Shown here: positions 1 to 61,293 of the stretch, piece by piece
Layout: every line of letters begins with the position of its first letter
How positions within the stretch are numbered: position 1 is the stretch's first letter
NCBI GenBank assembly: GCA_934646965.1
Contig: CAKUEZ010000001.1
Coordinates: forward strand, 1-61,293
DNA: 61,293 nucleotides
Origin: an uncultured Collinsella sp.
GTDB lineage: Bacteria; Actinomycetota; Coriobacteriia; Coriobacteriales; Coriobacteriaceae
Direction of reading: 5' to 3'
Position numbers and translations under genes: made by a program
Notes under the pieces: generated by a model
Told to the model about the DNA's origin: nothing
Databases searched by the model: none
What the model saw: only the letters and a program-made list of their open reading frames with translations

Positions 1-758
1 CGGGTGAGCATCTCGGGCGCGGCATATGCCGGCGTGGCATAGCGCCAAATGTCGGCGCGCTGCGTGAGCGTGTCGCTGCCCAGGGCCGGAACCGAGGAGC
101 CCATGTCGACCAGGCACGGCTTAAACGCCAACGCCTGCACCTGCTCCTCGATGCCAAATTCGTTGGTGCGAAACATGATGTTCGCGGGGGACAGGTCGCG
201 GTGCACGAGCGGCGTCTCGAGATTTTGAGTCGACAGCAAGGTCCCCAGCACGGCGCAGCCTATCGAGGCGGTGGCGGTGCAGGTTACGCCCTCGCCGTCG
301 TGCGGCAACATGCTGGTCGCTTTGTCGAGCGACGTACCCTCGACCCACTCCATAAGGATGAGCGGCTCGCCTTGGCACGTACCATAGCCGTAGACATGGG
401 GAAATCCGCGCAAGTGCGACACACGGCAGAGGTTACGGTATTCCTCAAAAAGCGCGGCAGTGTTTGCTAGGTGCATGGCGGATTCGTCTGCCGTGCGCGA
501 CGGGGTGCTGGTGCCCAGTGCGCGCACGAGGGCGTTGTCCGAGAGCACCTTGACGGCAAAGCGTTCGGCAGAGGTGTTGTGCGCCATGAGCACGAGACCC
601 GTGTTGCCGTGCGAGGAGCGGTCTGCCGTGACCATGAGCGTCATAAAGCGGCGCTTAGCGAGTTCCTCGTCGGCGGGGTTGACGGGGGCGGCGGTATCGA
701 ACGATTCGAGCTGAAAGAGAGCTGTCGGGGAATCGGGCTGCGGAGTGGTGTCTGCCAT
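1..758 (-). CDS. Ser/Thr protein kinase, N-terminal part (runs off the window)
   Basis: About 252 residues are visible from the ATG at 758; the C-terminus lies beyond base 1. The frame shows a Hanks-type kinase fold: a glycine segment HGNTGLV, the beta-3 lysine in AVKVL, the catalytic loop HRDLSPAN, DMG in place of DFG, and an APE-like segment (YAAPEMLT). It is clearly paralogous to the WG-repeat kinase at 1961-4567: both share EEYRN, the SHLRGFP/SHLKGFP pair, VYGYGT and MEWVEG. It would phosphorylate Ser/Thr on partner proteins, probably FHA-domain neighbours. It follows the FHA gene at 855-1817 on the same strand. A perfect 11-bp-arm palindrome lies 18 nt upstream of its start. What follows the kinase domain cannot be seen. 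Confidence 0.9.
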   Translation of the reverse strand, partial: MADTTPQPDSPTALFQLESFDTAAPVNPADEELAKRRFMTLMVTADRSSHGNTGLVLMAHNTSAERFAVKVLSDNALVRALGTSTPSRTADESAMHLANTAALFEEYRNLCRVSHLRGFPHVYGYGTCQGEPLILMEWVEGTSLDKATSMLPHDGEGVTCTATASIGCAVLGTLLSTQNLETPLVHRDLSPANIMFRTNEFGIEEQVQALAFKPCLVDMGSSVPALGSDTLTQRADIWRYATPAYAAPEMLT

Positions 759-775
759 GGTGACCTTATCTTGTG

Positions 776-799
776 GTGTTGCGTCCACGGACGCAACAC
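776..799. promoter_or_regulatory. Perfect palindrome upstream of the kinase gene
   Basis: Arms GTGTTGCGTCC and its exact complement are separated by 2 nt. The ends TGTTGCG/CGCAACA match the halves of the TGTTGCGCAACA palindrome seen before seven other genes of the island, here pushed apart. It sits 18 nt before the start codon at 758. It may be an operator variant or a leader hairpin; the evidence does not decide. Confidence 0.5.
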
Positions 800-815
800 T
801 TCTTGCCAAATACAC

Positions 816-853
816 GTTGTGCCCGGTTCGCCACATACGGCGCCGGGCACAAC
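816..853 (-). terminator. Hairpin after the FHA gene (no clear U-run)
   Basis: Perfect 11-bp arms (GTTGTGCCCGG and complement) with a 16-nt loop begin directly after the stop codon of the FHA gene at 855. There is no T-rich tail in the gene's direction, so termination is uncertain. It may instead protect the mRNA 3' end. Confidence 0.35.
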
Positions 854-854
854 A

Positions 855-1817
855 TTAAATTGCGAGTTTCATAACCAAAAAACGGGTCGTGGCACCCAGG
901 CAAATAGTGTCGCTGTGCCACAGGGGGACGGGCGGGTACTCGACGCCGGGCCTGCGCGTATGGCGCGGCGGCTCGACGACGTGCTGGGACATGTCGGCGC
1001 CCGAGATGAGCACGGTGCCGTTGGTGGAGCCCAAGCCCTGCACGTACCAGTAGCCGTCCTTGGCAAAGACGCGCGCGTGGCGGCGCGACACATCGCGGTC
1101 GACATCGGTGATGGCGCCGGTGCCCGTGGCGAGCGAACCGATCACGGTACCGCCCTCGCCCTCATTGAGCGGGTACAGCGGAGGCTTGGCGGCGTTACCC
1201 ACAATGCGGATGAGGCCCAGGCGCTCGGCATGCTTGACCTCGGGTTCGACGGCTGCGGTAAAGCCTTCGCCCACGCTGAGCTCGGTAGTGGAGAAGTGCC
1301 CGCCCATCTTGTCGGCGATGAGCGTCTCGGTCACCTGCACGGCGGCTTGCGGGTCGCACAGGCAGCCGCACGCCACGAACAGCGTGACAAGCGGCAGGGC
1401 GCAGTCGGCGGCCGTGGCGCCGGGTGCGGCGATGCGGTCGCAGGCGTTGCGGTAGATGCGGTCGTCGAGCCCATAGGTGCTCAGCGACTCGCGCATGGCG
1501 TCGGCAGCCTCGCCGCTGTAGTGCTCCGCCACCATGGCACGAGCCATCTCATTGCCACCAAGGTTGGAGATCAGGCGAGCGGTGATGTTTTGGGCCGTCT
1601 GGGTGATATCGGCAAACAGCTCGGGGCGCGGACGCTCGACGGGAGCGTGAACAACCTCGCGCGATAGGAACGTTCGCTCGTCCACGCGGTCGCGCGGTGC
1701 TTTGCCGCCGGCCATAGGGGTGGAGCGCAGCAGCATCCAGGCGGTATCGCGATTGGTGATCCCGCCGAACTTGCGCAGATCGTCGAACATGACGGAGCGC
1801 GGTGTCTCTCGATCCAT
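855..1817 (-). CDS. FHA-domain protein
   Basis: The protein is 320 residues. The start at 1817 is chosen because AAGGAGGGG lies just upstream; an upstream ATG at 2024 would overlap the kinase gene. The N-terminal two thirds are helical-looking and unrecognised. The C-terminus is a forkhead-associated domain with the phosphothreonine-binding signatures SRRHA and GLGSTNGT. FHA domains bind pThr peptides, so this is a likely reader of a neighbouring kinase. Overall layout (unknown N-domain, then FHA) resembles the product at 7785-8786. It lies between two kinase genes on the same strand (gaps of 143 and 96 nt), probably in one operon. Confidence 0.88.
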   Translation of the reverse strand: MDRETPRSVMFDDLRKFGGITNRDTAWMLLRSTPMAGGKAPRDRVDERTFLSREVVHAPVERPRPELFADITQTAQNITARLISNLGGNEMARAMVAEHYSGEAADAMRESLSTYGLDDRIYRNACDRIAAPGATAADCALPLVTLFVACGCLCDPQAAVQVTETLIADKMGGHFSTTELSVGEGFTAAVEPEVKHAERLGLIRIVGNAAKPPLYPLNEGEGGTVIGSLATGTGAITDVDRDVSRRHARVFAKDGYWYVQGLGSTNGTVLISGADMSQHVVEPPRHTRRPGVEYPPVPLWHSDTICLGATTRFLVMKLAI

Positions 1818-1881
1818 TGGTCCCCTCCTTGCGGTTGCGGCACGCGGGTTGCGTTTTGCGTGCAATTTGACGTTCCGACCT

Positions 1882-1887
1882 ACTATA
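1882..1887 (-). promoter_or_regulatory. Candidate -10 box for the FHA gene
   Basis: On the minus strand this reads TATAGT, about 65 nt upstream of the start at 1817. No good -35 hexamer is visible at 16-18 nt. Between it and the gene lies a GC-rich segment (about 1830-1866) that is partly repeated at 4672-4716. Confidence 0.35.
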
Positions 1888-1960
1888 TCCGATTGGGCGG
1901 AATAAAACATGCACGTCAACGCCGTCTTTACATTGCTATAAACGGGCTTGGGTGCAGGCG

Positions 1961-4567
1961 CTAGATAATCGCGTCGAATTTGGGCATAACGCGCCAGTCG
2001 CCGGCGTCGTCGAGCACGCCCCATTTGCCGCTATCGTTGTCCTGCACAGGCAAAAAGACGTCGGACGAGGTATAGAAGATATCGCCCATGGCGCGGAACT
2101 TGGGCTCGACTTGCCAAGCGCCGCTCACCGTCGAGCAGCCCCATAGGCCGGTCGCCTGGTCCTTGACGGGAGCCCAGCCGTTGGCGAACTCACGCGCCTC
2201 GGCAAAGGTGGCAGAGAACGCGCGCGTGCCGTCGGGCAGAATATAGCCCCACGAGCCGTCGTCGAACTGTACCGCGGCGCGGTTGCTGGCAAAGCGGCGG
2301 GCTGCCTTAAACTGCGGCTCGATCTTCCACTGGCCGTAGCCGTTGATGTAGCCCCAGGTGGTGCCGTCCTGCGTTGCGGGCCCCAGGCCGTTTGCCGAAT
2401 CCCAGCCGCCCAGGCCCCTAAAGGTCGGCGGCACGTCGTTGCGCTTGCCGGTCTTGATGTAGATGTAGCCCCAGCTGTCCTCTTCGTTGCTCGAGCGGAA
2501 GGGGACAAAGTTGCCCAGCACCATATCGCCCATGGCGTAGTACTTGGCATCGACGATCCATTTGCCCTGGCGGTTGAGCACGCCCCAAAAACTGGTCTGC
2601 GCGTCTTGGGCGACGGCGCCGTAGTCGTTGAAGGGCCGGGTGTCCGAGAACTGCGGCTCGATGGCCCAGTTTCCGTCTTGGTCGATGTAGCCCCACATGC
2701 CGCTCGGGGAATCGAGCGCGGCGGCAAGGCCGGCCCCGTAGAGGCACATGTCGCTGTAGGTCGGTTTGACCTTCCAGGCGCCGGTGTCGTCGATCAAGCC
2801 CCACTTGTCACCGCTTTGGGCGGCATAGCGCATCTCCACGCTTATGCTTTTGGATGACGAAACGTCGTCCGAGGAATCGGAGTCGCTGTTCTTTTTGCTT
2901 TTGGACGAGCTGTCCTCGCTTTTGGCGTCTGTCGCAGCTGCGGTGTCGCTTCCGGTGTCCGAGTTGTGCGTCAGCAGGAAGGCGCCGCCGCCGGCAAGTG
3001 CGGTAAGGGCGAGTCCGCCCGCTGCCAAAAAGGCGCGACGCGAGACGGATGCGGCCGCCTTAGTTGCCGCGACTGCCGCAGGTGCCGCGGGCGCTGCCGA
3101 GGAAAAGCCGGCAGAGGCGGTGGAGGCGGAAGGGCCTGCCGCGGCGCCGCCGAAGATCGCATTTTGCGCGACGGGCGCAGCGGTATCGGCCGCTGAGGAC
3201 ACGGGCACACGCATGCTCGGCGCCGTGGCCGTCGCCGGTGCGGCAGGCATGGACGCGGCGGCCGACACAGCGGCATCGGCGCCATAGGCCGCCCGGGGTG
3301 CCTCGAGCACGACCGGTACGGGCAGGTAAGACGCGCGGTCCTGATGCCCGTTGTCGACCGGAGCGCCTTCGGCAGCAGCATCGGGTACGGCTGCAAACGG
3401 GTCGACCGGAGCGGCGACATTGTCGTTGTCCAGCGGAAACATGACCGGCTGCGCCGTGTCGAACGTGGCCGGCACGGGCTCATCGATACTTGTTCCAGGG
3501 CCAATGTAGGTGGTCTGGGCGTCCATGGCCCTGATGCCCCAGACCGGCTCAGGCGTGGGCCAGTCGCCCAGCTCGCTCGATTGCCAGCGGCGCAGCAGGT
3601 CGAGCATCTGCTCGACGGAGGGACGCTGCTCCTGGTCGACGGCGAGTCCCGCCACGATGATGCTAATGAGCGCCTCATCGGCTGCCGTGCGGGCCTGCGG
3701 CACCTCAAAGGCCGTTTCGGTTTTGACACGGTAGGGCGATGCGGTCCCCAGCGCCTGCAGGTTAAACGGGGTATGGCCACAATACAGCTCGTAGAGCACG
3801 CTCGAGAGCGCATAGATGTCGACGGTGGGACTCAGACGCCTGGCCTCGATGCCCGCGATATCGTGGGTGAGCATCTCGGGCGGCGCGTACTCGGGCGTGC
3901 CGCCGCGCCAGACGTCGGCGCGCACGGTAAACGTGGGGTCGATGGGGTTGAGCGCCGTAGAACTGCCAAAGTCGATGAGGCGGATGTCGAAGTCGAGCGT
4001 GGCGAGCTGGTCTTGGAGCGAGCGCTCGCTCGTGGCGACCATGATGTTGCGCGGCGAGATATCGCGGTGGGCAACGCCGGTGTCCAGGTGCCGTACGTTA
4101 TTGAGGATGGAGAGCACGGCCACGCCGATGGCCGCTACCGCATCGCCGCGCACGCCGCCGTCCTCGTGGGGGAGCTGCGGGGTGATGTGCTTGAGCGTGG
4201 AGCCCTCGACCCATTCCATGACGATGAGCGGCTCGCCGTTGCTGGTGCCGTAGCCGTATACGCGTGGAAAACCCTTAAGGTGCGAGACGGTGAGCTGGTT
4301 GCGATATTCCTCGAACAGCACGGCGCGCATGCCGGCGGCGACGCGCTCGTCCGTGGTGTCGCTCACGTGCAGGCGTTTGATGGCAAAGATCTCGCCGGCG
4401 GTGTTGGTGGCGCGCTGGACTACACCCGTGCCGCCCTGACCGGCCTCGCTTTGGACGAGGAACATCGAGAAGCGGCGGCGAGACTCGTCGCGCTTGGCGG
4501 GATCAAAGGCAACCGCGGGCTCAAACGTATCGAGTACGATGAGCTCCTGCTGTCCTTGATTGTCCAT
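1961..4567 (-). CDS. Transmembrane Ser/Thr kinase with eight C-terminal WG repeats
   Basis: The protein is 868 residues. The start at 4567 has AAGGGGGCG upstream. The kinase domain covers about residues 35-330, with AIKRL, HRDISPRN (near 164), DFGSS and TPEYAPPEM. A 150-residue Ala/Pro-rich linker follows, then a hydrophobic segment near residues 509-532 that begins SRRAFLAAGG, which resembles a Tat signal motif but is internal. A Ser/Asp/Lys-rich stretch leads to eight WG repeats (WGLIDD, WGYIDQ, WGVLNR, WGYIYI, WGYING, WGYILP, WGCSTV, WGVLDD; about 575-868). WG repeats form beta-rich ligand-binding modules. I infer an inside-kinase, outside-sensor receptor. It is transcribed away from the zinc-ribbon gene at 4794. 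Confidence 0.92.
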   Translation of the reverse strand: MDNQGQQELIVLDTFEPAVAFDPAKRDESRRRFSMFLVQSEAGQGGTGVVQRATNTAGEIFAIKRLHVSDTTDERVAAGMRAVLFEEYRNQLTVSHLKGFPRVYGYGTSNGEPLIVMEWVEGSTLKHITPQLPHEDGGVRGDAVAAIGVAVLSILNNVRHLDTGVAHRDISPRNIMVATSERSLQDQLATLDFDIRLIDFGSSTALNPIDPTFTVRADVWRGGTPEYAPPEMLTHDIAGIEARRLSPTVDIYALSSVLYELYCGHTPFNLQALGTASPYRVKTETAFEVPQARTAADEALISIIVAGLAVDQEQRPSVEQMLDLLRRWQSSELGDWPTPEPVWGIRAMDAQTTYIGPGTSIDEPVPATFDTAQPVMFPLDNDNVAAPVDPFAAVPDAAAEGAPVDNGHQDRASYLPVPVVLEAPRAAYGADAAVSAAASMPAAPATATAPSMRVPVSSAADTAAPVAQNAIFGGAAAGPSASTASAGFSSAAPAAPAAVAATKAAASVSRRAFLAAGGLALTALAGGGAFLLTHNSDTGSDTAAATDAKSEDSSSKSKKNSDSDSSDDVSSSKSISVEMRYAAQSGDKWGLIDDTGAWKVKPTYSDMCLYGAGLAAALDSPSGMWGYIDQDGNWAIEPQFSDTRPFNDYGAVAQDAQTSFWGVLNRQGKWIVDAKYYAMGDMVLGNFVPFRSSNEEDSWGYIYIKTGKRNDVPPTFRGLGGWDSANGLGPATQDGTTWGYINGYGQWKIEPQFKAARRFASNRAAVQFDDGSWGYILPDGTRAFSATFAEAREFANGWAPVKDQATGLWGCSTVSGAWQVEPKFRAMGDIFYTSSDVFLPVQDNDSGKWGVLDDAGDWRVMPKFDAII

Positions 4568-4648
4568 CTTCGCCCCCTTGGGTATCAGTCGTGATGTTGC
4601 GCGGACGGTGACGGTGCGACTGCCGTCCGCTTCCGCGCGCAATGTTCA

Positions 4649-4654
4649 ATAGTA
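4649..4654 (-). promoter_or_regulatory. Candidate -10 box for the WG-repeat kinase
   Basis: On the minus strand it reads TACTAT, about 80 nt before the kinase start. The -35 is not clear. Between it and the gene, an inverted repeat GCGGACGG/CCGTCCGC (4600-4607, 4622-4629) is flanked by TTGCGC and GCGCAA half-sites resembling the island's palindrome. Confidence 0.3.
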
Positions 4655-4793
4655 TGGCTAGTTTCTCTCATTCGCGGTTGCGGCACTGTTGAAAAACACC
4701 GTTTTGCGTGCAGACGTCGTGCCGCTGTGCGATGATGGGCGCGTTTGAGAGGGGCCCGCCGCGCCCCCAAACCTAGACGAGAAAGGACCCACC

Positions 4794-5327
4794 ATGGGTT
4801 TTCTTGACGAAATGCAGGCATCGCTCGACCGTACGGCTTCGGATGCCAACCGTGCCCTGCAGGTTAACAGGATCAAGAGCCAGATGAATGACGCCCTTAA
4901 GCGCCGCCAGCAGCTTGCCGGCCAGCTGGGCGCGAGCCTGTACGAGGCGACCAAGGACAACACCGAGCTGCGCCAGGGCCGCGAGGAACTCTACGACGGC
5001 ATCGCCGCGATCGATAACGAGCGCGCCCAGCTTCAGGCCCAGATCGACGAACTCGAGCGCCAGGCGCAGGCCGCTGCCTATGCCACGGCGTTTGTCGATT
5101 GCCCGTTTTGCCATAACCGTCTGCAGCAGTCGTCTATGTTCTGCTCGGGTTGCGGTAAATCCATGGCCGAGATTCAGGCCGAGCTGGCACGCCAGGCGCA
5201 GGCCGCTCCCGTGCCGGTCGAGGCGCAGACTGCCCCTGCCGACGGCGCCGCGACGTGCCCCTCGTGCGGTGCGCCCATTCAGGCGGGCCACGCCTTCTGC
5301 ATGAACTGCGGCCACAAGCTGGCATAA
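4794..5327 (+). CDS. Coiled-coil protein with two C-terminal zinc ribbons
   Basis: The protein is 177 residues, with start ATG 4794 after GAAAGGA. Residues 1-95 are charged and helical with heptad-like spacing, consistent with a coiled coil. Two zinc ribbons follow, each CxxC-x10-CxxC (CPFC...CSGCG near 102-120 and CPSCG...CMNCG near 158-176), joined by an Ala/Gln/Pro linker. No membrane segment or signal peptide is seen, so it is probably cytoplasmic. The same ribbon spacing recurs in seven other proteins of the island. It is divergent from the WG-repeat kinase. Function unknown; the ribbon may be a protein-interaction or oligomerisation module. Confidence 0.85.
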   Translation: MGFLDEMQASLDRTASDANRALQVNRIKSQMNDALKRRQQLAGQLGASLYEATKDNTELRQGREELYDGIAAIDNERAQLQAQIDELERQAQAAAYATAFVDCPFCHNRLQQSSMFCSGCGKSMAEIQAELARQAQAAPVPVEAQTAPADGAATCPSCGAPIQAGHAFCMNCGHKLA

Positions 5328-5387
5328 TCGCCAGCGTTCGACGGCAGTTCAAACAGCGGGGACGAAACCTCAAAAAACATTTTGAAA

Positions 5388-5400
5388 GTTGCGCAACAAC
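5388..5400. promoter_or_regulatory. Island palindrome, site A (GTTGCGCAACAAC)
   Basis: The core GTTGCGCAAC is a perfect palindrome 84 nt upstream of the start at 5484. It is followed by ACTTTTGA and, about 21 nt after the core, a -10-like AATATG. This is one of seven such sites in the window, each before a gene of the signalling island. Confidence 0.7.
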
Positions 5401-5483
5401 TTTTGAGCGATAGCGGTGAATATGGTCGTGCGGACCTCAAAGGTCTGCACGACCTGTTGTTTAACCCCAAGGAGGTACCCGAT

Positions 5484-6380
5484 ATGTTCTGTCCCGGTTG
5501 TGGCGCCAAGATCGACGACGGCGCTCGTTTCTGCCCTGTTTGCGGCCAACAGATCCAGGCGGCGACCGCTGCCCCTGCGCACGCGGCCGCTCCGGCTCAG
5601 CCTCAGCATGCGTCTCAGCCCGCGCCCGCGCCCGCGCCTGCCGCCCAGCCCCAGCCCGCGCCGGCCTTTGCCGCGGCGCCCGCCATGCATGCGGCGGCTC
5701 CTTCCTCTGCCGTGCACCCGGCCCTGTCCATTGCTCGCATCATTCCCTGCGCGCTTGCGGTGATCGCCATCGTGCTGTCGTTTATGCCGTGGTTTAGCAT
5801 CTCGCCCACGGTGGTGCAGGCTTCGAGCTATGCGAGCCAGGGCGCCAATTTCTTGAGCCAGCTTGCCGGCCAGAGCACCGACTATTCGTCGAGCCTGGGC
5901 TTTGACGAGAGTTACAACGTATGGAGCCTGGGCAAGGCCGGCGAGATCGCCGTCACCTACCAGAGCATGCGCGACTCGGCTTCCGACCTTGCCAGCTCGC
6001 TGAGCAGCTCCTACTACGGCGACGACTATTCCGATTCGGGCCGTGGCCATGTCGTGAGCATCACCAACCCCAACTACGGCGAGGTTTCCTCCGGTGGTAT
6101 CGCCTTTATCTCGATGGCCGTCACCGCTTTTTGGGCCCTCGGCATGCTTGCCTCGATCGCCGGCATCGTGCTCTACCTCACCCAGGGCCTCAAGGTCGTG
6201 CTGCCCGCCGGCTGCGGCCTTATGACGCTTTCTGTCTTGGCCTTTGAGCTGCTCTACGCCAGCTCCATGAGCGCAATCGGCTCTGCGACCAGCACCCCCG
6301 TCTTTATGGCGCTGTTCGCCATCGCCGGCGCCGTGCTTACCTTTGTGCTGCGCGAGCAGGCTGCCCCGGTGGCCCGCTAG
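5484..6380 (+). CDS. Zinc-ribbon membrane protein, four predicted TM segments
   Basis: The protein is 298 residues. The start at 5484 is set by AAGGAGG eight nt upstream and because it places the ribbon at the very N-terminus, as in its paralogues. Cys 3, 6, 17 and 20 form CxxC-x10-CxxC. An Ala/Pro/Gln-rich linker (about 28-75) leads to four hydrophobic segments: near 80-105, then a roughly 100-residue extracytoplasmic loop, then three closely spaced helices to the C-terminus. It resembles the product at 20759-21676 in layout. Role unknown; it may tether a cytoplasmic ribbon to a membrane sensor. A terminator follows. Confidence 0.88.
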   Translation: MFCPGCGAKIDDGARFCPVCGQQIQAATAAPAHAAAPAQPQHASQPAPAPAPAAQPQPAPAFAAAPAMHAAAPSSAVHPALSIARIIPCALAVIAIVLSFMPWFSISPTVVQASSYASQGANFLSQLAGQSTDYSSSLGFDESYNVWSLGKAGEIAVTYQSMRDSASDLASSLSSSYYGDDYSDSGRGHVVSITNPNYGEVSSGGIAFISMAVTAFWALGMLASIAGIVLYLTQGLKVVLPAGCGLMTLSVLAFELLYASSMSAIGSATSTPVFMALFAIAGAVLTFVLREQAAPVAR

Positions 6381-6432
6381 GGGACCGGCAAAAGGGTTCG
6401 GCGTGCAAGGCAACTCGATACCGCAACCCGGC

Positions 6433-6466
6433 GCGGCCGTGGACATCGTCCCCGGCCGCTTTTTTA
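6433..6466 (+). terminator. Intrinsic terminator after the zinc-ribbon gene
   Basis: Arms GCGGCCG (6433-6439) and CGGCCGC (6453-6459) are followed by TTTTTT. It ends the transcript of the gene at 5484-6380. Confidence 0.8.
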
Positions 6467-6521
6467 TCGACGGTTGCCCGCGTCAAGCAGGCAAAACAAA
6501 AAAAGTTTTGCCTTTTGGCAA

Positions 6522-6533
6522 TGTTGCGCAACA
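6522..6533. promoter_or_regulatory. Island palindrome, site B (TGTTGCGCAACA)
   Basis: A perfect 12-nt palindrome about 59 nt before the kinase start at 6592. It is preceded by a small hairpin (GGCAAAAC...GTTTTGCC, 6490-6512). Confidence 0.75.
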
Positions 6534-6591
6534 ACATTTGAGTTTTTGCCTTCATGGTAGTGGTAGCAAAGAAAGGTAGGTGCTTAACAAG

Positions 6592-7665
6592 ATGGATCAG
6601 ACGACCGAGAACAAGAACATCGCGACGGCTCCGATCGACGCGAAGGTTCGGATGATCGCCAGGCTGGCCGGCGTCGACGGCCTCAAGCTCGTCACGAGCG
6701 CGCCGGGCGGCTCGCAGGTCTTTGTCGGTTCCTGCACGGCAGACGGCCTGCGCGGCACCTCGTGTTCGTTCAAGCTCATCCGTGGCGATATCGTCCACCT
6801 GCGTCGCCAGGAGGATTTCTTCCGCCGCGTTTTGGACGTGCAGGCCGATGCCGGCGGCACCCTTACGCCGTCCTCGCACGGTCTGGCCCGCGTGCTCTTC
6901 CACGAGCTCGTCGCCCTTCCCGGCGACGATACCGTCCTTGCCGTGGTGACCGTCATGGTTCCGGGCGTGTCGTTTGCCGACGTGGTGCGCACCTGCGCCA
7001 CGGGCGTTCGCAGCCTCTCGTTTGCCCAGACGCTGCTGCTGGTGTCCTCGTGCTTTGGCGCGCTGGCGCGGGCCCAGGAGGCGTTTGACGGAGCGTTTGT
7101 CCACCAGGACCTTAAACCCTCCAATATCGTGTTCGAGAGCGACCCGTTCGATCTGGCGGCCGACCTTTTGGGCGAGATTCCCCAGGCCGCCCTTATCGAC
7201 CTGGACTATTCGTTTTTGGACGAGGAGGGCGCCTACTGGGCCAGCCCGCACGGGACGCCGGGGTACCTTGCGCCCGAGTTGCTGATGGGCGAGGGCGAGG
7301 CCCGTCGCGCCCAGCCCGCCTCCGACGTGTTCTCGCTCGGCGTCCTTGCCCACGAGGCGCTCTGCGGCAGCCTGCCATATTTGGCGGGCGCTCCCGAGGC
7401 CGGTGCATGCGGCAACGCCTGGAAGGGCTTTTTCGAGGCCTGCCGGAGCGCGGGGGCGAGCGCCATCGCGGTGGACGAGGAGCTTCCCGACGACGTCCGC
7501 AGCGCCATCCTGGCCTGCCTGGCGGAAGACCCGGCTGCCCGGCCTTTGGCATCGCAGGCGGCCGTCGCGTTTGACGATCTTGCCCGTCGCCATGTGCGGC
7601 TTAAGGGCGATTTTGTCGGGGATCGGCACGTGATGGATGTGGTGACACCGGTCACGCTGCTGTAG
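6592..7665 (+). CDS. Atypical Ser/Thr protein kinase
   Basis: The protein is 357 residues from ATG 6592; an in-frame GTG at 6580 is the alternative, as GAAAGGTAGG lies between. It is a kinase-fold protein with changed signatures: no convincing glycine-rich loop, the lysine in SFKLIRG, HQDLKPSN (Gln for Arg; near residue 171), DLD in place of DFG, then GTPGYLAPELL and SDVFSLG. The catalytic Asp and metal-binding Asp are both present, so activity is possible, though weak or specialised. There is no TM segment, so it is probably cytoplasmic. It is a single-gene unit behind site B, followed by a short GC palindrome (7669-7684) without a U-run. A partial paralogue of the other island kinases. Confidence 0.85.
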   Translation: MDQTTENKNIATAPIDAKVRMIARLAGVDGLKLVTSAPGGSQVFVGSCTADGLRGTSCSFKLIRGDIVHLRRQEDFFRRVLDVQADAGGTLTPSSHGLARVLFHELVALPGDDTVLAVVTVMVPGVSFADVVRTCATGVRSLSFAQTLLLVSSCFGALARAQEAFDGAFVHQDLKPSNIVFESDPFDLAADLLGEIPQAALIDLDYSFLDEEGAYWASPHGTPGYLAPELLMGEGEARRAQPASDVFSLGVLAHEALCGSLPYLAGAPEAGACGNAWKGFFEACRSAGASAIAVDEELPDDVRSAILACLAEDPAARPLASQAAVAFDDLARRHVRLKGDFVGDRHVMDVVTPVTLL

Positions 7666-7712
7666 GGGCCGCCGACCGGCGGCAACGTTGAGTTACTGGA
7701 CTGTTCCCAAGG

Positions 7713-7724
7713 TGTTGTGCAACA
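7713..7724. promoter_or_regulatory. Island palindrome, site C (TGTTGTGCAACA)
   Basis: A one-base variant of the island palindrome, 60 nt before the FHA gene at 7785. About 22 nt further is a -10-like TAGAGT. It probably drives the long operon 7785-17921. Confidence 0.65.
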
Positions 7725-7784
7725 GTAGGGGAACACGGCGACCTCTAGAGTTGAGGTTTCCGGGGGAGTTAGGGAAGGGGCCTC

Positions 7785-8786
7785 ATGGCGAGTTCCTCTC
7801 AGGTTTGCGATTGTGTTCACGAGCACGGCTGGGACAGTGCGTTCTATCGCTTTGCCGAGACCATCAGGGACCTGACGTGCGGCGGCTGCAACCACAAGCA
7901 CATCTACGCGCTCGTGGGCACCCGCGGCAGGTACATCAACCACACAAACCCCATTGTGCGCAAGCGCACCGCGGCGGCTCTTTCGCGCCTTATGCACTCG
8001 AGCCGCTATGCGGCCGACATGCGCAAGGGCTACGCCGACGACAGCTCGGTGTTCTCGCGAGCGGCGGCTTCGCTTATCGACATGCTGCGCAATGCGACCG
8101 ACCTGGACGATGCGGGGCTGTTCGATTTTGTGCTCCACACGTCGTGGCCCGAGCTGCTGCGCGGCTTGGAGAGCGAGCGTCGTGCCGGTCGCGAGATCGA
8201 TCCGCTGCGTATGGCGTGCGAATCGCGCGAGGTCGTGCGCTGGGGCGAGCAGCAGACCGCTTGCGGACGCGCCCCGCTCGCTGAGCTCTTGGCGGCGTGC
8301 TTTCGCACCATGGCTTTTGGCTGCCTGGACGATCGCTTTGCCCGCACGCTGTGCTCCCGTACGCCCCAGGAACTCCAGGAGCCGCCCGATACGGGCGACG
8401 GGCGGGCGCAGGACGGCGCCTGCCTGGTTCGCGTGGCCGACGGTGACGGCCCTTGCGTCTTGGGCATGTGGTGCGTGGACGCGGATCGGCCTTTCTCGAT
8501 CGGTCGGTTTAGCAGCTGCGATGCGATCGAGGCCGACCCGGTGGTCTCGCGTCTGCACTGTCGTGTGTTCATGCTCGACGGCACCTGGTTTTTAGAGGAT
8601 GGCGGAAGCACCCACGGCACACGCGTCCTGCGCGATGCGGGCGGAGGCCCCGCCTGCGTCTTCGATAGCGGGGAGGGCGACGGGCCGCGGACGTTCCCGC
8701 TGGAGTTTGGCGACCGCATTGTACTCGCCGGCCGGAGTACCTATTGGTTTTGCGCGCGCGACGCGCATGTTCTGACGATTGGTTAG
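7785..8786 (+). CDS. FHA-domain protein with variant binding loop
   Basis: The protein is 333 residues. The N-terminal 215 residues are unrecognised; they carry a Cys/His cluster near residues 7-45 (CDC, CGGC, HKH). The C-terminal FHA domain shows [15 protein letters not shown] and GSTHGT. The usual GSTNGT Asn is His here, which could alter pThr recognition. It is the first gene of an operon that continues through a second FHA protein, PP2C phosphatase, kinase, TM repeat protein and surface protein. The stop codon is 4 nt before the next start. No signal peptide or TM seen. Confidence 0.87.
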
Positions 8787-8790
8787 CGAA

Positions 8791-10266
8791 ATGGAAAAAC
8801 GAGTTATTCAACAGCGTGACGGTTCTATGGCGCTCGGTTATGTCGTCGCCGATCAGCGTCAGCTCGACAAGCGCCTCTACGAGGCCGTGACTTCCGGCAG
8901 CGTGGGCTGCCTGCTGCCCGGCGCACTTATGCGCTATCCCGACGGCGTGCTCGAGATGCGCTATCGCATTGCCGGCGAGACGCTGGAGCAGCGCCTGGCG
9001 CGTCCCTTCGACGGCGCCGAGACCTGTGAGCTGCTCGAGAGCATCTCCAACACGTTCGATACCCTGGTCGCCTCGCAGCTGCCGCTCATGAACCTGCGCT
9101 TTGCGGTCGACGAGGTGTTTATGGACGCCTCGGGCACGGGCTGCCGCTTTGTGTTTTTGCCGATGGTGGGCCTCACGCCCAACCTGGATGCCGTTCGCGT
9201 GTTCTTTGAGCAGGTCGCCGCATCGGTCAAGCCTTCCGACGATATCGCCGAGAACGCCATGTCGTCGTTTACCGCATTCTTTAAGAAGTCCGGCCCCTTC
9301 GATATCCTGGGCTTCTCCCGTCACCTTAAGCAGGTGAGCGCGAGTGCCATGCTCATGGACGCCGGCACGACGGTGCTCGACGGCGGCGACGACCACGGCA
9401 CCACGGTGCTCGATGACGGCGAGGACCTGGGCGGCGTTGCACCCGGCCCCATTCTGGGAACGGTGGTCCTTTCCGATCTGGAGGACGAGCCGATCTCTTC
9501 TACCGAGCCCGCGCCCGCGCCACAGCCGGCACCCGCGCCTGCTCCGCAACCCGAGCCGCAGCCGGCTCCCGCACCCGAGCCCGAGCCGGAACCGGAGCCT
9601 GAGCCGGAACCGGAGCCCGCGCCCGAATCCGAGCCCGCGCCCGAACCCGAGCCGGAGCCCCAGCCCGAGCCCGCGCCCGAGGACGAGGACGATCTGGCCG
9701 ACGCCCCCATCATCCAATCCCGCCAGGACCGTACCGGCGTGCTCAACCCCATCGACTTTAAGGTGGCCGAAGGCTACGAGTCGCTGTTCTCCAAGGACAC
9801 GGTCGAGCGCCACGGCGCTCATGCGCACGCCGCCAAGCCCGAGCCCAAACCCGAGCCCAAGCCTGAGCCCAAGCCTGAGCCCAAGCCTGAACCCAAGCCC
9901 GAGCCGGCGCCTAAGCCCGCTCCCAAGCCCGAGCCGGCTCCTGCGCCCGCAGCCCCCGAGCGTCACCTGCGCTTTTTCCTCACGCGCATCGCTACCGGTG
10001 AGCGCTTCGAGGTCCGCGGCCGTCGCTTTGTGGTGGGCAAGTCCAAGCACAGCTCGTTTATGGTCAAGGGCTCCACGACGGTTTCGCGTAGCCATGCGAT
10101 TTTCGTCACCGGTCCCGACACCTGCACGATCGAGGACGACAACTCGCGCAACGGTACCTTCGTCAACAACGAGCGCATCGACCCGGGCTTCCCGGTCGAA
10201 CTCGTCGACGGCGACACCGTGCGCATGAGCGATGAGAACTTTGCATTCGAGGTCCAGCCCGCCTAA
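8791..10266 (+). CDS. FHA-domain protein with DUF6382-like N-domain and charged Pro repeats
   Basis: The protein is 491 residues. ATG 8791 lies 4 nt after the previous stop, so translation is probably coupled; no strong Shine-Dalgarno is visible. Residues 1-185 resemble the DUF6382 domain often linked to FHA. Residues 190-240 carry Thr motifs [16 protein letters not shown] and GTVVLSDL, and DRTGVLNP comes later. A long Pro-Glu repeat (about 240-300) and a Pro-Lys-Pro-Glu repeat (about 350-395) follow. The FHA domain is C-terminal (about 397-491), with SRSHA and SRNGT. The Thr motifs look like kinase substrates that could be bound by this or neighbouring FHA domains, as in GarA-type self-switching. 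Cytoplasmic. Confidence 0.88.
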
Positions 10267-10308
10267 GGGCATGCGACCCACGTCTAGATATTCGAGAAAG
10301 GAGCGCAG

Positions 10309-11196
10309 ATGCTATTTGAAGGGGCCGGTTATTCCAACGTCGGCCGTACGCGCGAATCCAACCAGGACAGCTACCTGATCAAGGTCGCCTCCACTCCCGT
10401 GGGCGATGTGGCGCTGGTCGCCGTCGCCGACGGCATGGGCGGTCTTGAGTGCGGCGAGCTCGCCTCGGCTGCCGTGATCAGCATGCTCTCGGACTGGTTC
10501 GACAACAAGCTGCCCGTGGCCCTGGAGGCCATGGAAAGCTCCGTCGGCGGCTTTGAGAGCTTCGTCGACGGCCAGTGGGGTGGCCTGATCCAGGACATGA
10601 ACATGGCGCTGATCCGCTACGGCATGGCCGAGCACATGAACCTGGGCACCACGCTCACCGCCATGCTCGCCATCGGCGGCCGCTATTCCATCGTGCACGT
10701 GGGCGATACGCGCGCCTACGAGCTCACCGAGTCGGTGACCAATCAGCTCACCGTCGACCAGACCTTTGTGCGCCGCGAGGTCGAGGCCGGCCGTATCACG
10801 CCCGAGGAGGCCCTGACGCACCCGCGCCGCAACGTGCTGCTGCAGTGCCTGGGCTCCACCAAGGAGGTCGTGCCCGACCTGATTCACGGCAACCTCGATC
10901 GCGATGCCATCTACCTGCTGTGCTCCGATGGCTTCCGCCACGTGCTCACCGACACCGAGCTTCGTCGTCGCCTAGGGCCCGACGCTCTGGACGCCAACGC
11001 CTGGGACGCCGAGCATCGCCGCGGCGCCTATGCCGTGTGCACCGCCGCCGACCTGGACCGCGAGGAGCAGGAGGGCTTTGAGCCCGGGTGTGTCACCCAG
11101 CGCATCGCCGATACCGCCAAGCTCGTCATGGATCGCAAAGAGGCCGATAACGTTACCGCGCTGGTGCTGCGCGTCCAGCCTCAGGGAGGTCGATAG
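10309..11196 (+). CDS. PP2C-family Ser/Thr protein phosphatase
   Basis: The protein is 295 residues, start ATG 10309 after GAAAGGAG. It shows the PP2C motifs in order: RESNQDSYLI, VADGMGGLECGE, GTTLTAML, HVGDTRAYEL, LLCSDGFRHVL and EADNVTALVL. The Asp residues in these coordinate the Mn/Mg pair. It removes phosphate from Ser/Thr and would oppose the kinase encoded 3 nt downstream; PP2C-kinase pairs are typical of the PrpC/PrkC and PstP/PknB systems. There is no TM segment, unlike PstP, so it is cytoplasmic. The insertion around 'VGGFESFVDGQWGG' is not a standard PP2C feature. Confidence 0.95.
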   Translation: MLFEGAGYSNVGRTRESNQDSYLIKVASTPVGDVALVAVADGMGGLECGELASAAVISMLSDWFDNKLPVALEAMESSVGGFESFVDGQWGGLIQDMNMALIRYGMAEHMNLGTTLTAMLAIGGRYSIVHVGDTRAYELTESVTNQLTVDQTFVRREVEAGRITPEEALTHPRRNVLLQCLGSTKEVVPDLIHGNLDRDAIYLLCSDGFRHVLTDTELRRRLGPDALDANAWDAEHRRGAYAVCTAADLDREEQEGFEPGCVTQRIADTAKLVMDRKEADNVTALVLRVQPQGGR

Positions 11197-11199
11197 CCC

Positions 11200-12948
11200 A
11201 TGCCGTCTACCAGAAGCAGGCGAGAAGTCGACGCGCGCCGTAAGCGCGTGGGCGACGTCATCAAGGGCCGTTACAAGATTCTGTCGGTGATCGGCAAGGG
11301 CGGCATGAGCCGTGTCTACCTGGCCGCCGACCTGCAGCTCACCAACAAGCAGTGGGCCGTCAAAGAGGTCGACCGCAACGCGACCGACCCCACCGGCCGC
11401 CCCATTGAGCAGTCGCTGGCCAGCGAGGCCGAGCTGCTCTCCAAGCTCGACCATCCCAATATCGTCGACATCGTCGATATCGAGAAGACCGAGGACTTCA
11501 TCTACGTCATCATGGACCACGTCGAGGGTACGTCCCTGGCCGACGTGGTGCGCCGCGAGGGCCCGCAGTCCGAGGAAGACGTGCAAAAGTGGATGCTGCA
11601 GGTGTGCGACGCCCTGGGCTACCTGCACCGTCAGGACCCGCCCATCGTCTACCGCGACATGAAGCCCTCCAACATCATGCTGCACCCCGATGGCTACATT
11701 AAGCTGATCGACCTGGGCGTTGCGCGCGAGTACAAGGACGAGGCCCGCAAGGACACCATCGCCTTTGGTACCACGGGCTACGCCGCGCCCGAGCAGTACG
11801 GCAAGGCCCAGACCGACGCCCGTACCGATATCTACGGCATCGGTGCCACCATGTGGCACCTGCTGGTGGGCGAGGCGCCCCCGGTCGAGTTCCCGCTGCC
11901 CAACGTTCACACCAAAAACGAGAACGTGGGCGAGGGCTTTGCCGACGTCATCATCCCCAAGTGCTGCGAGCTCGAGCGCGCCCGCCGCTACCAGGACTGC
12001 GACGAGCTGGCTGCCGATCTGGAGATCTACAAGGAACTCACCCGCGAGTTCCGCGATAAGCAGGCCCGCAAGGTCAAGACCTTCTTTGGCTGCATTATCG
12101 CGTGCGTGGTGTGCCTTGCCGTGGGTATTGGCAGCATGGCGCTGCGCGAGTCCACGATCACCGAGAAGTTCGACTATCAGATGAAGCTCGGCCGCGACCA
12201 GACCCAGTCGGCTCCCGAGAAGGCCGAGAAGGCCTACCTCGCCGCCATTGGCTACCGTCCGGGCGACGTCGAGGGCTACGAGGGCCTCATCGATGCCTAC
12301 AAGGCCGACGGCTCCTTCACCACCAAGGAGAAGGCGCAGCTCGACGACGTGTATCAGCAGAACCTGACCGAGCTCGAGAAGTCGAGCAGGTTCTCGGAGC
12401 TGTCCTACGAGATGGGACGCCTGTACTGGTACTTCTACTCCTATGGCGGAAATAAGGACGACGAGGACGCCAACCGCACCACGCGCATCAAGGCGTCTGC
12501 CGAGTACTTTAAGAACGCCGCGGAGGATCCGTCGTTCGAGAACCACGACAAGGCCAAGATCTATAACGGCATTGCGCAGTTCACGACCAAGATCGCCATC
12601 GCCGTCAAGACCGATGACGATTCCGATTCCATGTACAAGGAGTACTGGGGCAACCTGGAGGACCTGACCGACGAGATCGCCAGCGAGTCCAACGAGACGG
12701 TGCGCCTGGACAGCTACGCGCTGATCTCCAACGCCATGGAGACCTACATGGATAAGTTCAAGGCCGCCGGCATTAAGAAGTCGCAGGCCGAGAAGCTGTA
12801 CAAGAAGGTCGATGCGGGTCTTAAGGCCGTCTCGCCCAAGGACGATGCCGCCGAGCAGCGTCGCAACGAGACCATCCAGCGCCTGGAGAACGAGGTCCAG
12901 CGCAAGATCACCACGGTGTATTCCAACGCCGTCGTCGCCGAGGATTAA
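11200..12948 (+). CDS. PknB/PrkC-like transmembrane Ser/Thr kinase
   Basis: The protein is 582 residues; ATG 11200 is 3 nt after the phosphatase stop with GGGAGG upstream. It is the most canonical kinase here: glycine loop IGKGGMSRVY, K55 in WAVKEVD, YRDMKPSN (D153), DLG (171-173), GTTGYAAPEQY. One TM helix lies near 296-313. The outside part (about 270 residues) is helical and acidic/lysine rich, TPR-like, with no PASTA domains, so it does not look like a muropeptide sensor. Co-transcribed with the phosphatase before it and the TM repeat protein after it, which are its most likely antagonist and substrate. Confidence 0.94.
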   Translation: MPSTRSRREVDARRKRVGDVIKGRYKILSVIGKGGMSRVYLAADLQLTNKQWAVKEVDRNATDPTGRPIEQSLASEAELLSKLDHPNIVDIVDIEKTEDFIYVIMDHVEGTSLADVVRREGPQSEEDVQKWMLQVCDALGYLHRQDPPIVYRDMKPSNIMLHPDGYIKLIDLGVAREYKDEARKDTIAFGTTGYAAPEQYGKAQTDARTDIYGIGATMWHLLVGEAPPVEFPLPNVHTKNENVGEGFADVIIPKCCELERARRYQDCDELAADLEIYKELTREFRDKQARKVKTFFGCIIACVVCLAVGIGSMALRESTITEKFDYQMKLGRDQTQSAPEKAEKAYLAAIGYRPGDVEGYEGLIDAYKADGSFTTKEKAQLDDVYQQNLTELEKSSRFSELSYEMGRLYWYFYSYGGNKDDEDANRTTRIKASAEYFKNAAEDPSFENHDKAKIYNGIAQFTTKIAIAVKTDDDSDSMYKEYWGNLEDLTDEIASESNETVRLDSYALISNAMETYMDKFKAAGIKKSQAEKLYKKVDAGLKAVSPKDDAAEQRRNETIQRLENEVQRKITTVYSNAVVAED

Positions 12949-12960
12949 GGAGGGGCGAAC

Positions 12961-13866
12961 ATGGAAAACGTTTACTTTTACGTAGCGATCGCCGCGTTTG
13001 TTCTCGCGGCCGTGCTCGCCGTCGCCGCGGTGGTCGTGTTTGTGAAGATGGATGTCATCAACGCCATCCGCTTCCTTCAGGGCAAGCGCGTGCCCACCTC
13101 TGGTGAGGGTTCGCGCCGCCGTACGACGCGCGGCTCGCGTGGTGCCGGTGCTAAGAAGTCCAACCCCGCCCGCTCCGTGCTGTCCGACTCCGCGGGCGAC
13201 GACCGCGTGACCGACATTGCGCACGAGGGTCCCGAGGGCGACGACAACATGACCACGGTGGTCGCGCCCATCAGCGACGAGCCCGCATCGGCCCGTCACG
13301 CCAAGGCCCATGCCGCCAAGGCGGAGAAGGAAGTCCGCGACGAGAACGACGACGAGGGCTTCGCCGGCAGCGAGACCCCGACCGAGGTTCTGACCGAGGA
13401 CGACATGGAGACCGAGCGTCCGACCGGTGTTCTGGTGGAGGACGAGGATGATTCCGAGCGTCCGACCGGTGTTCTGGTTGAGGACGAAGAGGATTCCGAG
13501 CGCCCGACCGGCGTGCTTACCGAGGACGAGGATGAGGAGTCTGAGCGTCCGACCGGCGTGCTGGTGGAAGACGACGAAGAGTCCGAGCGATCCACCGGCC
13601 TGCTCGCCGAGGAGGACGAGGAGTCCGAGCGCGAGACGGGTCTGCTCGACGAGGCCGACGAGGACTCCGAGCAGGAGACCGGTCTGCTCGACGAGGGCGC
13701 CGAGGCGTCCGAATCCGAGACTGACGTACTCAGCAGCGGCGATGCTTATGAAAACATCGGTGCCGATGGTGTTGTTCAACACGAGGATGACGGATTCCGC
13801 TTCATACTCAAACAGAATGTGATAGTAGTCCATACCGATCAATCTATCGATAGGCTCTACGACTAG
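12961..13866 (+). CDS. Membrane-anchored acidic protein with nine TxxL repeats
   Basis: The protein is 301 residues with a single N-terminal TM segment (about 5-30), then a basic stretch (RRRTTRGSRG). From about residue 139 it has tandem units of about 13 residues: TEVL, four TGVL, three TGLL and TDVL, each embedded in Asp/Glu/Ser. The C-terminal 25 residues (FRFILKQNVIVVHTDQS) are not repetitive and may be a docking end. I recognise no family. The repeats fit the pThr-x-x-Leu type of FHA ligand, so I infer a phospho-acceptor scaffold at the inner membrane face for the kinase encoded 12 nt upstream. Spacing and AAGGAGGGG upstream fix the start. Confidence 0.85.
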   Translation: MENVYFYVAIAAFVLAAVLAVAAVVVFVKMDVINAIRFLQGKRVPTSGEGSRRRTTRGSRGAGAKKSNPARSVLSDSAGDDRVTDIAHEGPEGDDNMTTVVAPISDEPASARHAKAHAAKAEKEVRDENDDEGFAGSETPTEVLTEDDMETERPTGVLVEDEDDSERPTGVLVEDEEDSERPTGVLTEDEDEESERPTGVLVEDDEESERSTGLLAEEDEESERETGLLDEADEDSEQETGLLDEGAEASESETDVLSSGDAYENIGADGVVQHEDDGFRFILKQNVIVVHTDQSIDRLYD

Positions 13867-13883
13867 GGAAGGAAAGACGAACG

Positions 13884-16800
13884 ATGTCTGTGTTCGATAA
13901 GCTTAAGGCGTATTCACGCAAGCCCGCTGCCGTGATCCTCGCCACCGTGATGGCCACCTCGACCATCCCCACCACCCCGATCGCCCAGGCCGTGACCGCC
14001 GCGTATGCCACGGAGACTTCGACCCAGGGCCAGGCGAAGGGCGGCACTGAGAAGAACGCTTTCGATGCAACCACTTTGGTCGACAAGAATAAATCTTGGA
14101 CCGATTTGTCCCAGCCTTTGGACCTGACGTTTTCGACTCACATTACAAACGGTAAGGCTACGGCTCATATTTCCAATGAGGCAATCGTTGCTTATGTGAA
14201 TAGCGTTTTGCAGGATTCCAAGTACGACGATACCTTCAAGTATGTAAAGGGCGATCAGTCAAGTCCTGTTGCTGCGGCTGTTGACGCAAAGCTTGCTTCG
14301 ATTGAGAAAGATCTTGCAGCTAAGGCCGATACGGAGAATAAGAAGAACGATAAGCAGACGGTTCAATATCAGAACGTTGCCGTTAAAGAGGGCACCAAGA
14401 TCTCTCGTCAGGTAAAGACCTGCGCTGTTGAGGCGTCTGGTCCTGAAGGGTTAACGATTGAGGCCGACGGCAAAGGTGGTTTTAACCTCACTGCAGATCA
14501 AACTGTAAAGAGTGGCGCTCTGTCGCTTAAGATCACGGACATCTCGGTCGACCTTTCGTTTGCCTATCAATACGATTCAATTGCACAGTCGACTACTGAA
14601 GTCGAGGTTCCCCCTGTTGCGGAGAGCAAGGATGAATCTAAAGCTGATTCCAAGGATGACGCTGCTTCGCTTGCGGACGAAAAAGTTGACAAGGAGGCCA
14701 TTGCCGATCCGGTTGTTGACTATGGAGTTAAATACGGTGATAAGGATGCGATTGCTACCGTCACCGCTGGTAAGGATAAGCCGGGCCTTGTCGCCGGTTC
14801 GACTCTGACCGCCTCTACTGTTTCCGCCGCCGACTATTACGATGGCCTGTCGATTCCTGAGAACGTAACCGTTCAGGACGCTAATGCTCTGACCTATAAG
14901 ACCAAGCATGACGACTACACGCTGTTTGACCTTTCGAAACAAGGTCTTAAGCCGACAGTCGTCTATCCCAAAGACAATGAGAATGAGGAGTTCTTTACCG
15001 CTAAGGTGACCTCCGACGATTCTGCGTCCGTGAAGACAGTCAATGTCTATGCGAACCAGGCTTTTGACTCCGCCAAGACGTTTAAGATCCAGTGGAGCTA
15101 CCCTGACGGCAATCTTGCCGCGACGAGTACCGTGACTGTTCCTGCAGCCGCTAAGAAGAAAATCGAAAAAGAAGAGATTTCGATTGCTTCCCAGGATTTC
15201 CGTATTCAGTCTAAGCAGGAAGAGAACGTCGCGAACCTGGCCAACACTGCTCTTAATAAGAAGATTTCAGAGTTCAACAAGGACGACGGCGATAAGGTAA
15301 AGGATAAAAAGTACTTCACCAAGGCTTCCTTCGAGGCTTATGACACTCAGGGTGGGGAGCAGGACCTTAAGGTCTTTTATGCGACTGATATCTCTGGTGT
15401 CTACAAAAACTATGAGATTGGCAATCCGGATTCAGTCCATGTAAATGCAATTAAGACGATTGATTGGGCAAACGACAACGTTCGTCTCGAGTCGATTCAC
15501 AACGAGGGCAATGACAAAATTACGCTAACGGCCAAAAAAGACGAGAATAATGCCGGTCACAGCGATTGGGTCAAGGAGCGTCCTTTTGCCACTTGGAAGA
15601 ATCATTCTCTTACCGACGCGGGTGGAGCCGTTCCGGAAACCGCCGATGGCTTCAAGGGCTGGACTGCTCCCGAGACTAACGGAGAGCAGAAGCAGACCAT
15701 TCTCGCGCTTGACAATGAATCCGGAGTTGTCGTAAGGGTTCCGGTTGCCTATAAACTGGATACGACTCAAGTGAAGGCGTCTTCCATCAAATATGGCGGA
15801 GCGAGCCAGAAGCGTTACGATAACATTGTGTTCTCCGATAAATCGTTTAGCGTTGATTATGAGCTTGTGCCTGGACCTTCGGGAATCAATTCCACCGATG
15901 TCAGCTATCACGACAACAAATCAAATACTGATGTTAAGGGACTGAAGCCGTCTACAAACGGAGGCTTGCTTTATAGCTTTGAGGTCAGTGGCGACCGCGA
16001 GCTGGATACCGATAAGATTAAAATTCATGCGGTGTCTAACTCTGGAATGGTTTTGGATACCACTGCATCGCAAATAAAGGGCAAGAATCAAATTTCACAA
16101 GATGTAGCTAAGCTTATTGCCGAGAGCTCTGGGCCCAAGGTCGCTATTAGCTATAGCGATACGAACCCGCAGCGCACCGCCAATGGCAAGGATTACTACA
16201 ACCATAGCCGTACGATTAGGATTACGGTCACGGACCCCTTCTTTAAGTACACCCGTGAATATGCCCCGCAGACGATTTGCGAGGTCACTCGCGACGGTTC
16301 CAATTTCGCGACGGTCTCTACGGGAGACAATTGGCGTCAGGTCGGCAGCTCTGACGAGTGGTATGTTGACATTCCGGTGACGGCAGACGGTGATTATGTC
16401 GTCGGCAAGGCTAACGTGTACGACGTCATTGGTGGCGATGGGCATACTTCTTCTGCCGATGGCGAGGAGTTTGTCATCGATCAGACCGCTCCTAAGCTGA
16501 ACGTGTCTTGGAACACTGAGGCTGCTCAGAACGGTAAGTATTACAACGCTGCTCGTACGGCTACCATCACGGTTGAGGAGCACAACTTCGATCCGAACCT
16601 GTTCAAGATCGAGGCTCCCGTCTCTGCCGGTAACGGCGACGAGGCTACTCCTGCCCAGATTGGCGGCTGGACCAGCAACGGCGATACCCACACCGCTACG
16701 GTGACCTTCCCGGGCCAGGGCGTCTACACGCTCTCCGTCTCGGGTGAGGACCTGGCTTCCAACAAGTCCGAGTCCTACACCTCGCCTGAGTTCGTGATCG

Positions 16801-17921
16801 ACACCATCAAGCCCAAGATCGACATCCAGAATGTCGTCAACCGCACGGCTTATGCTGGCGAGGTCGCCCCGAGCGCCGCTGTCCACGACACCAACCTTGC
16901 CGATGGCACCACCATCGAGGTCTCCAAGATCAGCTACCCGCTGTCCAAGGACGATCCGAACCCCTATGCGGGCGCCGCGATCAACACCTCGGCTACCGAC
17001 AAGTCCGTGAGCTACCTCAACCCGGCCAAGACCAAGGGCAACGACGGCGTCTACACGCTGACCGTTCAGGCTATCGACCTTGCTGGTAACACCGAGTCCG
17101 AGGCTGTCACCTGGTCGGTCAACCGCTTTGGTTCGACCTACGTCATCTCCGACAACACCGGCAAGATGCTCGACCAGTACCTCAAGAGCTCCAAGACCAC
17201 CGATGTTAAGGTGACCGAGATCAACCCGTCCGGCCTTGATGACAACAAGACCTCCGTCGAGCTGACCCGCGACACCAAGAACACGACGCTCAAGAGCGGT
17301 GACAACTACACCACCGACTCCGACACGTCGAGCGGCTGGAGCGAGTACAACTACACCGTCAGCAAGTCCAACTACGACAAGGACGGCGCGTACCGCGTGC
17401 TGTTCCACAGCGAGGACGCCGCTGGCAACTCCTCCGAGAACACCATGGAGGGCAAGAACGCCAAGAAGACCGGCGCCGCTGCCGAGATTAACTTTGCCGT
17501 TGACGACACCGCGCCCATCGCTTCCTTCGTCGACCTTGCTTCGAACGGTAAGTACGAGGAGTCCTCGCACAAGGCCAAGGTGAGCTTCGAGGACAACCTC
17601 AAGCTTTCGAAGGCTCAGATCAAGGTGAACGGCAAGACTGTCGCCACCTTCACGGCCGACCAGCTCGAGAAGAACCCGATTCGCGAGTTCACCCTCGACG
17701 GCAGCTCCTCCAAGCAGGACGTCACCGTTGTCGCTTGGGACGCCGCGGGCAACAAGTCCAAGGAGCTCAAGGCTACGGGCGTGCTCGTCACCAACGACTC
17801 CTTCGTTCTGTGGATGAACAACCTGCCGCTCATGATCGGCACCATCGTCGCGATCGTCGTTGTCGCCGGCGGTATCTACCTGGTTGTCGCTAAGAAGCGC
17901 AAGGAGAACGAGGAGAACTAA
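13884..17921 (+). CDS. Large Ig-like repeat surface protein
   Basis: The protein is 1345 residues. The N-terminal signal peptide has basic KLKAYSRKP, a hydrophobic core and a likely cleavage near AQAVTAAYA. The ectodomain has several Ig-like/beta-sandwich units, clearest in the last 600 residues (repeated VIDQTAPKL, VIDTIKPKI, VDDTAPIAS and DLAGN/DAAGN endings). The C-terminus has a TM helix (about 1313-1338) followed by KKRKENEEN; there is no LPxTG sorting motif. It is probably anchored in the membrane and exposed. Codon use changes inside the gene: sampled lines are about 43-47% GC at 14-15.4 kb and about 60% at 17 kb. Last gene of the site C operon. Confidence 0.88.
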   Translation: MSVFDKLKAYSRKPAAVILATVMATSTIPTTPIAQAVTAAYATETSTQGQAKGGTEKNAFDATTLVDKNKSWTDLSQPLDLTFSTHITNGKATAHISNEAIVAYVNSVLQDSKYDDTFKYVKGDQSSPVAAAVDAKLASIEKDLAAKADTENKKNDKQTVQYQNVAVKEGTKISRQVKTCAVEASGPEGLTIEADGKGGFNLTADQTVKSGALSLKITDISVDLSFAYQYDSIAQSTTEVEVPPVAESKDESKADSKDDAASLADEKVDKEAIADPVVDYGVKYGDKDAIATVTAGKDKPGLVAGSTLTASTVSAADYYDGLSIPENVTVQDANALTYKTKHDDYTLFDLSKQGLKPTVVYPKDNENEEFFTAKVTSDDSASVKTVNVYANQAFDSAKTFKIQWSYPDGNLAATSTVTVPAAAKKKIEKEEISIASQDFRIQSKQEENVANLANTALNKKISEFNKDDGDKVKDKKYFTKASFEAYDTQGGEQDLKVFYATDISGVYKNYEIGNPDSVHVNAIKTIDWANDNVRLESIHNEGNDKITLTAKKDENNAGHSDWVKERPFATWKNHSLTDAGGAVPETADGFKGWTAPETNGEQKQTILALDNESGVVVRVPVAYKLDTTQVKASSIKYGGASQKRYDNIVFSDKSFSVDYELVPGPSGINSTDVSYHDNKSNTDVKGLKPSTNGGLLYSFEVSGDRELDTDKIKIHAVSNSGMVLDTTASQIKGKNQISQDVAKLIAESSGPKVAISYSDTNPQRTANGKDYYNHSRTIRITVTDPFFKYTREYAPQTICEVTRDGSNFATVSTGDNWRQVGSSDEWYVDIPVTADGDYVVGKANVYDVIGGDGHTSSADGEEFVIDQTAPKLNVSWNTEAAQNGKYYNAARTATITVEEHNFDPNLFKIEAPVSAGNGDEATPAQIGGWTSNGDTHTATVTFPGQGVYTLSVSGEDLASNKSESYTSPEFVIDTIKPKIDIQNVVNRTAYAGEVAPSAAVHDTNLADGTTIEVSKISYPLSKDDPNPYAGAAINTSATDKSVSYLNPAKTKGNDGVYTLTVQAIDLAGNTESEAVTWSVNRFGSTYVISDNTGKMLDQYLKSSKTTDVKVTEINPSGLDDNKTSVELTRDTKNTTLKSGDNYTTDSDTSSGWSEYNYTVSKSNYDKDGAYRVLFHSEDAAGNSSENTMEGKNAKKTGAAAEINFAVDDTAPIASFVDLASNGKYEESSHKAKVSFEDNLKLSKAQIKVNGKTVATFTADQLEKNPIREFTLDGSSSKQDVTVVAWDAAGNKSKELKATGVLVTNDSFVLWMNNLPLMIGTIVAIVVVAGGIYLVVAKKRKENEEN

Positions 17922-17956
17922 GCTCTGCGCAAGACGCTTGTGCATCTGTGAGCTTT

Positions 17957-17995
17957 ACGGCGCCTTGCCCCACTGCTGGGCGGGGCGCCGTTTTT
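17957..17995 (+). terminator. Strong intrinsic terminator of the signalling operon
   Basis: A 14-bp stem (arms 17957-17970 and 17978-17991, two G-U pairs) is followed by TTTTT. It ends the operon that begins at 7785. Confidence 0.9.
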
Positions 17996-18013
17996 ATAGG
18001 AAAGGAATGATCG

Positions 18014-19627
18014 ATGGGTTCCAAACAGGCATATTGCCCGTTTTGCGGCCAGACGGTCGATGAGGGGACGCGCGCCTGTCCGTTTTGCGGGGCGCCGCTG
18101 AGCGTGGGCGACGACGCGCCGGCACCGAGCCATGCTGCTCCCATGGGGTCGCATGCTGCCGGCGCTCACGCTGCTGGCGCGGATCATGCGGCTGCTGCTG
18201 GGACGGCTCCTGTTGCTGATGCTGCTGCCGCGCCTGCCCCGAAAAAGCCCGGGCATCGGTTTGCGAAGGCCTCTGCGCCGGCTGCTGAGCCTGCCGCGCA
18301 GGCTCCGGCGGGGGAGGACGCTCTGTTCTCGCTTGATAACCTGGATGGTGATACGGGTGTGAACCCCAACGCTTCTGCCGGCAAGGGTGCCGCAGCTTCG
18401 CGTATGACGCCTCATCTGGATAACGCGCGTGCCGCGGTGCGCAAGCCGCTGGCAAAAAAGATCGCGATTGCCGTGGCCGCCGTGCTGGTTATTGCGGTGG
18501 TCGTGGGCGTTGGCTTGGCCTGGAAGAGCGACCAGGACCTTAAGCGCGAGGCCCAGCAGGTCTCGGCCCAAAAGAAAAAATCCGAAAGCAAGCTCGACCT
18601 GATGGGCGGCGATCGCAAGATCAAGACCGAGGCCAAGGCTGGTCTGGGCGGGGACGCGATGGTCTGCGACGGATCGTATCTGTATTGGGCGGATGCCTCT
18701 CATATCCTGGCGCGCAAGGCTTCGGGCGCCAAGGCCGTGGATGCGACGGTGCTTACCAAGGCCAGCGCAAAGTACCTGAATGTTTGCGGTGGCGACCTGT
18801 ACTATGCAGACGGCGCAAACGTAATGAAGATCGAGGACATTGCCGCGTGCGCCAAACAGGCGGGCGGCAAGGGCAAGTCCAAGGTCAAGGTAAAGACGGT
18901 GGCGACGCTCGAGGGCGACGTGAAGGGACTTGTCGTGCGCGATGGCACTGCTGTCGCTATGACGCTCAAGGACGGTAAGGCCTGCGTGTGGCGACTCGAT
19001 AAGGATGCGGCGCACCTGGTGGCGGCCCAGCCGGCTTCGAGCGCCTGGCTGTTTGGCGACAGCTCGCACTGTGATTTGGTCGTTGCCACCGATACGGGTT
19101 GGACCGTGTGCGAGGCGACGCTTGCCGATGTTTCCTCTGCCGGCGAGATTGTGCTTGAGCAGGAGGATGCCGAGGCAGAGGCCGAGCATCCGCAGGAGAC
19201 GCATGGGCCCTTTGGCTCGTATGTTGCCGGCTCCGAGCAGCTCAAATGCGCTTTCTTTAGCGAGGGAACGCTCTATGCCGTGCTGACGGGCAGCGACGGA
19301 CACACCACGCTGTCGCGCTGCACGCAGGGCGGTACGTTTAGCTCGTTCGATTCCTATGCCAACGCCGGTCGCCTATGGGCCAATAGCCACGGTTGCGCGC
19401 TGGTACTGTCGGACGGCGAGCTCGGCTGGATTGACGCGAGCTCGGGCCTTTCGAGCGATTACGATAAGGTTGCCGATAAGGCCGGTCTCGATCTTAATCC
19501 CTCGACTTCGGCGCTATGGCTCAACGGCACGACGCTGTTTGTGGCGGATAATAGTGGCAAGTCCTCTACGCTTTGGGCGCTCGACACCGCGGCCGATGCC
19601 CCCAAGCTCGTTAAGATCGCACGTTAA
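18014..19627 (+). CDS. Zinc-ribbon transmembrane protein with propeller-like ectodomain
   Basis: The protein is 537 residues, start ATG 18014 after AGGAAAGG. Zinc ribbon: Cys 8, 11, 22, 25 (CPFCG...CPFCG). An Ala-rich linker leads to a TM helix near 148-172 (IAIAVAAVLVIAVVVGVGL). The remaining 360 residues carry repeated short strands such as SYLYWADASHI and GDLYYADGANV, which resemble DUF5050-type beta-propeller blades. A cytoplasmic ribbon with an outside propeller suggests a sensor or binding protein. It starts 19 nt after the terminator's U-run and lacks its own copy of the island palindrome, so it may rely on read-through or an unseen promoter. It leads into the FHA gene at 19655. Confidence 0.83.
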   Translation: MGSKQAYCPFCGQTVDEGTRACPFCGAPLSVGDDAPAPSHAAPMGSHAAGAHAAGADHAAAAGTAPVADAAAAPAPKKPGHRFAKASAPAAEPAAQAPAGEDALFSLDNLDGDTGVNPNASAGKGAAASRMTPHLDNARAAVRKPLAKKIAIAVAAVLVIAVVVGVGLAWKSDQDLKREAQQVSAQKKKSESKLDLMGGDRKIKTEAKAGLGGDAMVCDGSYLYWADASHILARKASGAKAVDATVLTKASAKYLNVCGGDLYYADGANVMKIEDIAACAKQAGGKGKSKVKVKTVATLEGDVKGLVVRDGTAVAMTLKDGKACVWRLDKDAAHLVAAQPASSAWLFGDSSHCDLVVATDTGWTVCEATLADVSSAGEIVLEQEDAEAEAEHPQETHGPFGSYVAGSEQLKCAFFSEGTLYAVLTGSDGHTTLSRCTQGGTFSSFDSYANAGRLWANSHGCALVLSDGELGWIDASSGLSSDYDKVADKAGLDLNPSTSALWLNGTTLFVADNSGKSSTLWALDTAADAPKLVKIAR

Positions 19628-19654
19628 GGCGCCCAGCGCCGGAAAGGACCCATC

Positions 19655-20578
19655 ATGTTTTGTGGTAACTGCGGATACAACAATCCCACTACCAGCAAGT
19701 TTTGCCTAAAGTGCGGCGCGGAGCTTGCTAAGTACATGCCCGGTGGCGCTTCTGCCGCCGCGGCGGCGACGCTTCGCACGCCTGCCCAGCAGCAGCGTCC
19801 CGTGCAGGCTGCGGGTGCGCCTGCGGCTCCGGTTGCACAGCCCGGAATGGGTGCCCAGCGTCCCGGTGCGGCTCCGATGCCGCAGACGGGCCGTCCCGGC
19901 ATGGCGCCTATGCCGCAGCCCCAGATGCCCCAGGCTGGCCGCCCCGCTGCCGGCGCCTATCCTCAGCAGCCGGCGCAGCGTCCTGCGCGTACGTCGCACA
20001 ACCGTCCGTCAAACATCCCCGATGCCGGACCCGCCGTGCGTCCCGGTACGCACCCAGCCGCGGCTCCCTCTGCCGCTCCTGCCGGCGCCAACGGCAACGT
20101 GGTGATTCCCCGCGGCCCCGTGGCTGGCGCTAACCAGCCGGCTGGCGCCTACAACCAGCCCAACGCGGTCTACAACCGCCCCAGCACGGGCGTGACGGTG
20201 CTCGACGAGCTTATGGCGTCCTCGGATCACCCGTCGTCCTCTGAGCTGCCGCGCATCGCCTCCGATGTGCCCCGTTCTGCCTATGGCCCGCGCATGACGC
20301 TTGTCCGCGAGCGCGGTACCCGCTACGAGATCACCGAATTCCCCGCCACGGTGGGCAAGGGCTCGGCGGCAAACGTCCGTATCGAGGGCAACACCGCCAT
20401 CTCGCGCGTGCATCTGCTGGTGCGCTACACGGGCCAGTGCTTTGCCGTCGAGGACAAGAATTCCACCAACGGTACGTGCATCAACGGCAACCGACTTGAG
20501 CCCGGCGAGCTCGTTAAACTCAAGAACGGCGACAAGGTCAAGATGGGCAACGAGGTCTTTACGGTCGAGATTCGTTAA
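19655..20578 (+). CDS. Zinc-ribbon plus FHA-domain protein
   Basis: The protein is 307 residues, 27 nt after the previous gene. Cys 3, 6, 17, 20 form the N-terminal ribbon. A 170-residue Pro/Ala/Gln/Met-rich linker follows, ending in the Thr motif GVTVLDELM. The C-terminal FHA domain (about 210-307) shows VGKGSAANVRIEG, SRVHL and NSTNGT. This protein joins the two hallmark modules of the island in one chain, the best evidence that the ribbon and FHA families work together. TVLDE could be a phospho-switch bound by its own FHA domain, by analogy with GarA. Cytoplasmic. Terminator follows. Confidence 0.9.
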   Translation: MFCGNCGYNNPTTSKFCLKCGAELAKYMPGGASAAAAATLRTPAQQQRPVQAAGAPAAPVAQPGMGAQRPGAAPMPQTGRPGMAPMPQPQMPQAGRPAAGAYPQQPAQRPARTSHNRPSNIPDAGPAVRPGTHPAAAPSAAPAGANGNVVIPRGPVAGANQPAGAYNQPNAVYNRPSTGVTVLDELMASSDHPSSSELPRIASDVPRSAYGPRMTLVRERGTRYEITEFPATVGKGSAANVRIEGNTAISRVHLLVRYTGQCFAVEDKNSTNGTCINGNRLEPGELVKLKNGDKVKMGNEVFTVEIR

Positions 20579-20612
20579 CGAATACCGGTCTTTACAAGGC
20601 AAAACATTGCGC

Positions 20613-20649
20613 AAAAGCGGCGGCGGGTAAAAAACTTGCCGCCGCTTTT
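20613..20649 (+). terminator. Intrinsic terminator after the ribbon-FHA gene
   Basis: A 12-bp perfect stem (AAAAGCGGCGGC and complement) with a 13-nt loop and TTTT tail. Confidence 0.88.
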
Positions 20650-20650
20650 A

Positions 20651-20664
20651 TTGTTGCGCAACAA
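20651..20664. promoter_or_regulatory. Island palindrome, site D (TTGTTGCGCAACAA)
   Basis: The longest perfect version (14 nt), 95 nt before the gene at 20759. It is followed by ACTTTTGA, as at site A, and about 25 nt on by the -10-like TTCTAAT. Confidence 0.75.
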
Positions 20665-20758
20665 CTTTTGAATTTTTGGGTGGATGATTCTAATCGTCAA
20701 TGGTGTTCGAGCGGACGCGGGATCGAGCCCAGCCGCTCCCTTAAGAAAGGGGAATGAT

Positions 20759-21676
20759 ATGTTCTGTCCTCACTGTGGTTCCCAGCAGCCCGATGGCGCC
20801 GTCTTTTGCGGCAACTGCGGCCAGTCTATGGTCGGCGCTCCTTCCGCGCCTCAAGCGGCTCCCGTCCGCCAGGCCCCGGCTCCGCAGCAGTTTGCTCCGC
20901 AGCCCGCGCCGGCGCAGCAGCCGTTCGCTCAGCCCGCGCCTGCCGCACATCACGGCTTTGGCGACGCCGGCTCCAGCTTTCAGAGCACGCTGACGGCGGC
21001 TACGGGCTTTGGCAAGCGCTCCCTCGCCATGCTGGGCGGCGCCGTGGCCTCCTTCGTGTGCATGTTCCAGCCGTGGATCGCTATGCCTTGGATCGACAAG
21101 GCGCTCGGCTATGCCGCTAACCAGGCTGGCTCCGATAACTACGGACTCAACCAGACGGCGATCACCTCGGCCAAGGCGCTTGTTAACAGCGCGTTCGACA
21201 TGCCGCATGTGTTTAGCCTCTCCGGTGCGCTGCGCGGCCTTTCTACGGGTGTTAACAATCTGGCGATGCAGATTACCTCGTATGACACCTCGGCGGCCGC
21301 TCAGGCTCAACAGGCCGCCAGCTCTCTCGGTCTGGTCGCCAATGTCCTCACCATTCTCTTTGTGCTGTGGGTTGCCTGTGTGGTGGCTATGATCGCCGGC
21401 GTTGTGATTAAGTTCCTCAAGAAGCAGGATGTTGTCCTGTTTGCCAGCCTCGGCGCCTCTGCAGTTCTTTCGCTTGTATGCATCATCGGCGCGCTGGTGG
21501 CAAACGGCCAGATTGACGGTGCGCTGACCCAGATGCTCGCGTCGAGCGGCGGTTCGAGCGCTTTTGCCGTCATTACGACCATCAAGCCGTTCCTGGCCCC
21601 GGCATATGGTGCCGTCCTTACGCTGGTCTTCTCGATCGCCGGCTTGGTGAGCGCCTTCGTCCTCAAGGAGGACTAA
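20759..21676 (+). CDS. Zinc-ribbon membrane protein, four predicted TM segments
   Basis: The protein is 305 residues. ATG 20759 follows AAGAAAGGGG and puts the ribbon (Cys 3, 6, 17, 20) at the N-terminus. A Pro/Gln/Ala linker is followed by a first TM segment near 85-110, an extracytoplasmic loop of about 90 residues, and three more hydrophobic helices to the C-terminus. Architecture and length match the product at 5484-6380, so they are probably paralogues. Unknown function; possibly a membrane subunit that senses envelope state and presents a ribbon to cytoplasmic partners. Single-gene unit between site D and a terminator. Confidence 0.87.
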   Translation: MFCPHCGSQQPDGAVFCGNCGQSMVGAPSAPQAAPVRQAPAPQQFAPQPAPAQQPFAQPAPAAHHGFGDAGSSFQSTLTAATGFGKRSLAMLGGAVASFVCMFQPWIAMPWIDKALGYAANQAGSDNYGLNQTAITSAKALVNSAFDMPHVFSLSGALRGLSTGVNNLAMQITSYDTSAAAQAQQAASSLGLVANVLTILFVLWVACVVAMIAGVVIKFLKKQDVVLFASLGASAVLSLVCIIGALVANGQIDGALTQMLASSGGSSAFAVITTIKPFLAPAYGAVLTLVFSIAGLVSAFVLKED

Positions 21677-21734
21677 TTTCGTCGATACGCCTGCCGGCGG
21701 GCAAGACTCGGCCCCGCTTACAGGAGACTATCGT

Positions 21735-21764
21735 AGGCCCTGCGGATCTTCCGCGGGGCCTTTT
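21735..21764 (+). terminator. Intrinsic terminator
   Basis: Ten-bp stem GGCCCTGCGG / CCGCGGGGCC (one G-U) with loop ATCTT and TTTT tail, after the gene at 20759-21676. Confidence 0.88.
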
Positions 21765-21779
21765 GCTATGAGGTGACAA

Positions 21780-21791
21780 TTGTTGCGCAAC
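21780..21791. promoter_or_regulatory. Island palindrome, site E (TTGTTGCGCAAC)
   Basis: The core GTTGCGCAAC is 60 nt before the start at 21851; a -10-like TACACT follows 20 nt after the core. Confidence 0.7.
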
Positions 21792-21850
21792 GTTGTTGGC
21801 GGGGCGCGGGTTACACTCTGAGTAACGGAATTGTTGTAAGGGAGAACCTT

Positions 21851-23065
21851 ATGTTTTGCACTAAATGCGGTTCGTACGTGCCCGACGGCCAGCACTTCTG
21901 CACCAGCTGCGGCGCCCCTATGGAGGAGTTTGGGCCCGTTGATGCCGCTCCGGCGCAGCCGACGTACCAGCAGCCTGGTCAGACGCAGCAGGGCTATGGA
22001 CAGCCTGCTTCTGTAACGGGCGCCAGCGACTTGCCGCCCTATATGCCGCCGGTCGACGTACCGGGTGCCTATGACATGGGTGCGAACGCGCCTGGTCTGC
22101 AGCGCCCTAAAAAGAACGGTAAGAAGGCTGCGCTGATCACCGTCGGCGTGCTTGCGGCTATCCTTGCGGGCGGCGGTGCCGGCTATTACTTTGGTGTGTA
22201 TCGCCCGCAGCAGGCCGAGCTCGAGCGCATCGAAAAGAAGAAGGAAGAAGAGGCCGTCAAGCACTCCAGGCACCCGGTGCGCATCACGGCGACCGGCATG
22301 CAGTGGGATACCGATACCGGCGCCACCAAGCTGCCGGTGCACGTGACGGGAACCGACGTTGACGGCAAGGACGTCGACACGGTCTTTTACGTCGACAGCG
22401 ACGGCAACGGTATCAAGCTCATGCAGGGCAGCTACAGCCTTACGGTTGCCGCTTCGCCCCTGGGCGCCGACGGCGAGATTTGGGATATCCCCAACGTTTC
22501 GGTGAGCATTAAGCTGGGCGACGCGCTCAAAAAGGACGAGAAGCTCGACCTGCGCGAGAATGCCAAGTTTGAGCTCGGCGATCCGGTGAACGCCGTGGAT
22601 GTCGAGCCCGGCGAGATCACCATGGCGCAGAATTACGCGCGTCAGGGCGGATGCGACGACAAGGACGAGGCCGATCGCCTGGCCGGTCTGGCCTCCTCGG
22701 CGCGCAACGGCGCGGTCGCGAGCTATAACGCGGCCGTCTCGGAGGCGAGCCGCAAGAGCCGCACCTACGACGGCGATGTGTTTACGTTCGAGGTCCCCGA
22801 GGACTGGGGGAGCGACTGGGACGTCAAGACCTCGCAGGGCTCGTACAGCGGCGTCAAGAACGGCCTGTGGGTTGATTACAAGATTGTCCACGACGGCTAT
22901 ACGGTGGGAACGCTCATGATCTCCAATCACTACAACTCGGGATTCAACACGATTGGCAAGACGGGCAACGTGGGTAAATCGACTAACTTGTGGCTCGGGT
23001 CGTACGACTCGCTTTCGGGCGACTCCGACTGGGAGTACATCATCGATTCGATCTACATTAAGTAG
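21851..23065 (+). CDS. Zinc-ribbon, single-TM protein with unknown ectodomain
   Basis: The protein is 404 residues, start ATG 21851 after AAGGGAGAA. Ribbon Cys 3, 6, 17, 20; Gln/Pro-rich linker; TM helix near 88-112 preceded by KKNGKKA. The outside part has a short helical stretch (QQAELERIEKKKEEE), a beta-rich segment with a THVTGTDVDG-like strand pattern, and a C-terminal domain that starts VFTFEVPEDWG and ends YIIDSIYIK. That last domain resembles lipoprotein-like 'PEDW' folds, which I cannot name with confidence. It shares the inside-ribbon, outside-domain plan with the products at 18014, 23229 and 26287. Function not known. Confidence 0.85.
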   Translation: MFCTKCGSYVPDGQHFCTSCGAPMEEFGPVDAAPAQPTYQQPGQTQQGYGQPASVTGASDLPPYMPPVDVPGAYDMGANAPGLQRPKKNGKKAALITVGVLAAILAGGGAGYYFGVYRPQQAELERIEKKKEEEAVKHSRHPVRITATGMQWDTDTGATKLPVHVTGTDVDGKDVDTVFYVDSDGNGIKLMQGSYSLTVAASPLGADGEIWDIPNVSVSIKLGDALKKDEKLDLRENAKFELGDPVNAVDVEPGEITMAQNYARQGGCDDKDEADRLAGLASSARNGAVASYNAAVSEASRKSRTYDGDVFTFEVPEDWGSDWDVKTSQGSYSGVKNGLWVDYKIVHDGYTVGTLMISNHYNSGFNTIGKTGNVGKSTNLWLGSYDSLSGDSDWEYIIDSIYIK

Positions 23066-23087
23066 CCGACGTCTTTTGGCTTGGATG

Positions 23088-23124
23088 CGGGCTGTGCGTA
23101 GGGTTTGCGCACGGCCCGTTTTTT
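23088..23124 (+). terminator. Intrinsic terminator
   Basis: Stem CGGGCTGTGCG / CGCACGGCCCG (one G-U) followed by TTTTTT; it ends the gene at 21851-23065. Confidence 0.87.
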
Positions 23125-23163
23125 GTACTGGCGATGCGTGCTGTGAGGGAGTGCCCTTTACAG

Positions 23164-23200
23164 AAAAGCGCCCGTTTCTCTGGTGGAAACGGGCGCTTTT
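23164..23200. terminator. Bidirectional terminator between convergent genes
   Basis: A perfect 15-bp stem (AAAAGCGCCCGTTTC and complement) with A- and T-runs on both sides, between the convergent genes ending at 23065 (+) and 23229 (-). Confidence 0.9.
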
Positions 23201-23228
23201 GCTTGCGATGAGGCTGTGTCGCTCGGCG

Positions 23229-25700
23229 TTACTCGTCGACGTCGGTGAACTCGGTGGGCGGGACGGAGTCCGTGGAGTCGCCGTAGTCGTCGGAATCGTC
23301 GTAGCTGTCGTCGTAGTCGGAGTCATCGGAGTCGTAGTCCGAATCGTCGGAGTCGTCGTAGCTGTACGACTTGCTGGAGCTGCTCGACTTGCTGGACTTG
23401 CTCGACTTTTTGCTGGAGCTCGACTTGCTGTCGGACGAGTCACTCGACTTGCTGCCACTCGGATTGGCGTCGGAATCGGTGCCGCTGATCTTGGTAGTGA
23501 GGACCATGAGCGTCTGCTCGACGGTATCGACCGTGTTGTTGAGGTTGAGCTTGGAGGTGTCAATTGCGTTCTCCGGAGCGGTGGCGTCCTGGTCTTCCAG
23601 GTTGTCGCTGTAGCCCTTGATGAGGAAGGCGCTCTGGTCGTCGAAGTTGTCGCCGTGAAGCTCGCCCTCGGCAGCCTTAAATTCGGTGCCGTCGTACGTG
23701 AAGTACTTAGGCTCGGCATCGTCACCAACGAGGACTGCGGTGTCGTCTGCCACGAGCTGAGGCAGATAGACGTGGTTGCCTGTGTCGCCGATCATGGTCT
23801 TAAAGGTCACAAAGACGTAGCCGCCGTTGGAGGCCTCCGGCGAGCCGCTGTAGAGGTTGACGACCTTCTTGCCGTTGTAGCCCCACACGTCCAAGACGTA
23901 ATCGCCGTTCGAAAGGCGCGTCTTCTTGTTGAAGGACTTCGCCTTGGTCTTGGAGTGGACGGTCACGAGCTCCTCGAGTCCGTCGCCGTTAAAGTCGACG
24001 AGCTGGGCAAACTGGACGCCGCCGATCTGGTAGTCGCTCGAGCCAGTCGAGACGAGCTCGGGCTCACCGTACTTCTTGATCAGGCTGTTGAGCTTGCTCT
24101 TATAGGCCGTGCAGGCCGCCTTGTACGTCGCGTCGTCAATCGTGGCGGGCGCGGAGGTGTCGACGGTGTCCTTGGACGTGTCGGTCTTTTTGTCCGTCTT
24201 CTTGTCGGACTTGCTGGGCTTGGAGCTGCTCGTGCTATCGCTCGACGTGCTCGAATCGTCCTCGGACGTGGAGTCGTCCGTGCTCGTGGAGTCTTCGCTG
24301 GCGTCATCCTTGGAGGTCGTGCTCGAGGAATCGTTGCTGTTGTCCGTGCTGCTCGACGCGTCGTCATCCTTCTTGGGGGTGTTGACGGTCACGCTCTCGA
24401 CGGGCTTTTCGGCACTGGCGTCGTCCTTCTTGACCACGGTGGTGTTGAAGTTTTGGACCGTGTTGCCCTTGGTGTCCTCGATCTTGCAGCTGTAGTCGCC
24501 GGGCTTGACCTTGCCAAAGTCGCCGATGGTAAAGCCGTCATCGCCCTTGACCTTGATCTTGTAGCTCTTGCCGCCGTTCTTAGGCGTAAGGGTCGCGGTG
24601 TAGCTGTGGATCACGCGGTCCTTCTTTTTGGGCAGGACCTTGGTGTCGACCGTGCACACGACGGCGTCCTGGCTGCCCGAGGTGATCTCGACGGCGTTGG
24701 CGTTGGGCGTGAGCAGCAGGATGGCTGCCACGGCGGCGCCGGCGGCGACCAGGCCGAGGCCCGCGAAGACCGGCCAACGGCGCTTCTTTTGCTGCGGCTG
24801 CTGGGGCATGGGCATTTGCGGTTGGGGCTGGGGCTGCGGGATGGGCGCTGCCTGCATGGTGGTGTCGGTCACCTGCTGCTGGGGCAGGTCGACGACGGTG
24901 GCGCCGGCTGTGGGGTGAGCCACGCCAAGCGACTCCATGGCCTCGGCGGTTGCCTGGGCGTCTTCGTCGAACTCGGCGATGGTGGTGGGGTCGTCGTTGA
25001 CGTTGACGAGTGTGGTGGGGTCGTCGGCGACGGCGGCAGGCTCGGCTGTATCGTCGCCGGGGAAGGCGACGGCGACGGCTGCGTTGTCGTCGGTCTCGAA
25101 GATTTCCTCGGCTTCGGCGGCGCCAACGGGCGCGGCGTCGTCGATGACGACGGGCTCGGCGGCCGGCTCGGAGTCGGTTGCGGACTCGGCATTGGCAGTC
25201 TGCTCGGCCGCGGGCTCAACGGTATCGAGCGTGACGACCGTCTCACCGGGGTCGGTCTGATCAGCTTGAGGCTCGGCGGTGTCTGTCGGAGCGTCCGACT
25301 CCGGGTCAGCGGCGTCGAGTGTGACGACGGTCTCGCCCGGGTCGACGGGCGCCGGGGTAGATGCTTCGGCTTCGGTATTGGCCGAGGGCTCGACGGCGTC
25401 GAGGGTCACCACGGTCTCGCCGGGATCTGCATCGACAGCGTCCAGCGTGACGACCGTCTCGCCGGGGTCGGTGACGGTCTCGGGTGCAGGTGCGGGCTCG
25501 GACGTCGGCTCAACGGCATCGAGCGTAACGACGGTCTCACCCGGATCAACGGCGGGCGCCTCGGCGGGTGCCGGTTTAGTGGTCTGTGTCTCGGCGGGCG
25601 CCGGAGCCTGGGTTGCTGTCTTGGGCGCTACGGACGCTCCGCAATTGGTGCAAAAGCGCGCGTCGTCAGGCAGCTTCGTTCCGCATTGCGTACAAAACAT
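23229..25700 (-). CDS. Zinc-ribbon transmembrane protein with five GETVVTLD repeats
   Basis: The protein is 823 residues from ATG 25700. Ribbon Cys 3, 6, 17, 20. Residues about 45-290 are acidic and Pro/Thr-rich and contain five copies of DPGETVVTLD plus DDPTTIAEFD and GATVVDLP. A TM helix lies near 305-328 (KKRRWP before it). Outside there is a beta-rich segment, a Ser/Thr/Asp/Lys linker of about 75 residues, a domain with VDFNGDGLEELV (a Ca-binding, FG-GAP-like motif), and a very Ser/Asp/Lys-rich tail. The cytoplasmic Thr repeats look like tandem kinase targets; the ectodomain could bind a ligand. Only island gene on the minus strand after 5 kb; site F lies upstream. Confidence 0.85.
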   Translation of the reverse strand: MFCTQCGTKLPDDARFCTNCGASVAPKTATQAPAPAETQTTKPAPAEAPAVDPGETVVTLDAVEPTSEPAPAPETVTDPGETVVTLDAVDADPGETVVTLDAVEPSANTEAEASTPAPVDPGETVVTLDAADPESDAPTDTAEPQADQTDPGETVVTLDTVEPAAEQTANAESATDSEPAAEPVVIDDAAPVGAAEAEEIFETDDNAAVAVAFPGDDTAEPAAVADDPTTLVNVNDDPTTIAEFDEDAQATAEAMESLGVAHPTAGATVVDLPQQQVTDTTMQAAPIPQPQPQPQMPMPQQPQQKKRRWPVFAGLGLVAAGAAVAAILLLTPNANAVEITSGSQDAVVCTVDTKVLPKKKDRVIHSYTATLTPKNGGKSYKIKVKGDDGFTIGDFGKVKPGDYSCKIEDTKGNTVQNFNTTVVKKDDASAEKPVESVTVNTPKKDDDASSSTDNSNDSSSTTSKDDASEDSTSTDDSTSEDDSSTSSDSTSSSKPSKSDKKTDKKTDTSKDTVDTSAPATIDDATYKAACTAYKSKLNSLIKKYGEPELVSTGSSDYQIGGVQFAQLVDFNGDGLEELVTVHSKTKAKSFNKKTRLSNGDYVLDVWGYNGKKVVNLYSGSPEASNGGYVFVTFKTMIGDTGNHVYLPQLVADDTAVLVGDDAEPKYFTYDGTEFKAAEGELHGDNFDDQSAFLIKGYSDNLEDQDATAPENAIDTSKLNLNNTVDTVEQTLMVLTTKISGTDSDANPSGSKSSDSSDSKSSSSKKSSKSSKSSSSSKSYSYDDSDDSDYDSDDSDYDDSYDDSDDYGDSTDSVPPTEFTDVDE

Positions 25701-25769
25701 AAGGTGAGCTCCCTTCTTTTAGGTGTTTCTTAGGTTCGAATCTATGGTACCTGCGGTATAGGGCAAAGT

Positions 25770-25781
25770 TGTTGCGCAACA
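25770..25781. promoter_or_regulatory. Island palindrome, site F (TGTTGCGCAACA)
   Basis: A perfect 12-nt palindrome 70 nt upstream of the minus-strand start at 25700. On the minus strand it is followed by ACTTTGCC and a -10-like CATAGA 24 nt after the core. Confidence 0.75.
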
Positions 25782-25834
25782 GTGCGAAAAACCTTCGGAC
25801 GACGCCAATAGTGGTGTTCATGTGTACGGATTCC

Positions 25835-26133
25835 GTCTCGATCTGTAACACCTGGGTGGGATTTCAACCTCTACCTGTTACAGATCAAGATTGTTCTCCA
25901 CCCAACACATCAAACATCTCAATCTGTAACAGTAAGGACCCGTTTTGCTTAGTAGATGTTACAGATCGAGATATTGTCCGGACGATGTCTCAAATGTCTA
26001 AATCTGTAACATCTAGACGAGAAATTGACCTCTACTTGTTACAGATCGAGATGTTTGCTCATAGGGCTGATGGTCTGTCTTGATCTGTAACAACTGGACC
26101 TGATTTTGCCCCGTAGACGTTACTGATCGAGAC
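25835..26133. repeat. Array of four 55-57-nt palindromic units, 79-82-bp period
   Basis: Units lie at 25835-25890, 25917-25971, 25996-26051 and 26077-26133. Each starts (G)TCTnnATCTGTAACA and ends TGTTACAGATCnAGA, giving a 15-bp stem around a 24-26-nt loop. Loops are related but not identical: several share a TAGAC-like start and GTAGA-like end. Unit starts are 82, 79 and 81 bp apart. The fourth unit has a mutated right arm (TTACTGAT). Some inter-unit stretches share TTGTCCGG. Two more units lie at 27684-27819, on the other side of the gene at 26287. Confidence 0.9.
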
Positions 26134-26173
26134 AAAACCTGCTGTTGACGGCCGGAAGTCTGCTGTTCGGCAA

Positions 26174-26184
26174 TGTTGCGCAAC
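26174..26184. promoter_or_regulatory. Island palindrome, site G (TGTTGCGCAAC)
   Basis: The core GTTGCGCAAC is 103 nt before the start at 26287; a -10-like CATATG follows 18 nt after the core. Confidence 0.65.
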
Positions 26185-26286
26185 GTCTTGGACAAAACCT
26201 CTCATATGCTTGCGCCAAGAAGAAATTGGGGAGCTTGCCGGGATCTTTGTTTGTGCGGCGGCTCTGCATTGTTGAGGGGAGATGCC

Positions 26287-27645
26287 ATGAGGTGCTCAAG
26301 TTGCGGTAGTGAGCTGGTGTCGGGCACGATATTTTGTCCGATTTGCGGCGCTCAGGTCATGGATCAGGGTTTTGACGAGCCGATGGCGAATACTGCCGAT
26401 TATGCTCAGCAGTATTGGGACCAGTCGCAGGCTCAGCCGGAACAGCGGTACTGGGCTCAACCTCAGCAGTTCCAGTCGGATTCTGCTCCGGCCCCCATAC
26501 CGATGGCTCCCGCCAAGAAACCCCGTCGAGGAAAGAAAGTCGCCGCAGGTCTGGCCATCGCTGCCGTCGTTATTGCCGTGGGTGTCGGCGGCTTTGCGGG
26601 ATTCTCGTTCTGGCAGAAGGCTCAGCACCAAAAGATGGTAGATCAGGTGACTGCGGCAGTCGAAAAGACGGTGGACGAGCAGTATGGCGAGAGCTTTGGC
26701 GGTTTTGTTTCCAATGACTATGTGAATCCCTCGACGTACAAGGTCAAATCCGTCAAGGTGAGCAACGTGACGGAGAACAATGGCTTGGTGAGTGGTTCGG
26801 CCGAGGCCGTTACGGCGAACCGCAGTTTCCGCTCGACGATGGGCTTCACGTTTACCGGTGTTAAGGGATCGGGCGACACGATTTCGAACGTGACCTTAAA
26901 ACTCAACGATAAGTCGACTGAGCCCAAGAGGGGCATCGACTTTGACGAGGAAAACGGCCTGAAGGATCTGGATCCCGAGTTTGACGCCTGGTCATGCACA
27001 GTGAAGCAGGAGATTCCGGACGGCGCGCCTTGGTACTACGATGCGTCGTACCATCAGGAGTATTCGTACGGATTCGATGAGGACGAGGGATGGTATTTCT
27101 CGGATTCTGGTTGTTACGACGATGACGGCGACTCGGATCCTATGCTCGATATCTCTGGTACCTACGAGGACTCCGGTGGTGCTAGCACGCCCGACGTCTA
27201 CCTCAAGATTTCAAACTATGACGAGGATGAGGGGACCATTTCCGTTGAGCTTTCGACGGACTATTCGCTTTCGAGGAAGAATCTGAGCGGGCGCATGGTC
27301 TTTAGGAAAGACGATATTGAGCTCGAGGACATCGACGACAGCGGCTATAAAGGATTTAGGATTGGCGGGGGTGGCGGCCTGGTAACCAGCCCCGAAGAAA
27401 TTACCGGTGCGGAAGCGGGCGACGCGGCTCTGGTGTTTGTGCTGAACCCTTCGGCATCTGGCGGGATCAACGTGTACAAGGGTGGTAACGAGGGCCTTTC
27501 GGTGCAGACGGGTTACGGCAAAGCGGGGCGCTACACCCTTCCTGTCGTGACTGAGGTCACAGGCGGCATGATGAGCGGGCTTTCGAAGTTTAGCGCGTGG
27601 TCGTTCGAGAACAACAGACCTGCGCCGCAGTTCGTGAAGGAGTAG
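26287..27645 (+). CDS. Zinc-ribbon, single-TM protein flanked by palindrome arrays
   Basis: The protein is 452 residues. ATG 26287 has GAGGGGAG upstream and places the ribbon (Cys 3, 6, 17, 20; MRCSSCG...FCPICG) first. A Gln/Tyr/Pro linker and KKPRRGKK precede a TM helix near 82-105. The ectodomain starts with a helical DUF-like segment (QVTAAVEKTVDEQYG), then an acidic Tyr/Asp-rich middle and a C-terminal beta-rich part (GKAGRYTLPVVTEV). Sampled GC (about 45-55%) is lower than in neighbouring genes, and array units lie on both sides, so it may be a later arrival. Same plan as the other ribbon receptors; function unknown. Confidence 0.84.
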   Translation: MRCSSCGSELVSGTIFCPICGAQVMDQGFDEPMANTADYAQQYWDQSQAQPEQRYWAQPQQFQSDSAPAPIPMAPAKKPRRGKKVAAGLAIAAVVIAVGVGGFAGFSFWQKAQHQKMVDQVTAAVEKTVDEQYGESFGGFVSNDYVNPSTYKVKSVKVSNVTENNGLVSGSAEAVTANRSFRSTMGFTFTGVKGSGDTISNVTLKLNDKSTEPKRGIDFDEENGLKDLDPEFDAWSCTVKQEIPDGAPWYYDASYHQEYSYGFDEDEGWYFSDSGCYDDDGDSDPMLDISGTYEDSGGASTPDVYLKISNYDEDEGTISVELSTDYSLSRKNLSGRMVFRKDDIELEDIDDSGYKGFRIGGGGGLVTSPEEITGAEAGDAALVFVLNPSASGGINVYKGGNEGLSVQTGYGKAGRYTLPVVTEVTGGMMSGLSKFSAWSFENNRPAPQFVKE

Positions 27646-27683
27646 GGCGTTGGCCCCGAAGCCGGGGCCGTGCTTGTTCGTTT

Positions 27684-27819
27684 GTCTTAATCTGTAACAT
27701 TTAGAGGAGATTACGGCCCGTAGATGTTACAGATTGAGATGTTGTCCGGCGGGGGATTCTTCTGTCTTGATCTGTAACAGTTAGACCCGGTTTTGAGCTG
27801 TAGATGTTACAGATTGAGA
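27684..27819. repeat. Two further palindromic array units
   Basis: Units at 27684-27739 and 27764-27819, start-to-start 80 bp, with arms as in the upstream array but TGTTACAGATTGAGA on the right. They start 39 nt after the stop of the gene at 26287-27645. Confidence 0.9.
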
Positions 27820-27886
27820 TAATCGACCGAGCACACCCTGCCCGCCCCGTCATCTGTGGTTTACGTGGGGGCATACGAAGCGCGGG

Positions 27887-27892
27887 TATACT
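27887..27892 (+). promoter_or_regulatory. Candidate -10 box for the DEAD-box helicase gene
   Basis: TATACT about 200 nt upstream of the start at 28091, giving a leader of roughly 190 nt. No standard -35 at 16-18 nt. Long leaders are common for cold-responsive DEAD-box helicase genes. I see no coding frame or defined riboswitch in 27900-28090. Confidence 0.45.
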
Positions 27893-28090
27893 AACCGGCG
27901 GCGAATCTGCTCCATCGCTTAGAGCTGCTGCGTCTGGACGGCGCGTGATAGGGCGGCCAAAGCGATCGCCAGCGTGCTGAGCAACGTCCTCTCTGTGCGC
28001 ACCTGTTTTGTATGTATTAGCGCACTACCAAGCACGCCCGCGCGGCCGCATGCCGTGCCCATAACGCGTGCAGATAAGGAACAACAACAT

Positions 28091-30352
28091 ATGCGTAATT
28101 CTGTATCCGACGTCACGGACGCCGAGATTCTGGACGAGGCCCGCGAGGCCATGACCCAGGCTGCCTTCGATGCTGCCGACGAGGCCAGCGCCGCCGAGAC
28201 CGTCGAGTCCGCGACCGAGAACCTGCCCGCCTTTGACGAGCTGGGTCTTTCGGACGAGATGCTTCGTGCCATCGAGAATCTGGGTTACACGGCGCCGACG
28301 CCCGTGCAGGCCGGCTCCATCCCCGTGGTGCTCGAGGGCCGCGACCTGCTTGCCGCCGCCCAGACCGGCACCGGCAAGACGGCCGCTTTCTTGCTGCCGA
28401 CCATGAACAACCTGGAGCACATCGCTCCGCCCAAGCCCGTGCGCGAGCGTGGTGGCCGCAACCGCCGTCGCGGCGCCAAGAAGCCCGAGGGCAACGGCCG
28501 CGGCCCCGTGATGCTCGTTATCACCCCCACGCGTGAGCTCGCCCAGCAGATCGACGAGGTCGCGAGCAAGATTGCCGACGTCACCGGCCATGTTGCCGTG
28601 ACCGTCGTGGGTGGCGTGAGCTACAAGCCGCAGACCGCGGCGCTCAAGTACGGCTGTGATATCCTGGTCGCCACGCCGGGCCGTCTGGTCGACCTGATTG
28701 AGCAGGGTGCTTGCCACCTGAACGAGGTCAAGGTCCTGGTGCTCGACGAGGCCGACCGTATGCTCGACATGGGCTTTTTGCCTGCCGTCCGCCGTATTGT
28801 GCGCGAGACGCCGGCCGAGCGCCAGACACTGCTGTTCTCGGCCACGCTCGACGAGGAGGCCGTGGGCGAGATCACCGACCTGGTGAGTGACCCGGCCCGC
28901 GTGGAGATTGCGCCCGCCACGTCGACCGCCGACACCGTCGACCAGTTTGTGTTCCCGGTGTCCATCGAGGCCAAGAACAACCTGCTGCCCGAGTTTCTCA
29001 AGAAGGAGGGCCCGGAGCGCACCATCGTCTTTATGCGCACCAAGCACCGCGCCGACAGCTGCTGCCGTCGCCTGGAGCGCAAGGGCATCAAGGCCGCTGC
29101 GATTCACGGCAACCGCAGCCAGGCCCAGCGCGAGCGTGCGCTTTCGGCTTTCCGCGACGGCACCGTCGACGTACTGGTGGCGACCGACGTTCTCGCCCGC
29201 GGCATCGACATTAGCGACGTGCGCTACGTCGTGAACTTTGACGTGCCGGCCGAGCCGACCGACTACATTCACCGTATTGGCCGCACGGGCCGCGCCGGTG
29301 AGCTTGGCTGGGCTATCACGTTTGTGACCGAGCAGGATGTCGACGAGTTCTATGAGATCGAGAAGCTCATGGACAAGACGGCCGACATTTACGAGGCCGG
29401 CGACCTGCACGTGGGCCCCAACCCGCCTGCTGTCGATCCCGAGCGCGATCCTGCGGCCTTTAAGGTGAAGAAGAAGACCAAGCGCGGCAAGTCCAAGAGC
29501 AAGAAGAAGCTTGAGCAGGCGCGTCGCGACGGCAAGCGCAACGGCGATGATTACGGCGATGTCGCCGGCCGTTCCAACCGCGGTCGCGATGAGCGCCGTG
29601 GTGACGGCGAGCGTCCGAGCCGCCCCAAGCGTGGCGGCAAGACCCGCGTGCGTGAGGGTGTTCAGGCTCGCGTGGACGAGGCCGTTGAGAGCGTGGCCCG
29701 CGAGATGGCTGCCGAGGAGCGCAGCGGTGCTGTTGAGCAGGCCCCGCGCGGCAACCGTGCCGAGCGTCGCGCTAAGCAGTTCCAGGGCGAGGCCCATCGT
29801 CGTCGTCGCGAGGACGAGGACCACGGCGGTCGTCGTCGTGTTGAGCGCGAGGACGAGGGCCGCGGTTCGCGCGGCGGCAAGCGCGGCTCGGGTGACCGTC
29901 GTCGCTCCGGTCGCGATGGCGAGCGCGGCGGGCGCGATGAGCGCCGTGGCGGCGAAGGCCGTGGCTCGCGTGACGAGCGCGGTGGCCGTGGTGGCGAGTC
30001 CCGTGGCGGCAAGCGCTTTGATGAGCGCGGGGGTCGCGAGGGCAACCGCGGCGGTGAGCGTCGCGAGGGCGCTCGTGGCAACGGCAGCCGCGGTGGCGCC
30101 GGTCGCTCGAGCGAGTCGCGCGATCGTCGCGACCCGCGTGCCAGCCGCGATCGTCGCGATGACTGGCGCAACTACGACGACACCCGCGAGGAGCGCCGCG
30201 GCGGCTATCGCGGACGTGGCGGCAACCAGGCCGGCTCCCGCGGCGGTCGCTCTGGCGGTCGCGATAACCGTGGCAGCTACGGCAACAACCGTGGCGGCAA
30301 GCGCGGCGCCAGCTCCCGTCGTCCCGGCGACGGCGGCGGCAAGCGCAAGTAA
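28091..30352 (+). CDS. DEAD-box ATP-dependent RNA helicase with long Arg/Gly-rich tail
   Basis: The protein is 753 residues. ATG 28091 follows AAGGA at 10 nt spacing. The helicase core (about 40-430) shows the Q motif, AQTGTGKT (motif I), PTRELAQQ (Ia), TPGRL (Ib), DEAD (II), SAT (III), VATDVLARGID (V) and HRIGRTGRAG (VI). From about residue 460 the chain becomes strongly basic: a Lys-rich part, then about 200 residues dominated by Arg, Gly, Asp and Glu with RGG-like steps. It unwinds short RNA duplexes in ribosome assembly or mRNA decay, like DeaD/CsdA or RhlE. The RGG tail would bind RNA nonspecifically and may promote condensation. Monocistronic, with a terminator. Confidence 0.95.
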   Translation: MRNSVSDVTDAEILDEAREAMTQAAFDAADEASAAETVESATENLPAFDELGLSDEMLRAIENLGYTAPTPVQAGSIPVVLEGRDLLAAAQTGTGKTAAFLLPTMNNLEHIAPPKPVRERGGRNRRRGAKKPEGNGRGPVMLVITPTRELAQQIDEVASKIADVTGHVAVTVVGGVSYKPQTAALKYGCDILVATPGRLVDLIEQGACHLNEVKVLVLDEADRMLDMGFLPAVRRIVRETPAERQTLLFSATLDEEAVGEITDLVSDPARVEIAPATSTADTVDQFVFPVSIEAKNNLLPEFLKKEGPERTIVFMRTKHRADSCCRRLERKGIKAAAIHGNRSQAQRERALSAFRDGTVDVLVATDVLARGIDISDVRYVVNFDVPAEPTDYIHRIGRTGRAGELGWAITFVTEQDVDEFYEIEKLMDKTADIYEAGDLHVGPNPPAVDPERDPAAFKVKKKTKRGKSKSKKKLEQARRDGKRNGDDYGDVAGRSNRGRDERRGDGERPSRPKRGGKTRVREGVQARVDEAVESVAREMAAEERSGAVEQAPRGNRAERRAKQFQGEAHRRRREDEDHGGRRRVEREDEGRGSRGGKRGSGDRRRSGRDGERGGRDERRGGEGRGSRDERGGRGGESRGGKRFDERGGREGNRGGERREGARGNGSRGGAGRSSESRDRRDPRASRDRRDDWRNYDDTREERRGGYRGRGGNQAGSRGGRSGGRDNRGSYGNNRGGKRGASSRRPGDGGGKRK

Positions 30353-30386
30353 CATACACGTCGCACACTAACGCGAGGCGAACCAA

Positions 30387-30420
30387 GGGCCCCGAGCAAA
30401 CAACGCTCGGGGCCCTTTTT
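30387..30420 (+). terminator. Intrinsic terminator of the helicase gene
   Basis: Eleven-bp stem GGGCCCCGAGC / GCTCGGGGCCC followed by TTTTT. Confidence 0.92.
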
Positions 30421-30447
30421 GGTGCAAGGAGGTGTTCCCGCGTACCG

Positions 30448-30453
30448 TATACT
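30448..30453 (+). promoter_or_regulatory. Candidate -10 box for the flavodoxin-ferredoxin gene
   Basis: TATACT 57 nt before the start at 30510. The -35 is weak. Confidence 0.4.
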
Positions 30454-30509
30454 CTGTCTGAATGTGAAAATGGCTTGACGCGTTGCCAGGCGTAGGGGAG
30501 GGTGCCTCG

Positions 30510-31271
30510 ATGAGCGTATTCGAAATGGTGTTTAGCCCGACGGGCGGAACACGGAAGGTGTCTGGCCTTATGACTGAGGTGCTGGGCGGGGATACCGTTA
30601 CCATCGACCTGACGGATAGCGGGCTAGATTTCCGCGCGGTCTCGATGACGAAGGATGACGTGGCGGTTATTTCCGTGCCATCGTATGCCGGTAGGGTTCC
30701 GGCCGTGGTGGTCGACCGTTTGGGCATGGTATGCGGCAACGGAGCTCGGGCTGTTCTGGTCTGTGTTTACGGAAACCGTGCGTTTGAGGATACGCTCGTA
30801 GAGCTGGAAGACGTTGCGAAGCGCGCCGGATTTCGGGTGATTGCGGCGGTTGCTGCCATTGCTGAGCATTCCGTTGCTCGTCAGTTTGCTGCTGGGCGAC
30901 CGGATGCGCAGGACGTGGCGCAACTTGCAGAGTTTGCGCAGCGGATCCGGCAAAAGCTACTGGATGGGGATACGTCCGAGCCTTCTATTCCCGGCAATCG
31001 TCCTTATAAACAAGCCGGAGGCCACAGCATGGTGCCCCAGGCAACGGAGGGCTGCGTCTCCTGCGGCGCATGCGTTGCAGCATGCCCTGTTCGTGCTATC
31101 GACAAGGACGATCCCAAGCAGGTAAATGGCGAGACGTGCATCTCCTGCATGCGTTGCATCTCCGTATGCCCGCAGAATGCTCGCAAACTTGACCCTAACA
31201 AACTTGCTGTCGTTACCCAGATGCTGAGCAAGGCTTGCGTCGAGCGCAGGGAATGCGAGCTCTTCATCTAG
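30510..31271 (+). CDS. EFR1-type flavodoxin-ferredoxin fusion protein
   Basis: The protein is 253 residues; ATG 30510 follows GGGGAGGG. The N-terminal 165 residues form a flavodoxin-like domain with the FMN phosphate loop FSPTGGTRK and VPSYAGRVP. The C-terminal part has two [4Fe-4S] motifs, CVSCGACVAACP and CISCMRCISVCP. Such proteins move electrons between ferredoxin and flavin pools in anaerobes. Partner enzymes are not visible next to it, although an [FeFe]-hydrogenase lies 6 kb downstream. The start ATG is preferred over a frame that opens 27 nt earlier because of its Shine-Dalgarno. Confidence 0.9.
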   Translation: MSVFEMVFSPTGGTRKVSGLMTEVLGGDTVTIDLTDSGLDFRAVSMTKDDVAVISVPSYAGRVPAVVVDRLGMVCGNGARAVLVCVYGNRAFEDTLVELEDVAKRAGFRVIAAVAAIAEHSVARQFAAGRPDAQDVAQLAEFAQRIRQKLLDGDTSEPSIPGNRPYKQAGGHSMVPQATEGCVSCGACVAACPVRAIDKDDPKQVNGETCISCMRCISVCPQNARKLDPNKLAVVTQMLSKACVERRECELFI

Positions 31272-31386
31272 CGCAAGCGAGATTGGTGCAAGGAGTGTCC
31301 CCGGGTGCCGGCAGGAAAGGAACGTCCCTAAGTGCCGCATAGATACCGTTTATCGGAGAAATAATACCGTTCGCCGTTCATAATGG

Positions 31387-31414
31387 TTGTTCTGGCTTTG
31401 GGCTTGTCTACAAT
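31387..31414 (+). promoter_or_regulatory. Promoter of the PTS/GH4 operon
   Basis: TTGTTC and TACAAT with a 16-nt spacer. Transcription would begin near 31421, just upstream of the hairpin at 31440-31471. Confidence 0.6.
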
Positions 31415-31439
31415 AGCTCCCGAAAAAAGAAATGCGGAA

Positions 31440-31471
31440 GGTTACCGAGTCCCTCGGACGTGGGCCTAACC
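31440..31471 (+). promoter_or_regulatory. RAT-like antiterminator hairpin in the PTS leader
   Basis: GGTTA (31440-31444) pairs with TAACC (31467-31471) and CCGAG with CTCGG inside, leaving an asymmetric 9-nt bulge. BglG/LicT target RNAs are short hairpins of similar size with asymmetric bulges, and a gene of that family is the second in this operon. I see no obvious overlapping terminator, so the mechanism is inferred. Confidence 0.45.
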
Positions 31472-31551
31472 AAAGTCTTTGAACGGGTGTGTCTCTATGG
31501 ACGCATTCGCTTGATTTTGGTTGGGCTATATTTATGAAGGGACATGCCACC

Positions 31552-32064
31552 ATGGGTTTCTTTTCTCGCCTGATGGGCGGTTCGGATGAGCAGAAGACTG
31601 CAACTTCCGAGTTCGAAATCCTCGCCCCCGTTTCCGGCGAGCTTGTTCACCTAGAAAAAACCAATGATCCCGCTTTTAGCAGTCGTGCCGTGGGCGATGG
31701 CGTTGCCGTGGTTCCCCAAGAGGGAACGGTGTGCGCTCCTGTCTCCGGTACCGTCGCGGCGCTGTTCCCGACTGAACACGCGCTGGGCATCATGTCCGAC
31801 GACAGCTCTGCTCAGGTGATGCTGCATATCGGAATCGACACTGTTAAACTTGAGGGCAAGGGCTTCCATGCGCTTGTTGCTCAGGGTGACCATGTCGATG
31901 CGGGCCAGCCCCTCGTCGAGGTCGATTTCGACGTGGTCCGCGCCGCCGGCTTTGATCCCACGGTCTTCGTTATCGTGTGCGAGCGCTCGGAGAAGTCGAC
32001 TCTTCGTGAGCATGCTTCCGGCCCTGTTGCTGTTAAAGAGCCTGTCGTCTGGCTTTCCGAGTAA
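31552..32064 (+). CDS. PTS glucose-family EIIA component
   Basis: The protein is 170 residues; ATG 31552 has AAGGGA at 9 nt. It matches the EIIA-Glc fold along its length: ILAPVSGELVHLE, FSSRAVGDGVAVVP, TEHALGI and MLHIGIDTV. H92 is the expected phosphorylation site, with H76 as the second active-site His. It takes phosphate from HPr and passes it to an EIIB domain, here probably that of the EIICB encoded at 33037. It may also take part in regulation of the antiterminator encoded next. First gene of the operon. Confidence 0.93.
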   Translation: MGFFSRLMGGSDEQKTATSEFEILAPVSGELVHLEKTNDPAFSSRAVGDGVAVVPQEGTVCAPVSGTVAALFPTEHALGIMSDDSSAQVMLHIGIDTVKLEGKGFHALVAQGDHVDAGQPLVEVDFDVVRAAGFDPTVFVIVCERSEKSTLREHASGPVAVKEPVVWLSE

Positions 32065-32082
32065 ATTCTTGTGGTGGGTACC

Positions 32083-32937
32083 GTGGTTATCAAGCGAGTT
32101 TTCAACAATAACGTCGCAATGGTCACTTCGGACGATGGCTCCGAGCTCATTGTCATCGGTCGAGGCCTCTGCTTTGGCCGTCATGCCGGCGACGCTATCG
32201 ATGAAGCATCGGTCGAAAAGACCTATGCGCTGCAGGAGGGCACTTCTCAGGATTCGCGTACGATCGACCGCTTGGCACATCTTTTGGAGTCCATCCCCAC
32301 CGTTAACCTCGTGATTGCCGAAGACATTGTTCAGATGCTCCGTCGAGAGCTCAATGTTGATATCAACGACAAGATTCTCATTGCTCTCGCAGACCATATC
32401 GGCCTTGCTTTGGAGCGCGAGCGCAAGGGCGTCTCCTGTGAGAATCCGTTGCTGCTCGAGATCCAGCAGTTCTATCGCAAGGAGTATGCGCTTGCGGGCC
32501 GTGCGCTGCAGATTGTCAAGGAGTATATGGGCATCCAGATGAGCGAAGAAGAGCAGGGTTTTATTACGCTGCATATCGTCAACGCCACCATGCCGCAACG
32601 CTCCGACCGTCTCATCATCTCAGTCCAGCTTGTTCGCGACGTACTCGCGATTGTTTCCGATCGTTACGCTGCGACCCTCGACGACACCTCGTTGCCCTAT
32701 GAGCGTTTCGTCCGCCACCTGCAGTTTTTCGCACAGCGGGCGCTCGATCCTGCGGCCGGGCAGATCAATGACGATGCGCTGTTCCGAATCGATGAAACTA
32801 AGTATCCGTGCGCGTTCTCGTGCGCGGACGCCATAGCCGCCCACTTGTCGTCTACCTATAACGTTGTCGTTACCGATGCCGAGAAGAGTTATCTCGCGTA
32901 TCACATTGTTAACCTGCTTGGAGAACCTGGTCTCTAA
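32083..32937 (+). CDS. BglG/LicT family transcription antiterminator
   Basis: About 284 residues. The start is ambiguous: GTG 32083 (MVIKRVFNNN, matching family N-termini) is preferred over GTG 32071. Residues 1-55 are the RNA-binding CAT domain. Two PRD domains follow, with the conserved His in RLAHLLES, LADHIGLA, LHIVNA, VRHLQFFA and AYHIVN. When sugar is present the protein is dephosphorylated by the PTS on one PRD and binds a leader hairpin to allow transcription. It is encoded 18 nt after EIIA and before its EIICB. The candidate target is the hairpin at 31440-31471. Confidence 0.92.
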   Translation: MVIKRVFNNNVAMVTSDDGSELIVIGRGLCFGRHAGDAIDEASVEKTYALQEGTSQDSRTIDRLAHLLESIPTVNLVIAEDIVQMLRRELNVDINDKILIALADHIGLALERERKGVSCENPLLLEIQQFYRKEYALAGRALQIVKEYMGIQMSEEEQGFITLHIVNATMPQRSDRLIISVQLVRDVLAIVSDRYAATLDDTSLPYERFVRHLQFFAQRALDPAAGQINDDALFRIDETKYPCAFSCADAIAAHLSSTYNVVVTDAEKSYLAYHIVNLLGEPGL

Positions 32938-33036
32938 GCATAACGTGCCCACACATCGATTGATATAAGGCAAGGCTTACGGTCTTGTCCAGGGCACATC
33001 TGTCTTAATTTGCGGAAAAGGAAGGGGAGTACCGCT

Positions 33037-34653
33037 ATGACCGCAAAAAAGAAGTTCAATTTCAAAGCGCCGTTGGAGGTGTTCGCGAAGTCGATCGTCC
33101 AGCCGATGATGTATCTCTCGGTTGCCGGCATTCTGCTCATCGTGGGCATCATTCTGACCAACAAGACCATTTGCGCCATGATTCCCGTGCTGGGCTCCGG
33201 TCCGTTCCAGCTTGTGGGCGCCGTTGTCTATCAGTCGCTGATGTTTATCATCAACAACCTCTCGATTCTGTTCTGCGTGGGCATCGCCGGCGCCATGGCA
33301 AAGAAGAACAAGGGCCACGCTTCGCTTATCGCCCTGATGTCGTTCTTCCTGTTCCTGCAGGCTAACAACATCGTGCTCAACGCCACCGGCTCTCTTGCCG
33401 AAGCGAGCGGCATGCTCGGCCTTACCGGAACCGGCCAGAGCACCGTTATGGGCATCCAGGTGCTCGACACCGGCGTGTTCGGTGGCATTATCCTGGGCTG
33501 CATTACCGGCGCCGTGTTCAACAAGTACTCGAACAAGCAGTTCCCCATCGCTCTTTCGATGTTCTCGGGCGTTCGCTTCCCGTTTTTGATCATGATCATC
33601 ATCTCCTGGATCATGGGCGCAGGCTTCTGCATCGTCTGGCCTCCTGTCCAGGGCGCCATCTCCTCCGTTGCCGGCATCATTAAGGAGTCGGGCAACATCG
33701 GTCTGTTTATCTACGGCATGCTCAACAAGCTGCTCGTTCCCACCGGTCTGCACCACCTCATCTATACCCCGTTCCAGTTCTCCGATGTGGGCGGCACCCT
33801 TACGCTGGGCGATCAGGTTATCGCCGGTGCCTATCCCATCCGTGTCGCCGAGATGGCAATGACGGGCCAGCCCTTCTCCGATAGCACGTATTTCAACAGC
33901 TACACCTTCAACAACCTGTGGCCCTACATCGGTATCGGTCTTGCCTTTATCTTCACCGCTTACAAGGGGAACAAGGATAAGACCAAGGCCGTTATCATCC
34001 CGCTGATCATCACCGCCGTGCTCTCCTGTGTCACCGAGCCCATGGACTTCCTCTTTGTCTTTGCCGCTCCCGTGCTCTTTGTCGTTCACTCGATTCTTTC
34101 CGGTATCTTCCTGGTCCTGCTCAAGGTCCTCTCCGTGCCCGCTTCGACTGCAGGCGGCATCATCAACATCGTGGTTTCCAACCTGGTTCTTGGTGTCGAT
34201 AAGACCAACTGGCCGATGATGCTCGTGCTCGGAGTCGTCAACGCCGCGCTGTACTTCTTCCTCTTCACCTTCCTTATTAAGAAGCTCAACCTCCACACGC
34301 CTGGTCGCGAGGAGGAGTCCGAGCTCGCCGAGTCCGTTGCCGAGGGCGAGGCCGCCGCATCTGTCGCGGTGAAGCAGGGCGCTGTTGCCGCAGCTCCCGC
34401 AGAGGGCGTCGATGCAGGTATTGCCGACCTGGTCGCAGGTCTTGGCGGCAAGGACAACATCGAGGAGCTCGAGAACTGCTTTACGCGTCTCCGCGTGAAC
34501 GTTAAAAACCCTGACCTCATCGATGAGAACCTCATCAACCACGTGCCCAACAGCGGTATCAACCGCAACGGCAACAATATCCAGATCATCTTTGGCATGA
34601 AGGTCGCCGAGATGCGCGACAAGGTCGAAAACGCAATTGAGAAGGAGCAGTAA
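33037..34653 (+). CDS. PTS EIICB transporter, alpha-glucoside type
   Basis: The protein is 538 residues; ATG 33037 follows AAGGAAGGGG. The EIIC domain (about 1-425) has ten or so hydrophobic segments and the family signature region VPTGLHHLIYTPFQ. A charged Ala/Glu linker joins the EIIB domain (about 460-538), with the phosphorylated Cys in ENCFTRLRV (C481). It imports and phosphorylates a sugar; the GH4 enzyme encoded 4 nt downstream suggests a maltose-type alpha-glucoside. No EIIA domain is fused; the separate EIIA at 31552 supplies it. Confidence 0.94.
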   Translation: MTAKKKFNFKAPLEVFAKSIVQPMMYLSVAGILLIVGIILTNKTICAMIPVLGSGPFQLVGAVVYQSLMFIINNLSILFCVGIAGAMAKKNKGHASLIALMSFFLFLQANNIVLNATGSLAEASGMLGLTGTGQSTVMGIQVLDTGVFGGIILGCITGAVFNKYSNKQFPIALSMFSGVRFPFLIMIIISWIMGAGFCIVWPPVQGAISSVAGIIKESGNIGLFIYGMLNKLLVPTGLHHLIYTPFQFSDVGGTLTLGDQVIAGAYPIRVAEMAMTGQPFSDSTYFNSYTFNNLWPYIGIGLAFIFTAYKGNKDKTKAVIIPLIITAVLSCVTEPMDFLFVFAAPVLFVVHSILSGIFLVLLKVLSVPASTAGGIINIVVSNLVLGVDKTNWPMMLVLGVVNAALYFFLFTFLIKKLNLHTPGREEESELAESVAEGEAAASVAVKQGAVAAAPAEGVDAGIADLVAGLGGKDNIEELENCFTRLRVNVKNPDLIDENLINHVPNSGINRNGNNIQIIFGMKVAEMRDKVENAIEKEQ

Positions 34654-34656
34654 ACA

Positions 34657-36039
34657 ATGATCATTACTCTGTGTGGTGGCGGATCCACCTTTACCCCCGG
34701 CATCGTCAAGTCCATCGCCCTGCGCAAGGACGAGCTCGACGTTGACGAGATTCGTCTGTACGACATCAACGAGGAGCGTCAGCGCAAGATCGGCGTGCTC
34801 GTGGACTGGATTCTGCACGAGGACCTTGGCCTGGACATCAAGCTTACGGTGACCACCGACAAGGAGACCGCTTTTACCGACGCCAGCTTCGTGTTTGCCC
34901 AGATGCGCGTGGGCGGCTATGCCATGCGCGAGCAGGACGAGAAGATTCCGCTGCGCCATGGCTGCGTGGGCCAGGAGACCTGCGGCTGCGGCGGCCTTGC
35001 CTATGGCATGCGCACCATCTTCCCCATGGTCGAGCTCATCGATGACGTTGAGAAGTACGCCAAGAAGGACTACTGGATTCTCAACTACTCCAACCCCGCT
35101 GCCATTGTGTCCGAGGGCTGCCGTGTTCTGCGCCCCAACGCCCGCATCATCAACATCTGCGACATGCCGATCGCGATTATCGACGTGGTCTGCGCTGCGC
35201 TCGATATCGACAAGAAGGATGTTGAGTACGACTACTTTGGCCTCAACCACTTTGGTTGGTTCACCTCGATTCGCCACAAGGGCGAGGAGGTACTGCCGCA
35301 GCTGCGCGAGTACATCAAGGAGCACGAGATTCTGCTGCCCGATTCGTACCTCAAGGGTATGAGCTCGCTGATGTCCAAGAAGCCCGAGGAGACCACCGAC
35401 GAGCACCCCGAGCAGAACCGCCACACCAAGGGTAGCTGGTACTACGTCTGGAAGGGCGAGTACGAGATCATGGAGTGCTTCCCGGAGTACCTGCCCAACA
35501 CGTATCTGAACTACTACCTGCAGCAGAAGGAGTTCGTCGAGCACTCCAACCCCGAGCGCACCCGTGCTAACGAGGTTGAGGAGACGCGCGAGAAGAACCT
35601 CTTCGAGGGCATCGACCACTACGAGAAGACCGGCGAGATCGACGAGAGCACGTTCTATGCGGGCAGCCACGGCGACTGGATTGCCGACCTGGCCATCGCT
35701 CTGAAGAACGACACCAAGCAGCGCTTCCTGGTCATTTGCGAGAACAAGGGCGCTATCCCCAATATGCCCTACGACGCTATGGTCGAGCTGCCTGCCTACA
35801 TCGGCAAGAACGGCCCCGAGGTCATCAGCCGCGACAACATCCCGCTGTTCCAGCAGGGTCTCATGATGCAGCAGCTGAACTCCGAGAAGCTCGTGGTCGA
35901 GGCTACGATCGAGGGTTCGTACGAGAAGGCGCTCAAGGCCTTTACGCTCAACAAGACCGTGCCTTCGATGAAGGTCGCCAAGGAAGTACTCGATGACATG
36001 ATCGAGGCCAACAAGGGTTACTGGCCCGAGCTTAAGTAA
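34657..36039 (+). CDS. GH4 family 6-phospho-alpha-glucosidase
   Basis: The protein is 460 residues. The N-terminus carries the NAD-binding start ITLCGGGSTFTPG. The motif CDMP (C168-P171) is the signature that separates GlvA-type 6-phospho-alpha-glucosidases from other GH4 members (CNVP in CelF, CHSV or CHEV in alpha-galactosidase/glucosidase). VGQETCGCGGL and NHFGW are also conserved. The enzyme needs NAD+ and a divalent metal and cleaves by oxidation-elimination. It would split the phosphorylated disaccharide delivered by EIICB into glucose 6-phosphate and glucose. The gene begins 4 nt after the transporter gene, so they are co-translated. Confidence 0.95.
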   Translation: MIITLCGGGSTFTPGIVKSIALRKDELDVDEIRLYDINEERQRKIGVLVDWILHEDLGLDIKLTVTTDKETAFTDASFVFAQMRVGGYAMREQDEKIPLRHGCVGQETCGCGGLAYGMRTIFPMVELIDDVEKYAKKDYWILNYSNPAAIVSEGCRVLRPNARIINICDMPIAIIDVVCAALDIDKKDVEYDYFGLNHFGWFTSIRHKGEEVLPQLREYIKEHEILLPDSYLKGMSSLMSKKPEETTDEHPEQNRHTKGSWYYVWKGEYEIMECFPEYLPNTYLNYYLQQKEFVEHSNPERTRANEVEETREKNLFEGIDHYEKTGEIDESTFYAGSHGDWIADLAIALKNDTKQRFLVICENKGAIPNMPYDAMVELPAYIGKNGPEVISRDNIPLFQQGLMMQQLNSEKLVVEATIEGSYEKALKAFTLNKTVPSMKVAKEVLDDMIEANKGYWPELK

Positions 36040-36071
36040 GGGCGACCGTGCCGCTGGCCACATAGCTTGAA

Positions 36072-36110
36072 CAATGCCCCGTCCGCGTTTTGTGCGCGGG
36101 CGGGGCATTG
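36072..36110. terminator. Long hairpin after the GH4 gene
   Basis: A 16-bp stem (CAATGCCCCGTCCGCG with one G-U) and a 7-nt loop. It lacks a T-run, so it is a weak intrinsic terminator or an mRNA-stabilising end. Confidence 0.55.
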
Positions 36111-36184
36111 CCGTTTGGTGCAAGGGGGCGGCCTCTTTTGGCCATTGTGGGTAATGCGTTTTATCAAACATGGCGTTAATCTGC

Positions 36185-36200
36185 GGTAAAGGTCTTTACC
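36185..36200. promoter_or_regulatory. Palindrome GGTAAAGGTCTTTACC before the hydrogenase operon
   Basis: Seven-bp perfect arms with a 2-nt centre, 130 nt before the first start of the operon. A candidate operator; the sequence does not match the Rex or FNR consensus I know. A second hairpin (GACCTAA/TTAGGTC, about 36246-36266) follows. Confidence 0.4.
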
Positions 36201-36329
36201 ACCGTTGATGGTCGCATTTCATACCGCCTGCCGAACTGTGTGGAGACCTAACAACTTTTTAGGTCAGTGTTGTGCGTGTAGCAACTTCGCCCGGATTCGC
36301 CTCCGGGCTGCCACATGAGAGGGGATCTT

Positions 36330-38162
36330 ATGGCTCGACTGCATGTAATGGAACGCAGCCACGCTCAGGCCGTCATGGACGACCTGCACGATGCGCTCGG
36401 ACGTCGTCTGGCGGTGAGTTCGCTCGCCCCGTGCCCCGTTGAGTTTACGGCGGCGCTCGTCAACCTGTGCTCGACGCAGAGCTGCGGCAAGTGTACGCCC
36501 TGCCGCGTGGGCCTGAGCGCGCTGAGCGACCTGCTCGCCGATGTGCTCGAGGGCCGCGCCGACAAGTCCACGCTCAATCTGATCGAGCGCACGGCTCGCA
36601 CCATCTATCTTTCGAGTGACTGCGCCATCGGCTACGAAGCTGGCGCCATGGCACTCACGGCTATCCGTGGCTTCCGCGACGATTTTGAGCATCACATCCG
36701 CGAGCACTCCTGCGGCTTTGACCGCGAGGCTCGCGTCCCGTGCGTCTCGGGTTGCCCGGCGCACGTCGACATTCCCGGCTATATCTCGCTGGTCGAGGCT
36801 GGCCGCTATGCCGACGCCGTCAAGGTCATCCGCAAGAACAACCCGCTGCCGCTCGTCTGCGGCCTGGTGTGCGAGCATCCCTGCGAGATGCACTGCCGCC
36901 GCGGCATGGTCGACGACCCCATGAACATCCTTGCCCTCAAGCGTTTTGCCGTTGAGCATAGCGACCTCAACGACTACAAGCCCACCGTGGCCGACGGCAC
37001 CGGCAAGCGCATCGCCGTGATCGGCGGCGGCCCGGCTGGCCTTTCCTGCGCCTACTACCTGACCGTGATGGGTCACAAGGTGACCGTCTTTGAGCAGCGC
37101 CACCACCTGGGCGGCATGCTGCGCTACGGCATTCCCAGCTACCGCCTGCCGCGCGAGCGACTGCAGGCCGAGATCGACTGGATCTTGAGCGCCGGTATCG
37201 ACGTGGAGCTCGACCACTCCGTCAACGGTGAGGAGCTTGCCCGCCTGCGCGATGAGTTCGATGCGGTCTACCTGGCCATTGGCGCCCACAGCGACAAGAA
37301 GCTCGGCCTTCCGGGCGAAGAGGCGCCCGGCGTGGAGTCGGCCGTCAAGATGCTGCGCGCTATTGGCGACGACGAGCTGCCCGACCTGAGCGGCCAGCGC
37401 GTGTGCGTCATCGGCGGCGGCAACGTGGCCATGGACGTGGCCCGCTCTGCCGTGCGCTGCGGTGCCGAAAAGGTGAGCATCGTCTACCGCCGTCGCATCT
37501 GTGACATGACGGCCCAGGATGCCGAGATTGCCGGTGCCCAGGCCGAGGGCTGCGAGGTTCTGGAGCTGACGGCTCCGCTCGCCATCGAGACGGGCGAGGA
37601 CGGTCGCGTGAACGGCCTGCGCGTGCAGCCGCAGATCATCGGCGAGCCCCGTCGCGGTCGTCCGGCCCCGCGTGCCGCCGCCACGCCCGAGCGCGTCATT
37701 CCGTGCGAGCGCGTGTTTGTGGCCATTGGCCAGGATATCGATTCCAAGCCGTTTGAGGACATGGGCATCGCCTGCAAGTGGGGTTGCGTGGTCACCGATT
37801 CGGACGGCGCTGTGCCCAACTTCGACGGTCTCTTTAGCGGCGGCGACTGCCAGACCGGCCCCGCCACCGTCATCCGCGCCATCAACGCCGGCCGCGTGGC
37901 TTCGGCAAATATCGACCGCTACCTGGGCTTCGATCACAAGATCAAGCTCGATGTTGAGCTGCCGACCGTGCAGTTTAAGGGAAAGCACGAGTGCGGCCGC
38001 TGCGAGCTGGGCGAGCGTGAGGCCGGCGAGCGCATCCACGATTGGAATCTGGTTGAGCAGGGGCTTACCGAGGAGGAGGCACGCCAGGAGGCGAGCCGCT
38101 GCCTGCGTTGCGATCACTTTGGCTTTGGCGCGTTCCGCGGAGGGAGGAACCTGGAATGGTAG
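36330..38162 (+). CDS. NuoF-GltD fusion flavoprotein (NAD(P)H oxidoreductase)
   Basis: The protein is 610 residues. ATG 36330 has AGAGGGG upstream; an in-frame ATG 36315 is less well placed. The first 120 residues look like the C-terminal Fe-S part of NuoF/HydB (SCGKCTPCRVG). The rest is like GltD: a Cys-rich segment (CVSGCPAHVDIPG, CGLVCEHPCEMHC), the FAD site IGGGPAGL, the NAD(P) site IGGGNVAMD, a second FAD motif GLFSGGD, and a C-terminal Cys pair CGRC/CLRC. It probably passes electrons between NAD(P)H and the hydrogenase encoded next, whose start overlaps this stop. Full-length NuoF FMN and NADH domains are absent. Confidence 0.9.
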   Translation: MARLHVMERSHAQAVMDDLHDALGRRLAVSSLAPCPVEFTAALVNLCSTQSCGKCTPCRVGLSALSDLLADVLEGRADKSTLNLIERTARTIYLSSDCAIGYEAGAMALTAIRGFRDDFEHHIREHSCGFDREARVPCVSGCPAHVDIPGYISLVEAGRYADAVKVIRKNNPLPLVCGLVCEHPCEMHCRRGMVDDPMNILALKRFAVEHSDLNDYKPTVADGTGKRIAVIGGGPAGLSCAYYLTVMGHKVTVFEQRHHLGGMLRYGIPSYRLPRERLQAEIDWILSAGIDVELDHSVNGEELARLRDEFDAVYLAIGAHSDKKLGLPGEEAPGVESAVKMLRAIGDDELPDLSGQRVCVIGGGNVAMDVARSAVRCGAEKVSIVYRRRICDMTAQDAEIAGAQAEGCEVLELTAPLAIETGEDGRVNGLRVQPQIIGEPRRGRPAPRAAATPERVIPCERVFVAIGQDIDSKPFEDMGIACKWGCVVTDSDGAVPNFDGLFSGGDCQTGPATVIRAINAGRVASANIDRYLGFDHKIKLDVELPTVQFKGKHECGRCELGEREAGERIHDWNLVEQGLTEEEARQEASRCLRCDHFGFGAFRGGRNLEW

Positions 38163-39967
38163 AGCTCAAGAACCCCACTGTCAGCGACAACACCGAAAGC
38201 GGAGCACTCAATATGGTCAAGCTCACGATCGATAATTGCGAAGTCGTGGTACCCGAGCACACCACGATCCTGGACGCTGCCAAGTCTGCCGGCATCCAGA
38301 TTCCCACCCTGTGCTACCTGCGCGATCTGAACGAGATCGGCGGCTGCCGCGTGTGCGTGGTCGAGGTCGAGGGCTGCGACCAGCTGGTTGCCGCCTGCAA
38401 CAACTACGTGCTCGACGGCATGGTGGTCCACACCAACAGCCCCAAGGCCCGCGAGGCCCGTCGTACCAACGTGCAGCTGCTGCTGTCCCAGCACGATTCG
38501 CGCTGCACGAGCTGCGTGCGCAGCGGCAACTGCAACCTGCAGACCATCGCCAACGACCTGGGCATCTTCTATCTGCCGTACGAGCAGCACCTGGCGCGCG
38601 AGGGCTGGGACTTCGATTTCCCCATCATCCGCGACAACGACAAGTGCATCAAGTGCATGCGCTGCATCAAAGTGTGCGAGAGCGTGCAGGGACTCGGCAT
38701 TTGGGACCTGACCAACCGCGCCACGCACACCGCCGTGGGCACCCGCGGGCGCGCGCCGATCGGCAAGACCGATTGCGTCGCGTGCGGCCAGTGCATCACG
38801 CATTGCCCGACGGGCGCGCTGCGCGAGCGCGACGATACCGAGACCGTGTTCGATGCCATCGCCGATCCCGACAAGATCGTGCTGGTGCAGATCGCGCCGG
38901 CCGTGCGTAGTGCCTGGGGCGAGGAGCTCGGCATTTCGCGCGAGGAAGCCACCGTCGAGCGCCTGGCCTGCGCGCTGCGCCGTGTGGGCTTTGAGTACGT
39001 GTTCGACACCGATTTCTCGGCCGACCTCACCATTATGGAGGAGGGCTCCGAGCTGCTCGAGCGCCTGGGCGAGGCCGCCAAGGGCGAGGGCGACAGCCGT
39101 GGCTGGCCCATGTTCACGAGCTGCTGCCCGGGCTGGGTGCGCTTTGTGAAGGCACGTTACCCTGAGTTTGTCGACAGCCTGTCCACGTCCAAGTCGCCGC
39201 AGCAGATGTTCGGCGCCATCGCCAAGACCTACTATGCCAAGGTGCTGGGCGTGGAGCCCGAGCACCTGTTTGTGGTGTCCGTGATGCCGTGCACGGCCAA
39301 GAAGGCCGAGTGCGCGCTGCCGAGCATGGTGGGCGAGGACGGTGCGCCCGACGTGGACGTTGCGCTGACGGTGCGCGAGATGGTGCGCATGATCCGCGCG
39401 AACCACGTGAGCGTGGACACGCTCGTTGAGGAGCCGCTCGATACGCCGCTGGGCTTTGGCACGGGCGCGGGCGTGATCTTTGGCGCCACGGGCGGCGTGA
39501 TGGAAGCTGCGGTGCGCTCGGCCTATTTCCTGGTGACGGGTAAGAACCCCGATGCCGACTTCTTCACCGACGTGCGCGGGCTCGACGGCTGGAAGGAAGC
39601 CGTTGCCGATATCGACGGCACCAAGGTGCGCGTCGCCGTGGCGCACGGGCTTGGCAACGCCGCCCGTCTGCTCGACGCGATTCGCGACGGCCTCGTGAGC
39701 TATGACTTCGTCGAGGTCATGGCGTGCCCCGGCGGCTGCGTCGGTGGCGGCGGTCAGCCCATTCACGACGGCTGCGAGCTGGCGGCCGAGCGCGGTCAGG
39801 TGCTGTGGGGCCTGGATGCGAAGGCGGACATTCGCTTCTCGCACGAGAACCCCGATGTCCAGGCGTGCTACCGCGAGTTCTTGGGCGAGCCGCTCTCGCC
39901 GCTGGCCGAGGAGCTGCTGCACACCGACCACCATGCGTGGACGATGCCCAACGAAGGGACGTGCTAG
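38156..39967 (+). CDS. [FeFe]-hydrogenase catalytic subunit
   Basis: The protein is 603 residues. ATG 38156 overlaps the previous stop by 7 nt and has GGAGGGAGG at 7 nt; an internal Met (38213) lacks a ribosome site. Domain order: a [2Fe-2S] ferredoxin domain (CRVC), a His-ligated [4Fe-4S] site (QHDSRCTSCVRSGNC), two [4Fe-4S] sites (CIKCMRCIKVC, CVACGQCITHC), then the H-cluster domain with TSCCPGW (near 320), MPCTAKKAE (near 377) and ACPGGCVGGGGQP (near 523). It makes or uses H2 with ferredoxin and, through the NuoF-GltD partner, NAD(P)H. No maturation genes (HydE, F, G) are in the window. Confidence 0.96.
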   Translation: MVELKNPTVSDNTESGALNMVKLTIDNCEVVVPEHTTILDAAKSAGIQIPTLCYLRDLNEIGGCRVCVVEVEGCDQLVAACNNYVLDGMVVHTNSPKAREARRTNVQLLLSQHDSRCTSCVRSGNCNLQTIANDLGIFYLPYEQHLAREGWDFDFPIIRDNDKCIKCMRCIKVCESVQGLGIWDLTNRATHTAVGTRGRAPIGKTDCVACGQCITHCPTGALRERDDTETVFDAIADPDKIVLVQIAPAVRSAWGEELGISREEATVERLACALRRVGFEYVFDTDFSADLTIMEEGSELLERLGEAAKGEGDSRGWPMFTSCCPGWVRFVKARYPEFVDSLSTSKSPQQMFGAIAKTYYAKVLGVEPEHLFVVSVMPCTAKKAECALPSMVGEDGAPDVDVALTVREMVRMIRANHVSVDTLVEEPLDTPLGFGTGAGVIFGATGGVMEAAVRSAYFLVTGKNPDADFFTDVRGLDGWKEAVADIDGTKVRVAVAHGLGNAARLLDAIRDGLVSYDFVEVMACPGGCVGGGGQPIHDGCELAAERGQVLWGLDAKADIRFSHENPDVQACYREFLGEPLSPLAEELLHTDHHAWTMPNEGTC

Positions 39968-39969
39968 CG

Positions 39970-41025
39970 ATGCGCACATTTGATTTTGAGCTGTCGCGCC
40001 GGGGGTTTGCCTCGGCGCTCGCCGCGGGCGCGCTGTCGCTTGCGTTGGTTGGATGCGGCGGCGGGGCCGCGGGGGCTGGGTCTTCTGCGGGCTCGGCTGC
40101 CGCGGGCGGCGCCAATGCCGCCGCCGAGCCGGTCGAGGTGCACGTCGCCTCGCTCAAGGGCCCGACCTCGATCGGTCTGGTGCAGTTTATGGACCAGGCT
40201 GCAAACGGCGAGACGGACAATGAGTTCGACTTTGCGATTAACACTGCCGCCGACGAGATCGTGCCCAAGGTCATTCAGGGCGATGTCGATATCGCCCTGG
40301 TGCCCGCCAACGTGGCGAGCGTGCTCTATAACAAAACCGAGGGTGCGGTGCAGGTCATCGATATCAACACGCTGGGCGTGCTGAACGTGGTGACGGGCGA
40401 CGCGAGTGTGGCCTCGTTTGGCGACCTGGCGGGCCGTACCGTTTACATGACGGGCAAGGGCACCACGCCGGAGTACGTCATGAACTACCTGCTGGAGCGC
40501 GCGGGCCTGACCGGCCAGGTGACGCTCGAGTTTAAGAGCGAGCCCACGGAGGTGCTGTCGGCGCTGCTTGCCGACCCGTCTGCCGTGGGCGTGCTGCCCG
40601 AGCCGTTCAAGACCGCGGCCATCGCCAAGAGCGAAGGCAAGCTGTCGGCACCGGTAAGCTTGACCGATGCGTGGGACGAGCTGGCGGGCGACACGGGTTC
40701 GCGCCTGCTGACGGGCGTGACCGTGGTGCGCCGTGCCTTTGCCGAGGAACATCCCGAGGCCGTGGCGGAGTTCTTGCGCTGCCATGAGGCGAGCGTTAAG
40801 GCTGTCAACGCGGCGCCAGCTGACTGGGCGCAAGCCGTGGTCGATGCCGGCATCGTCGATAACGCCACGATTGCCGAAAAGGCGATCCCTGGGTGCATGC
40901 TCGTGTGCCAAACGGGGAAGGATATGAAGGCGGCGCTCAGCGGGTACCTGCAGGTGCTGGCCGATGCGGACGCGAGCGCCGTGGGTGGCAAGCTCCCGGC
41001 TGACGATTTCTACTACATGGAGTAG
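39970..41025 (+). CDS. ABC transporter substrate-binding lipoprotein (NitT/TauT-like)
   Basis: The protein is 351 residues; ATG 39970 starts 2 nt after the hydrogenase stop. The N-terminus has a twin-arginine motif (LSRRGFASAL), a hydrophobic run and a lipobox LVGC, so it is likely Tat-exported and lipid-anchored. The rest is a periplasmic-binding fold of the NMT1/SsuA type, with LKGPTSIGLVQFM and GDVDIALVPANVASVL near the ligand cleft. The partner permease-ATPase is encoded 3 nt downstream. The ligand is unknown. Co-transcription with the hydrogenase hints at a cofactor, metal-chelate or redox metabolite. Confidence 0.88.
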   Translation: MRTFDFELSRRGFASALAAGALSLALVGCGGGAAGAGSSAGSAAAGGANAAAEPVEVHVASLKGPTSIGLVQFMDQAANGETDNEFDFAINTAADEIVPKVIQGDVDIALVPANVASVLYNKTEGAVQVIDINTLGVLNVVTGDASVASFGDLAGRTVYMTGKGTTPEYVMNYLLERAGLTGQVTLEFKSEPTEVLSALLADPSAVGVLPEPFKTAAIAKSEGKLSAPVSLTDAWDELAGDTGSRLLTGVTVVRRAFAEEHPEAVAEFLRCHEASVKAVNAAPADWAQAVVDAGIVDNATIAEKAIPGCMLVCQTGKDMKAALSGYLQVLADADASAVGGKLPADDFYYME

Positions 41026-41028
41026 CCC

Positions 41029-42405
41029 GTGCGTGCGTTTGCTCGACAAATGACAGAGCGTATGAAGGCGGTGGCGGCAGGTTGTGCCGTCGCCGCCTTT
41101 TGGCTTGCCGTGTGGGTGCTCGCGGCGGCGCTGGTAGCGCAGCCGTTGATTCTGCCGGGGCCGGGCGCTGTTGTGATGGCGTTGTTACGACTGGTGTGCG
41201 ATGCCGGTACGTGGGCAATCTTGGCGGGCTCGGGCGCGCGGATTTTGGGTGGGCTGGCGCTTGCCGCGGTATGCGGCGGCGTGCTTGCCGGGGTCTCGGC
41301 ACGGTCGCGGGCGTTTGCCCGCTTGGTGGCGCCGGCGCTTTCGTTTGTGAAGGCGACACCAGTTGCCTGCGTGGTGGTTCTGCTGCTTATCTGGCTGGGG
41401 TCGGCGCGCGTGAGCATCGCCGCCGTCTTTTTGATGGCGCTGCCGGGCGTGTATTTTTCGCTGGTCGAGGGGCTGGCGCAGGTTAATGGGTCGTTGGAGC
41501 AGATGCTTCGGCTGCATAGCGTACGGGGTTGGCGCCTGTTTTGTGCCCATACCTGGCGCGAGGTCCTGCCGTTTGTGCTTTCGTGTGCCCGGGCCGTGAT
41601 TGGTATGGGCTGGAAGGCCGGCGTGGCGGCCGAGCTTATCGGCATGGCGGTGGGCACTGTGGGCGAGCGCATTTATCAGGCAAAGCTTTTGATTGAGACG
41701 GCCGATCTGCTGGCGTGGACCGTGCTGGTCGTTGCTGCCTCGTGGGCGTGCGAGCGCGTGCTGGTGTGGCTGCTGCGGGCTTCGGGGCCTGCGGCGTGGC
41801 GCGCGGCCGTGCGGGCGCATGGGCGTGGTCTGCGCGGGCGTGTGGGGGCTGCGAGCGATGGCACTGCAGCGGAGCTTGCGTTTGCCGTGGGCGATCGCGC
41901 GCCGTGGGCGCCGGCGCTCGATGGGCTGGTGCTCAACGTGCCCGTGGGCGGACGTATCTGCGTGATGGGCGCCTCGGGTGTGGGTAAGTCCACGCTGCTA
42001 GCCCTTGCGGCGGGGGAGTGCGCGCCGTGCTCGATGGTGTTTCAGGATGCGCGCTTGGTCGAGTCCGCCTCGGCGCTGGATAACGTGCTGGTGTGCGCCG
42101 ATGCGCGCGTGGACGCTTCGAGCGCCGCGGCCTTGCTGCGCCTGCTGGTGCCGGGGATCGATGTTCATGCTTGTGTGGCCGAGCTTTCGGGCGGCCAGCG
42201 CCGCCGTGTCGAGATCGCTCGGGCCCTGCTGTGCTCGGGCGGCGCCGTGATTCTTGATGAGCCCTTTACCGGCCTGGATGCCGCCGCACGCGATGCAGCG
42301 GCCAAGGTCGTGCTCGACCTGCTCGATAACCGTACGCTCCTGCTTGCCACGCACGACGCTGCCGACACTCGGGCCCTCAACATCTCAGACGTCATCACGC
42401 TCTAG
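41029..42405 (+). CDS. ABC transporter permease fused to a compact ATP-binding domain
   Basis: The protein is 458 residues, with start GTG 41029 (GGAG 5 nt before). Residues 1-255 are a NitT/TauT-type permease with six or so TM segments and the EAA-like loop ...GWRLFCAHTWREVLPF. Residues about 280-458 are an ABC ATPase: GASGVGKST (Walker A), FQDARL (Q-loop), LSGGQRRR (signature), VILDEPF (Walker B) and THD (H-loop). Only about 16 residues lie between Walker A and the Q-loop, where about 40-50 are usual. Permease and ATPase are normally separate in this family, so the fusion is unusual. It works with the lipoprotein encoded upstream. Confidence 0.9.
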   Translation: MRAFARQMTERMKAVAAGCAVAAFWLAVWVLAAALVAQPLILPGPGAVVMALLRLVCDAGTWAILAGSGARILGGLALAAVCGGVLAGVSARSRAFARLVAPALSFVKATPVACVVVLLLIWLGSARVSIAAVFLMALPGVYFSLVEGLAQVNGSLEQMLRLHSVRGWRLFCAHTWREVLPFVLSCARAVIGMGWKAGVAAELIGMAVGTVGERIYQAKLLIETADLLAWTVLVVAASWACERVLVWLLRASGPAAWRAAVRAHGRGLRGRVGAASDGTAAELAFAVGDRAPWAPALDGLVLNVPVGGRICVMGASGVGKSTLLALAAGECAPCSMVFQDARLVESASALDNVLVCADARVDASSAAALLRLLVPGIDVHACVAELSGGQRRRVEIARALLCSGGAVILDEPFTGLDAAARDAAAKVVLDLLDNRTLLLATHDAADTRALNISDVITL

Positions 42406-42448
42406 GAACTAATCCAACTCCAATCTCAACAACAAAATGACCTCTTTT

Positions 42449-42471
42449 CATCTGCTCCCATGGGGCAGATG
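42449..42471. promoter_or_regulatory. Palindrome after the ABC gene
   Basis: CATCTGC and GCAGATG arms around TCCCATGGG, 44 nt after the transporter stop. It may be an mRNA end hairpin or part of the control region of the antitoxin-like gene. Confidence 0.3.
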
Positions 42472-42472
42472 T

Positions 42473-42507
42473 GGTATTCTATCTGCGGGGTAATACTTAG
42501 GAATACC
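42473..42507. promoter_or_regulatory. Inverted repeats upstream of the antitoxin-like gene
   Basis: GGTATTC (42473-42479) and GAATACC (42501-42507), with further AATAC(C) copies at about 42492 and 42513. RelB/DinJ antitoxins commonly bind such repeats and repress their own operon. Confidence 0.4.
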
Positions 42508-42631
42508 AAGTAATACCAACGCTGCAGAAACATACTCCGGATGCGGGCCAATCGGGTTGCCTTCACAGCCCATCGCCCAGCCGCGTGGCCCGCATCTATC
42601 CGCACCACCGTCGTTTCAAAAAGGAAGCGCC

Positions 42632-42853
42632 ATGGCAGAACACATGACCCCTGTAGTCGCGAAGGTCTTGCCCGAGGAGAAGGCGGCCTTCGCGGCGGCA
42701 ACCCAGCTCGTGGGCACCACGCCGTCCAACGCAATCCGCATGTTCATCGCCGCGTTCAATCGCTGCGGCACCTTCCCGTTCGACATCTCGCCCAACGGGG
42801 CTTTTGGCAAAGACTGTCCCCAACAACTAGTCGTTAAAGAACGTCCCCAATGA
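42632..42853 (+). CDS. RelB/DinJ-like antitoxin, orphan, altered C-terminus
   Basis: The protein is 73 residues; ATG 42632 follows AAAGGAAG. Residues 5-55 match the RelB/DinJ ribbon-helix-helix pattern (LPEEKAAFAAATQLVGTTPSNAIRMF...). The last 14 codons (about from KDCPQQ) are encoded by a palindromic repeat (42813-42874), and the stop codon lies inside its centre, so the toxin-binding end has probably been replaced. No toxin gene follows; the next gene encodes a CPBP protease. It may still act as a repressor. Family call moderate, orphan status clear. Confidence 0.7.
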   Translation: MAEHMTPVVAKVLPEEKAAFAAATQLVGTTPSNAIRMFIAAFNRCGTFPFDISPNGAFGKDCPQQLVVKERPQ

Positions 42854-42874
42854 CTAGTCGTTGGGGACGTTCTT
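42837..42874. repeat. GGGAC-core palindrome in the antitoxin 3' end
   Basis: Fourteen-bp arms (AAGAACGTCCCCAA) around TGACTAGTCG, which is itself nearly palindromic. A partial direct copy (TGTCCCCAACAACTAGTCG) precedes it at 42815-42833. Confidence 0.75.
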
Positions 42875-42903
42875 AAATGACTACCTGCCGGGAGGAGGTT
42901 GGC

Positions 42904-43815
42904 ATGCTCAATGCGATGGTTTGGGCACTTGCCTGTTTTGGCGTCGTCGCTGCCGATATTGCCCTGAGCGTGGTTCTGTTTTCCGCCCTTGGCGTCGCAT
43001 CGGTGTTCATGGGTTTTTCGATCGACGACCTCGACATTCAATTGCTTCAGGCTGCCGCGCAGACGGCGTCGTTTTTGATGGCACTGCTGTGGTGGCGTTA
43101 TTTATGGCCGCGCTCGTTTACGGCTCGCTGGCAAAGCGAACGCCCGCTCGGCGGGGGAGCGCGCGGCGCGTGGCGACGTATCGTCTGCGTTATCGTGATC
43201 GGCCTGGCCTTGCAGGTGGTCGTTGGCTACGTGACCGACGCCGTGTTGTCGCTGCTGCCCGAGGCCGCGGCCGATTACAGTGAGCTTGTCGAGGAAACGG
43301 GCATGGGCGATACCAGCTACCTCGCCGTCCTCACCACGGTGCTCGGCGCCCCATTTTGCGAAGAGCTGCTAGTGCGCGGCATCATTTTTGAGTTTTCGCT
43401 CCGAGCGTTTAATCCGCAGTGCCGTCCGCTCTGGAAGCGTCGGCGCCGCGCGAATGTGCAAGAAAGCGCCATGGTGCCCTGGGCGGCCCCGAGTACCTGG
43501 GGTATCGCCGCGGCAATTGTGCTGCAGGCGGCGGTCTTTGGTTTTATGCACATGAACTGGGTGCAAGGTTGCTACGCGGGCGCCGCCGGCATCGTCTTTG
43601 GCTGGGTGCTCGTGACGACCGGAAAGCTCCGCTACACCATCCTGCTGCACTTTGCCTTTAACGCCGGATCGTATCTCATGGCGTTGCTCTGGTTTGTGAA
43701 CACGCCCCTCGACGTGGTCATCACGGTCGCCATCGCCGGCGTCATCCTCGTTGAGGCTATGCGCTCGTTGCGCCAAGCGTGCCAGCCGGACGCAGCGAGC
43801 GCGCCGCTGCCCTAG
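42904..43815 (+). CDS. CPBP-family intramembrane metalloprotease
   Basis: The protein is 303 residues; ATG 42904 follows GGGAGGAGG. It has seven or so hydrophobic segments and the three CPBP (CAAX protease, Abi) motifs: CEELLVRG (EExxxR), GFMHMN (FxxxH) and LHFAFNAG (HxxxN). The Glu and His residues form the zinc or catalytic site. Bacterial members process signal or bacteriocin-related peptides, or act as regulators; the substrate here is unknown. The stop overlaps the convergent ygiQ stop by 4 nt. A long insertion between motifs 1 and 2 (FNPQCRP...QESAMVP) is a local feature. Confidence 0.9.
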   Translation: MLNAMVWALACFGVVAADIALSVVLFSALGVASVFMGFSIDDLDIQLLQAAAQTASFLMALLWWRYLWPRSFTARWQSERPLGGGARGAWRRIVCVIVIGLALQVVVGYVTDAVLSLLPEAAADYSELVEETGMGDTSYLAVLTTVLGAPFCEELLVRGIIFEFSLRAFNPQCRPLWKRRRRANVQESAMVPWAAPSTWGIAAAIVLQAAVFGFMHMNWVQGCYAGAAGIVFGWVLVTTGKLRYTILLHFAFNAGSYLMALLWFVNTPLDVVITVAIAGVILVEAMRSLRQACQPDAASAPLP

Positions 43816-45968
43816 TTGCGGCGGCCGCCTCCGTTGGCGCCCTGGCGGCCCTGGGCTGCGCGATTACGCCCCGCGGTGTTCTGCGCGCGGGACATACCGC
43901 CGTATCCCTTGCTGCCCTTAGACCCCTTGCCGGCACCGCCAACGCCACCGTGGGCCTTGCCGCCCTTCTTGCCAGTCCCATGTCCGCCGCTGGTAGACGT
44001 CTCGCCCGGGCGCGGCGGCACGGGGCGAATCAGGCAATGCTTGGTGTAGCCGATCAGGTCGCGACGGCCGGCCTTCTCCAGCGCCTCGCGCACAAGCTTG
44101 TAGTTCTCGGGCTTGCGATACTGAATCAGCGCACGCTGCATGGCCTTCTCGTGCGGGTCGCGTGCCACGTAGATTGGTTGCAGGGTGCGTGGGTCCACGC
44201 CGGTGTAGTACATGCAGGTCGACATGGTGGACGGGGTGGGGTAGAAGTCCTGCACCTGCTCGGGCATGTAGCCCATGTCGCGCACGGCCTCGGCGAGGTC
44301 CACGGCTTCCTTCATCGTCGAGCCGGGATGGCTCGAGATCAGATACGGCACCACGTACTGCTTGAGTCCGTACTCGCGGTTCAGGCGCTCAAATTTTCGG
44401 CAGAATGCGTCGTAGACGGCGCGGCTCGGCTTGCCCATTACGGACAGCACCGCATCGCTTACGTGCTCGGGCGCCACGCGCAGCTGGCCCGAGACATGGT
44501 GTTCCAGCAGCTCGCGCAAAAACTCGTCCGAGGCGTCGGCCATGGTGTAGTCAAAGCGGATGCCGCTGCGCACGAAGACCTTCTTGACGCCTGGCAGCTG
44601 GCGCAGGTCGCGCAGCAGCTGCGTGTAGCCGCTCTCGTCGACCACCATGTTCTTGCACACACTCGGCCATAGGCAGCGCTTGTTCTTGCAGACGCCGTGC
44701 TTGAGCTGCTTGTCGCAGGCCGGACGGCTAAAGTTGGCCGTCGGTCCGCCCACGTCGTTGATGTAGCCCTTAAACTCCGGGTCGTGCGTGAGCAGCTCGG
44801 CCTCGCGCATGATCGAGTCGTGGCTGCGCATCTGCAGCACACGGCCCTGGTGGAAGGTGAGCGCGCAAAACGAACACTCGCCAAAGCACCCGCGGTTGGA
44901 GCTGATGGAAAACTTGATCTCGGAAAAGGCCGGCACGCCGCCTGCGGCATCGTAGTCGGGATGCCAGTCGCGCGCGTAGGGGAGCTCGGCGACCTCGTCC
45001 ATCTCGTCGGTGGTGAGCGTTGCCGACGGCGGGTTCTGCACCACGTAGACGTTGTTGGGATAGGGCTCCACCAGGCGATGCCCGGTAATGGGGTCCATGT
45101 TTTGCTGCTGCACGTTAAAGCTGCGTGCGTAGTTGAGCTTGTCGGACGAAAGGTCGTCCCAACTGGGCAGCAGGTCGTAGTCGTAGACCTCGTTGAGCGA
45201 ACCCGTGCGGTAGACGGTGCCGTTGATGTAGGTGATCTGGTCGACAGGCAGCCCGGCGTCGAGCGCGTCGGCGATCTCGACGATCGCGTGCTCGCCCATG
45301 CCGTAGATGAGGATATCGGCGCCCGAATCGAGCAACACCGAGCGCTTGAGTTTGTCCTGCCAGTAGTCGTAGTGGGCCAGGCGGCGCAGGCTCGCCTCGA
45401 TGCCGCCGATGATGATGGGGGCGTCCTTGAACGTTTGGCGGATGAGGTTGCCGTAGACCGTGACGGCGCGGTTGGGGCGGTGGCCCTCCTCGCCGCCGGG
45501 GGTATAGGCGTCGGTGTGGCGGCGGTGCTTGGTCACCGAATAGTGGTTGACCATGGAGTCCATGTTGCCGGCACTGACGAGAAAGCCCAGGCGCGGCTCG
45601 CCGAGCACGGTGACGCTGGCGGGGTCGGTCCAGTCGGGCTGGCAGATGATGCCCACCTTGTAGCCGTGCGCATCGAGCACGCGGCTGATGATAGCCATGC
45701 CAAAGCTGGGGTGGTCCACATAGGCATCGCCGCAGATGTAGACGAAGTCGCACTGGTCCCAGCCGCGCGCATCCATGTCGGCACGGCTGACGGGGAGGAA
45801 CTTGTCACGGCCCGGGCGCCAGGGGCGGGCGGGCGCGGCCTGGGAATGCTTGGCGTGCGCGGCCTTGGCGGCCGTGTCCTGCGCCTTGCCGCCGCGCTTT
45901 TGCTGTTGGCCTTGCTTGCCCTGCTGGCTGCGCTGGTTGTTCTGAGCGTGCTGAGGCTTTTTTGCCAC
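43812..45968 (-). CDS. ygiQ: YgiQ-family radical SAM protein
   Basis: The protein is 718 residues. GTG 45968 (GTGGCAAAAAAG) with GGGAGGGA upstream is the best start. The N-terminal about 50 residues are low-complexity Gln/Lys/Ala. The family block begins FLPVSRADMDARGWDQCDFV. The radical SAM cysteines are in NRGCFGECSFC. It ends in a Gly/Lys/Ser-rich tail of about 60 residues. YgiQ (UPF0313) proteins are widespread radical SAM enzymes of uncertain reaction. Upstream, between this gene and the DUF1275 gene, lies the palindrome at 46006-46040. Confidence 0.94.
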   Translation of the reverse strand: MAKKPQHAQNNQRSQQGKQGQQQKRGGKAQDTAAKAAHAKHSQAAPARPWRPGRDKFLPVSRADMDARGWDQCDFVYICGDAYVDHPSFGMAIISRVLDAHGYKVGIICQPDWTDPASVTVLGEPRLGFLVSAGNMDSMVNHYSVTKHRRHTDAYTPGGEEGHRPNRAVTVYGNLIRQTFKDAPIIIGGIEASLRRLAHYDYWQDKLKRSVLLDSGADILIYGMGEHAIVEIADALDAGLPVDQITYINGTVYRTGSLNEVYDYDLLPSWDDLSSDKLNYARSFNVQQQNMDPITGHRLVEPYPNNVYVVQNPPSATLTTDEMDEVAELPYARDWHPDYDAAGGVPAFSEIKFSISSNRGCFGECSFCALTFHQGRVLQMRSHDSIMREAELLTHDPEFKGYINDVGGPTANFSRPACDKQLKHGVCKNKRCLWPSVCKNMVVDESGYTQLLRDLRQLPGVKKVFVRSGIRFDYTMADASDEFLRELLEHHVSGQLRVAPEHVSDAVLSVMGKPSRAVYDAFCRKFERLNREYGLKQYVVPYLISSHPGSTMKEAVDLAEAVRDMGYMPEQVQDFYPTPSTMSTCMYYTGVDPRTLQPIYVARDPHEKAMQRALIQYRKPENYKLVREALEKAGRRDLIGYTKHCLIRPVPPRPGETSTSGGHGTGKKGGKAHGGVGGAGKGSKGSKGYGGMSRAQNTAGRNRAAQGRQGANGGGRRN

Positions 45969-46005
45969 GATCCCTCCCGGTGTTTGTATGCTGCACGTAA
46001 TTGTA

Positions 46006-46040
46006 ACCAGTCTTTTTGGGACGGGGCTAAAAAGACTGGT
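46006..46040. repeat. GGGAC-core palindrome upstream of ygiQ
   Basis: Twelve-bp perfect arms (ACCAGTCTTTTT) around the 11-nt loop GGGACGGGGCT, 38 nt upstream of the ygiQ start. Confidence 0.75.
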
Positions 46041-46218
46041 GGAGTACACGAGGCGCCGGGTGTCGGCGTCGTGCCCGCCGTTTGTTTCCAGACTGTGTAT
46101 CCCTCTGTCGAAGGGGACGTCTCGCGCGCATGCCGTGTTGTCAATGGGTTACAGTATGAACGGCGGCTATGTTTCCGCCAACGCACGAGATAGTCGTCAA
46201 CAAGGAGGATGCGCGACG

Positions 46219-46935
46219 ATGCAGCGTGCCAAACAGATATCGGAGTCCATCGAGCTGGGCATTATCTTGGCGCTTGCCGGTGGCTTTATGGATGTGTATT
46301 CGTACGTGGGCCGCGACCATGTTTTCGCCAACGCGCAGACGGGCAACATCTTGCTGGTGGGCGTGAGTATCTCGGAGGGCAACTGGGCGCTCGCGGGACG
46401 CTACTTCTTCCCCGTGGTGTCGTTTGCCGTGGGCATTATGCTTGCCGACCTGGTGCACGAGCGGTTTGGTAGCGTGATTCACTGGCGTCAGGTGACGGTG
46501 TTCTTTGAAGCCGTCATCTTGCTGGGCGTGAGTTTTATTCCTGGCGGCGATTTTAACCTGCTCGCCAACTGTCTCACGTCGTTTGCCTGCGGCATGCAGG
46601 TCGAGAGCTTCCGCAAGATACATGGTCACGGCATCGCCACGACCATGTGCATCGGTAACCTGCGCAATGCGCTGCAAAACGTGGACGACTATATCATCAC
46701 CCACAAGCGCGGCTTTTTGGAAAACGGCCTGTTGTACTTTGGCGTGATCTTTACCTTTGTGTTTGGCGCCGTGCTGGGCAACTGGTGTATTGAGCGGATG
46801 GGCCTGCACGCCATCGCCGTGGCGAGCGTGCTGCTGTTTGTCGCGTTTGCCATCATGTTCATCGACCGCGAGCGCGATTTGCGCTTCCGCTGGAAAGTTG
46901 CGGCCGAGGCCTGGAAGGAAGGCTGTCGAAAGTAG
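46219..46935 (+). CDS. DUF1275 (YoaK-type) membrane protein
   Basis: The protein is 238 residues; ATG 46219 follows AAGGAGG at about 9 nt. It has six predicted TM helices and the family pattern ALAGGFMDVYSYV...FANAQTGNIL and NCLTSFACGMQV. YoaK-like proteins are proposed transporters or channels without an agreed substrate. A monocistronic gene; a palindrome with the sequence core GGGACTGTCCC lies 8 nt after its stop and could serve as its transcript end. Confidence 0.9.
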   Translation: MQRAKQISESIELGIILALAGGFMDVYSYVGRDHVFANAQTGNILLVGVSISEGNWALAGRYFFPVVSFAVGIMLADLVHERFGSVIHWRQVTVFFEAVILLGVSFIPGGDFNLLANCLTSFACGMQVESFRKIHGHGIATTMCIGNLRNALQNVDDYIITHKRGFLENGLLYFGVIFTFVFGAVLGNWCIERMGLHAIAVASVLLFVAFAIMFIDRERDLRFRWKVAAEAWKEGCRK

Positions 46936-46942
46936 CGGCAGG

Positions 46943-46973
46943 ATGTGCCAAAGGGACTGTCCCTTTGGCACAT
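46943..46973. repeat. GGGAC-core palindrome after the DUF1275 gene
   Basis: Perfect 14-bp arms (ATGTGCCAAAGGGA) with loop CTG. Confidence 0.8.
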
Positions 46974-46988
46974 TATATTCGCCATCTG

Positions 46989-47036
46989 TTGAAACGCTTT
47001 AACAATTTTGACGTTCTCGCGAAAATTTCGTTTCAA
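46989..47036. promoter_or_regulatory. LacI-type operator candidate before the FucO-like gene
   Basis: TTGAAACG (46989-46996) and CGTTTCAA (47029-47036) form distant inverted arms. The first lies in GAAACGCTTTAAC, close to LacI/CcpA-type half-sites. It lies 70-115 nt before the start at 47103 and suggests carbon-dependent control. Confidence 0.4.
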
Positions 47037-47102
47037 AAGCGTTAGGATGGGACTCATAGCGCGGGGCGTAATGGGTGCTCCGCACACGATGGGAGGCTAT
47101 CA

Positions 47103-48269
47103 ATGGCTAATCGTTTCGTTCTCAACACCATTTCTTACCATGGTTCTGGCGCCATCAAGGAGATTCCCGGCGAGCTCCAGCGTCGCGGCTACAAGAAGAT
47201 TTTCGTCTGCTCTGACCCCGATCTGGTTAAGTTTGGCGTTACTTCCAAGGTGACCGACGAGCTCGACGCCGCCGGCATCGCTTGGAGCCTCTACTCCGAG
47301 ATCAAGCCCAACCCCACCATCCAGAACGTCAAGGACGGCGTCGAGGCCTTCAAGGCCGCCGAGGCTGACGCTATCGTGACCATCGGTGGCGGCTCCTCCA
47401 TGGACACCGCTAAGGCTATCGGCATCATCATCAACAACCCCGAGTTCGCTGATGTCCGCAGCCTCGAGGGCGTTGCCCCGACCAAGAACCACGCCGTGTT
47501 CACCATCGCCGTGCCGACGACCGCCGGTACCGCCGCTGAGGTGACCATCAACTACGTCATTACCGACCCCGAGAAGGTCCGCAAGTTCGTGTGCGTCGAC
47601 ACCAACGACGCTCCCGAGGTCGCCGTCGTCGACCCCGACATGATGGCTTCCATGCCCGCCGGCCTCACCGCCTCCACCGGTATGGACGCTCTGACCCACG
47701 CCATCGAGGGCTACACCACCAAGGGTGCCTGGGAGCTCTCCGACATGTTCCACTTTGAAGCCATCAAGCTGATCAGCGAGAACCTGCGCGACTCCGTCGC
47801 CGAGGCCAAGTCCGGCCAGCCCGGCTCCGGCCGCGAGGGCATGGCTCTTGGCCAGTATGTCGCCGGCATGGGCTTCTCCAATGTTGGCCTGGGCATCGAC
47901 CACGCCATGGCTCACACCCTGTCCGCTCACTACGACACCCCGCACGGCGTCGCTTGCGCCATGCTGCTGCCGATCGCCATGGAGTTCAACAAGCCGGTCT
48001 GCGCCGAGCGCCTGGCCAAGGTCGCCGTCGCCATGGGTGTTGACACCACGGGCATGAGCACCGACGAGGCCGCCGACGCTGCCATCGCCGCCGTCAAGCA
48101 GCTTTCCGCCGACGTGAACATCCCGCACGTCTGTGAGGCCATGAAGGCTGACGAGATCGAGGTCCTGGCCAAGGACGCCATGGCCGACGCCTGCTTCCCG
48201 GGCAACCCGCGCGAGGCGACGCTCGACGACGTCATCGAGCTCTTCAAGAAGATCTGCCCGGCTGCCTAA
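47103..48269 (+). CDS. fucO: Iron-containing alcohol dehydrogenase, FucO-like
   Basis: The protein is 388 residues, start ATG 47103 after GGGAGG. It is a full-length group III alcohol dehydrogenase: GGGSSMDTAKAIG (NAD binding), PTTAGTAAEVT, and the iron ligands in DALTHAIEGY and GLGIDHAMAHTLSAHYDTPHG. It closely resembles lactaldehyde reductase FucO (propanediol formation from fucose or rhamnose), though 1,3-propanediol or ethanol roles cannot be excluded. Codon use is highly biased, as in strongly expressed genes. A nested hairpin element follows. Confidence 0.9.
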   Translation: MANRFVLNTISYHGSGAIKEIPGELQRRGYKKIFVCSDPDLVKFGVTSKVTDELDAAGIAWSLYSEIKPNPTIQNVKDGVEAFKAAEADAIVTIGGGSSMDTAKAIGIIINNPEFADVRSLEGVAPTKNHAVFTIAVPTTAGTAAEVTINYVITDPEKVRKFVCVDTNDAPEVAVVDPDMMASMPAGLTASTGMDALTHAIEGYTTKGAWELSDMFHFEAIKLISENLRDSVAEAKSGQPGSGREGMALGQYVAGMGFSNVGLGIDHAMAHTLSAHYDTPHGVACAMLLPIAMEFNKPVCAERLAKVAVAMGVDTTGMSTDEAADAAIAAVKQLSADVNIPHVCEAMKADEIEVLAKDAMADACFPGNPREATLDDVIELFKKICPAA

Positions 48270-48277
48270 ACTGGTTC

Positions 48278-48403
48278 GGCGGGCCCCGCCCGTTAGCCCC
48301 AGAATCGTCCTCGGACATGTCGGAGGCCCCGCTGCGCACTACGTGCGGCGGGGCCTCCTTCTGTCCTGCGGAAAGATTCTGGGGCTAACGGACGGGGCCC
48401 GCC
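48278..48403. repeat. Nested inverted repeat: 29-bp outer arms around a terminator
   Basis: The outer arms at 48278-48306 and 48375-48403 differ at one base. Inside lies a GC-rich hairpin (GGAGGCCCCGC... / ...GCGGGGCCTCC, 48322-48358) with TTCT after it, a terminator for the dehydrogenase gene. The whole can form a cruciform of 126 nt. Confidence 0.8.
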
Positions 48404-48522
48404 GGCTCGTTGTCGTGGCGGGCGCTGTTTTGGGGTGCTCGATGGGTTGTCTCGCTAGGTAAAAATTTGTTCGCGGTGGTATTGTTGCTGTGGGTTTAAT
48501 TCGATATGAAAGGGTGACTTTG

Positions 48523-49551
48523 GTGTCCCAGATGGATTCTACGCTCTCCTATATTACTGACCAGTTGAAGGCGCTTACCTCGATTGCTTCTCCTACGGGG
48601 TATACCCGTGCGGCGACTGATTATCTGATGGAAACCCTGCGTGATATGGGGTTTGGGCCTGAGCGTTCTAATAAGGGCAATGTGCTCGTTGAGCTTGGCG
48701 GCGAGGGTGAGCCGCTCGTGTTGGCGAGCCATGTTGACACGCTTGGTGCCATGGTACGTTCCATCAAGGACAACGGCCGCCTGCGTCCCACGACGCTCGG
48801 CGGGCATCAGTGGTCTACGGCCGATGGCGAGAACTGTACTGTCTACACGCGCGACGGCAATGTCTACACGGGTGTTGTTCTCAACACCGAGCCTTCGGCG
48901 CATGTGGCCGACGAGCCGGTCAAGACGATCGAGAAGAACATGGAGATCCTGCTCGACGAGAACGTCGACAGCAAGGACGATGTGCTCGAGCTGGGCATTC
49001 AGACTGGCGATATCATCGCCATGGACCCGCGCACCACGGTGACGGAGAGCGGCTACATTAAGAGCCGCTTTTTGGACGACAAACTGTCCGCGGCGATTCT
49101 GCTGGGTTTGGCCCGCGCCGTCGCCGATGGCGAGGTGGCGCTTTCGCGCAAGGTTTCGCTGCTCTTTACCGTGTACGAGGAGGTCGGTCACGGCGGCGCC
49201 TTTGTGCCGGCCGACACGCGCGAGATGATCAGTGTGGACATGGGCTGCGTGGGCGACGACCTGGGCTGCACCGAGCGTATGGTGTCGATCTGCGCCAAGG
49301 ATTCGGGCGGTCCGTATAACTACGACCTGGTGACCACGCTGTCCAATATCGCGCGCGAGCTGGAGCTCGACTACGCTATCGACGTGTACCCGCATTACGG
49401 CTCCGATGTCGAGGCCACGCTTTCGGCCGGCTATGACATTCGCCACGGCCTGATCGGCCCCGGCGTGTACGCGAGCCACAACTACGAGCGCAGCCACATC
49501 GACGGCGTGCGCAACACCTACGAGCTGGTCCGCACCTACGTCCAGCGCTAG
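48523..49551 (+). CDS. M42-family metallopeptidase
   Basis: About 342 residues from GTG 48523 (GAAAGGG about 9 nt before); ATG 48532 is an alternative. The metal-site motifs of M42 aminopeptidases are in order: ASHVDTLG (HxD), FLDDK, YEEVGHGG (Glu pair), SVDMGCVG, KDSGGPY and GVYASHNYERSH. Such enzymes are tetrahedral aminopeptidases or related glucanases that trim peptides in the cytoplasm. Monocistronic. A 9-bp hairpin (GGCGCTGGC, 49565-49597) without T-run follows the stop. Confidence 0.9.
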   Translation: MSQMDSTLSYITDQLKALTSIASPTGYTRAATDYLMETLRDMGFGPERSNKGNVLVELGGEGEPLVLASHVDTLGAMVRSIKDNGRLRPTTLGGHQWSTADGENCTVYTRDGNVYTGVVLNTEPSAHVADEPVKTIEKNMEILLDENVDSKDDVLELGIQTGDIIAMDPRTTVTESGYIKSRFLDDKLSAAILLGLARAVADGEVALSRKVSLLFTVYEEVGHGGAFVPADTREMISVDMGCVGDDLGCTERMVSICAKDSGGPYNYDLVTTLSNIARELELDYAIDVYPHYGSDVEATLSAGYDIRHGLIGPGVYASHNYERSHIDGVRNTYELVRTYVQR

Positions 49552-49610
49552 ATGCACCGATAACGGCGCTGGCCAGCATGTCTAGAAAGCCAGCGCCACC
49601 CACTCTCAAT

Positions 49611-49678
49611 AAGTTGCGGTGAAATAGGGACTGTTTAAGCGTTTCAAGCGCGAAACAGTCCCTATTTCACCGCAACTT
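49611..49678. repeat. 68-nt perfect palindromic element, left of the HipA-like gene
   Basis: Two perfect 26-bp arms, with AAGTTGCGGTG at the outside and GGGACTGTTT at the inside, around a 16-nt centre. Nearly the same element lies at 51136-51204. Together they bracket the gene at 49693-51066. Confidence 0.92.
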
Positions 49679-49692
49679 AGGGGGCAGTGCTG

Positions 49693-51066
49693 TTATCTCT
49701 GCACGTGCCGTAGCACCTCAACAGCGGCGCTTACCTCTATCGTGCGGCGCTCGAGACCGTGGCGGATGGCCTTGAGGCGATTGTCCGCCGTTGCCCATGC
49801 GCTTTGTGAGAGGATTTCGACCGCCTCGTCGACGAACCCATCGAGGTGCGATGCATCGAACCAGTCGAGTGAGTCGGCAAATGCCAGCTGAGTGGAAGGG
49901 TCCGGCCCAAACGGTTTGGCGGCAAACCCAAACTCCCCGGTAACAAGCGCGGCGGTTGGCACGTTGTACCACAGGCAATTGCCGCTATCGAACAACGGTG
50001 CAGGCCGTATTTCCAGCGTGTCGACATCGCGGATGATGCCGAAGTTTCGCCAGTGGCGGTCGCTGTTGGCCAAGAGGGCATCGCAGACGATCATCTGCGA
50101 CATGGATCTTCTCACGGCAGCTTCGTCAGCCCCGTGCCTGCCAAGATACCGGCAGTATCGATCGTATGTCGAGCTTCCTCGCTGACCACCAAGTGCGTCC
50201 CTGATATAAGCGGCCGGCACGTATTCCTCGCGGCCATTAAGAAAGTCATCGCATAGACATACGGGCTCGTCGAACATGCGCTCGACCGTATAGGGAACAA
50301 ACTCACCTTTGGATAACAGACGCCGATGAAGGGCCGTCGCGACCGCCTCGTTAAACGGACGCTGGTCGTCCATGCCACACCCTTTGACCAGGACTCGAAT
50401 GCCATTACGGATTATCCAAGATTTGGGGAGCTCGCCCTCGGACGTATTGTCAGGATTTTTGAGTCCGATGCCCTCAAGCCAGCCTGAACGTTGCTCGGGT
50501 CTCGACCGTTCAAAATCGTTCTCGAAGTAATTGAGGTGCTGCCAATCGAGCTCATCGCAGTTGACCGGCCTCAGCCAGTAGCAATCCGAAAGCGAAAAAC
50601 CCAGGCATCGAACGGGTACTTCAATACTGCTGTCAATTCCCAGCTCGCGATAGCGCGAGATGAGTCCGGGACGGACGTCGGGCACCGACCGGTGGCTCCA
50701 CCACGTGTTGAGTGCCCGTTTATTCACCGTTGGGGAAGAGCTCGAGCACGTGCCAAACGGCATTCTTCGCGCATCGAGTATCTCGGCAATTTCAAAGGAA
50801 AACTCGCGCGTTGAATCAAACGAGACATGCGCGACCTCGTGGTCGGCTGACATCAACGTGAACTTGCGCCCTACGTCAGCCGCGGGACGGCGCCCGCGCT
50901 TGCGGACCTTTTGGTAGCCAATCGCGGAATCGTACTCAACCATTTTCCGTCCACCGACGATATCGCACGCGAGCGTTCCCGATGCAGCCAGTTGTGATAT
51001 GCGGGCCTTCGTAACGCCCAGCAGACGCGCTGCGTCACCCATGGATATATAGTTGGAAGTACTCAT
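49693..51066 (-). CDS. HipA-like kinase with N-terminal helix-turn-helix
   Basis: The protein is 457 residues from ATG 51066. Residues 6-40 form a helix-turn-helix of excisionase/MerR type (MGDAARLLGVTKARISQLAASG). The middle contains NTWWSHRSVPDVRPG. The C-terminal part has the HipA-like catalytic pattern LLANSDRHWRNFG and PAPLFDSGNCLW (catalytic and Mg-binding Asp). HipA kinases phosphorylate host proteins such as GltX and are held by a HipB antitoxin; here the DNA-binding part is fused and no separate HipB is seen. Two matching palindromes flank the gene and an inverted repeat overlaps its promoter, so self-repression is likely. A persistence, defence or selfish-cassette role is possible. 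Confidence 0.82.
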   Translation of the reverse strand: MSTSNYISMGDAARLLGVTKARISQLAASGTLACDIVGGRKMVEYDSAIGYQKVRKRGRRPAADVGRKFTLMSADHEVAHVSFDSTREFSFEIAEILDARRMPFGTCSSSSPTVNKRALNTWWSHRSVPDVRPGLISRYRELGIDSSIEVPVRCLGFSLSDCYWLRPVNCDELDWQHLNYFENDFERSRPEQRSGWLEGIGLKNPDNTSEGELPKSWIIRNGIRVLVKGCGMDDQRPFNEAVATALHRRLLSKGEFVPYTVERMFDEPVCLCDDFLNGREEYVPAAYIRDALGGQRGSSTYDRYCRYLGRHGADEAAVRRSMSQMIVCDALLANSDRHWRNFGIIRDVDTLEIRPAPLFDSGNCLWYNVPTAALVTGEFGFAAKPFGPDPSTQLAFADSLDWFDASHLDGFVDEAVEILSQSAWATADNRLKAIRHGLERRTIEVSAAVEVLRHVQR

Positions 51067-51081
51067 CTACCGCATCACCTC

Positions 51082-51134
51082 GTTAAGTATTCTAATTGTT
51101 AAATACAGCAAGCATAAATATCATAATACTTAAC
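51082..51134. promoter_or_regulatory. Inverted repeat in the HipA-like gene promoter
   Basis: GTTAAGTATT (51082-51091) and AATACTTAAC (51125-51134) are perfect 10-bp arms 34 nt apart, with a third partial copy GTTAAATA between. The region is AT-rich and lies directly upstream of the start at 51066. It is a likely operator for the fused helix-turn-helix. Confidence 0.65.
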
Positions 51135-51135
51135 A

Positions 51136-51204
51136 AAGTTGCGGTGAAATAGGGACTGTTGGGGCGTTTGAAGCACTTAAACAGGCCCTATTTCACCGCA
51201 ACTT
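51136..51204. repeat. 69-nt palindromic element, right of the HipA-like gene
   Basis: Twenty-five-bp arms with one mismatch (AGGGACTGTT opposite AACAGGCCCT) around a 19-nt centre. The outer part is identical to the element at 49611-49678. It ends 14 nt before the mnmA stop codon. Confidence 0.92.
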
Positions 51205-51218
51205 ATGAAGAGGTGGGG

Positions 51219-52319
51219 CTATTTGATAGCGTTGGTCACAGTTCCGCCGCCGAGGACGATGTCGCTGCGGTAGACGACGACGGCCTGGCCGGGGGCGATG
51301 GCGCGCTGCGGCTCGTCAAAGGTCAACAGCATCTGCCCGTCTTCGCCACGCGTGAGGGTCGCCGCCTGGTCTTTCTGGCGGTAGCGGTACTTGGCGCCCA
51401 CGCGAATGCCGCCGGCGTCGAGCTCTGCCTCCATGCGCGTATCCGGTGCGCTCCAGATCCAGTCATTAGCCGTGAGCGCGGTGGCCGTCAGATCCTCGGC
51501 CTCGCCCAGATGCACGGTGTTGTTGGTGGCATCGACGCCTGTCACGTACACGGGGTGTGCCATCGCAACACCCAGACCCTTGCGCTGTCCGATGGTGTAG
51601 CGCAGCGCGCCGTTGTGGCGCCCGACCACGCTGCCGTCGCGCCACACGATGTCGCCCGGTGCAGCGGGATGTCCGCAGCGGCGCTCGATATAACCCGCGT
51701 AGTCGCCGTCGGGAATAAAGCAGATATCTTCGCTTTCGGCCTTCTTGGCATTGGTAAAGCCCTGTTCGGCGGCAATGCGGCGCACGTCGCGCTCTTTGTC
51801 CAAGCCCGCCAGCGGAAAGATCGTGTGCGCCAGGCGCTCCTGCGTGAGCGAATACAAAAAGTAGCTCTGGTCCTTCTTGGGGTCCTCACCGCGATGCAGT
51901 CGCCAGGTGCCGTCTGCCGCCTGGCTTGTTTTGGCGTAGTGTCCCGTTGCGATGTAGGCGCAGTCCATGTCCAGCGCCGCATCGAGCAGCGCGCCAAACT
52001 TAATGTGGCGGTTGCAGATAATGCACGGATTAGGCGTCAGCCCCTCCTGGTACGCGGTCACAAAGCGCTCGATAACGCTGCAGTCGAACGTCTGCTGCAG
52101 GTCGAGCACGTGATGGGGGATCCCGATACGCTCGGCAACGGCCTTCGCGTCGGCGATATCGCGGTCGACTTTGCTCATGCCCGTGGCGGGGTCGGGCGCG
52201 GGGCAGGTGAGGCGCATGGTGGCGCCAACGCATTCGTAGCCCTGGCTTTTGAGCAGGTACGCGGTCACGCTGGAATCGACGCCGCCGCTCATGGCGACGA
52301 GCACGCGCTTGTTGTGCAT
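51219..52319 (-). CDS. mnmA: tRNA-specific 2-thiouridylase MnmA
   Basis: The protein is 366 residues; ATG 52319 follows AAGGAG. It carries the PP-loop SGGVDSS at the N-terminus, the catalytic Cys in NPCIICNRHIKFG, the tRNA-binding YSLTQERL segment and the second Cys in SEDICFIPDGDY. MnmA puts sulfur on U34 of Lys, Glu and Gln tRNAs, using persulfide from a cysteine desulfurase and ATP. The upstream cysteine synthase gene fits a sulfur-supply context. A terminator hairpin lies between cysK and this gene. Confidence 0.97.
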   Translation of the reverse strand: MHNKRVLVAMSGGVDSSVTAYLLKSQGYECVGATMRLTCPAPDPATGMSKVDRDIADAKAVAERIGIPHHVLDLQQTFDCSVIERFVTAYQEGLTPNPCIICNRHIKFGALLDAALDMDCAYIATGHYAKTSQAADGTWRLHRGEDPKKDQSYFLYSLTQERLAHTIFPLAGLDKERDVRRIAAEQGFTNAKKAESEDICFIPDGDYAGYIERRCGHPAAPGDIVWRDGSVVGRHNGALRYTIGQRKGLGVAMAHPVYVTGVDATNNTVHLGEAEDLTATALTANDWIWSAPDTRMEAELDAGGIRVGAKYRYRQKDQAATLTRGEDGQMLLTFDEPQRAIAPGQAVVVYRSDIVLGGGTVTNAIK

Positions 52320-52347
52320 GGGGAGGTTCTCCTTGGTGGCATGTGGC

Positions 52348-52387
52348 CAAAAAAGAAAAGCGGCGCGGGAGGCTGGTTCCGCGCCGC
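52348..52387 (-). terminator. Intrinsic terminator between cysK and mnmA
   Basis: On the minus strand GCGGCGCGG pairs with CCGCGCCGC, then a T-rich run (TTTTCTTTTTT). It ends cysK. A -10-like TACAAT (minus strand, 52397-52392) lies directly upstream, so a short mnmA transcript could start on top of it. Confidence 0.8.
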
Positions 52388-52500
52388 AGACATTGTAGCA
52401 AGTTCGGGCGTCCTGTGGGACACCCTGTTGGGATGGGCTCGGGCTGCCAGAAGAGAGGGGAGACCGGCGTGCCTTGAGCTCATCCTAGGGGCGATAGGCC

Positions 52501-53439
52501 CTAGTCCTGGAAGAGCGCCGTGGACAGGTAGCGCTCGCCAGTGTCGGCAAGCAGGGCCACGATGGTCTTGCCCTCGTTCTCGGGGCGCTTGGCCAGCTGC
52601 AGCGCAGCCCACACGGCGGCGCCGGACGAAATGCCCACGAGCACGCCCTCCTTGTGACCCACGGCGCGGCCGGTCGCAAAGGCGTCCTCGTTCTCGACGG
52701 GGATGATCTCGTCATAGACCTGGGTGTCGAGGACGTCGGGCACAAAGCCGGCGCCGATGCCCTGAATCTTGTGCGGACCGGCCTGGCCCTTGGAAAGCAC
52801 CGGGGAGGTGGCGGGCTCGACGGCGACGACCTTGATCTCGGGGTTCTGCTCCTTGAGGAACTCACCCACGCCGGTCACGGTGCCACCGGTGCCAACGCCG
52901 GCGACGAAGATGTCGACCTGGCCGTCGGTGTCGTCCCAAATCTCGGGGCCGGTCGTGGCCTTGTGGATAGCGGGGTTGGCGGGGTTCACGAACTGGCCGG
53001 CGAGGATGCTGTTGGGGGTCTCCTTCTGGAGTTCCTCGGCCTTGGCGATGGCGCCCTTCATGCCCTTGGAGCCGTCGGTGAGCACGAGCTGGGCGCCGTA
53101 TGCCTGCATGAGCTTGCGGCGCTCGACGGACATGGTCTCGGGCATGGTGATGATCACCTTGTAACCGCGAGCCGCTGCCACCGAGGCGATGCCGACGCCG
53201 GTGTTGCCGCTCGTGGGCTCGATGATGGTGTAGTCGCCGCCGCGCACGAGCTTGCCGGCCTTCTCGGCCTCGTCAATCATGTTCTTGGCGACGCGGTCTT
53301 TGACGGACCCGGCGGGGTTGAAGTACTCGAGCTTGACGAGCACGCGGGCCTTGAGGTCCTCGTCGGCCTCAAAGTGAGTGAGCTCCAGAAGCGGGGTGTG
53401 GCCGATAAGCTGATCGATGGACGTGTAAACCTTGCTCAT
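52501..53439 (-). CDS. cysK: Cysteine synthase A (O-acetylserine sulfhydrylase)
   Basis: The protein is 312 residues; ATG 53439 follows TTTGGAGG. It is a full-length fold-type II PLP enzyme: the PLP lysine in GSVKDR, the substrate loop PTSGNTG, the phosphate-binding [10 protein letters not shown], and the C-terminal SSGAA. It makes cysteine from O-acetylserine and sulfide in the cytoplasm. It is divergent from an Rrf2 regulator with clustered cysteines, which is a plausible controller. Its leader begins with a large imperfect palindrome. Confidence 0.97.
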
Positions 53440-53496
53440 GGTGAACCTCCAAAGTGTTCGGGTTGCTGGATACCGTGTGGTTTTACGGTGTGTCTG

Positions 53497-53538
53497 ACAG
53501 CTAAACCCACAAACCTTATAGGTTGTTCGTTTAGCTGT
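53497..53538. promoter_or_regulatory. Imperfect palindrome at the 5' end of the cysK transcript
   Basis: ACAGCTAAAC (53497-53506) and GTTTAGCTGT (53529-53538) are perfect outer arms; inner CAAACCT/AGGTTG continue the symmetry. It lies just after the predicted transcription start, where a bound repressor would block RNA polymerase, or where the RNA could fold. Confidence 0.55.
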
Positions 53539-53546
53539 TGGGAAGC

Positions 53547-53575
53547 ATACTAGACACTAAAGCCTAGTAATGCAA
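53547..53575 (-). promoter_or_regulatory. cysK promoter
   Basis: On the minus strand TTGCAT and TAGTAT are 17 nt apart. The start point would be near 53540. Confidence 0.65.
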
Positions 53576-53650
53576 TAGGAAATAGGAGATTATTGCAAGT
53601 TGATTAATCACCTTGACCGGAACGGGTATTTTCAAACCCGGTTTTTCGGC

Positions 53651-53656
53651 TAGAAT
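53651..53656 (+). promoter_or_regulatory. Candidate -10 box for the Rrf2 gene
   Basis: TAGAAT 37 nt before the start codon; the hexamer 17 nt upstream (ATTTTC) is a poor -35, which is common for activator- or Rrf2-controlled promoters. Confidence 0.45.
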
Positions 53657-53692
53657 TTCAACGGACTAAAGGACCGAAAGGCAGCACTATAT

Positions 53693-54121
53693 ATGTTGGT
53701 TTCTACTAAGGGCAGGTACGCCCTGCGCGTTATGGTTGACCTGGCCGAGCACCAGGCGACCGGCCGCATTCCGCTTAAAGAGATTGCGGCGCGTCAGGGT
53801 ATTTCGGAGAAGTACCTCGAGAATATCCTGGCGACGCTCGTGCGCGCCAATATGCTCTCGGGCATGCGCGGCAAGGGCGGCGGCTATGTGCTCACGCGTC
53901 CGCCCGAGCAGTACACGGTGGGCGAGATCTTGCGCCTGACCGAGGGCAGTCTGGCGCCGGTTGCTTGTCTGGATGGTGACTGCAAGGGCTGCTCGCGTTC
54001 GGATGAGTGTCCCACGCTCGACGTGTGGAAGAACCTGGACAAGCTCATCAACGATTACCTCGACGGCGTAACGCTCGACCAGCTTGTCGCCCCCAACCAT
54101 GGCTACGACTACGTCATCTAA
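53693..54121 (+). CDS. Rrf2-family transcriptional regulator
   Basis: The protein is 142 residues; ATG 53693 follows GAAAGG. The winged helix begins MLVSTKGRYALR, with the recognition region ISEKYLENILATLVRANML and wing GKGGGYVL. Near residues 85-110 four cysteines occur in CLDGDCKGCSRSDEC, the region where IscR and NsrR bind an Fe-S cluster, so it may sense Fe-S or cysteine status. CymR-type members of this family control cysteine synthesis, which fits the divergent cysK. Terminator downstream. Confidence 0.93.
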   Translation: MLVSTKGRYALRVMVDLAEHQATGRIPLKEIAARQGISEKYLENILATLVRANMLSGMRGKGGGYVLTRPPEQYTVGEILRLTEGSLAPVACLDGDCKGCSRSDECPTLDVWKNLDKLINDYLDGVTLDQLVAPNHGYDYVI

Positions 54122-54131
54122 CCCACGCCTG

Positions 54132-54154
54132 CATTTGGGGACGGGGTGGAAATG
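54132..54154. repeat. Short GGGAC-core element after the Rrf2 gene
   Basis: CATTT and AAATG around GGGGACGGGG, 11 nt after the stop. It looks like a decayed or minimal copy of the GGGAC-core palindromes found at 42.8-51.2 kb. Confidence 0.45.
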
Positions 54155-54188
54155 GTAGATTTTCTTGCCCTCGAGACTTGGCAAATAA

Positions 54189-54225
54189 GAAGGCTGCCCA
54201 TTTTGCGATGGGTGGCCTTCGTTTT
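54189..54225 (+). terminator. Intrinsic terminator of the Rrf2 gene
   Basis: Twelve-bp stem GAAGGCTGCCCA / TGGGTGGCCTTC (G-U pairs), followed by GTTTT. Confidence 0.82.
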
Positions 54226-54274
54226 GGGTCGATGTGATGGCTCGTGGCGATGCGGTGATTCGTGCCGGGCGGCT

Positions 54275-54640
54275 CTAGTCCTCGGCGATGCTGTCGAGGA
54301 TGCTGCGCATGATGGACACCAGGATGCTGCCCATAAAGGCCGAGCCAAAGCTTGCGATGGAGATGCCGACGCCCAGCAGGTTGACCGACAGGTAGCTCGC
54401 AAGCTCAAGCATAAAGCTGTTGACGACAAGCTGGAAAATGCCGAGCGTTATGATCGTGAGCGGCAGCGAGATGACCGTGAGGAACGGTTTGACAAACGAG
54501 TCGACGATGTTCAGGAACAGTCCCACAAAGGCAAAGCAGACCCATGCCTCGGCAAAACCGAAGGGCTGGATGCCAGGGACGAGGAACGTGGCGATCGCGA
54601 TAGCGATCGAGGTGAAGAGCCAGTTAAGCATAAAGCGCAT
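54275..54640 (-). CDS. Phage-holin-family (superfamily IV) membrane protein
   Basis: The protein is 121 residues; ATG 54640 follows AAAGGA. Four hydrophobic segments cover nearly the whole chain (NWLFTSIAIAIATFLVPG, AWVCFAFVGLFLNIVD, SLPLTIITLGIFQLVV, SIASFGSAFMG). This pattern fits the 'mycobacterial 4TMS phage holin' family, which is widespread in chromosomes and usually not phage-borne. No endolysin or phage gene is near. Role unknown, probably a small envelope protein. Confidence 0.88.
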   Translation of the reverse strand: MRFMLNWLFTSIAIAIATFLVPGIQPFGFAEAWVCFAFVGLFLNIVDSFVKPFLTVISLPLTIITLGIFQLVVNSFMLELASYLSVNLLGVGISIASFGSAFMGSILVSIMRSILDSIAED

Positions 54641-54964
54641 GGTGTGGATCCTTTCTTGCGCAGGGTGTGTTGGTGTCGCGTGAAGCGTTTTGCTGTGCCA
54701 ACTTGGACGGCCGCGCGGGCGCGTCGTCTTGTTCGGGCGCCCATTGTCTCAGATATTCGTGGAGCTTACGTGCGTATTCGGTTTCGAAACGGCGTTCGTC
54801 CTGAAAAACGTGCCGCTGGCAGAGAGTCTTGTCGCTTTAGTTTGGTGGTGTGCTACACTGCTACGGGCAAATGGCCCATGCATAGTTTTATTGCATATTA
54901 CGGGCGAACGATGCCCGATGTCAGTATTAACTTCGATGCCTTTTGGCGGGTTTGGCGGTGATCG
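54641..54964. other. 324-nt intergenic region, promoter of the YerC-like gene
   Basis: No supported coding frame. It holds the leader of the minus-strand holin-like gene and, at 54829-54834 and 54854-54859, TTGTCG and TACACT (19-nt spacer), a possible promoter for the gene at 54965. Confidence 0.45.
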
Positions 54965-55264
54965 ATGAATATCGAGAACATGTTTGACAAGCCTGATGTC
55001 AAGCAGCTGGTCCACGCATTTAGTCTTTTGGATGACGAGAAGGATATCCAAGCGTTTTTGACCGATATCTGCACGCCGCGCGAGATTTGCGATCTTTCGC
55101 AACGCTTGCAGGTCGCGCGTTATCTGGATGAGGGCGAGCCCTATGTTGAGGTTCAGGCCCGTACCGGCGCATCGTCCACCACGGTGAGCCGCGTATCCAA
55201 GGCGCTGAACGGCGAGTACGGCGGCTATCGCAAGATCCTCATCAAGCTGGAGGATGGCGAGTAG
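54965..55264 (+). CDS. YerC/YecD family TrpR-related protein
   Basis: The protein is 99 residues. The TrpR-like helical fold is seen in IQAFLTDICTPREICDLSQRLQVARYL, with the helix-turn-helix in VEVQARTGASSTTVSRVSKAL. YerC/YecD proteins are small DNA-binding regulators related to TrpR but without a clear tryptophan site; targets are not known. It is the only gene between its own promoter region and a terminator. Confidence 0.93.
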   Translation: MNIENMFDKPDVKQLVHAFSLLDDEKDIQAFLTDICTPREICDLSQRLQVARYLDEGEPYVEVQARTGASSTTVSRVSKALNGEYGGYRKILIKLEDGE

Positions 55265-55290
55265 ACTAACGGCAAAAACGAATTGCGCAG

Positions 55291-55316
55291 AACCGTCCCT
55301 TCGGGGGCGGTTTTTT
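55291..55316 (+). terminator. Intrinsic terminator of the YerC-like gene
   Basis: AACCGTCCC / GGGGCGGTT with a TTCG tetraloop and TTTTTT tail. Confidence 0.9.
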
Positions 55317-55387
55317 GGTGCCATGTTGTCCGCTCGGGCGGGTAGGATGGATGCATTGATTATTGCGAACGGTTTGAGTGGAGGACC

Positions 55388-58300
55388 ATGCCTGTTCGAA
55401 TCTATACCACCAATGCCGGCACGGATTTGAGCGATGCCGAGGCGGCGCTGCTTGCCGACCTGGTTGCCCGCCACGGGCGTGCCGTTTTGCTGGCACCCTC
55501 GTTTGCCGAGCTCGACCTGTGCCGTCACGATGCGGCGTTGGCCGGTGCCTCGCTGGGCGTTGACTACAAGACGCCCTCGTCATGGCTTCGTTCGCTGTGG
55601 GAGCTTTTGGGCGATGGCCGCAGTTTCGTCGACAACCTGCAGCGCCAGATGCTGTTCTCGGACATGATCGCCCGCCGCGACGATGCCGACCTGCAGCCGC
55701 TTTCGCGCAGCCAGGGCACGGTGCGCATGCTCGCGCGCATGGCCCGCGATGTGCTGCCGGGCGTGGCGGGAACGGGTGCCGAGCGCTGCTGTGGTGATGC
55801 GTGCCAACCCGAACCCAAAAGCGACGCCGAGGCGCGCGTGTTTGAACTTTTGCGTGCCTATGCGGGCGGCCTGGACCGCCGAGATATGGTCGAGCCCTGC
55901 GAGGCCGCCGATATGATGGCCAGCGCCCTGGCCGACAGCCTGCCCGCTTGCGCTCGTGCGGTGTTCGTACGCGGCATCACGTCGTTTACGCATGGCCTGC
56001 TCGAGTTGCTATCGGCCGTGGCAAACAATGGGGGAGAGGTTGTCGTGTTGCTCGCTCGCGAGCAGGCTGCGATGCGCGAGGACCTGGCTGCCGCCTTTGA
56101 CGCTCGCGACGTGCTGTTTGAGGTCGCGCCGCTGGGGGAGGATGCAGCCGAGCTCGGCGTCGCCGCCTCTGAACCCGCCTCTCAACCTACCTTTATAGAG
56201 GTTGCAGGTCCTCACGCCTGCGTCCATGCCTATGTGGATGCTATTGATGAGCTGGTAAAAGTGTGTGAGGACGCTGCGGCCGACGACGATGCCGCTGTGC
56301 CTATCGATCCCGCGCGCGTGCTCGTGGTTTCCGCTCGGGCACCCCAGCTGTTCGGTGGACTCGCCGCCCGTTTGGCTGCGCGCCACATCGCTGCCGAAAC
56401 GACGGAGTTCACGGCGTTTTCCCAGTCCATCGCGGGCGGGCAGTTTGCGGCGCTCGCCAATTTGATCGAGCGCATGAAAGCCGCCGACGAGGGCGCCGCT
56501 TCCAAGACCGAGTGGTGGCCCGCGCCGGAGCTTACCGACTGGATTTACAGCCCGCTCTCGGGTGCTGATGCCTCCAGCGCGCGCACCTTCGACAAGAATA
56601 TGCGCCTGTCGCGCAGCAAGACCGCTACGGGTGTCAAGAGCTTGCTGCAGAGCGTGCAGGGCCAGGTGAGGGGTGCGCGCAAAGCGGCAAGTGACGAGAA
56701 CTGGTTTAAGAACGTGCCGTGCGTGGTCTCGGACGTGTTCCAAGCGCTGTGGCGCGACAAACCCGTGACGGCGCTCAAGGCCATGCTCGCCGTTGTCGAG
56801 GCGCTGCCCGATCGCGCTCTAGGCGGCCTTGACGGCCAGGCCCGTCGCCTGGCGGAGACGGCCCTGCTGCGCCATGCCATCGACATCCTTATGAACGACG
56901 CCCGTGCGCTCGATGTGTCGCAGGCCGCGACGGTGCCCGTGCTCGATGGCGTTCGCACCAAGGTGGACAAGCGCAGTACCGCTTATGATTACGAGACCTA
57001 CGAGGTCGATCGCACGCCGCGGGCGCAAGTGCGCTTCGTGTCGCTTGCCGATGCGGCGGTTCTGCGTCCTGGCAGCTACGATGCCGTGCTGTTTGCCGAT
57101 GTTGACCTGGACAGCTATCCGCTTTCGCACGAGGAGGGTCCGCTGGCCACGTTGACGGCGAGCCTTGGTCGCGAAGGCGTGTCTTTGGAGCCCGCGGCTC
57201 TGCTGCGCGTGCGCTTTGGGCGCGCGATGCAGGCCGCGCGCGGGCCGGTTGCGCTCGCCCGCGTGACGCACGATCGCCAAGCGCGCGAGTGCTACCCGGC
57301 AGCCGTATGGACCGAGCTGCGGGCGCATGCGGAGGCGACTGGTGCCGCCTGCGTCACGCGCGTAGGCGAGGGCGATATCGTCGCCGACTTCGACCTCGCG
57401 GCCGGCGAAGGCCTCAAGCGCGAACGCGTGACCTGCGAGGCCCCCCAGCATTTGAGCGCCGATGCCGTGCCGTATCTGGTCCTGCGTCGTCGCGACGGCG
57501 AGGGCGAGGACGCGCCGCTCGTGCCGCGCCTGACGTCCGCCTCGCAGGTCGAGGCGTACTCCACCTGCCCGCTGTGCTGGTTCGTCTCGTATCGCGTGAA
57601 GCCCCAGTCGATCGACGCGGGCTTTGGCAACATGGAGAAGGGCAACTTTGTCCACGACGTGCTGGAGCACCTGCACGCCCGCCTGCCCCAGGAGGGCATG
57701 GAGCGCGTAACGCCCGAGAATCTGCCCCGTGCGCAGGAGCTGCTGCGCGAGGTATTTGCCGAGACCTTGGTCGAGCATGCGGGCAAGCGCGGCAATGAGG
57801 GCCCGCTCGTGCCGCTCTCTCCGGTAGAGGAACGTCAGGTGGCCGAGATCTTGCCGCAGCTGGAGGGTGTGCTTGCTTACGAGTCCGAGGCGCTTGCCCC
57901 CTTTGCCCCGCGCTATCTGGAGTTCGCCTTCAACGAGCTCAAGGTCGAGTATGCCGGCTGGCCGCTCGGCGGGCGCATCGACCGCGTGGATGTGGATGCC
58001 GAGAACCGCGCCGTGGTGATCGACTACAAGCATCGCTCGGGCGTTGAGGAGTTTAAGCTCGCCGACCCCACGGTGCGCGACGAGGAGACGGGCGCGGCGC
58101 CCATCGATGACCCGCGCTGGCTGCCGCCACATACCCAGACGCTCATCTACGCGCAGGCCATGCGCCGGGCGTTGGGCCTGGACACCCGCGCGGCGCTCTA
58201 CTTTTCGACCAAGGGCGGCAAGCCCGCACTGCGCGGTGCCGCGAGCGCCGAGCTACTGGAAGAGGAACGTGGCGATGGCCGTATTCCGGGCCTTAAGAAA

Positions 58301-58489
58301 GGCTTCCCGGGCGAGGGCGGCAGCATGGACTTCGATGCCCTGCTCGACCGCGTGGAGGCCGGTATCGCCGAGCGCCTGCGCGAGCTTGAGGCGGGCAACG
58401 TTGCCGCCGTCGATCCGACATCGGCGCAGGCGGCGCATGCGCGCTGTTCGTATAACCACGAAGGAACGTTTGTAAGGAGGGGCGTGTAG
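55388..58489 (+). CDS. addB: AddB-like nuclease/helicase subunit
   Basis: The protein is 1033 residues; ATG 55388 follows GTGGAGG. The first 800 residues are a degenerate UvrD-like helicase fold (no intact Walker A), as in AddB. The C-terminal nuclease domain has the PD-(D/E)xK pattern GGRIDRVDV...AVVIDYKHR. Cysteines in YSTCPLCWF and the final ARCSYNHEG are placed like the Fe-S staple of AddB. It processes double-strand DNA ends with AddA for recombination repair. addA begins 4 nt after its stop. Confidence 0.93.
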   Translation: MPVRIYTTNAGTDLSDAEAALLADLVARHGRAVLLAPSFAELDLCRHDAALAGASLGVDYKTPSSWLRSLWELLGDGRSFVDNLQRQMLFSDMIARRDDADLQPLSRSQGTVRMLARMARDVLPGVAGTGAERCCGDACQPEPKSDAEARVFELLRAYAGGLDRRDMVEPCEAADMMASALADSLPACARAVFVRGITSFTHGLLELLSAVANNGGEVVVLLAREQAAMREDLAAAFDARDVLFEVAPLGEDAAELGVAASEPASQPTFIEVAGPHACVHAYVDAIDELVKVCEDAAADDDAAVPIDPARVLVVSARAPQLFGGLAARLAARHIAAETTEFTAFSQSIAGGQFAALANLIERMKAADEGAASKTEWWPAPELTDWIYSPLSGADASSARTFDKNMRLSRSKTATGVKSLLQSVQGQVRGARKAASDENWFKNVPCVVSDVFQALWRDKPVTALKAMLAVVEALPDRALGGLDGQARRLAETALLRHAIDILMNDARALDVSQAATVPVLDGVRTKVDKRSTAYDYETYEVDRTPRAQVRFVSLADAAVLRPGSYDAVLFADVDLDSYPLSHEEGPLATLTASLGREGVSLEPAALLRVRFGRAMQAARGPVALARVTHDRQARECYPAAVWTELRAHAEATGAACVTRVGEGDIVADFDLAAGEGLKRERVTCEAPQHLSADAVPYLVLRRRDGEGEDAPLVPRLTSASQVEAYSTCPLCWFVSYRVKPQSIDAGFGNMEKGNFVHDVLEHLHARLPQEGMERVTPENLPRAQELLREVFAETLVEHAGKRGNEGPLVPLSPVEERQVAEILPQLEGVLAYESEALAPFAPRYLEFAFNELKVEYAGWPLGGRIDRVDVDAENRAVVIDYKHRSGVEEFKLADPTVRDEETGAAPIDDPRWLPPHTQTLIYAQAMRRALGLDTRAALYFSTKGGKPALRGAASAELLEEERGDGRIPGLKKGFPGEGGSMDFDALLDRVEAGIAERLRELEAGNVAAVDPTSAQAAHARCSYNHEGTFVRRGV

Positions 58490-58492
58490 GCC

Positions 58493-61293
58493 ATGGATCT
58501 TTCGACCTTGATGCCGCAACAGCTGCAGATCGTCAAAACGCTCGACCGTCCGCTGTTTGTCTCGGCCGGCGCCGGCTCTGGCAAGACCTTTACCCTCACG
58601 CGCCGCATCGTCTACGCGCTCTCGCCCGAATCCGGTCCGTTCGTCGAGCATTTGGACCAGGTGCTCGCCATCACCTTTACCAAAGACGCCGCGGCCGAGA
58701 TTCGCGACCGCGTGCGCCGCGCGCTCATCGACGAGGGCATGGACGAGGAGGCCCTGACCGTCGACGACGCATGGATCTCGACCATTCACGGCATGTGCTC
58801 GCGTATTCTGCGCGCGCACGCGCTGGAGCTGGGCATCGATCCCGAGTTCACGGTGCTCACGGATACCGACGAGCTCATGGATCAGGCTGTTGAGCACGTG
58901 CTGGCCCGCGCGACGGCACCCGATGCCGCACCCGAGCTCGCCGCTTCGCTTAAAAGCCTCTACGCATGGTATCCCATGGCGGGCGAGGGCGGCCCCTTTG
59001 GCGCCGGCACCACCATCAAGGGCCTGGTGCGCGACTTGCTGGAGCTGTCGAGCCAGTTGCCGGGCGGCATGGACGACGTGCATGTGGCGCGCGGTCAGGC
59101 CGACACCTCGGCACTTGCCGATGCCTATCGCGCAGCGCTCGGTGCGAGCAAAGCTGCGACCGAGAAGGCGCAGGTGGCACTTGACGCCATCGACGCGTTC
59201 GAGGCGAGCGGCAAGATCATGGCCGATGCGGCGCGACTCATGATGTCGTGCGCCATGCCGCGCGCGAGCAAGGCGTTTCCCAAGGAGCAGGTCGAGCTGC
59301 TCAAGGCCGAGGCGGCCGATGCGTTTATCAATATCGTGCTTGCTTGCGGTGGCCCGGCGCTCGACGCGCTGGTGGGCTTGGCCCGCTCTGTCGAGGCCGA
59401 GTATCGCGCGCTGAAGGCTGCCCAGTCCGCCCTCGATAACAACGATCTGCTGCGCATGGCCTACGAGGCGTTGCGCGACTATCCGGCCATTCGGGCTGCC
59501 TACGAGGGTCGCTTTAAGATGGTCATGATCGACGAGTTCCAGGATACCGATCAGATGCAGGTCGATTTGATCCGTTACCTGACGGGCGCGGGCGAGCGCG
59601 CGCTGTGCACCGTGGGCGATGCACAGCAGTCGATCTATCGCTTCCGCGGCGCCGAGGTCGAGGTGTTCCGTCGCCAGGAGCGCAAAGTGGGCGCCTCGGG
59701 GGCGGCCGAGGCGGCGGCCGACGCTGACGCTCCCGCCGGCGAGCTCGTCAAGCTCGTGCGCAACTTCCGCAGCCACGACGAGGTGCTGCGCTATGTGGCA
59801 CGCGTCTTTGACGGCGACGACGGTGGCCTGATGCAGGGCTTTTTGGATCTTGAGGCGAGCGACGAGCGCAAGGACACGCTGGCGGCAGATGCCTCGCGTC
59901 GTCAGGCCCTCTTTGTTGCCGGCGGTAGCACGCAGGACCGTACGCTGGCAAAAGCCCGTGCGATTGCCGAACGCTTCCGCTCGCTTGCCGATGCGGGCCA
60001 GCCCCAGGGCGGCATGGTGCTGTTGTTGGGCCGCATGACCAACGCCGACGTCTACGCCCAGGCTTTCCGTGACCAGGGGCTCGACTGCGTCATCGCGGGC
60101 GGCTCGGTCTTTGCGCAGGCTGCCGAGGTGCAGACGGTGCGCGCCCTGGTTTGTGCGCTCGCCAATCCGGCGGACACAGCGCAGGGCCTTATGCCCGTGC
60201 TGGCCTCGCCGATGTTTGCCCTGGGCGCCCAGGAGTTTCTGGCGCTGGCGACCAAGGTCGATGACCAGACAGGGGAGACCTCGCGCCGGAATATCGACGC
60301 GGGTATCATGAGCGATTTCGACGTACCGGGCCTACAGGACTTGCCGCTCGTGACGCGCGCCCGCGAGGTGCTGCGCTATGCGCTTCGTCGCGTGGGCCGC
60401 GATTCGTTCGCGGCGATCGCGCGCGACGTGGTCAACGCCTCGGGCTGGTTTGTGCGCCTGGCGCAGCGCGGGCCCGAGGGCAAGGCCATTGCCGCCAACG
60501 TGCTCAAGGCGCTCGATGCCGTGGCCGAGGCGGAGGCCGAGCTCGGCAACTCGCCGCGCTCCATCGTGCTGGCTTTCGACCGCTTCTTGGCGGGCAAGGA
60601 GGCCCCGGGTGCCCTCAACGAGGAGGGCGACGGCGCGGTGCGCATCATGACGGTGCATGCGTCCAAGGGTCTGGAGTATCCGGTCGTGGCCGTTGCCGAG
60701 TGCTTTGGCGTGCGCAAATCGTCCGGTGCGGCGCAGATGGGCCGTGTCGACGGCGGAGCACAGGTCGTGGCGCTGCCGGCGCGCTTCGACGGCGTGAAGC
60801 TCGCGGACGGCACGTTTGTAAAGGGCGATGACGTCAAAAAGCAGTTTGAGCATGCGTTTAAGGGCAAGGGCACGTCGCTGTGGCTGCCGCCCGAGCTCAT
60901 GGAGGACGTCTGCGCGACGGGTTCACCTGCTGAGGCATTTGCCCGCCTGCGCAACGACGACCTGCAGCTTTCGCTCGAGGAGCGGGCTCGTTTGCTCTAC
61001 GTCGCCATGACGCGTGCCCGCGAGTTGGTCATTCTGGCGATGGATGCCGGCGTAAGCCGCGGCAAGGTGACGGCGCCGACCTTCGACGTCGAGACTGATC
61101 TGACCTACGACGTGCTGCGCCGCATTCTGCCGACCGACGCTCTGGACATGCCACAGCTCGATGCCGACCGCCTGGTGTTCGACAACTCCAAGCCGGGCGA
61201 CTACGAGCTCATCTCGCTGGCGGACTTTACCTTTGGCGAGCAGGCGTTTGAAGCCAATGCTTCGTTGGATGCCGAGGGCAGGCTTGTCCGCGG
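58493..61293 (+). CDS. addA: AddA-like UvrD/RecB helicase-nuclease (cut by window end)
   Basis: 933 residues are visible from ATG 58493, where GTAAGGAGGGG precedes; the C-terminal nuclease domain lies outside. Helicase motifs are in order: SAGAGSGKT (I), ITFTKDAAAEI (Ia), VMIDEFQDTD (II), GDAQQSIYRFRGAE (III), VRNFRSH (IV), MTVHASKGLEYPVV (V) and LLYVAMTRARE (VI). It is the ATP-driven 3'-5' motor and one nuclease of the AddAB complex that resects double-strand breaks. It is co-translated with addB. Confidence 0.95.
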   Translation, partial: MDLSTLMPQQLQIVKTLDRPLFVSAGAGSGKTFTLTRRIVYALSPESGPFVEHLDQVLAITFTKDAAAEIRDRVRRALIDEGMDEEALTVDDAWISTIHGMCSRILRAHALELGIDPEFTVLTDTDELMDQAVEHVLARATAPDAAPELAASLKSLYAWYPMAGEGGPFGAGTTIKGLVRDLLELSSQLPGGMDDVHVARGQADTSALADAYRAALGASKAATEKAQVALDAIDAFEASGKIMADAARLMMSCAMPRASKAFPKEQVELLKAEAADAFINIVLACGGPALDALVGLARSVEAEYRALKAAQSALDNNDLLRMAYEALRDYPAIRAAYEGRFKMVMIDEFQDTDQMQVDLIRYLTGAGERALCTVGDAQQSIYRFRGAEVEVFRRQERKVGASGAAEAAADADAPAGELVKLVRNFRSHDEVLRYVARVFDGDDGGLMQGFLDLEASDERKDTLAADASRRQALFVAGGSTQDRTLAKARAIAERFRSLADAGQPQGGMVLLLGRMTNADVYAQAFRDQGLDCVIAGGSVFAQAAEVQTVRALVCALANPADTAQGLMPVLASPMFALGAQEFLALATKVDDQTGETSRRNIDAGIMSDFDVPGLQDLPLVTRAREVLRYALRRVGRDSFAAIARDVVNASGWFVRLAQRGPEGKAIAANVLKALDAVAEAEAELGNSPRSIVLAFDRFLAGKEAPGALNEEGDGAVRIMTVHASKGLEYPVVAVAECFGVRKSSGAAQMGRVDGGAQVVALPARFDGVKLADGTFVKGDDVKKQFEHAFKGKGTSLWLPPELMEDVCATGSPAEAFARLRNDDLQLSLEERARLLYVAMTRARELVILAMDAGVSRGKVTAPTFDVETDLTYDVLRRILPTDALDMPQLDADRLVFDNSKPGDYELISLADFTFGEQAFEANASLDAEGRLVR

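What the first reader, a model, noticed from the sequence alone, without database searches (positions are those of the whole stretch)
1..27645. A kinase, phosphatase, FHA and zinc-ribbon signalling island
Seen: four Ser/Thr kinases, one PP2C phosphatase, four FHA proteins, eight zinc-ribbon proteins, a nine-repeat Thr scaffold and a 1345-residue surface protein in 28 kb, with almost no other gene types. One protein (19655-20578) carries both the ribbon and FHA domain, linking the two families. Known: PP2C, kinase and FHA proteins form phospho-switches in PknB/PstP/GarA systems. Inferred: this is a self-contained envelope-sensing phospho-network in which ribbon proteins with varied ectodomains act as receptors or kinase adaptors. 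I know of no described system with this composition.
Basis: partly seen in the sequence, partly recalled or inferred. Interest (0 to 1): 0.9.

Follow-up and report, generated by a model that had tools for sequence, protein, structure and literature searches.

The report
Phospho-switch module of a secretion system
A gut Collinsella carries a gene block in which a membrane kinase, a phosphatase, a repeat scaffold and phosphothreonine-binding proteins look like the control unit of a recently described variant of the type VII protein-secretion machine, with the scaffold's repeats looking like a row of switchable docking sites.

Summary
In detail: four kinases, one PP2C, four FHA and eight zinc-ribbon proteins, a nine-repeat scaffold and a 1345-aa surface protein lie in 1-27645. 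Window 6580-20578 is a nine-gene block kept in order in Collinsella tanakaei and in genome G303, where it runs straight into WXG100 and EssC. Its FHA-PP2C-kinase-scaffold-giant core is widespread in Bacillota, within 30 kb of WXG100 genes in 18 of 30 WXG100-positive genomes, 0.94 expected, and matches components J, F, D, H, I of the T7SSd/T7SSe secretion systems (PMC11217815). Seemingly new: the H protein is an array of Thr-x-[V/I/L]-Leu motifs, almost never Ser (322 vs 9), the kind of site FHA domains read; and the J protein's DUF6382-like domain is predicted to be a pseudokinase resembling MviN and YukC/EssB. No EssC or WXG100 gene was found in the window. Most ribbons and the left-hand kinases lie outside the conserved block, in a strain-variable hotspot. 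Phosphorylation and docking are untested.

The parts
6580..7665 (+). K3: Ser/Thr kinase domain protein; first gene of the conserved nine-gene block
   Evidence: Pfam Pkinase 3e-16; 37% to L113:14-1033, 34% to the G303 copy
7785..8786 (+). FHA2: FHA protein, unknown N-terminal domain
   Evidence: Pfam FHA 1.9e-9; 51% in C. tanakaei; 41% in G303
8779..10266 (+). FHA3 = TsxJ-like: predicted pseudokinase domain (DUF6382-like), Pro/Glu-rich linker with four T-x-[VIL]-L motifs, C-terminal FHA
   Evidence: FHA 6.5e-14, DUF6382 0.014 below cut-off; AF2 pLDDT 92 and Foldseek matches to MviN and YukC; motifs
10309..11196 (+). PP2C = TsxF-like phosphatase
   Evidence: PP2C_2 9.4e-8; 74% in C. tanakaei; 35-49% (best segment) in the 79 other loci, Bacillota by their titles
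11200..12948 (+). K4 = TsxD-like: active-looking kinase, long helix 282-334 that includes the TM, outside helical hairpins 339-574
12961..13866 (+). SCAF = TsxH-like: N-terminal TM, nine T-x-[VIL]-L repeats, C-terminal VVHT motif
13381..13731 (+). Repeat array: Thr at residues 141,155,169,183,198,212,226,240,254 of SCAF
   Evidence: tandem repeats within 13377-13712
9367..9744 (+). Four T-x-[VIL]-L motifs in the FHA3 linker (Thr 197, 208, 228, 319)
13884..17921 (+). SURF = TsxI-like: signal-like start, Ig-like, C-terminal TM and KKRK tail; residues about 700-1345 conserved in Bacillota giants
18014..19627 (+). ZR3: zinc ribbon, TM, C-terminal domain; in the conserved block
   Evidence: 23.5% in C. 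tanakaei, 29% over 222 aa in G303
19655..20578 (+). ZRFHA: zinc ribbon, linker, FHA; last gene of the conserved block; directly before WXG100 in G303
1961..4642 (-). K2WG: kinase with WG-repeat C-terminal region; outside the conserved block
   Evidence: relatives at two other places of the C. tanakaei genome
855..2024 (-). FHA1: FHA protein; a K1-FHA1-like pair sits beside DEAD in several relatives
3..836 (-). K1: kinase, cut by the window edge
4794..6380 (+). ZR1 and ZR2: ribbon proteins left of the block
20684..27645 (.). ZR5-ZR8: ribbon proteins right of the block (23229-25700 on the minus strand), not seen conserved beyond the ribbon region in the loci compared
27683..30352 (+). Start of conserved backbone and DEAD-box helicase: right edge of the variable hotspot
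   Evidence: 91-94% nucleotide identity starts at 27683-27842 in the 12 regions fetched from relatives

Best explanation
Window 6580-20578 is the regulatory and envelope module of a T7SSd/T7SSe-type (EssB-less) type VII secretion system, with Coriobacteriaceae additions (K3, FHA2, ZR3, ZRFHA), lying here in a strain-variable hotspot without its ATPase and WXG100 genes in view. Identity is well supported; the mechanism is inferred. Proposed cycle: the membrane kinase K4, sensing through its outside helical domain and perhaps the giant SURF protein, phosphorylates the Thr of the T-x-[V/I/L]-Leu repeats of the membrane-anchored scaffold SCAF. FHA domains of FHA3, ZRFHA, FHA2 and, where present, EssC dock on that array; FHA3 also carries the same motifs, so it can cross-link, and its pseudokinase domain may do what the EssB pseudokinase does in T7SSb (bind the ATPase's FHA part). 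Multi-site docking would gather the ATPase at the SURF/SCAF complex and switch secretion on; PP2C resets it. Shown: gene order, homology, motif statistics, Thr-over-Ser preference, predicted folds. Inferred: phosphorylation, docking, gating.
For: Collinear block in C. tanakaei beside EssC, WXG100, LXG and a weak YukD match; in G303 the same nine genes run on one strand into WXG100-EssC-DUF4176-LXG-YukD. WXG100 within 30 kb of PP2C in 18 of 30 WXG100-positive genomes (49 of the 80 locus genomes searched), 0.94 expected. EssC present in 11 of 11 downstream regions fetched, which were chosen for having WXG100 there. EssB/YukC over cut-off in only 3 of 49 module genomes, not on the module's contig. 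SCAF motifs: T in motif 322 of 921 Thr, S 9 of 785 Ser, Fisher p 8e-86; median 6 per protein in 63, 4 with none; 339 observed vs 21.6 expected in 62. FHA proteins beside PP2C: 105 observed vs 21.9 expected in 63. FHA3 N-domain: Foldseek best match MviN kinase-homology domain 3uqc (E 3.8e-5), YukC/EssB 6z0f at rank 5 (E 7.5e-5). Component match to PMC11217815.
Confidence: 0.66

Rival explanations
1. Self-contained envelope-stress phospho-network: kinases sense the envelope through SURF and the ribbon proteins and act on cell-wall or metabolic targets, not on secretion.
For: No T7SS machine genes found in the window; 19 of 49 module genomes have no WXG100 match; G113 module without visible T7SS.
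Against: Strong physical linkage to WXG100/EssC; EssC itself carries FHA; most ribbon proteins are not part of the conserved block.
Confidence: 0.17
2. Decaying remnant: an ancestral T7SS of the tanakaei/G303 type lost its machine genes here and the regulatory half persists without function.
For: WXG100 and EssC are absent at the place right after ZRFHA where G303 has them.
Against: All nine genes are long open frames with third-position GC above second-position GC; the PP2C protein cluster P0001 (98% identical) holds 617 member sequences; the nine repeats are regularly spaced.
Confidence: 0.1
3. A canonical PknB/PstP/GarA-type growth-control system duplicated into an island.
For: K4 kinase domain is PknB-like; kinase, PP2C and FHA are the same parts list.
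Against: A separate kinase-FHA-FHA-PP2C cluster of the canonical kind lies elsewhere in C. tanakaei (L115; reading as canonical is by recall); K4 has no PASTA match and matches the PASTA-kinase NCBIfam model only over its kinase part, below cut-off; scaffold and giant protein match T7SSd/e components.
Confidence: 0.05

Closest known systems
T7SSd (Actinomycetota, e.g. Olsenella uli; Garrett, Higginson and Palmer 2024, PMC11217815: abstract, section 9 and passages read)
   Same: D kinase (kinase-TM-helical), H single-TM protein, I giant Ig-like protein with signal peptide and C-terminal TM; an Actinomycetota host
   Different: T7SSd is defined without phosphatase F, DUF6382-FHA J and ubiquitin-like B; the window block has F and J, and the related C. 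tanakaei and G303 loci have a YukD-like gene as well; A and C are not in the window; extra K3, FHA2, ZR3, ZRFHA. The word Collinsella does not occur in that paper's main text.
T7SSe / T7SSj (Bacillota; same paper)
   Same: Have F phosphatase, J DUF6382-FHA, D and I (and H in T7SSe); FHA-PP2C-kinase-scaffold-giant order in most of the 12 Bacillota loci laid out here
   Different: Reported only from Bacillota; T7SSe always has a second WXG100 (A2) and K, not identified here; the passages read name no ribbon proteins, K3 or FHA2
T7SSb EssB/YukC-EssC pair (PMC9600267, passages read)
   Same: A pseudokinase that works with FHA domains; the FHA3 N-domain model matches YukC 6z0f
   Different: There the FHA-pseudokinase contact is taken to be phosphorylation-independent; here a kinase, a phosphatase and Thr repeats are present, and EssB has no match over cut-off in 46 of 49 module genomes
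Mycobacterial MviN (Rv3910) pseudokinase with FhaA FHA domain (PDB 3oun title; biology recalled)
   Same: Pseudokinase plus FHA phospho-docking beside a PknB-type kinase
   Different: Cell-wall role, separate proteins; here pseudokinase and FHA are fused and linked to secretion genes
GarA/PknB/PstP phospho-switch (recalled)
   Same: Kinase, PP2C, FHA protein with its own Thr site
   Different: No multi-repeat membrane scaffold or giant surface protein

Membership tests
T7SSd | TsdA WXG100 and TsdC ATPase genes at the locus | tested here: not met
   Not found in the 61-kb window; met at the collinear loci of C. tanakaei and G303; the window's genome beyond its ends could not be searched
T7SSd | D: kinase-TM-extracytoplasmic helical protein | tested here: met
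   K4
T7SSd | H: single TM helix plus unstructured cytoplasmic part | tested here: met
   SCAF, (TM and disorder read from sequence, not predicted)
T7SSd | I: giant protein, N-terminal signal peptide, Ig-like domains, C-terminal TM | tested here: met
   SURF; signal and TM by eye; conserved C-terminal half
T7SSd | Only five core parts, no F, J or B | tested here: not met
   PP2C and FHA3 present; YukD-like gene in C. tanakaei (Pfam 0.0032, below cut-off) and its 60% homologue in G303
T7SSe | F phosphatase and J DUF6382-FHA | tested here: met
   PP2C; FHA3: DUF6382 E 0.014 is below the Pfam cut-off, but the C. tanakaei T7SS copy is 1.1e-7 and the window fold is predicted
T7SSe | Found in Bacillota only; second WXG100 A2 | tested here: not met
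   Coriobacteriia host; one WXG100 match in the C. tanakaei genome
T7SSb | EssB/YukC present | tested here: not met
   PF10140: no match in the C. tanakaei genome (G001); over cut-off in 3 of 49 module genomes, on other contigs than the module
PknB/PstP/GarA system | PASTA kinase in the cell-division cluster | tested here: not met
   No PASTA match in K4; separate cluster in C. tanakaei
FHA phospho-docking scaffold | Thr (not Ser) motif with +3 hydrophobic residue, repeated | tested here: met
FHA phospho-docking scaffold | Phosphorylation and FHA binding shown | not testable with these tools
   needs biochemistry
YukC/EssB-like pseudokinase | Kinase fold without catalytic residues | tested here: inconclusive
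   Fold predicted at pLDDT 92 and matches kinases; no sequence link to EssB by hhalign; ordinary kinases score as high by VIA-align

The most novel reading that the evidence does not exclude
TsxH proteins are variable-length phosphothreonine docking arrays that, when loaded by the TsxD kinase, gather FHA-bearing ATPases and pseudokinase-FHA linkers into a multivalent membrane assembly that turns a type VII secretion system on; the pseudokinase-FHA protein replaces EssB, so phosphorylation gates in these systems what is a fixed pseudokinase-FHA contact in T7SSb. In the Collinsella lineage of the window the module may have been freed from the machine and reused as a stand-alone surface-signalling unit.
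Probability: 0.4. Interest if true: 0.78.

Novelty: new variant of a known kind. Interest (0 to 1): 0.57.

Why it matters
The 2024 paper proposes that T7SSd/e-type systems may be run by Thr phosphorylation; section 9 and the passages read name the FHA domains, kinases and phosphatases but no phosphorylated docking protein. The repeat array of TsxH is a concrete, testable candidate, with the number of sites varying from none to 11 in the 63 proteins examined and the kinase, phosphatase and FHA readers encoded beside it. If true it would be a clear case of a multi-site pThr scaffold in bacteria, would link the EssB pseudokinase of T7SSb to a pseudokinase-FHA protein, and would explain a common gene block of gut Clostridia and Collinsella.

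Tried and rejected
K4 or FHA3 as sequence homologues of EssB: hhalign of K4 kinase part, K4 outside part and FHA3 N-domain against three EssB sequences gave probabilities under 2% (the EssB alignment was shallow). K4's outside helices: the rows shown by both fold searches were kinase domains, so that part is untested.

C. difficile CD2148 as an experimental relative: passages of PMC9674922 and PMC8262956 describe a non-PASTA kinase; the word FHA does not occur in either main text, and CD2148-dependent sites were mainly pSer; dropped.

Ribbon proteins as a family of T7SS partners: matches between the loci compared lay around the ribbon, except ZR3 and ZRFHA.

Selection in my own counts: one search kept SCAF rows having either the motif or the C-terminal H[TS] motif (61 loci plus window; L054 and L080 dropped), so, which dropped only L080 (a different gene), is the fairer count. 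The 49 genomes are 49 of 80 loci, chosen mainly for long flanks; 27 of the 30 WXG100-positive ones pass the family cut-off. The 12 Coriobacteriia EssC loci are the highest-scoring 12 after C. tanakaei, of 48 genomes with a match; several regions are cut by contig ends or fetched on one side only, and L188 (G447) gave no listed gene.

Whether the window's species has EssC elsewhere: one search lists EssC clusters 76% and 80% identical to the C. tanakaei copy (128 and 57 members) that could belong to it; undecided.

Papers: brought up PMC11217815. Of 14 papers listed it alone holds T7SSd, T7SSe or DUF6382. The listings showed, by title and start of abstract, no paper on this block or on Thr repeats in TsxH; I opened passages of PMC7159879 and PMC3482391, which treat other kinase/ribbon/FHA settings. 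Supplements could not be read.
Full report
WHAT IS THERE. The window is from a Collinsella: a PP2C relative named Collinsella sp. is 95% identical over 66% of the query (P0014) and the DEAD-box helicase at 27974 is 96-98% identical in 22 of the 43 genomes of the genus searched. No whole genome is held for it. A catalytic-loop motif (HRD-type; HQD in K3, YRD in K4) and an APE-type motif (PPE in K2WG) were found in all four kinases; the pattern for the ATP-binding lysine was not found in K3.

A CONSERVED NINE-GENE BLOCK. In C. tanakaei ET30 (L112, L113) the genes K3, FHA2, FHA3, PP2C, K4, SCAF, SURF, ZR3 and ZRFHA follow one another in the same order and strand (identities 37, 51, 39, 74, 65, 45, 39, 23.5 and 41%); G146 has the same from a K3 fragment to ZRFHA. 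Upstream in C. tanakaei is a type VII secretion locus: WXG100 (1.3e-19), a 1516-aa EssC with FHA and FtsK/SpoIIIE domains, DUF4176, an LXG protein, a weak YukD match (0.0032) and a DUF6382-FHA protein. In G303 the nine genes run on one strand directly into WXG100, EssC, DUF4176, LXG, YukD and a DUF6382-FHA gene (labels by best match to the tanakaei genes). The block is rare in the genus and class: PP2C at E 1e-40 in 2 of 43 genus genomes, at 1e-30 in 2 of 65 family genomes; in 119 class genomes 1 match of 74% identity, the next best being G113 (35%, 2.3e-35), the rest at 3e-28 or weaker; K4 at E 1e-40 in 2 of 119, G001 and G113. EssC matches at E 1e-40 occur in 48 of 396 Coriobacteriia; in the 12 loci fetched, K4-like kinases were seen in 9, SURF-like giants in 10 and PP2C in 3.

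THE CORE IS WIDESPREAD IN BACILLOTA. K4 matches lie beside PP2C in 75 of 80 by tblastn; SURF matches in 39 of 80, many loci being short. The gene after K4 is a small protein with an N-terminal TM-like stretch in 62 loci, SCAF-like. Of 49 such genomes, 30 have WXG100 matches, and in 18 of the 30 one lies within 30 kb of the PP2C gene against 0.94 expected from random placement. All 11 regions fetched downstream, chosen for their WXG100 genes, hold EssC. In Clostridium nigeriense (L069, L122) the order is FHA-PP2C-K4-SCAF-SURF-FHA-TadZ-like-YukD-like-EssC-WXG100-DUF4176, one strand (the TadZ-like and YukD-like labels there are by eye). EssB/YukC passes its cut-off in only 3 of 49 genomes, on contigs other than the module's.

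COMPARISON WITH PRINT. Garrett, Higginson and Palmer 2024 (PMC11217815; abstract, section 9 and passages read, supplements not) describe T7SSd and T7SSe with these parts: D kinase, F phosphatase, H single-TM protein, I giant Ig-like protein, J DUF6382-FHA. T7SSd is said to lack F, J and B; the Collinsella-type locus has F and J, so it fits neither definition fully. [quoted passage not shown] no repeats of H are mentioned in what I read, and the word zinc does not occur in the main text.

THE REPEAT ARRAY. In 63 SCAF proteins (window plus 62 loci) the middle region holds 921 Thr and 785 Ser; 322 Thr but only 9 Ser start a x-[VIL]-Leu motif (Fisher p 8e-86), and 45% of Thr have Leu at +3. Median six motifs, range 0-11, four proteins with none (L010, L047, L054, L066). 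Glu or Asp is the commonest residue at each of positions -1 to -4. These sequences are related, so p-values overstate independence. The window copy has nine, C. tanakaei nine by eye. FHA proteins encoded just before PP2C carry the motif too: 105 against 21.9 expected in 63 proteins, 22 of them individually below 0.05; window FHA3 has four. FHA domains are known to bind pThr rather than pSer and often to read the +3 residue (recalled). Against: G113's SCAF-like protein has none; G303's repeats read P-T-V-V and G348's P-T-L-V; G303 and G395 have at most one canonical motif; G135, G406 and G365 have four, four and three T-T-L-L-type motifs (the G365 count is by eye).

THE SETTING. DNA matching the relatives at 91-94% begins at 27683-27842 in the 12 regions fetched. 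By tblastn a K1-like and FHA1-like pair lies next to DEAD in 8 of the 12, farther off in one (L141), and is absent from three (L139, and the short L134 and L136). In the five laid out, the place beside DEAD differs: empty after a heavy-metal ATPase (G120), the K1-like/FHA1-like pair (G122, G136, G124), or DnaK-, ribbon- and FHA-type genes (G121) (ATPase and DnaK labels by eye). So the island sits in a variable hotspot; the left edge is outside the window. Ribbon proteins are common in C. tanakaei (31 domain matches), so their presence does not define the system.

WHAT IS NOT KNOWN. No T7SS machine genes were found in the window, and what lies left of base 1 is unseen. Phosphorylation, docking and control of secretion are predictions.

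CHECK.

Noticed in passing
L024:8297-9979 and similar N-termini among the 40 rows of alignment A3 (12 by eye): In several Lachnospiraceae-type loci the FHA protein before PP2C is a signal peptide, trypsin-like protease domain (GNSGGP in L024), TM and cytoplasmic TTLL motifs plus FHA: a secreted protease fused to a phospho-reader.
   Followed up: no
L122:1041-2099: A TadZ/CpaE-like ATPase gene (by eye) sits between the FHA and YukD-like genes of a Clostridium nigeriense T7SS locus.
   Followed up: no
L141 (G121, upstream of the DEAD helicase): The same hotspot holds a DnaK-like gene followed by ribbon and FHA1-like genes: another possible phospho/ribbon gene set.
   Followed up: no
window 1961-4642: Kinase with a WG-repeat domain (Pfam 2.1e-29); relatives occur elsewhere in C. 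tanakaei (L115, L117), one beside an FHA1-like gene.
   Followed up: partly
L059:12332-13945, L066:19214-20767, L121:655-2544: A second K4-like kinase lies after SURF in several loci.
   Followed up: no
L122:11092-11538 and 15921-16367: Two 148-aa reading frames with identical printed starts, and their downstream neighbours likewise, at the LXG end of the locus: a repeated cassette.
   Followed up: no
window 36315-39967: Flavin oxidoreductase and iron-only hydrogenase genes side by side, outside the island.
   Followed up: no
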